From: a virus
Reading direction: 5' to 3' (one strand)
Length of the DNA: 32,546 nucleotides
IMG/VR virus record: IMGVR_UViG_3300033273_000654
Location: 1-32,546 of that record
The notes under the pieces: generated by a model
Seen by the model: the letters and a program-made list of their open reading frames with translations, nothing else
What the model was told of the DNA's origin: nothing
Databases searched by the model: none
Translations under genes and position numbers: made by a program
In this document: one piece after another, positions 1 through 32,546 of the stretch
How the letters are laid out: each line of letters begins with the position of its first letter
Position numbering within the stretch: the stretch's first letter is position 1

Positions 1-1498
1 AAACGGTATTTAATCTATCTGCCGCATACTTTCTGGATGCAGATTTATCTATTTCGCCAGGTTTATATGATTTTATTCTTTTCTGTGCCTGATACATAAT
101 TTCTTTTCTTCTCTCAGGTGAAAGTTTTTTCAAATTTATTGGTGGAAGTTTCTTTCTAACTCTTGATTTACCCAAGGCTTTAATAATAGGTCCTACCGTT
201 TTTGCGACCCTAATAATATTTTCTTCAATATACTCATCGTTTAAATTATAATCAATACCCTCTTTATTAGTTTTATTGCCCCAGTTCTTAGCGCCAACTT
301 TACGGCACTTGACTAATGCACCAGATGCATATGCACTTGGCCAAACAGAATAACGTGACTTGACCTTATGATAGCAAGCATCTTTCTTGCCCTCATCAAC
401 CAGTTCAACTTCTTCTTTTTTGGTTCCCTTATCTTTTAATTTGGCATCAATATCTTTTAAAGTTCTAAGTTTACCATCTTTCATTTTAATTCTATCAGTT
501 GCTCTGATTACATCACCATCATCAGCGTATCCCTCTGTCTGAGGAACCCTTCTATCTCCACCAATGGGAGCAGTTTTTCTCTGCTTATCAATCGCTTTGT
601 CTACCTTTGGTTTTAAGAATTTTTTAGCAAGATATGGTGCAGCAGCGAGTGCAGCAGCACCAGCAGCAAGACCAAGACCCATGCCTTCGTCTAGTTGAAG
701 TTCATTTCTCCAGTTTGAATAGTTATCGGTCACCATTTTTGCTTTTCCTTTTCTATTGGGATTTGGATCTTCTCTACGCTTTTTCTTTGCTCTTCTTTCT
801 CTTTCGTCTTTGCTCATGTTGGCTCGATCATCAGCATCACGGCAGAATGGTTTTGTTTTTTGACCAGGTTGTTTCGCACAGGGTTTACCATCATATTTAC
901 CACCTGCTTGAACCCAACCACCTTTGAACCAGTCGTGGAGTGAGTAACCTTTGTCTTTAGCAGACTTACCATCACGCTTCCCTTCTTCCATATATCCAGC
1001 GGCAGCGTCGGTATTGTGCTCCGTATCTGTAATTTTTGCTTGGATCCAAGCAGGAAGATTGTCTTTATCAGTCTTCTTTTTTAAGACTTTTCTCAGTTTG
1101 GTGATATTTTCTGCAGACTTTTTAAGTTGCGACTTCGCCATTGAGACCTCATGATCTCCTTCTTTTCCTTCAGTCACTTTCTTTTTTCCCTGACAGTGTG
1201 CTCGCTGAGAGAATCCTTTTGGATTATCACAATCGATGGACTTTTTATACTTTGCGCTCCACGCTTCCGATACTCCTCCGCCATCAGAGCCCCCATCAGA
1301 CCCCCCATTCCCATTTCCATTGCCATTTGAACCATTTCCATTCTTTTTCTTACCCTCAGTTTCATCCGAAGATTTCTCTTCTTCTCTTTCTTTGCGGAGC
1401 CAACCACCCATACCAACAACATATCCCATAGGGATTTTCTTACACTTTTTAGAAGCGTAACAATAGTAATATCCTTTTTTACAGGATTTTTTCGCCAT
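1..1498 (-). CDS. Modular cysteine-rich protein, 3' end outside window
   Basis: Open frame from ATG at 1498 to the left edge, 499 codons with no stop, so the C-terminus is missing. Its ATG overlaps the gp16 stop by one base (TAATG), which fixes the start and suggests translational coupling. Visible modules: residues 1-40 with C6, C13, C19 and KKGYYYCYASKKCKK; a Gly/Asn/Ser linker near 55-80; residues about 83-105 with SIDCDNPKGFSQRAHC; residues about 188-250 with WVQAGGKYDGKPC followed by a second Cys 12 residues on, then a Lys/Arg-rich stretch; an Ala/Gly-rich hydrophobic stretch near 268-290 that could be membrane-active; and residues about 372-406 with DACYHKVK, VWPSAYASGALVKC and WGNK. 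I recall the Cys modules (DUF5872-like for some) from marine phage and giant-virus hypothetical proteins; function is unknown. Paired cysteines could bind metal. T4 has gene 17 (large terminase) here, so this gene is an insertion or replacement. Late structural or packaging-linked role is inference only. Confidence 0.8.
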   Translation of the reverse strand, partial: MAKKSCKKGYYYCYASKKCKKIPMGYVVGMGGWLRKEREEEKSSDETEGKKKNGNGSNGNGNGNGGSDGGSDGGGVSEAWSAKYKKSIDCDNPKGFSQRAHCQGKKKVTEGKEGDHEVSMAKSQLKKSAENITKLRKVLKKKTDKDNLPAWIQAKITDTEHNTDAAAGYMEEGKRDGKSAKDKGYSLHDWFKGGWVQAGGKYDGKPCAKQPGQKTKPFCRDADDRANMSKDERERRAKKKRREDPNPNRKGKAKMVTDNYSNWRNELQLDEGMGLGLAAGAAALAAAPYLAKKFLKPKVDKAIDKQRKTAPIGGDRRVPQTEGYADDGDVIRATDRIKMKDGKLRTLKDIDAKLKDKGTKKEEVELVDEGKKDACYHKVKSRYSVWPSAYASGALVKCRKVGAKNWGNKTNKEGIDYNLNDEYIEENIIRVAKTVGPIIKALGKSRVRKKLPPINLKKLSPERRKEIMYQAQKRIKSYKPGEIDKSASRKYAADRLNTV

Positions 1499-1929
1499 TA
1501 CTTGGTAGTATCTTCTGTATTATTTAGAAAACCTTGTTTCAGCAGTTTAGATAACTCACTTGTTGAACCAACAAACAAAGCATTGTTTGTAACATTATTT
1601 GGACCTTTTTTAGTATTATCCTCTTCCAAATCTTTTAATTTTTTCTGCAAATCTGCTAACTTATCAGTAGTATCTGCAACTGATTTAATTAACTGACCAG
1701 CAACTTCATATGCTCTAGGACTTGCACTTTCTCCTGCAAGTTCCATGATACCATTTATTGCTTCTTGACCTTTCTCAATTAATGAATATAAGTTTGCTCT
1801 TGTATATTCATAATCTTTTTTAATATCATCTTTTTCCACCTTAGGTGGAACAGGCTTCATTGGTTTAGATTCAACAATGCTACTTTCAATATCAAGTGCG
1901 TTGTCAATGGATTCATAATTATCACTCAT
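1498..1929 (-). CDS. 16: Small terminase subunit gp16
   Basis: Protein of 143 aa in the place of T4 gene 16, directly after gp15. T4 gp16 (164 aa) forms rings that recognise phage DNA and regulate the large terminase gp17 during head packaging. The layout matches T4 gp16: an acidic, flexible N-terminus; a central helical region (residues about 40-105, DYEYTRANLYSLIEKGQEA then ESASPRAYEVAGQLIKSVAD and a Lys/Leu coiled-coil segment); and a short C-terminal motif NNALFVGSTSELSKLLKQ near 115-132, the counterpart of T4 NATVFMGSPTEL. It starts 5 bases after the gp15 stop and its own stop overlaps the next ATG. The usual partner gene 17 is not the next gene here. Assignment rests on motif layout plus position and is strong. 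Confidence 0.9.
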   Translation of the reverse strand: MSDNYESIDNALDIESSIVESKPMKPVPPKVEKDDIKKDYEYTRANLYSLIEKGQEAINGIMELAGESASPRAYEVAGQLIKSVADTTDKLADLQKKLKDLEEDNTKKGPNNVTNNALFVGSTSELSKLLKQGFLNNTEDTTK

Positions 1930-1934
1930 AATTA

Positions 1935-2780
1935 TCAGATGTCAATTTGTCTTGTAGAAGAGTAATTTTTAGAATCGGCAAAGAACTCCCATTCTTCATC
2001 GAAACCAAAGTTATCTCCAGGTTGGAGGAGTTTGTGATCCGCTTCATTAATAACACCATCATTATTTTTGTCCTCTTTGGCAGTTGGTGTAACTGTATAT
2101 CTCATCTCACGTTTAGCGGTCTTAGTATCTGTACTTGTGTACATATCAACTTGAACCTTACGGATGAGACCATCACTACTATCAGCAATAGGACCGAACA
2201 GATAAGTTTTTGCTGTGAATTGTAGCGTGTATATTAGGGATCTTCTTGTATCAAAATTTCCTTCATAATCATCTTGAAATCCTATGGACTCAAGAATAAT
2301 TGGAATATCTCTCTTTTCTCCGATTGAATCTACCAAATCCACAGTCAAGTTAAAATGTGGTTGAAAATATGGTAAAATTTGCTCTATAATTTGTAATGCA
2401 TCATCATTTAATTTTGAAAGAATATTAAGCTCAAATCCAATATTGTACGGTACAGGCATGAATACTTTTTTAACTTTGCCACCATCATCACAAGCTTTAA
2501 ATGTTTGAATTAAACTAGACTTTCTAGTAGAATCGTACTGTATTGATGTCATCTCAAATGACATTCTAGGCATTGTAATCTGAACTGCCTTATTCAGATC
2601 TGCTTGTTGTGATATTCTTGCTAAAAACTTTTGGCTAGGTCCATATGCAAGAGGAACTTTCATATCACTAGCATCAACACCAGAACCATCTGTATGTCTG
2701 ATGTGAATATCATTAAATAATGTACCAAACGATATAATCGTTTTTCTAATTATTTCGTGGTAATAATATGTACCTAACAT
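1935..2780 (-). CDS. 15: Tail sheath terminator/completion protein gp15
   Basis: Protein of 281 aa (T4 gp15 is 272). In T4, gp15 forms the hexameric ring that caps the tail tube and sheath and connects the tail to the neck. The N-terminus MLGTYYYHEIIRKTIISFGT and the central MPVPYNIGFELNILSK region with the following Q-I-hydrophobic-PYFQP segment are typical of the family. The ATG overlaps the gp14 stop by one base (TAATG). Odd feature: residues 237-248, DKNNDGVINEAD, fit a canonical EF-hand/dockerin calcium loop (acidic or Asn at positions 1, 3, 5, 9 and 12, Gly at 6, hydrophobic at 8), close to the C-terminus (GFDEEWEFF follows). Calcium binding is inferred from the motif, not shown. Confidence 0.93.
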   Translation of the reverse strand: MLGTYYYHEIIRKTIISFGTLFNDIHIRHTDGSGVDASDMKVPLAYGPSQKFLARISQQADLNKAVQITMPRMSFEMTSIQYDSTRKSSLIQTFKACDDGGKVKKVFMPVPYNIGFELNILSKLNDDALQIIEQILPYFQPHFNLTVDLVDSIGEKRDIPIILESIGFQDDYEGNFDTRRSLIYTLQFTAKTYLFGPIADSSDGLIRKVQVDMYTSTDTKTAKREMRYTVTPTAKEDKNNDGVINEADHKLLQPGDNFGFDEEWEFFADSKNYSSTRQIDI

Positions 2781-4225
2781 TAATATGTACCAAATGGATT
2801 GGATTCTGTGAAGTCTAAGATATCGTCTGCTGCAGATTCAAACTCATCGTTCTCGGTATATTTATCATAAGTATCATCCTCCGTATAAATCCTGATTGGA
2901 TATGATGCACCAGACTCCTGACCAACTAAGTTTTCTCCAGGATAGAATGTAGGTCTAGTAATACCTATACCAACATTTGCAACTTTTAGAGTAAAAGTGT
3001 CTTGATCCCACTCTTTAACTCTTGCTTCTAATTTAGATCTAGAACCGATAACAATTTCGTTAAACAAGTATGTTCCAATTCCAACACCAGATAATACTTC
3101 TGGATCTGCGATAGTAACTTCTGGAGAAGAACTATACCCTCTTCCTGGATCTTGAACGTAAATAGATTTAACTACACTATTAGATCCTTCAGTACCAATA
3201 GATGCAATACCAACTGCTGTATGGGCAATACCACTTGATGGTGGACCTGCAACAGTAACAATTGGTGCAGTTCCATAACCAATACCACCATCAGTAATAG
3301 TAAATCTAATTACACCTTGACCACTAGTTATGATAGAAGCAGTCGCAGCTGCTCCAACACCGCCACCACCAGTTATTGAAATTGTTGGTGGAGTTGTATA
3401 TCCGGCACCAGCATTTGTAATATAAATTTTATCAACAGAAGTAACACCACCACTAGTTTTCAATAAACTTTGTGCAGTGGCTATATCACCGACTTGACCT
3501 GTTGGTGATGGACTAAGTGTGATAATAGGAGGAGAAGTATATCCACTTCCACCATCATTGAGGAATATTTCTTTTACATATCCACTTGGTTCAGATCCAA
3601 GAATACTTGCTACAGCAGTAGCAGTTCTGCCAACACCAACTAATTGCAAAGTTGTGATATATCCTTCATCTTGAACTTGAGTGTCAATACCTTGAATACT
3701 TGTATCAATAATTTCATCTTCATATTCAAATAGTTCACACTTTAGTTGATAAACATAATTTTTTCCTAACTGAAAGAAAGGATCTTCATGTTCAACAAAT
3801 TTTACTTCAAATAATCTTTGACCTAAGGGAAAATATACTAAATCTCCTTCTCTAGGACGAGTTGGAGTGGGCATGATAGAAGTGTTTGTACCATCATCCT
3901 GACCTGCCATAAATGGTGCAATAAAATCTTCAAATCTTTCCTTAGAAACTGTAAGAATTAATTCATCCCTAACACTTACACCAAATTTTGTTAGAATATC
4001 TCCTGCTCCACCATATCCCTCAAAGGTATTAACATATGCTTCAATAGAAAAATTATCATCAAATTTTGATGTTTGAACCTCTTCAATAATTGTCTTTATG
4101 TTTACATATTTTCTTGGAATATAAGTTACCTCAACACCGTGAAACGACAGGTGCTCATTTATTAGATCTTGGACTAATCTTTGTTCAGATGCAGTCCCTT
4201 GTAAGAAAAACGGATTAAGTGCCAT
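2780..4225 (-). CDS. 14: Neck protein gp14 with inserted beta-repeat block
   Basis: Protein of 481 aa, against 256 aa for T4 gp14, which joins gp13 to close the filled head and form the neck. The conserved part is residues 1-185 (MALNPFFLQGTASEQRLVQD, EVTYIPRKY, NTFEGYGGAGDILTKFGVSV, VYFPLGQRLFEVKFVEHE, YVYQLKCELFEYEDE) and the tail from about 388 (FNEIVIGSRSKLEARVKEWD onward, ending ESNPFGTY). Between them about 195 residues form four repeats keyed by GSGYT (227), GAGYT (274), GIGYG (315) and GRGYS (362). Removing them gives roughly the T4 length. Start and stop both overlap neighbours by one base (TAATG), giving a tightly coupled 13-14-15 set. The repeat block probably projects from the neck surface; that is inference. 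Confidence 0.93.
   Translation of the reverse strand: MALNPFFLQGTASEQRLVQDLINEHLSFHGVEVTYIPRKYVNIKTIIEEVQTSKFDDNFSIEAYVNTFEGYGGAGDILTKFGVSVRDELILTVSKERFEDFIAPFMAGQDDGTNTSIMPTPTRPREGDLVYFPLGQRLFEVKFVEHEDPFFQLGKNYVYQLKCELFEYEDEIIDTSIQGIDTQVQDEGYITTLQLVGVGRTATAVASILGSEPSGYVKEIFLNDGGSGYTSPPIITLSPSPTGQVGDIATAQSLLKTSGGVTSVDKIYITNAGAGYTTPPTISITGGGGVGAAATASIITSGQGVIRFTITDGGIGYGTAPIVTVAGPPSSGIAHTAVGIASIGTEGSNSVVKSIYVQDPGRGYSSSPEVTIADPEVLSGVGIGTYLFNEIVIGSRSKLEARVKEWDQDTFTLKVANVGIGITRPTFYPGENLVGQESGASYPIRIYTEDDTYDKYTENDEFESAADDILDFTESNPFGTY
3071..3658 (-). repeat. Four tandem GxGYTxPP protein repeats inserted in gp14
   Basis: Coding repeat covering gp14 residues about 190-385. Repeat starts (DGGSGYTSPP, NAGAGYTTPP, DGGIGYGTAP, DPGRGYSSSP) are 47, 41 and 47 residues apart. 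Each unit is a hydrophobic-alternating strand, the G-x-G-Y turn, a strand such as ISITG, a Gly/Ala-rich A-x-A strand, then the next. The pattern suggests short beta-strands with glycine turns. The same unit occurs in gp8, the DUF4815-type protein and the giant protein in this window. Confidence 0.85.
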
Positions 4226-5055
4226 TATCCAATAAAGTCGAGGGGTGGAAGTTCATATTCCATAGACATTCTTGATTTTATTTCTGCAAGTTCTTGTTCT
4301 GCTTGTTGCAGAATTTCTCCACCATTAAGCTCAATACCACCAGGAAGTTTAACACCTCTAAACTTACTGAGGTTTCTACCCCACTGGCGTTTGATCAAAG
4401 CAGTTAAGTATCTTTTTAAGAAACTATCATTATAAATCTGTGTAAATGATGCTGGGTCTAATGCTCTATAACATTCGATTACAATAAACTCTCCTGCAGG
4501 TTGAGAACCCCAATCAATATCAAGATATAATCTATCTTGTCTTTTATTAAATCTAACTTGTTTATCTGGAGTGAGAAGAAAATCAATGTCCTCAAGATAT
4601 GACTTAACCATTGCATATTGCAACAATTCGACCGAGTTGAAATAATATAAATCGTTTAAAAATAATTGATACTTAATGCTAAACATTCCACCAGAAATGG
4701 AACTAGTATCAAATTTAAAAATCTTTTCAATACCAATTACTGAATCGGGAACTTGAATATAGTTCTCAGTTTCATAAAAATTATATGATCTACTAGAAGT
4801 ATCGGTAGCGGTGGTGGTAACAATTCCCACACCACTTGTACCCTTACCTTTACCCCTATTTACATCATCTTCTGTAATTTTATACTTAAGATACATTTTT
4901 TCAACTCCGTCAAAATGACGTTCATTGAAATATTGAATGGCATCATCAACCAAATCATCAATTTGGTCATCATCCACATTGATTTCCAATACTGGAGCAC
5001 CAAGTTGACGTAAGCAATAGTCGATTAGTCCTTGCCTAGTTGATGGTTTTGCCAT
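4225..5055 (-). CDS. 13: Neck protein gp13
   Basis: Protein of 276 aa (T4 gp13 is 309). With gp14 it attaches below the portal after DNA packaging, retains the genome and forms the site to which the tail binds. Family signatures: residues 6-55 TRQGLIDYCLRQLGAPVLEI with a run of Asp and QYFNERHFDGVEKMYLKYKI; residues 125-165 with the YQLFLNDLYYFNSVELLQYAM segment split by strands; and residues 215-246 KRYLTALIKRQWGRNLSKFR and KLPGGIELNG, which is the hallmark of the family. A short Gly/Thr-rich loop lies at 68-88. The gene starts one base after the stop of the 62-aa coiled-coil gene and overlaps gene 14 by one base. Confidence 0.95.
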   Translation of the reverse strand: MAKPSTRQGLIDYCLRQLGAPVLEINVDDDQIDDLVDDAIQYFNERHFDGVEKMYLKYKITEDDVNRGKGKGTSGVGIVTTTATDTSSRSYNFYETENYIQVPDSVIGIEKIFKFDTSSISGGMFSIKYQLFLNDLYYFNSVELLQYAMVKSYLEDIDFLLTPDKQVRFNKRQDRLYLDIDWGSQPAGEFIVIECYRALDPASFTQIYNDSFLKRYLTALIKRQWGRNLSKFRGVKLPGGIELNGGEILQQAEQELAEIKSRMSMEYELPPLDFIG

Positions 5056-5056
5056 A

Positions 5057-5245
5057 TTACTTTGTCTCTAATTGTGCCTTAAGATTGGCGTTTTCTTCAA
5101 GCAGTGCCTCTATTTGCTCTTTAAAATCTTGAGACAAAGTGCTTAACTTTGCCTCAAGTAGAACGTTTTGATTTGTTAATGTTGCTAATTTAGAATTATA
5201 AAGTTTAATGAGGACATTTACATCCACTTCATTTTGTTGTTCCAT
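5057..5245 (-). CDS. Small coiled-coil protein (62 aa)
   Basis: I do not recognise a named function. Residues 9-60 form one amphipathic helix with Leu/Ile heptad spacing (LIKLYNSKLATLTNQNVLLE then alternating acidic and Leu positions), so a coiled coil is likely. Similar short VDVNVL-x5-K-LATLTNQN proteins sit beside gene 13 in T4-like cyanophages as I recall. The ATG follows two stop codons of the upstream fibre-like gene and is served by GGAGG encoded in that gene's last codons, so the start is well supported. It could be an assembly chaperone or trimerisation helper for the preceding fibre-like protein, or a neck component; both are guesses from position. Confidence 0.85.
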   Translation of the reverse strand: MEQQNEVDVNVLIKLYNSKLATLTNQNVLLEAKLSTLSQDFKEQIEALLEENANLKAQLETK

Positions 5246-5248
5246 TTA

Positions 5249-6955
5249 TCAGAAAGTTCCTCCATCAAGAGTTGAAGTCCAATGTGGTTTATTAGTATAT
5301 ATGTCAGTGATTGTATTGGGAGAAGACGCCAGATTTGTGATAAATCCGTTCTGACCTTCTCTTCTTAAGTTATTTCCTGTAGTAAATGTACCTTCAATAC
5401 CAATCAAACTAACTTGAGTTGATCCAGTTACACCCTGCTCAACTACACCATAAGCACCAGAAGTATCTTGTCTGATAATATCACCAGCAGAGGCGGTAAT
5501 TGCTACACTCAAATCAAAGGTCTTTTTAGTTACAGCAGTCAGAACTTGCTTGGAAGCACTGATTGGTGCAGCAACAGCATTTGTTGATCTTTGAAGACCG
5601 GTGCTGTCAAAATATACAACACCACCAGTTGCATAATCACCAGACTGATAGTAAATACCTTTGATATCGAGGAAACCTTTAGTTCCTGCTACAACACTAT
5701 TGGCAATAGTAGCATCGGGAATATATACCCACCTTCTGCTATCGTCAGCGTGAGTTCCGTGGTTGTCTACTCCAGCAGTACTTGTGGCAATGGAGTCATC
5801 CTCCATACCAAAGAATCCAGTTTCATTATCAGCAACACCACTTCCACTGTTATATGCGAAAGAAATACCCCTATCAGTATTGCTATCGTAACCGTGGGTG
5901 ATTGTTACTTGTTCTGTAGTAGAAATACCAGCAGTGGTGTTAGCACTAATGGTGATTACCTTTGTTCCAGTATTGTAACTTGAAACGGTTGTATTGTTTG
6001 GAATACTTCCGTGAGCAACAACGTCACCAGTATTAATTCCAACAACAGAATCAAGTGTAATTGTATTAGCACCACTAGTAACGGTTGCCATAACCGTTCT
6101 TGTGCTGGTTACGTCACCAATGTGTAAAATCGGGTCATTTAAAGTTTTTGAAGTTGAGTTGATAGTAGTAGTTGTACCATCAACTTGCAGACTACCCTTG
6201 ATAATAACAGTACCTTCATTGCTCAATCCATCGGGATATGGATCAATGTAGATAGTATCATTACTACCTGGGATGCTAGAGATAATATTATCTTCGATTC
6301 TGATTAGATCTAATGTTGAAATACCAGCAACGCTAATATTTCCACCAACATTCAGATTTTTTTCAATACCAACACCACCTTCAACAATCAGAGCACCCTC
6401 ATTAATGGTGTTGGATTGTGTAGTTACATTGATACGGAAGTCAGCACCAGTATAAGTAAACTGATCTACTCCGTTTTCATCATATTCAAATTTTGCATTC
6501 TTATCATCACCAAAGGTGAGGAATGTATCGTCTGGAATCTGGATTTCACCAGTTCCATTTGGATCGAGTACAATATCTCCGTCAGTATCTGTTGAAGAAA
6601 TTGTATTGGTGTCGATTCTTAAGTTATCGACGTTCCATTGGTCTACTTTAAGTGAATTTGCACCACCAAGACCACTATTTGGTAGTGGTTCCATGACAGC
6701 GACAACACCACCGTCTTGGTTTCTTGTATTTTGTACACCTGCAACAGCACCTGGATCGTGCTCCATCATTGAGGTGTAGTAATAACCACCAACTGGGTTG
6801 GCGTTAGTACCGTCATCTCCAAGGAAAATTCTGTCCTTGTACTGGTTGGTTCCTCCGAAACTACCAATACCAGTTACGTATCCAAATTCACCCCATTGTA
6901 AACTGGCTGGTTTGCTAGTACCTGAGGATCTTTTAATCCTAATAATACTTGCCAT
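5249..6955 (-). CDS. Fibre/whisker-like virion protein (568 aa)
   Basis: Position matches T4 wac (fibritin) just before gene 13, but I see no clear fibritin identity. The N-terminus IIRIKRSSGTSKPASLQWGE, then DRIFLGDDG and GGYYY (residues 1-62), is the attachment-type N-domain seen in many phage fibre proteins. Residues about 95-155 carry NLRIDTNTISSTDTDGDIVL and a PNGTGEIQIPD strand typical of fibre shafts; residues about 181-215 have EGALIVEGGVGIEKNLNVGG and residues about 250-277 have GSLQVDGTTTTINSTSKTLN, both common in T4-like cyanophage fibres. The C-terminus is low-complexity beta-rich and ends STLDGGTF, matching the NGGNF end of its upstream neighbour. It starts two bases... after TGAC of that gene. 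Likely a neck whisker, collar fibre or other short fibre on the virion; a receptor role is possible but not shown. Confidence 0.82.
   Translation of the reverse strand: MASIIRIKRSSGTSKPASLQWGEFGYVTGIGSFGGTNQYKDRIFLGDDGTNANPVGGYYYTSMMEHDPGAVAGVQNTRNQDGGVVAVMEPLPNSGLGGANSLKVDQWNVDNLRIDTNTISSTDTDGDIVLDPNGTGEIQIPDDTFLTFGDDKNAKFEYDENGVDQFTYTGADFRINVTTQSNTINEGALIVEGGVGIEKNLNVGGNISVAGISTLDLIRIEDNIISSIPGSNDTIYIDPYPDGLSNEGTVIIKGSLQVDGTTTTINSTSKTLNDPILHIGDVTSTRTVMATVTSGANTITLDSVVGINTGDVVAHGSIPNNTTVSSYNTGTKVITISANTTAGISTTEQVTITHGYDSNTDRGISFAYNSGSGVADNETGFFGMEDDSIATSTAGVDNHGTHADDSRRWVYIPDATIANSVVAGTKGFLDIKGIYYQSGDYATGGVVYFDSTGLQRSTNAVAAPISASKQVLTAVTKKTFDLSVAITASAGDIIRQDTSGAYGVVEQGVTGSTQVSLIGIEGTFTTGNNLRREGQNGFITNLASSPNTITDIYTNKPHWTSTLDGGTF
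5258..5263 (-). promoter_or_regulatory. Shine-Dalgarno GGAGGA inside the end of the fibre-like gene
   Basis: The two Gly codons of the C-terminal DGGTF of the 568-aa protein read GGA GGA, which is also a strong ribosome binding site for the 62-aa gene, with 12 bases between it and the ATG. The same arrangement occurs one gene upstream at 6966-6971. Confidence 0.75.
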
Positions 6956-6956
6956 G

Positions 6957-7184
6957 TCAGAAATTTCCTCCGTTGATGTCTAAATTCTGCGTTGCACCTG
7001 GCGTCAGGGTAAGTGTTGCTTCCCATTTTTTGATGCTGCTGTTGTAAACAAGCACCATACCATTCTGCAAGTTAGAAGCACTAACATCACTGAGTTCTGC
7101 CAAAGAGAGACCCTGGGCACCCGCAAGAGAAGATATTACTTTTACTGCCGGTTGTTGACCTACTCTGACTTTAATTTCAGCCAT
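6957..7184 (-). CDS. Small fibre-like virion protein (75 aa)
   Basis: First gene after the late promoter at 7214-7221. Residues 1-18 (MAEIKVRVGQQPAVKVISSL) and 28-52 (LAELSDVSASNLQNGMVLVY then NSSIKKWEAT) form the LSDV-x-L-x-G-hydrophobic-L-V-Y-N-S-x-K-W-x-A unit that recurs in phage tail fibres and baseplate fibre tips, where it usually forms a small beta-structured knob repeat. The C-terminus LDINGGNF resembles the end of the next gene product (LDGGTF), so the two may share an assembly or trimerisation end. A free-standing single unit of this kind is known to me from T4-like cyanophages as a hypothetical structural protein. Function is not established; virion component is inferred from motif and operon. 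Confidence 0.8.
   Translation of the reverse strand: MAEIKVRVGQQPAVKVISSLAGAQGLSLAELSDVSASNLQNGMVLVYNSSIKKWEATLTLTPGATQNLDINGGNF
6966..6971 (-). promoter_or_regulatory. Shine-Dalgarno GGAGGA inside the end of the 75-aa gene
   Basis: The Gly-Gly codons of the C-terminal NGGNF read GGA GGA and lie 10 bases before the ATG of the 568-aa fibre-like gene. The peptide end and the ribosome binding site are therefore the same bases. Confidence 0.75.
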
Positions 7185-7213
7185 TTATTAATATACAGAT
7201 CAGGATGTAGAAA

Positions 7214-7221
7214 TATTTATA
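7214..7221 (-). promoter_or_regulatory. T4-type late promoter TATAAATA
   Basis: Exact TATAAATA on the minus strand, ending 29 bases before the ATG at 7184, partly within the stop region of the 59-aa gene. T4-like phages use this -10-like box with gp55 sigma and gp33/gp45. It would drive the fibre-like, neck and terminase genes. Confidence 0.75.
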
Positions 7222-7396
7222 TTCCTTCAAGTCCCAATCCAGAAACCACTTCTTGTTGCTTCAAATAAAGTTTTGCATAAGACTTTGCAATATCTTTTAA
7301 TAAAGCAACAGAGTCGCATCCATCAATTTCATTTGCCAATTTTTGATAAGCAAACTGCTTAGAAAGTGCTTCAAGTTTTATGTCATCTGGGTCCAT
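7217..7396 (-). CDS. Conserved small helical protein (59 aa)
   Basis: I chose the ATG at 7396 (MDPDDIKLEALSKQFAYQKL), because AAGGAG lies 7 bases before it (7404-7409); a longer in-frame extension to 7453 would lie inside the upstream gene without support. The rest is predicted helix: residues 20-30 with NEIDGCDS and 32-48 LLKDIAKSYAKLYLKQQE. I recall similar short proteins with EIDxC and KLYxKxQE in T4-like cyanophages, always as hypotheticals. It overlaps the preceding 71-aa gene by 14 bases in another frame. No catalytic or membrane signature is visible. An accessory assembly or regulatory role would be a guess. Confidence 0.8.
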   Translation of the reverse strand: MDPDDIKLEALSKQFAYQKLANEIDGCDSVALLKDIAKSYAKLYLKQQEVVSGLGLEGI

Positions 7397-7598
7397 TAGT
7401 AATCTCCTTGAGTAAAGATTTGATTTCTTCAATATCCTTCTTAAGTGTATCAAGTTCTTCCCGTTCTGTCTGCCTCCGTTGTTTCATTTTCATATATTCA
7501 ACATAACCAGCACTATCAGTATTAATAATAGCATTGGTATTATTATCTCTATAAAGGTTTGCTTCACCTTTAACACGAGTTAAATCTTCTTGTTCCAT
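7383..7598 (-). CDS. Conserved small protein with C-terminal coiled coil (71 aa)
   Basis: The ATG at 7598 lies one base after the stop of the 2478-residue gene (TAATATG), which I prefer over an in-frame TTG at 7607 inside that gene. Residues 1-40 read MEQEDLTRVKGEANLYRDNN then an INTDSAGYVEYMKMK segment; residues 40-66 are charged heptads (EELDTLKKDIEEIKSLLKEI), a probable coiled coil. The VKGE-x-LYRD-x(4)-AI-x-N-x-D-x-AGYxxYM pattern is one I recall from small T4-like cyanophage virion-cluster proteins next to the DUF4815-type gene. No named function. The coiled coil suggests oligomerisation or binding to a neighbour's product. Confidence 0.8.
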   Translation of the reverse strand: MEQEDLTRVKGEANLYRDNNTNAIINTDSAGYVEYMKMKQRRQTEREELDTLKKDIEEIKSLLKEITNGPR

Positions 7599-7599
7599 A

Positions 7600-10500
7600 T
7601 TATGCAAGTGCGATAGCTCTAAAGTCTCTTAATTTAACAGGAGTAGATTCATTAGTTGTTGACATAACAACTTTAATTGCAAAAGCAGTAAACTGCTCTA
7701 AGTCACCAACAGAGAATTGATATTCGGAAAATCCTTTATCATCATTTGCAGCAACTTTAGCATCTGCTCTTCCACTATTCTTATCCGGATCAATTACCCT
7801 ATCACCAAATCCATCTCCATCATCATCAATTAAGTTATCATATCCTGGAAATGGAACGAAGTTTGGTTCAACACCACTAGAATCTGCTTTGAAAAGAGCG
7901 TAGAAAACTCTAAAATCTGCAGATTCTGGTCTATGTGCAGCAATGTAAACTTTCAGACTGGTTGCTGGATTTGCAAGTGAAATTGCTTTAGTTACAAATA
8001 CTGCTCCATGAGGATCATTATTTGTATTACTTCTAGAGTCACTAACATAATCATCAATCGGTTTATTGACTTTGTTTCTACCAATAACAAATCCTGCGTT
8101 CTGCAAGTCCAATACTGGAGACAGATTTTCATCTGCTGATTCCATATCAATTCTTAAAGTTAAAGATCTCTTGCGTGGAATACCTTGTATTCTTGCAAGT
8201 TCATTAACTCTAGATGCAATCAATCTTGGTGTAGGGAACTTTGTTCTCTTATTCAAAACAACAGGTTCAAATCCTTGATCGAGGAATGAAACTTCATTTC
8301 CTCCTGCACTAGTTCCAGAAATTGTTCTAATATTGCATTCCACTTTAGTGCCTTTACCTGGAGTAATGACATTAAATTCGGGTTTGATCATAGTATATTG
8401 GTAATTTTGAGAAATACCAACATCTTTTCCACCAAATCCTTTTTTGGATGCAAAGTTTAACATTGAATTGCCAGTATCTCTGGCAGTTGGGAATTGTGTG
8501 GATCTATCAAATTCCAGATAATAGTAATCAAGATTTGAATTATCATCAGAATGATAAGTTGATGGAATATCATGAGTGGTATTAATTCTCATGAGAGAAA
8601 CACCATTTACTTCATAAGACTGGATGGAAGTATTTTTGGAATGAGTGGTTTTAGTGGATCCGTTTAAACCTCTATCTGAAATTGTAAGAGTTCCTGCATT
8701 TCCAGTACCAGCAGTTACTGCACTATATGCAACAACTTCTTCATCAATAAGAGCATATCCAGAACCAGAAGTAGAACCTTCATAAGTTGCAAATACTCTT
8801 CTATCTTCAACAGAAACTGTAGTATCATTTATACCAAACTCTGCTGTAGTAACAGTTGTTTGAGTATCTGGTTTTACATCTTCAATTATAATTTTATTGT
8901 TTCCACCATGATGGGCATGATTTCTTTGCTTAATTCTGAAAACATTTCCAGTATAATTATTATCTACTAGAGAAGATGTACCATTTACATCTACACCAGA
9001 ATCTGCAGTTGTAGTTGGACTATTAACTGGATCAGTATAATAATAAATGTCTTCAGTATTAGTAAAGTTTTCACCCTGAACATTGGTTAGATAGAGTGAA
9101 TCAACAGAAGCAGTACGGCTTGTAACTGTGATTTTCGCTCCAGAACCACCTGCACCACCAGTACCGCCCATGTCTGCGGTTGTAATTCCTAGTGGTTCGT
9201 TACCAATGTATCCACTTCCTCCATTAGTAATATTAACTGATGAAATATTACCATCGAGGTTGGTGGTGATAGTTGCCTCAGCACCCTCACCTTTTCCTGT
9301 TAGAGAAAATAAACTAACACCTGTTGAAGTTGTAGATGGTTTATAATCAGTTCCACTACTTGCGATAGAAACTGATGCTGTACCTGTACTAATTGGAGCA
9401 CCCATTTTCTCAACATAACCATTAATTCCAGCATTACCAGTTCCCTGAGTAACTTTAGTTCCTAGAGTCACGGCAGGATTTAGAGTACCACTAATAGGTA
9501 ATTTTAGTTTTCTTGGATACGATTCAATTGGATTAGCATTCAATGTTTGTGCATTATCACCTTTTGGCGTAATGTCACTATTATAAAATTCAACAGCACC
9601 AGATGTTTTGAATTTTGCTTTATAAAGAGTAAATGTTAAATCCTGAAGTTGACTTGGAGTCCAAATTGTACCATTTTGAGACTTAAAGAGAGAACCACCA
9701 ATGTACTGTTTAGTTACAACTACCTTACGAACATTGGGTAGTTGTGATGAGTTTACAGTCTTTTCACCCATTTTTGCTGTCCACATCTCATATCGATCAG
9801 ATGCAGGTGACAAGATAACGATTGCATATTCAGTATCTGGTTCCAAATAAACCGGTGATTCAAATTTAACATTTGTTGCTACTGGTTTTGTTGGATCATT
9901 CGAAACATTAATTTGATTTGGATTTAGTGCAATTTGAGTGTAATCTTGAACTAAGAATGAAGTTGGTGTTCCAAGCTCCATAGTTCTAAGTTCAACAAAA
10001 ACTTTTGCTTTAGGATCTTTACGAGCAAAATATAAATCGAAAGAAGTTAAGAATGCGCCTCTTTCATCAACAGTAAATGATTGTGCAAGAGGATCTCTAT
10101 GTGCTGCTTTAACTTTGACATCAACATCAACTATACTCCTTTTTCTGCGTGGTTTGGGTGGATTTCTAACAGAAACTTTAGATGTTTCTTGTGTTAAAAT
10201 AGTTCCACTACCACTATAAGTACCAATTGCTGATGAAGCATATCTAGTAGATCCAGGTACTGCTGTATTAGATGGTGGCAATGCAGTAATCTTTACAGTC
10301 TTTGTGCCAGATTTAACTCTGGTTTTTGGTGTTGGTGTTGAATTTGGATCTCTAATAAAGAAGGATCCAATAACGTCTCCCCAGTTGTCAGATATCAGTC
10401 TATCATCAGTAATTTCTGCTACAGCACCGGTTGTTTCTCCAGTAACTTTAAATCCTTTTTTAACAAAACCATAGAATTTTTGTCTTTGGGCAAGTTTATT

Positions 10501-13500
10501 AATAGCAATATTCATTAACGTTGAAGTTGGTGAATATCCTTTTCCTGGTGCAGGAGCCTTTTTATCGAAAGGATTAATCTCATATGTTTCAGCATATCTT
10601 GATGGCTCACCTAAACCTGCTGCAATTTCTGGACTATTTCTTGTGCCAGATTTATGGTTCGGTCTTTGAAGTGGCATATAACCAACTCTCTTACCGTTCT
10701 TATTGTGTACAATAATATTTTCATCATGACTAAAAGTTCCAGATTTCATTTGAATTTGAAATAGTTTTGGAACTATATCAACTTGCTGACTGTCAAGGTA
10801 GAAATAGTGTCTTTGATTTGGTCTCAGACCGTTTCCATAGAATGCAACATTTCTTGAACGCATCCAAGGATCTGCTTCACCCGATACTTTTACATCCTCT
10901 ACATAATCAAATTCTCTAGAAGGTCCTCTAAGTTTTGGTTTGAATCTTGTAGTCGTTGTAATTTTTGTGGTAGTGATTGCTTTCTTAACTTTTTCACCTC
11001 TACCACCACCTTTGTCATATTTTTTAATTTCTGTCGTTCTATCAACATCTCTAGTAACCGTTGCCTCTTGTTTCCATTTGGCACCAGTAGATTCTGTTCT
11101 ATGATCATTAACATAAATTGTCCTAACCCAATTATCAGAGGCTGGATTGAGAATAACACCTCCAACAAAAACTAAGACATTGAATGGATTCACATTTTCA
11201 GCTGTTGTTGCATGTGGTTGATTAATCCATTTCTTTTCTGTATACTTAAGTGTAATAAGATCACCAGTTTTTTGACATCCACTTCCAGATGGAAGTTCTA
11301 AATCTTGACTTAAATCTGCAGTATCTGGATCAATAGATGGATGTAATCTCAATTCTGCATCCATAGACCAAAGATCCATAGGTGCCACTAAAGTACCACT
11401 TGATTTTTGAAGATCTACAGTAGATAAACGTTGATTCATGATCGACTTATTTCTAAAGTCGCTAACAACAAATCCACTCTTGAATCTATTCAGACCACTT
11501 GCATCGGTAACATTTATTGACTTGGCAGACAATTCGAGCATAGTGAGACTTGTAACATCTTCAAGATTTTCAATCCTATCTTCAAGTTTGCCAATATCAC
11601 GCATCGTGAATCGTCTATTGTCGCGAAGTATAACTCTAGGATCTCTTGTTGTGTTATAAAGATATGGTGGTAATAATACCTGAGCCAATTCCATTGAATC
11701 ATCAGAAAGCACTGGTGCGTCTGGATCATCTGCAGGTACACCCTGAGTTACTTCGATCTCTCCTAATTTGTTGATTGTAACTAAATCAATTCTTGGAAGA
11801 TAATATGTATATCCAACAGAAGAAGATTCGCCTGGAGAAATTACATACTTATAATTGTATTCAAACTCTCTATTTTCAAAAGCAAAAGGAGACTTGGTTT
11901 CATATCCAGTAACATCTGTCCAAGGTTTAACTCTTGGTCTAAAGTCAAGTAAATCACTAGCACGGAGACCATTCGGAGTGAATGGAATATCACTTGTAAA
12001 TCTATCTGCAGTATATGAATTTACAGTGAAGATATCTCCACCATTTCCTGCACCAATATTATAATGATCAAATATAATTTTTAATTTACGATCTGGAGTT
12101 GGACTTCCTTCTCTTCTTTCAATTCTAGAATAATCACAGAATTGGTGTCCTTGAGCTCCAACAAGACGATAATTTGCGGTTATATCCAAGTAACTGCCAG
12201 GATTAACTTGTTGAATAACTGCTTCAACAGAAGAATCTTTAAATGTTACATCTTCACCAACAGTAAATGTATCATCATTTAATGGAACATAATCAACTGT
12301 TGTTGATGTCCTTGAAACAACTTGTCCAATAGCTCTACTCTCATTACCAAGTATTTTTTCACCAACAATAACACTTTGATCAAGTGACAATCCTGTTGAG
12401 AATGTTAATTTATCTAATACCGGTGCATCATTAGTTGTTGATTCATAAATTGCACGTACATTAATTACATCAGGAACATTTAATGAAATTTCCTCATCTT
12501 CAACTCTAGTTCCATAATAGCGACTAGTAGAAAGTCCAGTTGCTGTTGAAATACCAGAAGTTCTTACAACATCAAGTGTCGAAGATTTTACAAATTCTTT
12601 TGTTTTATTAGTAATTCCCTCTTTTTTAAGTGTTACATTAAATGTAACATTATTGGCATTTAGTAGAGTACTACCATTAGTAGTGGTTATACCTGTAAAT
12701 TTAATTGTCTCTCCATTAGCACCTAAGGTAAAATTACTAGAATCAATTTTAACAGGTGATCCATTACTATTTGTAATACTATATCTCTCTTGATCGAAAG
12801 ATTCAAAAAATGCTGTTACAATACCAGCACTAGTATCTAAGGCATCGGAGATAGCAATAGTTTTTTCACCACCAGTAACTGTTTGTCCTCTAATCTGCTT
12901 AGTAATAGTAAGATTTGCTGTTGATAAATCTACAGAAGCAATATTCTCAACAGGCATTGGAGCATAAAGTCCATTTTCACCATAACCAAGAACTCTTGGA
13001 ACCATTAAAGAAAATGTATGCTGTCCAGTAACTCTTGTGTTACTACAAACATTAGTAACTGCAAAAGGTGCTTCTCCCAAATTAATAGTTTGTCCACCTG
13101 GATTAACACCAAGAACTACGTTGTATGTTGGATCTGTATTATTTGCAGTCTGATATTTTAAAATTGAACCTTTCTTGAGACCACCATTAACACCCTTGAA
13201 AAATCTACCAGCAACTCGTGCAGTACCAGCAGAAGCATCAACATCTAACAAATCCTTTGCACCAACATTTGCTAATGGTTGCTCATAAAGAACAGTATCA
13301 GCAACAAAGTCTGGAGCAGCACTAATTCCTGTTAATCCACTGAAATCTTGATAAACCGACTTAATATCAGATGTATCATAAACTTCAACTCTAGTAATCG
13401 AAGTTATAGTTTCATCTACTTCATTAATAATTACATCCTCACCTTTCAGGAAATTTCCTGAAGTTTGTGAAAGATATAACTTTTTCCCGTCTCTTTTACT

Positions 13501-15036
13501 AACATAACCTATAGCACCACTTGAGAGACCTCTAATTCTAGAACCATCTGGTGCTCTATCCTGTGTCTCAAAGTCTGAAACTCTCACCATTGTGTATGTT
13601 TGAATATCATACAGGTAAAGATCAAAACTAGTTTGTGCACCAGCGTATTTGTCATCGGTAAGTCCAAACCAATAAACTCTTGCCTGACCTATCTCTTCGC
13701 CATTACCTGAAGTTGTAGTTCCACTATTTTCCATCTCATCTCTTCTTTCATTATGAAGTTTGATGACATTTGCAGAGTTATTTGCACCACCAATATTAAT
13801 ATAAGGTGTTCCACTAACATTATTAACTCTGATAAGACTTCCCATATCAAATGGAATTCTTGCCTTAGTTGTGGGTTTTGTTGTTCTTGGTTTAGGTACA
13901 TCGATAACAGTACTACCAACATGATCAATATCAAATCCCTTCACGTATGCGGTGCCTGCAGACACCCTGATGCCCATATTTTCTTCTTTAGGTACATTAC
14001 CATCATCAGTTAATTCTTCTTCTGTGAAGAGACCTCCGTTGCCCATCTCATCATTAAGAAGATCTACAACATCAACAGTAAAATTATCTACAGCATAGTT
14101 ACCAGATTCTTCAAAAGTTCTCTTCGCAAAATATTTTCTAATTTCACTATATTGCGAAGAATTTTGAATTTTTTTAATTGCACCTTCGTCAATTTTTACC
14201 AACTCTACGAAACTAGTATCTTCGTTATCGGTAAGTAATTTCTTTGTAAGTTTTAACCTAATTCTAAATCTATCTGCACCTGGTGCTGCAAAGTTTGTAA
14301 ATCCTTTTGCATTATCATTTAATTCTGGTTCTTGATCAGAGTTTAAAATATCTTCAACAATATCAAATCCAACTCTATACGATGGTTCATTATCATATGG
14401 ATCAAGAACAATCAGAGACTTTTGAACATCTACAAAAGTTCCTCTGATAAAATATACGCCAGAATCAACACCGACCGCATATCCAGTATTAACTGCATCA
14501 ATATTGTTTAGAGTAAATACAGTATCTCCAGATACAATAGATGTATTTCCATAGGTAATATTGTCCTGAAGTATTAATACCTCTCCATCTTCAAAAGTAG
14601 TGCCTTCTTCGCCATCACCTTCAAGATATTTTACAAAAAGAGTAATTTCTTCAACACCCTCTTGAGGTGGAAGCAAATATCCACTAATTCTTGCCCTTAT
14701 ATCAGTATTTTGAGAAATTATTTCCGCACCTTTACCATCATTTGCAGAAACAATAGCATCAAGATAAAGAGATACATCAATGCCCAGATGATCTCTATTT
14801 ACCTTAACAGTCGTAAACTCATTATCACAGGTAATTGCGCCAGGAATTACCATAGAACCTTCTTTGAAGGTATGACTACCAAAAGATTCTATTTGATTTT
14901 GAAGAATCGATTGAAGACCAGTAAGTTCTCTTGCCTGAACAGGGTACCCAGGCTTGAAAAGGACCTTGTAAAAATTATCATCCTTATTAAAATCGTCGAA
15001 ATAAGGATTTACGTTTAAGTTCGTCTTTTGGGGCAT
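7600..15036 (-). CDS. DUF4815-type large tail/baseplate structural protein (2478 aa)
   Basis: One uninterrupted frame starting three bases after the gp8 stop, occupying the place of T4 genes 9-12. The N-terminus is DUF4815-like: residues 8-66 with NPYFDDFNKDDNFYKVLFKP, PVQARELTGLQSILQNQIES and FKEGSMVIPG. Residues about 1390-1416 have WMRSRNVAFYGNGLRP and a YFYLDS strand; residues about 1643-1690 have DPLAQSFTVDERGAFLTSFD and LYFARKD, features I recall in the same cyanophage family. Residues about 1879-1970 carry the GxGY repeat also found in gp14 (NGGSGYIGNEPLGI). Residues about 2089-2138 have an EEVVAYSAV then SDRGLNGSTKTTHS cassette shared with the giant protein. Near 2400-2412 DDDGDGFGD is a possible calcium loop. 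Likely a peripheral baseplate protein or fibre anchor; precise T4 counterpart unclear. Confidence 0.85.
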   Translation of the reverse strand: MPQKTNLNVNPYFDDFNKDDNFYKVLFKPGYPVQARELTGLQSILQNQIESFGSHTFKEGSMVIPGAITCDNEFTTVKVNRDHLGIDVSLYLDAIVSANDGKGAEIISQNTDIRARISGYLLPPQEGVEEITLFVKYLEGDGEEGTTFEDGEVLILQDNITYGNTSIVSGDTVFTLNNIDAVNTGYAVGVDSGVYFIRGTFVDVQKSLIVLDPYDNEPSYRVGFDIVEDILNSDQEPELNDNAKGFTNFAAPGADRFRIRLKLTKKLLTDNEDTSFVELVKIDEGAIKKIQNSSQYSEIRKYFAKRTFEESGNYAVDNFTVDVVDLLNDEMGNGGLFTEEELTDDGNVPKEENMGIRVSAGTAYVKGFDIDHVGSTVIDVPKPRTTKPTTKARIPFDMGSLIRVNNVSGTPYINIGGANNSANVIKLHNERRDEMENSGTTTSGNGEEIGQARVYWFGLTDDKYAGAQTSFDLYLYDIQTYTMVRVSDFETQDRAPDGSRIRGLSSGAIGYVSKRDGKKLYLSQTSGNFLKGEDVIINEVDETITSITRVEVYDTSDIKSVYQDFSGLTGISAAPDFVADTVLYEQPLANVGAKDLLDVDASAGTARVAGRFFKGVNGGLKKGSILKYQTANNTDPTYNVVLGVNPGGQTINLGEAPFAVTNVCSNTRVTGQHTFSLMVPRVLGYGENGLYAPMPVENIASVDLSTANLTITKQIRGQTVTGGEKTIAISDALDTSAGIVTAFFESFDQERYSITNSNGSPVKIDSSNFTLGANGETIKFTGITTTNGSTLLNANNVTFNVTLKKEGITNKTKEFVKSSTLDVVRTSGISTATGLSTSRYYGTRVEDEEISLNVPDVINVRAIYESTTNDAPVLDKLTFSTGLSLDQSVIVGEKILGNESRAIGQVVSRTSTTVDYVPLNDDTFTVGEDVTFKDSSVEAVIQQVNPGSYLDITANYRLVGAQGHQFCDYSRIERREGSPTPDRKLKIIFDHYNIGAGNGGDIFTVNSYTADRFTSDIPFTPNGLRASDLLDFRPRVKPWTDVTGYETKSPFAFENREFEYNYKYVISPGESSSVGYTYYLPRIDLVTINKLGEIEVTQGVPADDPDAPVLSDDSMELAQVLLPPYLYNTTRDPRVILRDNRRFTMRDIGKLEDRIENLEDVTSLTMLELSAKSINVTDASGLNRFKSGFVVSDFRNKSIMNQRLSTVDLQKSSGTLVAPMDLWSMDAELRLHPSIDPDTADLSQDLELPSGSGCQKTGDLITLKYTEKKWINQPHATTAENVNPFNVLVFVGGVILNPASDNWVRTIYVNDHRTESTGAKWKQEATVTRDVDRTTEIKKYDKGGGRGEKVKKAITTTKITTTTRFKPKLRGPSREFDYVEDVKVSGEADPWMRSRNVAFYGNGLRPNQRHYFYLDSQQVDIVPKLFQIQMKSGTFSHDENIIVHNKNGKRVGYMPLQRPNHKSGTRNSPEIAAGLGEPSRYAETYEINPFDKKAPAPGKGYSPTSTLMNIAINKLAQRQKFYGFVKKGFKVTGETTGAVAEITDDRLISDNWGDVIGSFFIRDPNSTPTPKTRVKSGTKTVKITALPPSNTAVPGSTRYASSAIGTYSGSGTILTQETSKVSVRNPPKPRRKRSIVDVDVKVKAAHRDPLAQSFTVDERGAFLTSFDLYFARKDPKAKVFVELRTMELGTPTSFLVQDYTQIALNPNQINVSNDPTKPVATNVKFESPVYLEPDTEYAIVILSPASDRYEMWTAKMGEKTVNSSQLPNVRKVVVTKQYIGGSLFKSQNGTIWTPSQLQDLTFTLYKAKFKTSGAVEFYNSDITPKGDNAQTLNANPIESYPRKLKLPISGTLNPAVTLGTKVTQGTGNAGINGYVEKMGAPISTGTASVSIASSGTDYKPSTTSTGVSLFSLTGKGEGAEATITTNLDGNISSVNITNGGSGYIGNEPLGITTADMGGTGGAGGSGAKITVTSRTASVDSLYLTNVQGENFTNTEDIYYYTDPVNSPTTTADSGVDVNGTSSLVDNNYTGNVFRIKQRNHAHHGGNNKIIIEDVKPDTQTTVTTAEFGINDTTVSVEDRRVFATYEGSTSGSGYALIDEEVVAYSAVTAGTGNAGTLTISDRGLNGSTKTTHSKNTSIQSYEVNGVSLMRINTTHDIPSTYHSDDNSNLDYYYLEFDRSTQFPTARDTGNSMLNFASKKGFGGKDVGISQNYQYTMIKPEFNVITPGKGTKVECNIRTISGTSAGGNEVSFLDQGFEPVVLNKRTKFPTPRLIASRVNELARIQGIPRKRSLTLRIDMESADENLSPVLDLQNAGFVIGRNKVNKPIDDYVSDSRSNTNNDPHGAVFVTKAISLANPATSLKVYIAAHRPESADFRVFYALFKADSSGVEPNFVPFPGYDNLIDDDGDGFGDRVIDPDKNSGRADAKVAANDDKGFSEYQFSVGDLEQFTAFAIKVVMSTTNESTPVKLRDFRAIALA
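12631..12649. repeat. 9-bp inverted repeat, 1-base centre
   Basis: The arms tgttacatt and aatgtaaca are perfect complements around a single a, inside the DUF4815-type gene. It could form a cruciform or only a tight mRNA turn. It may simply be codon coincidence in AT-rich DNA. Confidence 0.6.
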
Positions 15037-15039
15037 TTT

Positions 15040-16599
15040 TTAGAATTCCAGTATAATTTTTAAGTCTTCTTTTTGTCTTGGGTTTCTAGCGATACTAGAC
15101 CTGTTGTCAAGATAAATTATTTCTCCCGACCCTTTATTTATTTCAGGTACCGCAATCCCGTTTGTAAAATCAACACCAAGATTAATTAGTTTAGTTCCTG
15201 ATGGATTTGTTGTAATTCCGGAAAATCCAGAATCAATACTTCCAGTAAAGTTAGAAACTTTACCAGTAATCGTTCCACCATTAGGATCGAAACTATATGA
15301 TCTTCCATTAGTGGTGATGCCAGTATAATCTTGAGTATCTTGAGTAGTTTGATTTATGAATAAAGATCTATCAGTAAAATACTTAAGAACCTTTGTTTCA
15401 TCATCCCAAGAAGCAACATATCCGCGTGCTTTTCCAACACTTAAAATTTGTATAATTTCTTCACCAACTTTTGGTTTACCAGATAATGAACTACCTTCAA
15501 GTTTCAAAGAATACAATCCAGTAAAAGTATTCTCAGTGTAGACATCACTTGTTCCAACTTTAGTTGGATTTTTTACAATAGAAACTTGAGCAAAACTAGT
15601 GTCTACGGGGAAATCTTTAGTGGAATCATCAAATCTTGCATAAACTAATACTCTATCAGTTCCAAGTTCTTTATATATATCAAATCCATGTCCCTTTGAA
15701 GGTGGAATAATAGGAACTAAGTTAGCACTAGTACCAGTTGTATTTGAATTAATCGGTCCAAGATCTACAAATGCATAACTATAATCTTTACCACCAGAAA
15801 CTACAGTAGTATTTGTAATTTTTCCACCTTCAACATCAACTCTAACTTTACCTCCTGTTCCATCACCAATTAAATCAAATTCTTGTCCAAGACCGTTTGC
15901 ATAATTTGCACCTTCAGCAGCAATGTAAACAGTTCTAATTTGATTGTCATTTAAACTAGAATCTGCAGATTCTCTAATCGATCTAATTTGAGTATTTGTC
16001 GAAGTAGACCAATCATTTGGCACAGTAATATATTCTGTAGAATCAAATTTGATAATGTCACTAGGAGTAATTGTATAAAGATATTTCCAAATGTAACCAT
16101 CACCGCTATCACCTGCACGAGAAGGTTCTAAATCTGTGAAAGTTGGTTGATCAAGAGAGACATTTCCTTTTAAATTATTTCCATTAGATCCATTTTCAAT
16201 ACAAATGTAGACTCTATAGTCCTCATTCATTACATAATAATTTGCATCATACAATCTAGATGCATTAGTTATTGGTGCAGGATTGTTTACATCATAATCA
16301 TGCCGATACATTTCGTATCTATTACCAGCAACCCAATTAATTTTTCTTACGATGCGTCTTACATTGGCTCCAGTAATTTTTTTGCCATATAAAACAACAT
16401 CACCAGAATGAGCATTTGATGAAATGCTATCTGTAGGTGTTGGTGGGTTAGTATTCCAAGTAGTACTTCTCCCATATGCATTAATTGCTGGATTGGGAAG
16501 ACCAACAGCAATATAATATGAGTTGTTTGCAGAATCAATAGAATCTACAAAATTACTGGCATTCAGAATTCTAAATTGATCAGTAACAATTGCGGGCAT
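15040..16599 (-). CDS. 8: Baseplate wedge protein gp8
   Basis: Protein of 519 aa (T4 gp8 is 334). In T4, gp8 dimers bind gp10-gp7 and gp6 in each baseplate wedge. Family marks: residues 19-45 with DSIDSANNSYYIAVGLPNP, residues 68-101 VVLYGKKITGANVRRIVRKI and a RYEMYRHDYD strand, residues 127-134 DYRVYICI, and residues 166-178 GDGYIWKYLYTIT, then 293-314 with NLVPIIPPSKGHGFDIYKEL, all in the order expected for gp8. Residues about 222-286 hold one degenerate copy of the virion-wide beta-repeat (AAEGANYANG, then VSGGKDYSYAFVDLG). It begins 18 bases after a late promoter box, with only a weak AGATAACG ahead of the ATG. Gene order after the giant gene matches T4 7-8. Confidence 0.9.
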   Translation of the reverse strand: MPAIVTDQFRILNASNFVDSIDSANNSYYIAVGLPNPAINAYGRSTTWNTNPPTPTDSISSNAHSGDVVLYGKKITGANVRRIVRKINWVAGNRYEMYRHDYDVNNPAPITNASRLYDANYYVMNEDYRVYICIENGSNGNNLKGNVSLDQPTFTDLEPSRAGDSGDGYIWKYLYTITPSDIIKFDSTEYITVPNDWSTSTNTQIRSIRESADSSLNDNQIRTVYIAAEGANYANGLGQEFDLIGDGTGGKVRVDVEGGKITNTTVVSGGKDYSYAFVDLGPINSNTTGTSANLVPIIPPSKGHGFDIYKELGTDRVLVYARFDDSTKDFPVDTSFAQVSIVKNPTKVGTSDVYTENTFTGLYSLKLEGSSLSGKPKVGEEIIQILSVGKARGYVASWDDETKVLKYFTDRSLFINQTTQDTQDYTGITTNGRSYSFDPNGGTITGKVSNFTGSIDSGFSGITTNPSGTKLINLGVDFTNGIAVPEINKGSGEIIYLDNRSSIARNPRQKEDLKIILEF

Positions 16600-16616
16600 C
16601 GTTATCTTTTTTTATA

Positions 16617-16624
16617 TATTTATA
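16617..16624 (-). promoter_or_regulatory. T4-type late promoter TATAAATA
   Basis: Exact TATAAATA on the minus strand in the 43-base gap between the giant gene and gene 8, 17 bases before the gp8 ATG. The short leader means transcripts would start very near the start codon. Confidence 0.75.
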
Positions 16625-16642
16625 GGAGAATGTGATATTTAA

Positions 16643-19600
16643 TTATTGAGCGTAGAATGGTAGATAATTATCTAATTCTAAAGAAACACCATTTTCGGGT
16701 GGTTTTCTAGATCTAACGGCACCACTCTTTTGTTCTCCAAAGTCACCTCTTCTTTGAATTGATGGGAAATTTGATAATTCAGTATCAACTGTAAGTCCAG
16801 TAACACCGATTCCAATTCCATTATTTCTAGTATCGAAGTTGTAAATTCTTCCGAAAGAAATTCTACCCAAATGTGTACAAATTCCAGATTGACTTGGGTT
16901 CCAAGCACCAGTAATAGCAATTCCAGTTACAGGACTATCTGTATGAATATTACAAATAATTTCACCATCTTCAAGAAGTCCAGTCTTAGAATGAACTTTA
17001 TATATGTTATCTAAGAAAGTTGTACCAATACCAACAACTGAATTGTTATTGCTATCTACCGAAGTAACTCCTTGACCAACAGTAGTATCATAAATCATGA
17101 CTGGATATCCTACCTGAAGATCATTCGTATCTGCAGCAACATTAAAACTTCCACCTAAAACTGCATAATCTTGTAATGCAGTAAAATTAAATTTTAAAGC
17201 CAATGGATGACCATTTGTTCCTGGACAGGTACTAATTCCAGTGATAATACCACTAAATCCCTGAACATTTAATACATTTGTAATTTCTTCAGTAAGTACT
17301 TTTGGAGATTCGATAATAGTAAAGGGTGGGTTTGTAGTTGTATATCCAAATCCAGGATTAGTTATTGTAACTGCAGAAACTTGACCATTTGTGATGGTAG
17401 CAGTAGCAGTTGCAGTAGTACCAACTCCAACTCCAATAGATTTAGGTGCAGAAAACTTAATATCCATGATCGAGCTTGTATAACCAGCACCAACATTTGT
17501 AACAGTAATTGCACTAACAGTTCCTGCAGCAGAAACAGTAGTTGTAAATTCTGCAGATGTTAATTCCTTATTGTCAGTAAAGAATGCATCAAAATCAAAT
17601 GATGATGTCTTATTAACATCCAAAATTGTGTTATCATATACAAAGAACTGTGCATTATCGACAAATATTTCAGTATCTGATGGCGATACATCTCCAATTA
17701 TTTTTGCAGTTGGGAAAATTTTAGGTTCATAGACATCTCTTGCTTTAGTGACAATGTTTCCCCTAACAAACATATCATTTTTTTGTTTAATCCAATCAAT
17801 AGGTCTGAAATTATTCTCATCAATACCATTACCAGTATAAATTTCAGTTTCCACAGTATCAGAACCAGGCATTTCGGTAATTGTTCTACTATTTTCCTGT
17901 GCGGATGTAGAATAATTTGGATGTTTCCCTACAAATAAATCATCACCAACTTTAATGGTCGATACAACTTCAACAGAAACAGAATCAACATTTTCTTCAC
18001 CAATATAGAAGAAAATATCAATTCTATCTTCTGGTTGTGGTGCTTCAGTAAAGATGAATGAAGTTCCTCCAGTAAATTGGTATGCATATCCTGGAGTTTG
18101 TAATACACCATTGACAAAAATAAGAAGTACAGAATTTAAATCAATATTTTGAGAAAGTGGATTTGCAGGATCTAATTCAAAACTTAAAAGTTCTCCTTTG
18201 TAATACAATGGGAATCTAGTTCTAGTTCCATTTTGATATCCACGAATACTATCAATGAAATCCATTTCACCGAAAGACCAAGAAGAGAATGTATCAGTGA
18301 ATGTTTCTAGAACTTCAAGTTGGAAGTTTGAAATTGGTTGAGCAAGATCTTTTGCTGTTACAAGACCAACAACTTCCATAACATCTCCAGGTTTAAATCC
18401 ATAACCAGTTCTAGTAATTTTGAAAGATTCGATGTCAAACAATGTAGATCCAATTCCAACTGTTCCTGCAGCACCAACAGTAAGATTCAATAAAAGATTT
18501 TTTCCAGTTTCGGTAGTTGCGCCAATACCAAGTCTTGATACACCAATGACTTCCATATTTTCATAATTTGGTTCGGGAATATCAAGAAATGGTTCGCTAT
18601 ATCCCGTACCAGGATTAGTGATATTAAACGCAAGTGTTCCACCAGCACCAACAATTGCTTCAACAGTTGCTCCACTTCCAGTACCACTGAGATCTGTTAC
18701 AGCAACTGAGACAGGACTTCTATATCCAGAACCAATAGAAAGATCATAATATCTTGTAATTGTTCCATCCTTTTGATATAAATGTGTAATTGTTGAAGGA
18801 CCAACATTAACAGTTAATTCTGTATCAGAAATAATATTGTAAATATCCAATGCATAATCATAATCTGGGAATATAGTTGTGGTAACACCAGCATGTACAG
18901 AATCGCAACTAAATTCAAGACCATCAAGTTTTACTCTATGATCATAATTTAAATTATGATTACTTGATGTTTCAATTCTAAGAAGACCACTTATCTTGTC
19001 ATAAGATGCTGTGGAGATTGAAACAGCATCAGCAGGTCTATACGTATTGACGCCAACAATGTTTGTAATTTCACCACTGTTATTTTTCTCTACTAAGACA
19101 GATGCTCCATATAATGGTGCATATCCAAGACCAGGAGTAGAACCATATGATACTATCAGACCACCTCTAGGAACTTGATTTTGATTAATATCAAATTCTG
19201 ATTCAATTTTAGTTCCATCAACTGAAGTGATGCCAGTATAAACAACACTGGTAATACCTGCATTAATATCTCTAATAATGTCATAATTATTACCAGTGTT
19301 GTTTTCTGTTGATGGTGTTTGGAATACTCCATTGATAAACAGAATTCCATTTCCAGGAGAAATTCCTGTAGTATCTGCACCACCAACTTTTAAAGTGTAT
19401 GTCCTACCAATACCTGTAAATTCATTTGAAATATCATCAAATACCATATTTTCATCATAATTTTGTCTCAGGAATGTTCTACCAGAGAATTCTGCTCTTA
19501 CATATGGAAGATTTTGCTCATTTCTTCTTGCGCGAGTATTTCCTTTTGGAGGATCCGTAAAGAAAATTTCATTTTTAACAATATTGAATGAACCTCTATA

Positions 19601-22600
19601 AAGTTGAACATTTGCCCCATTAAGATGAGTTGTAGAGGCACTACCAACAAAACCTCTTGTGACAGAAACTGTATTAAAAGTTGCACCAATACCAGATTGA
19701 ATTACACCTGTAATAGGACCAAGAATTTCCCCATTGACGTTACTTGAAAAACCAACACTTTCAATCTTCATATACTCATCATCAATACGAAGAATATCTC
19801 TTGGTTGAAGTGATGAGATTCCACTTATATTAAATGTACTAATTCCTGCAGAAATACCTCCAGAGAAATAATGACCATTATTTTCAAGAATGTAATTAAT
19901 TGGTGTAAATGTAATCGGTTTTTGTACAATTCCATCAATACCAATAACTGTCTTAGAAAGTTTTTTGGTAAATTCTAATTCATGTGCATTACCTAATCCT
20001 GCACTAGTGAACGTTATAGCAATTCCCGCCCTCGCATATTCTTCCCTAGATGCAAGTTGGAATGTATCTGGAGTGATTGCAATAGCATAAACTTTTTCTG
20101 GAAGCACTGTGGTAACAATACCCGCATAGTTTGCTGTTGCACCAATACCCATTCCAGTCTGCCCAATACCAGTAAAAGTTGATCTTGGAATATAAGTCAG
20201 ATCTTCACCAGTGTTAAAGAAGTGATTTGGATATGTAAATATTCCAGTTGCGTAATCAATTTTTGTAGTATCTGCTGGATCAAATGACTTATTGTAAATT
20301 GGATTGCCTTGATAAGTGAGTGGGAAATTAACCCTATTTGCTCTCAATCCATTGATACCATCAAAGGCACTAAGATAGAGATAATGGTTTGTTGGACCAT
20401 ACTTCAATGGTAATGCCTGGTTATCAAAGTCCATCTGTCGGTAAAAGACCTCATTGAATGCCTGAGCAGTCAAATCTCCACCACCATAATATCGTGTATC
20501 TGGATAGAAGTTCAGGAAGAAATTATTACCACTTATCTCTGAACCAAATGTACCAAGACCAACAGTCTCATTTACTTGAGAGAATAGTCCAGGAATTACA
20601 GTAACTTCTTTATCTACAAAGTTTGCTAAAGTATAAACTTGATGTACTGCTGATGTTTCTCCTACAGAAACACGAACAATAGATGTTGCGGAAGAATTTA
20701 AATCAAAGTCAAAGGTTCCAACTCTAACAACATCTGTACCATAACCGACAGTGCTCTCAAAAATACCACTTCTTTCAGTTCCTGCTGGTTGATTATTAAG
20801 TAGGAATCTATATGTTCCAATACCTGAAGAAGTGGTGCCAAATCCAACAATATTGGCACGAACAGTTAATGAATTTGTTGATGATATTCCAGAATTGATT
20901 GCTCTAAAGGACACAATTCCAGCAGTAGAATCGTATGTGGCAGTTACAATTCCTATTTGAGATGCACTATAGGAAAGAGTATTCGTGTCAAAATAATATT
21001 CACTGATGTGAGTATTAGTTCCATCAAAATCTAATGTTGCTTCAACAACATTCGTGTTACCAAACAAATCTGAAATTTCAATATTAGCAAAAGCACCATT
21101 GAAATCGGATACATTAAATTCTTTAAATGTCTTGATGCTAGAAGCAGTTCCTACACTAGTAATTCCTGCAACAAAAGATCCTGTAAGATCAATAGATCCA
21201 AAACTTTCGATTCCAATACCAGACTGACCAGATGGAAGACCTTGATACAAGTATGTCTTTTTGAGAATTTTAATATCATGATCTCTATCAAATGGATCTG
21301 TTGGTACAAATCTTAAAGATCTTCTTCCAGCAGAATCAATATTTGCTTCAAAATTTCCAAGTTTAATATTACTATAAGCAGTATGCTTTTCAAATAAGAA
21401 AACATCAAGAGATGTAGATTGGTATAATAATTCGCTAAGTTGAATATCACCAGTGTCTGGATCTTGAATCTGAACCAAATATCTTACATGATTATCAAGA
21501 AAATCTATTACATCTATCTCTACAAATCTATCCTTAAATCCTCTACTGGAGAATTTATCAGAAATATCATCATGAATTAAAACTCTATTTGTTTTACACT
21601 CAATATAGTCATTCAGTTTTCTATTTTGAATCCTTAGAGTATTTGATTGTTGTAAGTTTGAATTTAAAGGATTTAATCTTGGATTATCATCAAGTGCATT
21701 ATCAAAATTATTGATGATATCTACTCTTCTTTCACCAACAACATCCAAAATAACAATTGCAGTTGTTGTGCCACCCAAACTTACTATGCTAGAACCAGTT
21801 GATTGAATTCCAACATCGGCAAAGTTCTTAAGACCTGCTGGATGGATAAGACTATTTACAGGATTACTTTGTTCTGCCCAAGTAATTGGACTTTTAATAG
21901 AATATGAAAGGTTTTGATAATAGTCATTATCTGGAATTGTCTGATAGTCCTCACTAAGTTTTCCAATATTATCATTCCAACCAACATTCAATTTTGAAGA
22001 ATAATCAATTTTAAATCTTGCTCGTTTAGTATCAACAGATATAACTTTTGCAATTACACCACTAATAAACCCTTTAATAAGATCATTCTTTTTAAGTTTA
22101 TACCTACCCCCAACTTTTATATAATCGTCTCTTACAAGAGAAACAGAAAGATCTCTTTCTTCCCATTTTGGCGATTGTCCAAATGCAACAGGTTGACTTA
22201 CATAAAGATTTTCATTTTTTGCAAAAACTCCACGTTCTTGAATTACATCAATTTCGGGATAATTCTTTGAATTAATAATAGTTGCAAATCCATTTTGATA
22301 TGTTTTAGCAATACCTGCATTAGTGGTTAAACCAACACCATTCTCATCTAATATCTTAAATACAAGTGTTGCTGGACTTGTATTAGCATAATCAGTAACT
22401 TCAAAAAATCTATAATCATAATTCGCAGAATTATATCCATCTCCAACTCCAGGTATTGCTTGTTCAACACCTTCAATGAAAACTTTATCTCCAACAGCAA
22501 ATGGTGCTATATTAAAACCAAGAGTTGGTGTTTCTAATGTGCAAGTTGCAACTCCACTTGTTGCAGACACCATTGATACAATACCAACACCATTAGAGTT

Positions 22601-25600
22601 ATCAACACAAATAATTTTATGTGGTTCTGATTCTAAACCAAATATTGGAGCAATTTGCTCAATTTCAGAAATTGCTCCAAAAGGTGCTTTTGCAACTAAT
22701 GAAGTAGAATCGACAATTGCTTTTCTAGTCTCATTCCAAAGTAAAACATTTGGACTATTAAGATATCTTGCTCCAGCATTTTTGATATTTACTTCTTTAA
22801 AAACATCTAGATTATCAATAGAGACAATTGGTGGAACACTAGCTTCTGGTCTAAGAGTTTTATCTGAAGGATAATCATACCCAACGTCTTTCAATCTAAG
22901 AGTTTTTATCCTTCCAATAGAAGTTGATACACCTTGAATGTTTGCATTAACACCATCAACAGAAGTTATACTTTCAACTTTAGGAAGTGTATCAAAATTA
23001 AATCCTTCAGAAATAATTTTTACCTTTGCAATAGATCCATTCAATGCAGTTTCTGATTGAGTATTGTATGATAAAACATCACACTGTGATGAATTATAAT
23101 TCAATACACTTGGATATCTATAAGGAGAAATTTTAAAGGTAGTACTCGTGACACCTGCAATCCCATAAACTTTATAACTTCCATTGTACTCACTATCAAT
23201 ATAATTAATTTTGGAATAATTTACTACATTAGTATCAGCAGTACTAATATAACCACCTTTCTCAAAAGTATAATAAAGTTCTGATGGTACATTTTCAGAA
23301 TAATTAATAGTCAAAGATGCATTACCTGTACCTCCATCACCAGTATTGGAAACATTAAATTCTCTACTATCACTAGAAGTTACATATTCATTAATAAATT
23401 CTTTCTCTCTGTAAATTTTTAATTTATATCCTTTAAGAGACTCATCATTTAAAAGGAATTTTAGATTTCCATTTCTAACAACATTAATTTGTGGATTTAT
23501 TAATCCGATAGTATGAATACCAATACCAGTATCAATTATATTAACTTCATTTCTAGTGTTTACATTTGTATCATATAAAGTTTCTGCCAACTTAAATTCA
23601 TTATCAGAAACTTTAATAGTATAATAAGAACCTACTGCAAGACCTGAAGCAACATTATTTGCTTCAAGAAATACTTTATCTCCAGTTTTAAATCCATGAT
23701 TGGTATATGATAATGTATTAGTATTTGTGTTAATTCCTGTAGTAGGAATACCCAAAGGATTTACAATAATTTTATGATCATGATAATTGATTTTAATATT
23801 AAGTGCAGCAGTAGTTCCCAATCCAACTATAGTATTTGGATTAACTGTTAACTTAATACTATCACCATTTTGTAGTCCATGTGTAGCAGAAGTACCGACA
23901 AGGGTTACAATTCTAGAAACGTCTCCGGTAACTTGTTTTTTCTGAGTTTCAAGCAAAAATTCATGATGGTCACTACCAGCAAGTTTGAAAAATACTCCAT
24001 CAGATGCTGTAATGTCCGAAAGTTGAGTCACAAGACCGATATGATCTGGTCCTTTTTTAATAACATAAACTTCAGATTCTCTTGTTACTGCATCTGGTAA
24101 AAAGAAGTTTGTAGATCCTGCTTCTGCCGATACAGTTATTGGAGTTGCGTAAGATGGAACATGGAAACGAAGTTTTTGTCCAGATTTAAATGGATGATTT
24201 GGAAGATAGATTGTACGAGTTGGAACATTTACAGATACAAAAGTTCCATCTGGACGTTCAATTGCATTGAGAGATATAGAAGCACCTTGAGTGGTTCCAA
24301 TTCCAACTTGCTTTAATGCATTGAAATATACAATATCATTCCTTTCAGATGTAAACTTATCTGTAACTACAGGTAAAGTAATTCTATCATTGTGAAGATT
24401 TAAAGTACTCCCAATAGAGTGTGCAGCTCCAGGACCTGTATTAAATCTCTTAACTTTTAAGATACCATTACCATAATCATTAAGAACCCTTACAGTTTCT
24501 TCACCATCAGAAGATACAATAGTTATTGAGTTACCTACGTTTAGATTTTTAAATTTATTAGAAATATATATTGTTTCAGTTAATGGACCTTGACCTGCAC
24601 TATATGCGGTCATAGTAGACGCAAGAGCCACAGATTCTGAAGTAAATCCTACTTTCTTTGATCCCTCTAATCTTGCAATAGATGTTGAAAGTCCACTAAC
24701 AAGAACAGCATTTTCATCAAATAAATCATACCCACCATTACGATAGTATGCAGATACTTGACTTTCATTATCCCAGACAAAAACTGAGTTTGGATAATTT
24801 TCTAATGTGGTGCTCAAAGAAGTAACATCTACTCCTTTCAATTCTGTTACTTCTCCTCTTACTTCAGAAACATCAAGCCCATCAGAATTAAAGTTTACAC
24901 GATCACCAATCCTATATCCTTTACCTCCAGAAATAATTTTAACTTCGGGAACAGATCCCTTAGTTACTGCTTCAACAATACCAGGTTGATCAATAGTTTC
25001 ATAAGATTCATTAAAGAAATCATATTCTATTGATGGCTCATTTACATTATATGGAAAAGTATTTCTCACTAAATCACTTGAGTTGAAATCAAATGTTTGA
25101 TCTAAAACTTTATTTTCATTGATAAAGTTTGATTTAAGTGTATTTCCTACAAAGTACGGATATTCTGGAACAAAATCATTAATTGATTGAACATTTTTTA
25201 CACTAGCAAAGTATGCATAAGTTCCATTTGGAAATTCAGGAGTTTTGCAAAATCTTCCATTATGTTTATCAAGATCTCCAGAATTATTATAAACATAATC
25301 TTCGATAAAGAAACCTGCTTCAAATTGTGGTCTATCTATGACGCTACTAGTGCTAATCTCATAACTAGACTGAATTCTTTTAATCGCAGACCCTGCAGTA
25401 TCCGCATCAGTATATGCAAAAGGTCCATAAATTGGATTTCCATCATATGCCCAACCAATAATTGGTGAGTGACTACCATCTAAAGATTCTAAATTACCTG
25501 CAAGATCTTCAGAATATCCATAAATTCCATAATTAAGATATTCATTTTCTTTATTATTACTCAGACTTGCAAAAATTTGATTGGTTTGATTGTTTAGTGA

Positions 25601-28600
25601 AATCTTTCCAAATCTAAATGCATCGTTAATTGTAAGATCTCTAACTCTAGTATCAAATATTGCACCAGAACCTCTTGGATCTATAAAAATAGATGTTGAA
25701 TTTGGATTATATCCAATACCTGTGTTAAGTACAATAACATTATCAATCTTACCATCTTTTACTACAGGGCGTAATAATGCTCCAACTCCACCCGATGGAT
25801 CTTCAATAGTAATATTTGGTATGGAAGTATATCCAGTTCCCTTATTAAGTATTTGGACATCTTCAATTCTACCATTAACAATAATTGGATTTACCTGAGC
25901 ATTTTTGCCCTTAGAGATGGAAACAAGAGGTTTTTTATGAACATTAAATGTTGTTGATCCATATCCTGCACCATTTTCATACAGATAGGCATCATGTATT
26001 GGTCCAGTTATAACAGGAGTAAAAGTAAATGTACCTAATCCAATATAAGTTGCTTCAACTTTAATTTCTGGATCTTTGAATATTTGATATCCAGTGCCTT
26101 TAGAATTTAATTTTGTTATTTTAGATTTTGTTAGATCTGTTGTAATTGATCCGCCGACACCAACATTAATAAGACTAAAAGAATCATCAGATACTTTTAC
26201 AATAGAATATTGATTTGTGGTAGATAGTCCTTCAATTACTGTTCCAGTGGTTTCATAGTTTACAATCTCACCTGTTTCAAAACCATGATTTTTAAAGTTA
26301 ATTGTATCAAAAGAAGTGGAAATACCAGATGCCTTTACCCTAAGTTTTCTGTTGGAATATCCAGAACCAGGATTTAAAACTCTAATAGATCTTAAATTAT
26401 TTTTAGATTGCGTTCTAAATTTGTGAATACCAGGAGCAGCGGTTGCTTCTGCAAGACCAATAGTATTAATTCCTAATCTAGTTACATTATTATTTAAATC
26501 TACTTCTGGAGCATCTGCTTTTGTTTTATAAAGTTGAATTGTTGATGTATTAATAAATCCTACAATATATTCATCTCCACTTTGAAGTGTGCTAGTTTGA
26601 GTATTAGTTGCATCCCCAGCAACACCAATTGCAAGTGGATCATTTCCATTTTGATTGTAAATGATTACATCACCAGTTTTTAATCCATGTGGTCTATCAA
26701 ATGTAATAGTTTCTGCATCAATATCAATTCCACCACCGAGAGCAAGTCTTCTACTATCAAACTTCATCTCACGGAATCTGGATCCAACAACTGGTTCCAA
26801 TTCACATCCAGAACCATTACCACCAGTTAAACTGATGGAAGTAACACTTTTAACATCAAACTCTTGTGGATCTACATAAACATCTTTAACAGAACCTTTA
26901 ATATAAGGTTGTACTTTTGCAGTTTCTCCTACTCCTGCACTGATTGTAATTTCTGGAGGACTAAGAACATCATAATCTTTACCACCATTTAATACATCAA
27001 AAGATGATAGTGGACCATAGTAAACTTTATTTTGAGAATTTGGACTTACTATTTCAACACCATCAATTAAAATACCAATAGAACCATCAATTCTTTTATC
27101 TGGATTGATATCATTATTAGATGGTTTTAATGGAAATTTTCTTAAAATTCTATTATCAGCAATTTTTCTATTGCTATGTCTCTTAAGTGTAAATGTATGC
27201 GTGCCAGCAACTGTATTTGGTCCAATTCTTCTGTGTTCACCACTTTCAAGAAGTTCTTTAGAAAGATAAAGTTTAATTTTTCTTTCAGATACTAATACAA
27301 CATAATATGTTTCACCAGATTCTAATCCAGAGTATGGATTATCTGATGTATAGACTATCTGATCACCATCACTAAAAGAAATTGGATTTGAAAATTCAAC
27401 TGAATCATACGCCCTATAAAATGAATCAAAGTCTGAAAGTGAACTACCAGGAGATGTTTCTACAGTAGTTTCTTCAACAATATTTTCTACAATTTCATAT
27501 CCAGGCAATGAGTTAGATGCAACATACCCATATGTTCCATCATTATCAGTATACACATTTAAGACGTTTGAAACTTGCTTATCATTACCATATAAAAGAT
27601 CTGCACCAGAACTAGATGCTTTTACAATTTTTCTTCTAATACTATATGATCTTGTTGGATCTGGTACAAATCCTGAAGTATTTGTTAAAGTAACAATTTT
27701 ATTTGCAGGATCAATGGATGATACTGTTGCAAATGATCCAGAGGGTGTAGATGGATAGACAACCGTCCCGATACCAATTGTACCTGCAACAATTTCTACA
27801 AAATCTCCAACTTTTAATGATGCCTCATTAATAACAGAATCAAATCCTAAAGAAAATGTAGATCCATTTACTGATTCTGCAATATAGCGAGTGCTAGTAT
27901 TGTAAATCCATGAATTTGCAAATACTTCTTTGAAAGTCTGATCACCTTCAGGATTTGGAATTATCTCCCCCAAATTTCTTACACCAATTTCCTCCCCATC
28001 TTCCATAAGAGGAATATCTTCAAGAGGTTCAAATTCGGAAAGTACGCCAGTTACACGTAAATATACTTTTTTAGTAATATCACCATCTTCATATCCAAAA
28101 ACACTTTCATCAGATCTAATTAATTGTCCAAGTTTTATATTGACACCAATTCCACTATCTCTACCTGCACCAACACAACCATAAAATTGATTAATACTCT
28201 TAGAAGTATATGTGATAACAGTATTTGAATTTACTATTCTTACTGGATTGGATGATGAAGTAACAAAATTTACAGACTCAGTATTTGTAACAAGAGTTCC
28301 AGTTTGACCAAATCCAATTGTAGAATCTACTGTAATAATAGAATCATCTGGATTTACATCTTCAATAACTCTAGAGGCACCAGGAATAGAGAATAGTCCT
28401 CGAATATGCTGCCTATCATCATTTCCTACAAAAATACCTAATCTGTAAAATGTTTCACCGTTTCTTGTAAATATTTCAACCTCAGATATTGATGCACTTA
28501 CATTTGTATCACCAGTTTTAAAAATAGTCTGACCTTTTAGTTTAAAAGGATCACCATATTCATAAAGACCAGTTGTTTCATTTAAAAATGGTAAATTTTT

Positions 28601-29356
28601 AACGACAAAAATTTCTCTTCGAATATATTCTGCAGAAGAAGGTTTTACAAGTCTCTGTTCAAGATCTATAACCTCCGCATTGGCACCGTAGAGGACCTTG
28701 AAGAGTATTCTAATAGACTCTTCGATACCTTTTGCCTGATAGAAGTTTCTGGCGTTTTTAATGAAGTTTCCAACGTCCAGATCATCTACAAATTTAAGGT
28801 CTTCAAATCCAGGAGTAAAAGTTGCTTTTAATTTTTTATAAAATTCTTGAAGAAATAGAACACTTAAGTTTGTTACAGTCTCACTAGTTTCATGAGTAGA
28901 TGCTTCTGTCTCAGAGAATAAAAGAGTTTCTCTATTAGTGAAGTTAATGGTATCAGAAATATTTTTAGTGTATCCAGTGACACCACTAAAACCACGTATA
29001 CACCCAGTAAATGATGTATCAGTTTTTCCAGTATATGTAATAATTTCATCGTTGATCTTTAAAAGACCATAATCATCCGGAAATCCTTTTGTTGATTCAA
29101 CACTAATGGTTGTTGCAGAAGCATCAATATCCGAAGAGAGAGTTGTAGATCCAACAATAACCTCTGGAACAAGATTATCAACCTTAATATAACGATCAAG
29201 GTTGTCCACCAGGTCAATATTACCTCCCTGATATTCCTGAGAGATATAATATTGTTTAAAAAAGTCTACCGATTTTGGAAAATCGGCAACTAAAAATTCT
29301 GGAAGTTGGCTCTCAATAATCTTATTGAGTTGCACTCTCTTCTCAAAATTCGACAT
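16643..29356 (-). CDS. Giant baseplate structural protein in gene 7 position (4237 aa)
   Basis: One intact frame of 12.7 kb between genes 6 and 8, where T4 has gene 7 (1032 aa); cyanophage counterparts are often labelled VrlC. Residues 1-60 and 160-255 (VQLNKIIESQLPEFLVADFP; NARNFYQAKGIEESIRILFK; VLYGANAEVIDLEQRLVKPS) look like the conserved baseplate-attachment end. Residues 72-137 are inserted with INDEIITYTG and TGCIRGFSG. A YHYH domain sits at about 1285-1390 (GWAYDGNPIYGPFAY, EDYVY, NGRFCKTPEFPNGTYAYFA). About fifteen GxGY repeats, several HGFxTGDxVxY units (near 655, 885, 1020, 1880, 3045) and three NGVxQxP units (near 3140, 3335, 3744) fill the rest. SD GAGGAAAT is encoded by the end of gene 6. 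Likely wraps the wedge and projects arms; function inferred from place and family. Confidence 0.88.
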   Translation of the reverse strand: MSNFEKRVQLNKIIESQLPEFLVADFPKSVDFFKQYYISQEYQGGNIDLVDNLDRYIKVDNLVPEVIVGSTTLSSDIDASATTISVESTKGFPDDYGLLKINDEIITYTGKTDTSFTGCIRGFSGVTGYTKNISDTINFTNRETLLFSETEASTHETSETVTNLSVLFLQEFYKKLKATFTPGFEDLKFVDDLDVGNFIKNARNFYQAKGIEESIRILFKVLYGANAEVIDLEQRLVKPSSAEYIRREIFVVKNLPFLNETTGLYEYGDPFKLKGQTIFKTGDTNVSASISEVEIFTRNGETFYRLGIFVGNDDRQHIRGLFSIPGASRVIEDVNPDDSIITVDSTIGFGQTGTLVTNTESVNFVTSSSNPVRIVNSNTVITYTSKSINQFYGCVGAGRDSGIGVNIKLGQLIRSDESVFGYEDGDITKKVYLRVTGVLSEFEPLEDIPLMEDGEEIGVRNLGEIIPNPEGDQTFKEVFANSWIYNTSTRYIAESVNGSTFSLGFDSVINEASLKVGDFVEIVAGTIGIGTVVYPSTPSGSFATVSSIDPANKIVTLTNTSGFVPDPTRSYSIRRKIVKASSSGADLLYGNDKQVSNVLNVYTDNDGTYGYVASNSLPGYEIVENIVEETTVETSPGSSLSDFDSFYRAYDSVEFSNPISFSDGDQIVYTSDNPYSGLESGETYYVVLVSERKIKLYLSKELLESGEHRRIGPNTVAGTHTFTLKRHSNRKIADNRILRKFPLKPSNNDINPDKRIDGSIGILIDGVEIVSPNSQNKVYYGPLSSFDVLNGGKDYDVLSPPEITISAGVGETAKVQPYIKGSVKDVYVDPQEFDVKSVTSISLTGGNGSGCELEPVVGSRFREMKFDSRRLALGGGIDIDAETITFDRPHGLKTGDVIIYNQNGNDPLAIGVAGDATNTQTSTLQSGDEYIVGFINTSTIQLYKTKADAPEVDLNNNVTRLGINTIGLAEATAAPGIHKFRTQSKNNLRSIRVLNPGSGYSNRKLRVKASGISTSFDTINFKNHGFETGEIVNYETTGTVIEGLSTTNQYSIVKVSDDSFSLINVGVGGSITTDLTKSKITKLNSKGTGYQIFKDPEIKVEATYIGLGTFTFTPVITGPIHDAYLYENGAGYGSTTFNVHKKPLVSISKGKNAQVNPIIVNGRIEDVQILNKGTGYTSIPNITIEDPSGGVGALLRPVVKDGKIDNVIVLNTGIGYNPNSTSIFIDPRGSGAIFDTRVRDLTINDAFRFGKISLNNQTNQIFASLSNNKENEYLNYGIYGYSEDLAGNLESLDGSHSPIIGWAYDGNPIYGPFAYTDADTAGSAIKRIQSSYEISTSSVIDRPQFEAGFFIEDYVYNNSGDLDKHNGRFCKTPEFPNGTYAYFASVKNVQSINDFVPEYPYFVGNTLKSNFINENKVLDQTFDFNSSDLVRNTFPYNVNEPSIEYDFFNESYETIDQPGIVEAVTKGSVPEVKIISGGKGYRIGDRVNFNSDGLDVSEVRGEVTELKGVDVTSLSTTLENYPNSVFVWDNESQVSAYYRNGGYDLFDENAVLVSGLSTSIARLEGSKKVGFTSESVALASTMTAYSAGQGPLTETIYISNKFKNLNVGNSITIVSSDGEETVRVLNDYGNGILKVKRFNTGPGAAHSIGSTLNLHNDRITLPVVTDKFTSERNDIVYFNALKQVGIGTTQGASISLNAIERPDGTFVSVNVPTRTIYLPNHPFKSGQKLRFHVPSYATPITVSAEAGSTNFFLPDAVTRESEVYVIKKGPDHIGLVTQLSDITASDGVFFKLAGSDHHEFLLETQKKQVTGDVSRIVTLVGTSATHGLQNGDSIKLTVNPNTIVGLGTTAALNIKINYHDHKIIVNPLGIPTTGINTNTNTLSYTNHGFKTGDKVFLEANNVASGLAVGSYYTIKVSDNEFKLAETLYDTNVNTRNEVNIIDTGIGIHTIGLINPQINVVRNGNLKFLLNDESLKGYKLKIYREKEFINEYVTSSDSREFNVSNTGDGGTGNASLTINYSENVPSELYYTFEKGGYISTADTNVVNYSKINYIDSEYNGSYKVYGIAGVTSTTFKISPYRYPSVLNYNSSQCDVLSYNTQSETALNGSIAKVKIISEGFNFDTLPKVESITSVDGVNANIQGVSTSIGRIKTLRLKDVGYDYPSDKTLRPEASVPPIVSIDNLDVFKEVNIKNAGARYLNSPNVLLWNETRKAIVDSTSLVAKAPFGAISEIEQIAPIFGLESEPHKIICVDNSNGVGIVSMVSATSGVATCTLETPTLGFNIAPFAVGDKVFIEGVEQAIPGVGDGYNSANYDYRFFEVTDYANTSPATLVFKILDENGVGLTTNAGIAKTYQNGFATIINSKNYPEIDVIQERGVFAKNENLYVSQPVAFGQSPKWEERDLSVSLVRDDYIKVGGRYKLKKNDLIKGFISGVIAKVISVDTKRARFKIDYSSKLNVGWNDNIGKLSEDYQTIPDNDYYQNLSYSIKSPITWAEQSNPVNSLIHPAGLKNFADVGIQSTGSSIVSLGGTTTAIVILDVVGERRVDIINNFDNALDDNPRLNPLNSNLQQSNTLRIQNRKLNDYIECKTNRVLIHDDISDKFSSRGFKDRFVEIDVIDFLDNHVRYLVQIQDPDTGDIQLSELLYQSTSLDVFLFEKHTAYSNIKLGNFEANIDSAGRRSLRFVPTDPFDRDHDIKILKKTYLYQGLPSGQSGIGIESFGSIDLTGSFVAGITSVGTASSIKTFKEFNVSDFNGAFANIEISDLFGNTNVVEATLDFDGTNTHISEYYFDTNTLSYSASQIGIVTATYDSTAGIVSFRAINSGISSTNSLTVRANIVGFGTTSSGIGTYRFLLNNQPAGTERSGIFESTVGYGTDVVRVGTFDFDLNSSATSIVRVSVGETSAVHQVYTLANFVDKEVTVIPGLFSQVNETVGLGTFGSEISGNNFFLNFYPDTRYYGGGDLTAQAFNEVFYRQMDFDNQALPLKYGPTNHYLYLSAFDGINGLRANRVNFPLTYQGNPIYNKSFDPADTTKIDYATGIFTYPNHFFNTGEDLTYIPRSTFTGIGQTGMGIGATANYAGIVTTVLPEKVYAIAITPDTFQLASREEYARAGIAITFTSAGLGNAHELEFTKKLSKTVIGIDGIVQKPITFTPINYILENNGHYFSGGISAGISTFNISGISSLQPRDILRIDDEYMKIESVGFSSNVNGEILGPITGVIQSGIGATFNTVSVTRGFVGSASTTHLNGANVQLYRGSFNIVKNEIFFTDPPKGNTRARRNEQNLPYVRAEFSGRTFLRQNYDENMVFDDISNEFTGIGRTYTLKVGGADTTGISPGNGILFINGVFQTPSTENNTGNNYDIIRDINAGITSVVYTGITSVDGTKIESEFDINQNQVPRGGLIVSYGSTPGLGYAPLYGASVLVEKNNSGEITNIVGVNTYRPADAVSISTASYDKISGLLRIETSSNHNLNYDHRVKLDGLEFSCDSVHAGVTTTIFPDYDYALDIYNIISDTELTVNVGPSTITHLYQKDGTITRYYDLSIGSGYRSPVSVAVTDLSGTGSGATVEAIVGAGGTLAFNITNPGTGYSEPFLDIPEPNYENMEVIGVSRLGIGATTETGKNLLLNLTVGAAGTVGIGSTLFDIESFKITRTGYGFKPGDVMEVVGLVTAKDLAQPISNFQLEVLETFTDTFSSWSFGEMDFIDSIRGYQNGTRTRFPLYYKGELLSFELDPANPLSQNIDLNSVLLIFVNGVLQTPGYAYQFTGGTSFIFTEAPQPEDRIDIFFYIGEENVDSVSVEVVSTIKVGDDLFVGKHPNYSTSAQENSRTITEMPGSDTVETEIYTGNGIDENNFRPIDWIKQKNDMFVRGNIVTKARDVYEPKIFPTAKIIGDVSPSDTEIFVDNAQFFVYDNTILDVNKTSSFDFDAFFTDNKELTSAEFTTTVSAAGTVSAITVTNVGAGYTSSIMDIKFSAPKSIGVGVGTTATATATITNGQVSAVTITNPGFGYTTTNPPFTIIESPKVLTEEITNVLNVQGFSGIITGISTCPGTNGHPLALKFNFTALQDYAVLGGSFNVAADTNDLQVGYPVMIYDTTVGQGVTSVDSNNNSVVGIGTTFLDNIYKVHSKTGLLEDGEIICNIHTDSPVTGIAITGAWNPSQSGICTHLGRISFGRIYNFDTRNNGIGIGVTGLTVDTELSNFPSIQRRGDFGEQKSGAVRSRKPPENGVSLELDNYLPFYAQ
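18941..18960. repeat. 20-bp perfect palindrome in the giant gene
   Basis: atcataatttaaattatgat reads the same on both strands. It falls in codons for NLNYDH. Symmetry stops on both sides. Function unknown; it may be chance in AT-rich DNA. Confidence 0.65.
22645..22680. repeat. 12-bp inverted repeat with 12-base loop in the giant gene
   Basis: ttggagcaattt (22645-22656) and aaattgctccaa (22669-22680) are exact complements. In the mRNA they would pair as a 12-bp hairpin. The encoded peptide FGAISEIEQIAPIFG is itself near-palindromic. No intergenic position, so not a classical terminator. Confidence 0.75.
25187..25504 (-). other. YHYH domain inside the giant protein
   Basis: Coding segment for residues about 1285-1390. 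It shows the family pattern H-S-P-I-I-G-W-A-Y-D-G-N-P-I-Y-G-P, a serine/tyrosine segment (SSYEIST), EDYVY, LDKHNGRF, TPEFPNGTYAYF. The final motif reads YAYF rather than the eponymous YHYH, so the name-giving histidines are absent. Domain function is unknown. Confidence 0.8.
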
Positions 29357-29359
29357 ATT

Positions 29360-31276
29360 TTATTTCCTCTCTAATGATCCGTTTGAATAACTTGATGTAT
29401 AGAAATCTCTTGTGAATGTAACGCCCGAAATGTCTTCACCAGATGCAATAACATCTTTAACCATATTTATCTGACTACTGGAAATGTCTAAACTAAGATA
29501 AAGATCTTTAAGTCCAACAACATCATTAGAGTCTGGATATGCTTGAATTTCAATTATATCATTTGGTCTAGATGTTGAAGTAATGTTTATTGTATTGAGA
29601 AGAATTTCTCCCTTTACATAATCAACAGTTCCTGCTTCTTTAGCAACAACAATTCTATTTCCTTCACTATCAACTTTAACCAATGAAAGTACACCTGTTG
29701 TTGCAACAAATGATGTAGTAGTGTTTGGAGTGTCAACAATAAATACATCTTCAGTTTCACCTGCTACTTTGAACTTAGTGGATTTAATATTAAATCCATT
29801 TGGTTTTGCATTAAATCTATTACCAAAACACAGTTCATATTGAGCGAATTGATTTGTTAATGCCTGCAAATCTCTTCTAATAATAATCTTAGTGATATTA
29901 GACGTAATTGCATTGTCAACTCTATCAATTAATTGGAGAACTTTACTATATTTGAAACGTCCACCAAAACGATTCATATCTACATTCTTAGAATATGTTG
30001 TCAATGCATCTAAAATATTAGTTTTAAGATCATCAGCATTTGACGCTTTAGTTGTGTCATAATAAACTGTTGAATCAAGTTCAACATAAAGAATTTTTAG
30101 ATCAACAATTTTTTGATTAATACCAGCAATAGAATATTGCTTTAATCTATTGAGAATATTTTGCTTATCAAAATCTGAAACATACGTTCCATTCTTTGGT
30201 TTGATGCTAATTTGAACACTACCAAACTTAGGTGGAGATAATTCTTCACCACCAACAACTGCTACAGATTCTGTATTGGGATATATCTCTGAAATAATCG
30301 CTTCGTAGTCCCTTGCAGTGACTGCTCTATACTGTGCTGAGTATAAACGAGGTGCAAAGTACTTAATTGAAGATACGTCTTCAATTTCGCCACCATTTTG
30401 TGCTTTTTGAACCGTATTTACTGTTACTGATCCAGTTGGAACGACTGGAACACCAGATTCATTGACAAAAGTACCTTGAAAATCAAATTTTGATGGTCCA
30501 TTTCCATTTTCACCATCAGTTACAAGGTATCTTACTGTAACTATTTCACCATTTTCCAACTTTTTACCAAAATATCCATCACCAAACAGCAATTCATACT
30601 TTTCATCTTGAACTTCTTGAACTAAGAACACCTCAGAGTTCTTATTCAAGTTTAAAATGTTATCAATTAACTTAAATTCGCGTCCTAAACCAGTACCACC
30701 ATTAGGTTTTACATAACATCTAATGGTAGACGTATCAATACTTGGATTATCGAGTATAAATCTCTGATCTCGTGAAGTATTTACTAAAAATTGCCTTGAT
30801 AATAATGAACCTTGATAGATTTCTTTTGGAATATCTTTCGTTCCAAATGATGCAACCCCGTTTTTTACAATTGCAGTAACATCTTCTGGAAGAGAGAAGC
30901 GATATGATGAGTTATCAGTCACTCCAATACATGTCAGACCTGCCTGAAGAGTTAAAACACTAAGAGATGGATCAACTGGCACATCAAAGTACACACTTGC
31001 CTTAGCGGCGGTTCTAGAACGTGGTACATAACCAATATTTCTTGCCAAAGAAACCACGTTTTCACGAACTGTAGCACCATCCAAGAAGGATTCATTGACT
31101 ACAAGGTTCGCATTGAACGCATTAATGTAAGTATTATACGCTAAGGTGTCGATTAGTACTGAAAAATTAGATCCTTCAAAGTCAAAATCCGTGAAATTTG
31201 AATTTGCACGGAGATAATCTTTGATTTGAGTCTTGATTTGATCAAAATCGAGATTTGTAAATTGAGTAAAAGGCAT
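29360..31276 (-). CDS. 6: Baseplate wedge protein gp6
   Basis: Protein of 638 aa (T4 gp6 is 660). gp6 forms the ring that ties the wedges together around the hub and drives the baseplate shape change on contraction. Visible: N-terminal residues 1-85 (FDQIKTQIKDYLRANSNFTD, FDFEGSNFSVLIDTLAYNTY, ESFLDGATVRENVVSLARNI GYVPRSRTA read in order), a strand-rich centre with YELLFGDGYFGKKLENGEIV at 227-246, and the baseplate-J type core RAVTARDYEAIISEIYPNTE at 317-336 followed by PPKFGSVQISIKP. The start lies three bases after the gp25 stop with no strong ribosome binding site, so coupling to gp25 is likely. Its last codons supply the ribosome binding site of the giant gene. Confidence 0.95.
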   Translation of the reverse strand: MPFTQFTNLDFDQIKTQIKDYLRANSNFTDFDFEGSNFSVLIDTLAYNTYINAFNANLVVNESFLDGATVRENVVSLARNIGYVPRSRTAAKASVYFDVPVDPSLSVLTLQAGLTCIGVTDNSSYRFSLPEDVTAIVKNGVASFGTKDIPKEIYQGSLLSRQFLVNTSRDQRFILDNPSIDTSTIRCYVKPNGGTGLGREFKLIDNILNLNKNSEVFLVQEVQDEKYELLFGDGYFGKKLENGEIVTVRYLVTDGENGNGPSKFDFQGTFVNESGVPVVPTGSVTVNTVQKAQNGGEIEDVSSIKYFAPRLYSAQYRAVTARDYEAIISEIYPNTESVAVVGGEELSPPKFGSVQISIKPKNGTYVSDFDKQNILNRLKQYSIAGINQKIVDLKILYVELDSTVYYDTTKASNADDLKTNILDALTTYSKNVDMNRFGGRFKYSKVLQLIDRVDNAITSNITKIIIRRDLQALTNQFAQYELCFGNRFNAKPNGFNIKSTKFKVAGETEDVFIVDTPNTTTSFVATTGVLSLVKVDSEGNRIVVAKEAGTVDYVKGEILLNTINITSTSRPNDIIEIQAYPDSNDVVGLKDLYLSLDISSSQINMVKDVIASGEDISGVTFTRDFYTSSYSNGSLERK

Positions 31277-31279
31277 ATT

Positions 31280-31681
31280 TTATCGGGTTGCCTCTAAAAT
31301 GAACGAGAACTCTTGAGGTGGTAAATCTAATCCAACAACATCAAAGTAGACATTCACATCAAAACTGTTATTATCGGGTCTAATGTTAACTTCTACGAAG
31401 ACATTTTCAACACGAGGTTCATAAAATCGAATTGTTTCAATGATTTGGTCTTCAATAACCTTTGATGTAGCAACATCAACAAGTTCAAATAGACTTGCTC
31501 TAACATCAGATCCCAAATCAGAGTTAAAAAATCGCTCTGTTGGGATTGTTTCTACTAAATTACGTACAGATCTGATGATTGCACGCTCATTAATAAGTAC
31601 AGGAAGGTCCTTCGTCACAGGATGTGGATCAAATGAGAAACTTATATCCTTAAATGCTCTAGAAGTCCTGGAAGGAGGCAT
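31280..31681 (-). CDS. 25: Baseplate wedge protein gp25
   Basis: Protein of 133 aa, almost equal to T4 gp25 (132). gp25 joins gp6 in the inner baseplate and primes sheath polymerisation; its relatives are found in all contractile injection systems (GPW/gp25 family). Residues 8-25 RAFKDISFSFDPHPVTKD, residues 32-66 with ERAIIRSVRNLVETIPTERF and SDLGSDVRASLFE, and the family's EPR motif at 88-90 (RFYEPRVENV) are all present, followed by the C-terminal strands VNVYFDV and FSFILEATR. It is the first gene after the late promoter at 31706-31713, so it likely heads the baseplate transcript. Confidence 0.96.
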   Translation of the reverse strand: MPPSRTSRAFKDISFSFDPHPVTKDLPVLINERAIIRSVRNLVETIPTERFFNSDLGSDVRASLFELVDVATSKVIEDQIIETIRFYEPRVENVFVEVNIRPDNNSFDVNVYFDVVGLDLPPQEFSFILEATR

Positions 31682-31705
31682 TGATGTGGTAGATTTTTCT
31701 GAATT

Positions 31706-31713
31706 TATTTATA
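31706..31713 (-). promoter_or_regulatory. T4-type late promoter TATAAATA
   Basis: Exact TATAAATA on the minus strand, 24 bases before the gp25 ATG and just after the stop of the 48-aa gene at 31717. It would start the 25-6-giant transcript in the late period. Confidence 0.78.
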
Positions 31714-31716
31714 CCT

Positions 31717-31863
31717 TCACTCTCGATTTTGCTCTTCTTCAGTCAATTCTTCTACATTATCATTGGTTTTATGTGGTTTAGTCCAATAGTCAGTAATTAA
31801 TCTTTTAGTTCCATATGTTTGGTACATATAATCTGCGTCTCTATCTACGGGTGAATTTCCCAT
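31717..31863 (-). CDS. Small hypothetical protein (48 aa)
   Basis: I do not recognise a function. The product is MGNSPVDRDADYMYQTYGTK then an RLITDYW segment, ending in an acidic tail (ELTEEEQNRE). The start is supported by AGGAG at 31868-31872, four bases before the ATG, and by the frame filling the space up to the late promoter. The N-terminal Met-Gly-Asn-Ser is a flexible, hydrophilic end; there is no membrane segment. Composition is Asp/Glu/Thr-rich, plausibly a small acidic binding protein. It belongs to the cluster of tiny genes upstream of gene 25, and may be expressed from an upstream early or middle transcript rather than the late promoter, which lies downstream of it. Confidence 0.75.
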   Translation of the reverse strand: MGNSPVDRDADYMYQTYGTKRLITDYWTKPHKTNDNVEELTEEEQNRE

Positions 31864-31871
31864 ATTGCTCC

Positions 31872-31886
31872 TGATTGGGTGAATCA
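31872..31886 (-). other. Small hairpin next to the ribosome binding site of the 48-aa gene
   Basis: Minus-strand TGATT and AATCA can pair around CACCC, and the 3' arm shares its last base with the AGGAG site. A 5-bp AT-rich stem is weak, so any effect on translation is speculative. Confidence 0.35.
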
Positions 31887-31921
31887 GAACTTTTTAAGGG
31901 GTTTCTATCCCTCATCAGTAT

Positions 31922-32095
31922 TTATTTTGTCCTCTTCTGCTCTTTCCTTTCAAAATAAAAAGCACGTCCAGGTATCGACTTAACCGATACCCAAACGCCC
32001 TTTACAAATTCACCATGTCCAAATTGATGGTCGGTGAGGTATTCTTTACGTACCCATACTTCCACTGAAGGAAGATTGGCAATCAAGCACGCCAT
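31922..32095 (-). CDS. Conserved small cyanophage protein (57 aa), possibly shortened
   Basis: The product starts MACLIANLPSVEVWVRKEYL, then has GHGEFVKGVWVSVKSIPGRA followed by FYFE, and ends in the basic tail RKEQKRTK. I recall a family of T4-like cyanophage hypotheticals with ANLPS-x-EV-x-VRKEYL and G-x-WVSVKS-x-x-GRA-x-YFE that continues well beyond YFE, so this copy may have lost its C-terminal half and gained a charged tail; this rests on memory, not on an alignment. An overlapping ATG four bases upstream gives only a 17-codon frame, so I chose 32095. Ribosome binding site is weak. The compact strand-rich core has no signal peptide or membrane segment. Function unknown. Confidence 0.8.
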   Translation of the reverse strand: MACLIANLPSVEVWVRKEYLTDHQFGHGEFVKGVWVSVKSIPGRAFYFERKEQKRTK

Positions 32096-32115
32096 TCATT
32101 TCGTTATATCTTTTC

Positions 32116-32262
32116 TTATTTACCTTGTCCGCGATAGCACTTTTTAGCATTATTGCGAGAAGACGCGGCGTATTTTGTATTCTTGCCTTGTCCTTGGCGA
32201 GTTTTCTTCGGTTGTGACTCGATCATTTTCTCACCAGAAAGACCGATCTTAGAACGTGCCAT
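32116..32262 (-). CDS. Conserved basic small protein (48 aa)
   Basis: The sequence is MARSKIGLSGEKMIESQPKK followed by TRQGQGKNTKYAASSRNNAK and KCYRGQGK. The K-TRQG-x-GK-x-TKYAA-x-SRN-x-AKK-x-YRGQG(K/R) pattern is one I recall from tiny proteins in almost all T4-like cyanophages, with no assigned role. About a third of residues are Lys/Arg with many Gly/Ser/Asn, so it is probably unstructured and could bind nucleic acid or acidic protein surfaces; that is inference. It lies 4 bases after the 54-aa gene and 20 bases before the 57-aa gene, so it is part of the small-gene cluster between the glycosyltransferase and the baseplate operon. Confidence 0.85.
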   Translation of the reverse strand: MARSKIGLSGEKMIESQPKKTRQGQGKNTKYAASSRNNAKKCYRGQGK

Positions 32263-32266
32263 TAAA

Positions 32267-32431
32267 TTAATCCTCTGTAGTAATTTTAGTTTCAATCTCC
32301 GAAGGATTCGGAGACCCAGAAGAGTAGAAGTCCTCTGCCAGGTCCATCATTTTATCAAGATATTCATCTTGGGTCAAGCCTTCAGCAAGCACTTGACCCT
32401 TATGGAGAATTGTATAAATCTCCTGAGCCAT
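32267..32431 (-). CDS. Small hypothetical protein (54 aa)
   Basis: I chose the ATG at 32431 because it lies one base after the stop of the glycosyltransferase gene (TGATATG); an in-frame ATG at 32509 would add 26 residues lying wholly within the upstream gene. The product, MAQEIYTILHKGQVLAEGLT then QDEYLDKMMDLAEDFYSSGS and an acidic end SEIETKITTED, has a beta-hairpin-like start (IYTILHKGQVLAEG) and one helix (EYLDKMMDLAEDFY), a common fold pattern for tiny phage regulators. I recall related short cyanophage proteins with YTILHKG and a G-S-P-x-P end but no function. No ribosome binding site is obvious; translational coupling to the upstream stop is likely. Confidence 0.8.
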   Translation of the reverse strand: MAQEIYTILHKGQVLAEGLTQDEYLDKMMDLAEDFYSSGSPNPSEIETKITTED

Positions 32432-32432
32432 A

Positions 32433-32546
32433 TCAGATAACGCGAGTTTTTTCGTGACCGACGCGAATGCGAGGATCACACCAAATCTCAAATCCTGCCT
32501 CTTTTGCATCCAGACAGAAACTTACATCCTCTCCACACATGTCCTG
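32433..32546 (-). CDS. C-terminal end of a probable glycosyltransferase (partial)
   Basis: The last 37 codons of a gene running in from the right edge. The visible end, CGEDVSFCLDAKEAGFEIWC then DPRIRVGHEKTRVI, fits the end of a GT-A fold glycosyltransferase (family 2-like): E-D-x-x-F-C plus about 15 residues plus DP and GH, where the Asp of ED is the usual catalytic-base position and the His of GH often contributes to metal or nucleotide binding. T4-like cyanophages carry such genes near the virion cluster, presumably to glycosylate virion or host surface components. The donor and target cannot be judged from this fragment. Only the end is visible, so the family call is moderate. Confidence 0.7.
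   Translation of the reverse strand, partial: QDMCGEDVSFCLDAKEAGFEIWCDPRIRVGHEKTRVI

Follow-up and report, generated by a model that had tools for sequence, protein, structure and literature searches.

Our analysis of a 32,546-nucleotide stretch of viral DNA (the window) confirmed a single repeat module in four otherwise unrelated virion proteins: the neck protein gp14, the baseplate wedge protein gp8, a DUF4815 structural protein and a giant protein at the gp7 position. As judged by profile comparison, the copies in these proteins are one homologous module, as the original prediction had held: the orthologue alignments of gp14, the gp7 C-terminus, the gp8 insert and the DUF4815 segments match each other with E-values that, for the main copies, range from 1e-6 to 1e-14. 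We read the repeat as a domain of two units, probably an Ig-like β-sandwich, with six predicted strands in the order C0-A1-B1-C1-A2-B2. Its copies descend from one module, are inserted as two-unit blocks and are concentrated in tail and neck proteins. We propose that loops or hairpin turns in many of the tail and neck proteins of T4-like cyanophages have received a two-unit, probably Ig-like domain as an insert, and we lean, if only slightly, toward a promiscuous tail-surface insert that probably serves weak multivalent adhesion.

The window comes from a T4-like cyanomyovirus; the record is a 32.5-kb virus fragment, and the survey of carriers in this phage covers the genes found on it. On the minus strand its long genes run gp25, gp6, the giant 4237-residue protein, gp8, the DUF4815 protein, a fibre-like protein, gp13, gp14, gp15 and gp16. 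The same order is present in P-SSM2 and S-SM2, whose giant protein carries the annotation gp7, and the window gp14 is 67% identical to that of P-SSM2. The four carriers, all on the minus strand, are gp14 (head closure; 2780..4225; Pfam T4_neck-protein, E 3e-32; phrog_460), the DUF4815 protein in the VrlC position (7600..15036; Pfam DUF4815, E 3e-52; gene position as P-SSM2 T4-GC 109), gp8 (15040..16599; Pfam Phage-Gp8, E 6e-15) and the giant protein (16643..29356; phrog_2885; gene order as P-SSM2 gp7).

The four copies predicted in gp14 were recovered by profile as an array of four units, or two modules, at residues 217-398 (window 3032-3577, minus strand, as are all copies below): unit 1 at residues 217-262 (3440..3577), unit 2 at 263-303 (3317..3439), unit 3 at 304-349 (3179..3316) and unit 4 at 350-398 (3032..3178). 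Residues 190-208 (3602..3658), with AlphaFold2 (AF2) strands at 190-195 and 203-207 and a weak profile match, are the probable leading strand or strands C0 of the first module. In T4, gp14 forms a hexamer (PMC12270204); if the same holds here, the neck of the window phage would carry 12 modules. In gp8 one module occupies residues 219-283 (15751..15945) and is inserted relative to T4 gp8, with 136 residues between the flanking matches in the window protein versus about 52, by coordinates, in the T4-like gp8 of PDB 9f4a. The DUF4815 protein, expected to hold one or two copies, has one pair and a weaker overlapping pair at residues 1882-1985 (9082..9393), also identified by family profile comparison. 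About fifteen units had been seen by eye in the giant protein; that number is not clearly reached, and we find instead about 5 pairs above decoys together with weaker ones. The strongest are the C-terminal module at residues 3947-4018 (17303..17518), which is kept in orthologues, and those at 1164-1227 (25676..25867) and 3533-3596 (18569..18760); weaker modules lie at 785-829 (26870..27004; 14.8 bits) and 1082-1135 (25952..26113; 12.7 bits), with a decoy maximum of 8.8.

Two further features were observed in these carriers. A YHYH domain (Pfam E 1e-26) lies within residues 1277-1387 of the giant protein (window 25196-25528), directly after the module at 1164-1227. A second motif, roughly G..V.G..SGA.A.V...(5-20)...F..GE, is repeated in several module carriers; a pattern search confirmed only two places, both in the DUF4815 protein (residues about 498-533 and 892-928; gene 7600-15036), and by eye it is also seen at gp14 residues 400-441 and gp8 residues 375-415.

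A profile built from the four gp14 copies alone reached the giant protein at 18.3 and 15.0 bits, as had been anticipated, with 4.9 the best score among 1,200 whole-protein shuffles. A two-unit profile drawn from gp14 only gave 31.9 bits for the C-terminal module of the giant protein, 28.4 for that at 1164-1227 and 18.2 for that at 3533-3596, as well as 13.4 and 11.4 for the two pairs of the DUF4815 protein, against a decoy maximum of 6.7. The degenerate copy noticed in gp8, taken as a single sequence, stays at the level of the decoys (9.0 bits versus 8.8), and it is convincing only at the family level, where the gp8 orthologue alignment matched gp14 (E 3e-7), the DUF4815 protein (8e-9) and the gp7 C-terminus (3e-6). 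One additional gp7 segment, with an alignment of only 10 rows, matched gp8 more weakly (0.0011). Because hhalign E-values are uncalibrated for single comparisons, weight was placed on the controls: segments elsewhere in the same proteins gave profile-profile E-values of at least 0.008, and none of 60 column-permuted gp8 alignments fell below 0.03.

Each half of the module is marked by the motif (N/D)xGxGY, whose G and Y are invariant in orthologues. AF2 modelled the gp14 array (69 sequences) at a pLDDT near 90, with about three strands to each unit, and the C-terminal gp7 copy (45 sequences) was modelled at pLDDT about 94 with six strands, C0-A1-B1-C1-A2-B2. The predicted strand order is identical in the two models, in line with the shared fold that had been expected, for the two carriers that the comparison covers. 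Within gp14, unit 1 scores highest with unit 3 and unit 2 with unit 4, in each case narrowly, and the second unit of gp7 resembles the even-numbered gp14 units. The unit of 40-47 residues described originally makes up one half of a module that has two units and about 75-90 residues; as an independent domain it is disfavoured by the even unit numbers and by two empty sites that each differ by a pair.

The pair is the unit of gain and loss in gp14. The most direct evidence for the pair as the quantum is the empty site of S-TIM4, whose gp14 (310 residues) is 74% identical over 310 aligned residues to that of S-MbCM100 (390 residues); the two differ by 80 residues, which are one two-unit block between FTVGE and AEVK. 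T4 gp14 is also without a module. Among 262 distinct complete gp14 proteins, which are related and whose counts are thus not independent, we counted 2 units in 63, 4 in 178, 6 in 6, 8 in 6, 10 in 2, 12 in 3 and 11 in 4, using a broader unit profile that removed some odd numbers of a first, narrower count. The only odd count is 11, and in those arrays a foreign segment of about 265 residues breaks up the series of units (L240:3423-4256 and the gp14 of L217, L223 and L244). A laminin-G-like domain was considered for these four arrays; the likeness is by eye, has no Pfam or PDB match and is not claimed.

A profile of 16 two-unit segments was then run over whole cyanophage records and named genes. 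Further cyanophage carriers are gp5 (hub and tail lysozyme), several fibres, a PA14-annotated protein, a 1380-residue wedge protein, T4-GC 460 and S-TIM4 ORF108. Matches were found in 26 of the 208 ORFs from eight cyanophage segments, and 25 of the 26 are annotated or placed as tail, neck or fibre, a proportion that is not a whole-genome figure as these segments hold mainly structural genes; the remaining match is weak and lies in a 100-residue ORF. The gp8 module was present in all six cyanophages checked. Outside the cyanophages, the tail sheaths of Pseudomonas phage Persinger and Escherichia phage ep3, which are Jilinvirus-type phages, have one module where P2 FI has a short turn, a clean insertion, and two Cobetia phages, Carin-1 and Carin-5, have the module in tail spike proteins. 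Large structural proteins of cyanophages were among the matches when predicted viral proteins were searched by structure, and a search for plasmid carriage gave no match. A single-sequence genome scan recovered one bacterial relative, an immunoglobulin-repeat protein with two modules (L343:2-4990), in which the module is apparently nested inside Ig domains; we suspect that the Klebsiella pneumoniae (MAG) label of this contig is a binning error, as its gene content points to another phylum. The idea of a spreading module is partly backed, by clean insertions relative to module-free relatives and by many more carriers than the four first named; clear gain and loss are seen only in gp14, and the gp8 and C-terminal gp7 modules keep their position among relatives.

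S-TIM4 ORF108 (L428:30210-36920), a YadA-annotated structural protein, carries module copies near residues 1857-2147 and has in common with the window fibre-like protein (5249-6955) the stretch VDGTTTTINST...DPI. In an evolution experiment on poor hosts, many mutations accumulated in this ORF (PMC6224464).

Searched against the PDB, the two-unit profile found one molecule, Dpo31 (residues 450-506, E 2.8e-6). Dpo31 is the tail spike of Cobetia phage Carin-1, an EPS depolymerase, and its residues 434-536 are an insert named D3* (PDB 28lx, 28mg, 8ck1; PMC13317679). Compared directly with the window families, D3* gave E-values of 1e-7 for DUF4815, 1e-6 for gp7, 4e-6 for gp8 and 1.5e-5 for gp14, and the other parts of Dpo31 gave at least 0.03. 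Foldseek found no significant PDB match for the gp7 module or the repeat region and did not have Dpo31 among the matches listed for either the gp14 or the gp7 model; the fold that the window modules would share with D3* is for this reason proposed from sequence. D3* is reported to have an Ig-like fold and to protrude from the spike; it shows weak DALI similarity to sugar-binding domains, and the depolymerase site was speculated to lie at or near the D3/D3* interface (PMC13317679).

By analogy with D3* and with the Ig-like domains of phages (PMC7602432), the modules may project outward from the virion, and a large number of weak contacts on each particle could help to keep the phage on host-surface or extracellular glycans before irreversible binding. 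For glycans in particular, the D3* insert of Dpo31 would be the one, indirect, support. We count against this preferred reading the absence of Dpo31 from the Foldseek matches listed and the derivation of the even counts from related sequences. The position of the gene 14 product, in the neck and far from the cell during T4-like adsorption, also counts against adhesion.

The main rival is that the same inserted module is a packing or spacer domain inside the virion, bracing adjacent subunits (the neck to whiskers or fibres, or the wedge to the giant protein) and making no contact with receptor or glycan. We regard this as possible but doubtful. It would suit carriers such as the neck, wedge, hub and tail-sheath proteins, which are not receptor-binding in T4, and the constancy of the gp8 module in the cyanophages checked is what one would expect of a structural part. 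However, close gp14 relatives have none or anywhere from 0 to 6 modules, so it is dispensable there, and the solved relative D3* protrudes from its spike. A more ambitious version of the adhesion reading, which we consider unlikely, is that marine phages have in the module a general adhesion cassette, and that module dose, not receptor-binding sequence, sets capture strength. If it were true, cyanophages would tune their hold on cells or exudates through the gain or loss of complete two-unit modules, from 0 to 6 per gp14, with more in gp5, gp7, gp8 and the fibres. Less probable still is a surface ornament with no specific ligand, which would shield the tail, keep particles from aggregating or be almost neutral, and would persist because a compact domain is tolerated as an insert in loops. 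The wide variation of gp14 copy number and the use of turns as insertion sites are in line with it, and Ig-like folds occur in decoration proteins that can help to disperse particles (PMC7602432), but the conservation of the motif residues in orthologues and the retention of the module in several proteins of each cyanophage examined suggest selection. Finally, that Gly/Ser/Thr-rich β strands are alike merely in composition, by convergence or chance, is scarcely credible: G, S, T, A and V abound in the unit and gp8 alone is at decoy level, yet the observed matches stand far above every control, whether shuffles, local shuffles, permuted alignments or control segments, and chance or composition is rejected as their source.

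The module is an unmodelled domain family that recurs in the large structural proteins, so far uncharacterised, of a virus group abundant in the ocean, and it ties them to a solved structure, D3*. Added to domain libraries, the family should annotate parts of many giant virion proteins that are now hypothetical. The gp14 proteins with 0 and 1 module are natural, nearly matched pairs for a direct test of its role.

No name for the motif was found in our literature search. Pfam gave no match, immunoglobulin or other, at E <= 0.1 over the modules of the window proteins, and NCBIfam none to the module in the proteins tested. What is new is a family outside Pfam and NCBIfam, as far as the proteins tested go, of which only D3* has been described so far, without these relatives; that a single type of Ig-like domain is reused across many virion proteins is already known. 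Among the sites that a survey lists for Ig-like domains on tailed phages are tail fibres, baseplate wedge initiators, major tail and head proteins and decoration proteins (PMC7602432). The window module resembles these in that one type of probable β-sandwich is reused across unrelated virion proteins, baseplate wedge initiators included; unlike them, it is built of two similar halves and is matched by no Pfam immunoglobulin model. The BACON-domain tandem repeats of crAss-like phages (PMC6949934), a different domain family, offer an analogy only, as tandem domains on a phage protein for which carbohydrate binding is suspected. The closest parallel is D3* of Dpo31, with sequence homology over the two-unit core, two GxGY motifs and insertion into a host domain, a loop insertion such as we see in gp14 (S-TIM4 versus S-MbCM100), in the tail sheath (versus P2 FI) and, by coordinates, in gp8 (versus T4-like gp8). 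Dpo31 has a single module in a trimeric β-helix depolymerase, whereas the window phage has single and tandem modules in its neck and baseplate proteins.

Follow-up and report, generated by a model that had tools for sequence, protein, structure and literature searches.

A 4237-residue gp7-type baseplate wedge protein of a T4-like cyanophage with an apparently split core

The 4237-residue protein encoded on the minus strand of the window (the whole 32,546-base stretch of viral DNA analysed here) is very probably the gp7 orthologue of a T4-like cyanophage of the Kyanoviridae type, with a split core and arms that would point outward. Its gene stands in the gp7 position, the first half of its core is homologous to T4 gp7 by profile comparison, and its segments keep a fixed order in close relatives. 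What the analysis contributes is anatomical: judged from the protein sequences, the chain appears to have grown inside and behind a conserved wedge core.

Gene setting

The window is a structural block of a T4-like cyanophage, in which the following genes were located:

31280-31681, minus strand: gp25 baseplate wedge protein, 133 aa
29360-31276, minus strand: gp6 baseplate wedge protein, 638 aa
16643-29356, minus strand: gp7-type baseplate wedge protein, 4237 aa (open reading frame, PHROG 2885, relatives)
15040-16599, minus strand: gp8 baseplate wedge protein, 519 aa
7600-15036, minus strand: VrlC homologue of 2478 aa, distinct from gp7 (matches to VrlC-labelled proteins)

Beyond the gene at 7600-15036 lie, among others, genes resembling gp13, gp14, gp15 and gp16. 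The open reading frame at 16643-29356 starts with ATG, runs through 4237 codons with zero internal stops and takes up 12714 bases, or 39% of the window, and the protein is 4.1 times as long as T4 gp7 (1032 aa); a reading made earlier from the sequence alone (the sequence-only reading) had described a single frame filling more than a third of the window and encoding about four times the length of the T4 protein, and was accurate on both counts. The order gp25-gp6-X-gp8, where X is the 4237-residue frame, is common to P-SSM2, P-HM2, S-SRM01 and HTVC008M, and X is named gp7 in the P-SSM2 and P-HM2 records. The gene thus lies between gp6 and gp8, as in T4 and P-SSM2.

Homology to gp7

The protein matched PHROG 2885 ('baseplate wedge subunit') with 3720.8 bits, the best stretch being residues 4-3435 on positions 6-3327 of the 4179-position profile. 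The following features were located within it:

28610-28831, minus strand: gp7 core half 1, residues 176-249 by the motif model, extended by hhalign to about residue 308; aligns with T4 gp7 712-813
22067-28609, minus strand: insert between the core halves, residues 250-2430, 2181 aa; the borders are those of the motif models
27242-27406, minus strand: HGFxTGD-type unit 1, residues 651-705
26501-26716, minus strand: HGFxTGD-type unit 2, residues 881-952
26168-26308, minus strand: HGFxTGD-type unit 3, residues 1017-1063
25664-26005, minus strand: GxGY beta-repeat units, residues 1118-1231
25196-25528, minus strand: YHYH (PF14240) domain without the HxH motif, residues 1277-1387 (Pfam 94.3 bits, cut-off 25)
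23588-23722, minus strand: HGFxTGD-type unit 4, residues 1879-1923
21776-22066, minus strand: gp7 core half 2, residues 2431-2527, YYQxxSYxIKS...HPAG; probable counterpart of T4 gp7 854-903
16646-21775, minus strand: C-terminal extension, residues 2528-4237, 1710 aa
18662-19054, minus strand: variable slot, residues 3435-3565, with a tandem-repeat expansion in P-SSM2
18530-18766, minus strand: GxGY units, residues 3531-3609
17300-17524, minus strand: GxGY units, residues 3945-4019

The motif model places the counterpart of residues 176-249 at residues 712-758 of T4 gp7. When the family profile (first 640 residues) was compared with T4 gp7 by hhalign, residues 200-304 aligned with 729-809 at E 6.8e-7 and 33% identity, and with T4 gp7 and eight of its relatives combined in one profile the values were E 2.5e-8 and 34%; the controls gave E 0.15 for T4 gp6, E 0.18 for gp10 and, for the YHYH region compared with that gp7 profile, E 0.16. 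Prepared without nine T4-type gp7 proteins, a half-1 model recovered all nine among 10,329 six-frame ORFs (E 3.5e-8 to 7.5e-7; the nine are mutually related and are not nine independent matches), the next unrelated ORF standing at E 0.77. The half-1 model includes some of the proteins it finds; T4, V09, Moby, phiM12, Melnitz-2 and HTVC008M were held out. At a permissive limit, a tblastn search with 161 residues of the half-1 region resulted in 803 records; 25 of the 60 listed were not from cyanophages, and 22 of these 25 matches (E 0.4 or weaker) fell in genes carrying a baseplate wedge annotation. The gp7, gp10 and gp12 proteins of non-cyanophage T4-like genomes are described in PMC3037559 as divergent enough to form up to nine clusters.

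The Pfam models of T4 gp7 (PF21427, PF21456 and PF21428) matched T4 gp7 and not the window protein (E up to 1), and the latter is therefore not assigned to the narrow T4 form of gp7. PF23786 (Baseplate_wedge), whose 27-bit cut-off was passed by the Moby, Cr30, Melnitz-2 and phiM12 proteins, reached 24.1 bits on residues 1-300 and 19.2 bits on the whole window protein. Zero matches resulted from a PDB sequence search with the whole protein and with its segment A1, and likewise from an NCBIfam scan of the N-terminus. A poor structure model of the N-terminus (mean pLDDT 58.5) was compared with 350,542 chains by Foldseek, and the top two matches came from the T4 (5iv5) and KP1 (9f4a) baseplates, at E 1.9e-3 and 2.3e-3 with TM-scores of 0.10 or less, the chain length being that of gp7 in both entries; a VIA-align comparison of the same model gave Z 7.8, within noise, and placed T4 gp7 no higher than unrelated proteins.

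A baseplate (wedge) role is well supported. The sequence-only reading had called the product a baseplate protein, and gene order, PHROG 2885 and the profile homology to T4 gp7 bear this out, as does a virion orthologue from the literature: Table 3 of PMC10665884 lists a short gp7 orthologue in S-CREM2 virions, with 91 unique peptides and 27.2% coverage, which by sequence comparison is homologous to the window protein.

A core in two halves

The piece YYQxxSYxIxS...HPAG, which forms the end of the short S-CREM2 protein, lies at residues 2431-2527 of the window protein. Both motif models together found half 1 followed by half 2 in 13 of 13 proteins following gp6, a count to which Moby, Cr30, Melnitz-2 and S-PM2 contribute no independent half 2, having been picked via their half-2 matches, and in which the half-2 values of T4 and V09 were weak (1.7e-4 and 6.6e-4 within the 13-protein set). 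A fourteenth, from the pelagiphage HTVC008M, lies outside both models and gave E 2e-19 for half 1 and E 6.7e-24 for half 2 in a three-protein set. The half-2 model includes some of the proteins it finds, with T4, V09, phiM12, S-SRM01 and HTVC008M held out. Of the 14 proteins, some do not sit directly between gp6 and gp8 or have less certain neighbours: in S-PM2 and Melnitz-2 further genes intervene ahead of the nearest downstream gene annotated as gp8 or wedge, S-ShM2 was checked on the gp6 side, and the neighbours in Cr30 are named only 'baseplate wedge subunit'.

The halves are separated by 95 residues in T4, 105 in the KVP40-like V09, 215 in Moby, 346 in Melnitz-2, 489 in HTVC008M, 503 in Cr30, 780 in phiM12, 1547 in S-PM2, 1596 in S-CREM2, 2103 in S-SRM01, 2181 in the window, 2185 in P-SSM2, 2309 in P-HM2 and 2696 in S-ShM2. 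In 44 complete long proteins, the window's included, this distance was 2078-2188 residues. After half 2 there follow from 4 residues (S-CREM2) to about 2660 (P-SSM2 and S-ShM2), with 1710 in the window. With a separation of 95 residues in T4 against 2181 in the window, the length would grow inside the core and behind it.

Half 2 is strong in the compact and cyanophage proteins and weak in T4. Comparison with T4 by hhalign gave E 0.0071 and 0.017, and because the decoy search of the 10,329 ORFs placed the nine T4-type gp7 proteins at E 0.0042-0.18 with one unrelated ORF at 0.16, the homology of half 2 to T4 gp7 854-903 is only probable, not proved. A PDB sequence search with segment A3 returned chance-level matches only. 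It appears that a very large inserted arm has split a small, ancient gp7 core. PMC6300606 describes the T4 (gp6)2-gp7 heterotrimer as having a helix bundle and a trifurcation domain, and we infer that both halves belong to it. Among the papers listed by literature searches in which subscription journals were thinly covered, none described a split gp7 core or a baseplate structure of a Kyanoviridae phage.

Relatives, segment order and repeats

One long frame spans the gp7 match in each of 79 IMG/VR loci. The 80 best among at least 600 stretches with a match, a choice in which close relatives are over-represented, supplied 41 complete IMG/VR relatives, and P-SSM2 and S-SRM01 were added by hand to give 43; other named phages were chosen by eye. 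The 43 proteins are single frames of 3870-5195 residues (median 4271), and all are collinear with the window protein, 95-100% of which is covered. When the latter was cut into 42 segments of 150 residues, 41 were matched in every relative, with median identities of 35-65%, and the remaining one, starting at residue 3401, was matched in 39 of the 43. Among five further cyanophages the protein after gp6 has 6198 (S-ShM2), 4454 (P-HM2), 4314 (S-CAM7), 3048 (S-PM2) and 1937 (S-CREM2) residues. The sequence-only reading had judged the size unusual, while allowing that relatives of the same length and order would make it ordinary; such relatives exist within the clade, and across wider cyanophages the length varies from 1937 to 6198 residues. 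The 4237-residue frame is a real, large and ordinary gp7, not exceptional for its group. A chance ORF or an assembly artefact is ruled out by the open frames in the relatives and by low dN/dS.

A tblastn search with the first third of the protein resulted in 465 records from phages, each with Synechococcus, Prochlorococcus, cyanophage or marine virus in its name, with at least 80% of the piece covered in 94; the middle third resulted in 121 records (79 covered) and the last third in 97 (18 covered). The full-length form is thus confined to a narrower set than the family. Megablast returned a single match of 57 bases, found in two records that belong to the same phage.

Several observations were made in passing. 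The loci L052, L080 and L081 carry about 95 extra residues at about 114-215 of gp7, a second insertion point near the N-terminus, and in S-ShM2 (L088) about 500 extra residues lie ahead of half 1, which is preceded by 676 residues. The gp7 match in S-SKS1 (HQ633071, about 127902-140267) is spread across an unannotated stretch and several 'hypothetical protein' features. Fragments resembling gp7 were also met in metagenome-assembled genomes titled Flavobacteriales, Flavobacteriaceae, Euryarchaeota, Gamma- and Betaproteobacteria (L089-L094 and L163), and these are likely mis-binned phage contigs.

The weak repeats in the window protein comprise eight GxGY matches, one of them marginal, and four HGFxTGD units, as counted by models built from those very units. 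The protein had been described beforehand as a mosaic of repeat cassettes, and the repeats are indeed there, but the description is overstated: in a segment-wise self-search the best-scoring pair was 41% identical over 58 residues, and assembly as a mosaic is ruled out by a segment order that is the same in all 43 relatives. In P-SSM2 (L002), residues of about 3477-4327 form a tandem-repeat expansion in a slot that is small in the window. The gp14-like neck protein (2780-4225, minus strand) has four GxGY beta-repeat units of the same type as those of gp7, and the 'head closure Hc2' PHROG match of gp7 probably stems from these shared repeats.

Rates of evolution

Rates were compared over the 16 of 79 IMG/VR loci that have complete gp6, gp7, gp8 and VrlC genes. 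Median identity to the window was 69.5% for gp6, 69.2% for gp8, 66.9% for gp7 residues 1-250 and 66.9% for gp25 (14 loci), and it was 49.5% for the gp7 insert, 55.8% for the gp7 extension and 54.5% for VrlC. Against the nearest relative (L004, 87% amino acid identity), the dN/dS of gp7 was 0.27 overall and 0.11-0.37 by segment, with values of 0.11 for residues 1-250 and 0.18 for the YHYH region, and none above 0.37 in the remainder. Residues 1-250 change at the slow pace of gp6 and gp8, and the arms evolve faster, which fits an exposed or outer position and points to no particular function. Adhesion or a sheath-enclosing skirt, which the sequence-only reading had suggested on the strength of the size, would be hypothetical functions.

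The faster insert and extension, together with a last third matched in fewer phage records than the first (97 and 465), would also suit a protein that is mainly a host-recognition adhesin on the baseplate, its repeats and YHYH domain binding the cell surface and setting host range. We consider this unlikely, since no hypervariable, adhesin-like tip stands out among close relatives, the segment order is kept in all 43, nearly every 150-residue segment is found throughout them at the identities given above, dN/dS stays at 0.11-0.37 along the chain, and the YHYH-bearing segment is itself well conserved (58% among the 43).

The YHYH-derived domain

The presence of a YHYH domain, claimed in the sequence-only reading, holds: PF14240 matched residues 1277-1387 well above its cut-off, over the later part of the domain (profile positions 72-183 of 193). 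For comparison, the best 80 of 136 YHYH domains from a genome collection were aligned with 12 gp7 copies, and seven of the 80, the gp7-like fragments L089-L094 and L163, were retained in the counts. YAYF, at residues 1380-1383 of the window protein, had been taken for a degenerate and unusual version of the motif that names the domain. It is likewise the norm outside gp7, the equivalent site in the genome-collection domains having A as second letter in 62 of 80 and F as fourth in 62 of 80. The loss of histidines was nevertheless rightly suspected, at another site: upstream of HSPxxGW, 72 of the 80 segments carry the motif [YH]H[YHN]H (seven of the eight without it are the gp7-like fragments in metagenome bins), its two histidine columns being occupied in 73 of 80 each, and an upstream H.H occurs in 0 of 79 gp7 copies. 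Against a profile built from the 72 domains with the motif, matches of the 79 copies begin at position 64 or later, the motif lying at 54-57, and Pfam matches begin at profile positions 72-88, save for one of six other records that begins at 28. H1296 is kept in 78 of the 79 copies, where YAYF occurs in 74, YAYH in three and YAYY in two. The domain was found in the long and short cyanophage gp7 proteins checked, and there was no match in the Moby, Cr30, Melnitz-2, phiM12 and HTVC008M proteins. A structure model of residues 1030-1440 (mean pLDDT 66.4) found nothing better than E 0.98 in a PDB structure search.

For jumbo-phage YHYH proteins, PMC7824862 predicts a metal hydrolase in which three histidines and one aspartate form a zinc site. 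An enzyme of that proposed kind, metal-dependent, associated with the tail and opening the cell wall, would accord with the retention of H1296, D1305, D1353 and D1363 in gp7, but it is very improbable here because the HxH motif is missing in 79 of 79 copies, whose profile matches begin past its position, as do the Pfam matches with the single exception noted. The gp7 region, which lacks most of the predicted metal site, is best described as a YHYH-derived domain only.

Relation to VrlC

According to PMC7029224, T4 gp7 is missing from cyano- and pelagimyophages and apparently replaced by VrlC. That the window protein is such a VrlC-type replacement is almost certainly wrong: both are very large proteins of the baseplate region, with only short repeat matches in common (46 and 73 residues against VrlC-labelled proteins), but the protein following gp6 carries the gp7 core, and a separate VrlC homologue follows gp8 at 7600-15036. 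The latter matched six of six proteins compared (VrlC-labelled or similar in S-SRM01, P-HM2, HTVC008M, phiM12 (vrlC-like) and S-PM2, and the protein in the same place in P-SSM2), with 38.6% identity over 2533 columns to S-SRM01 'VriC' and, for the portion of HTVC008M VrlC that was retrieved, 29% over 968. A VrlC identity for the gp7 gene, with which the sequence-only reading had proposed comparison, is contradicted by gene order and core homology. This clears a confusion of labels, as the gp7 core sits in the protein after gp6 and VrlC is a separate gene; proteins after gp6 with the core are annotated 'hypothetical', 'structural' or 'head closure', the last of which, in HTVC008M, perhaps reflects the same shared GxGY repeats.

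Proposed architecture

In the gp7 reading preferred here, the two core halves would pack against a pair of gp6 chains to form the wedge heterotrimer, the building unit of the baseplate. In this lineage the core would have been opened by the 2181-residue insert, with its repeat-bearing modules and YHYH domain without HxH, and the chain lengthened by the 1710-residue C-terminal extension. Insert and extension probably reach outward as arms at the wedge periphery, and probably take the place of peripheral parts made in a different way in T4. More speculatively, cyanophage gp7 may be an accordion protein, its wedge core cut in two by an arm exceeding 2000 residues. Together with the C-terminal extensions, six of these arms might form a large outer tier of the baseplate and carry a YHYH module that has no metal and either touches the envelope of the cyanobacterium or holds the fibres, replacing peripheral baseplate proteins of T4. 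We advance this as a possible but rather doubtful extension of the model. Among the proteins examined a wedge protein can grow more than tenfold, from 503 to 6198 residues, with its core kept, and the boundaries given here supply concrete domains for structural work on these phages.

Comparison with known systems

The P-SSM2 protein (AAX44489.1) and PHROG 2885 resemble the window protein in place, order and segments, with 47% identity over residues 4-3484; the P-SSM2 protein differs in its 5195 residues, about 850 of them extra tandem-repeat residues in the slot at window residues 3435-3565. T4 gp7 (PDB 5iv5 and 5hx2) likewise lies between gp6 and gp8, and its half 1 is homologous and its half 2 probably so, but about 711 residues precede half 1 in T4 against 175 in the window, and 129 follow half 2 against 1710. 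The compact proteins in the gp7 position (Moby 503, Cr30 767, Melnitz-2 896, phiM12 1007 and HTVC008M 1016 aa) have both halves and a gene that follows gp6, and differ from the window protein in having no YHYH match and only 215-780 residues between the halves. With PF14240 proteins the window protein has the later part of the domain in common, whereas the HxH motif and the part before it are missing. In the Anabaena myophage A-1(L), whose wedge is described in PMC10966104 as (gp31)2-gp32, one copy of an insertion domain reaches outside and holds a long tail fibre. The likeness, by description, lies in a wedge heterotrimer protein with an insertion domain, although the A-1(L) insertion has about 100 residues and belongs to the two-copy protein gp31; by analogy, A-1(L) may serve as a precedent for wedge insertions as outward arms.
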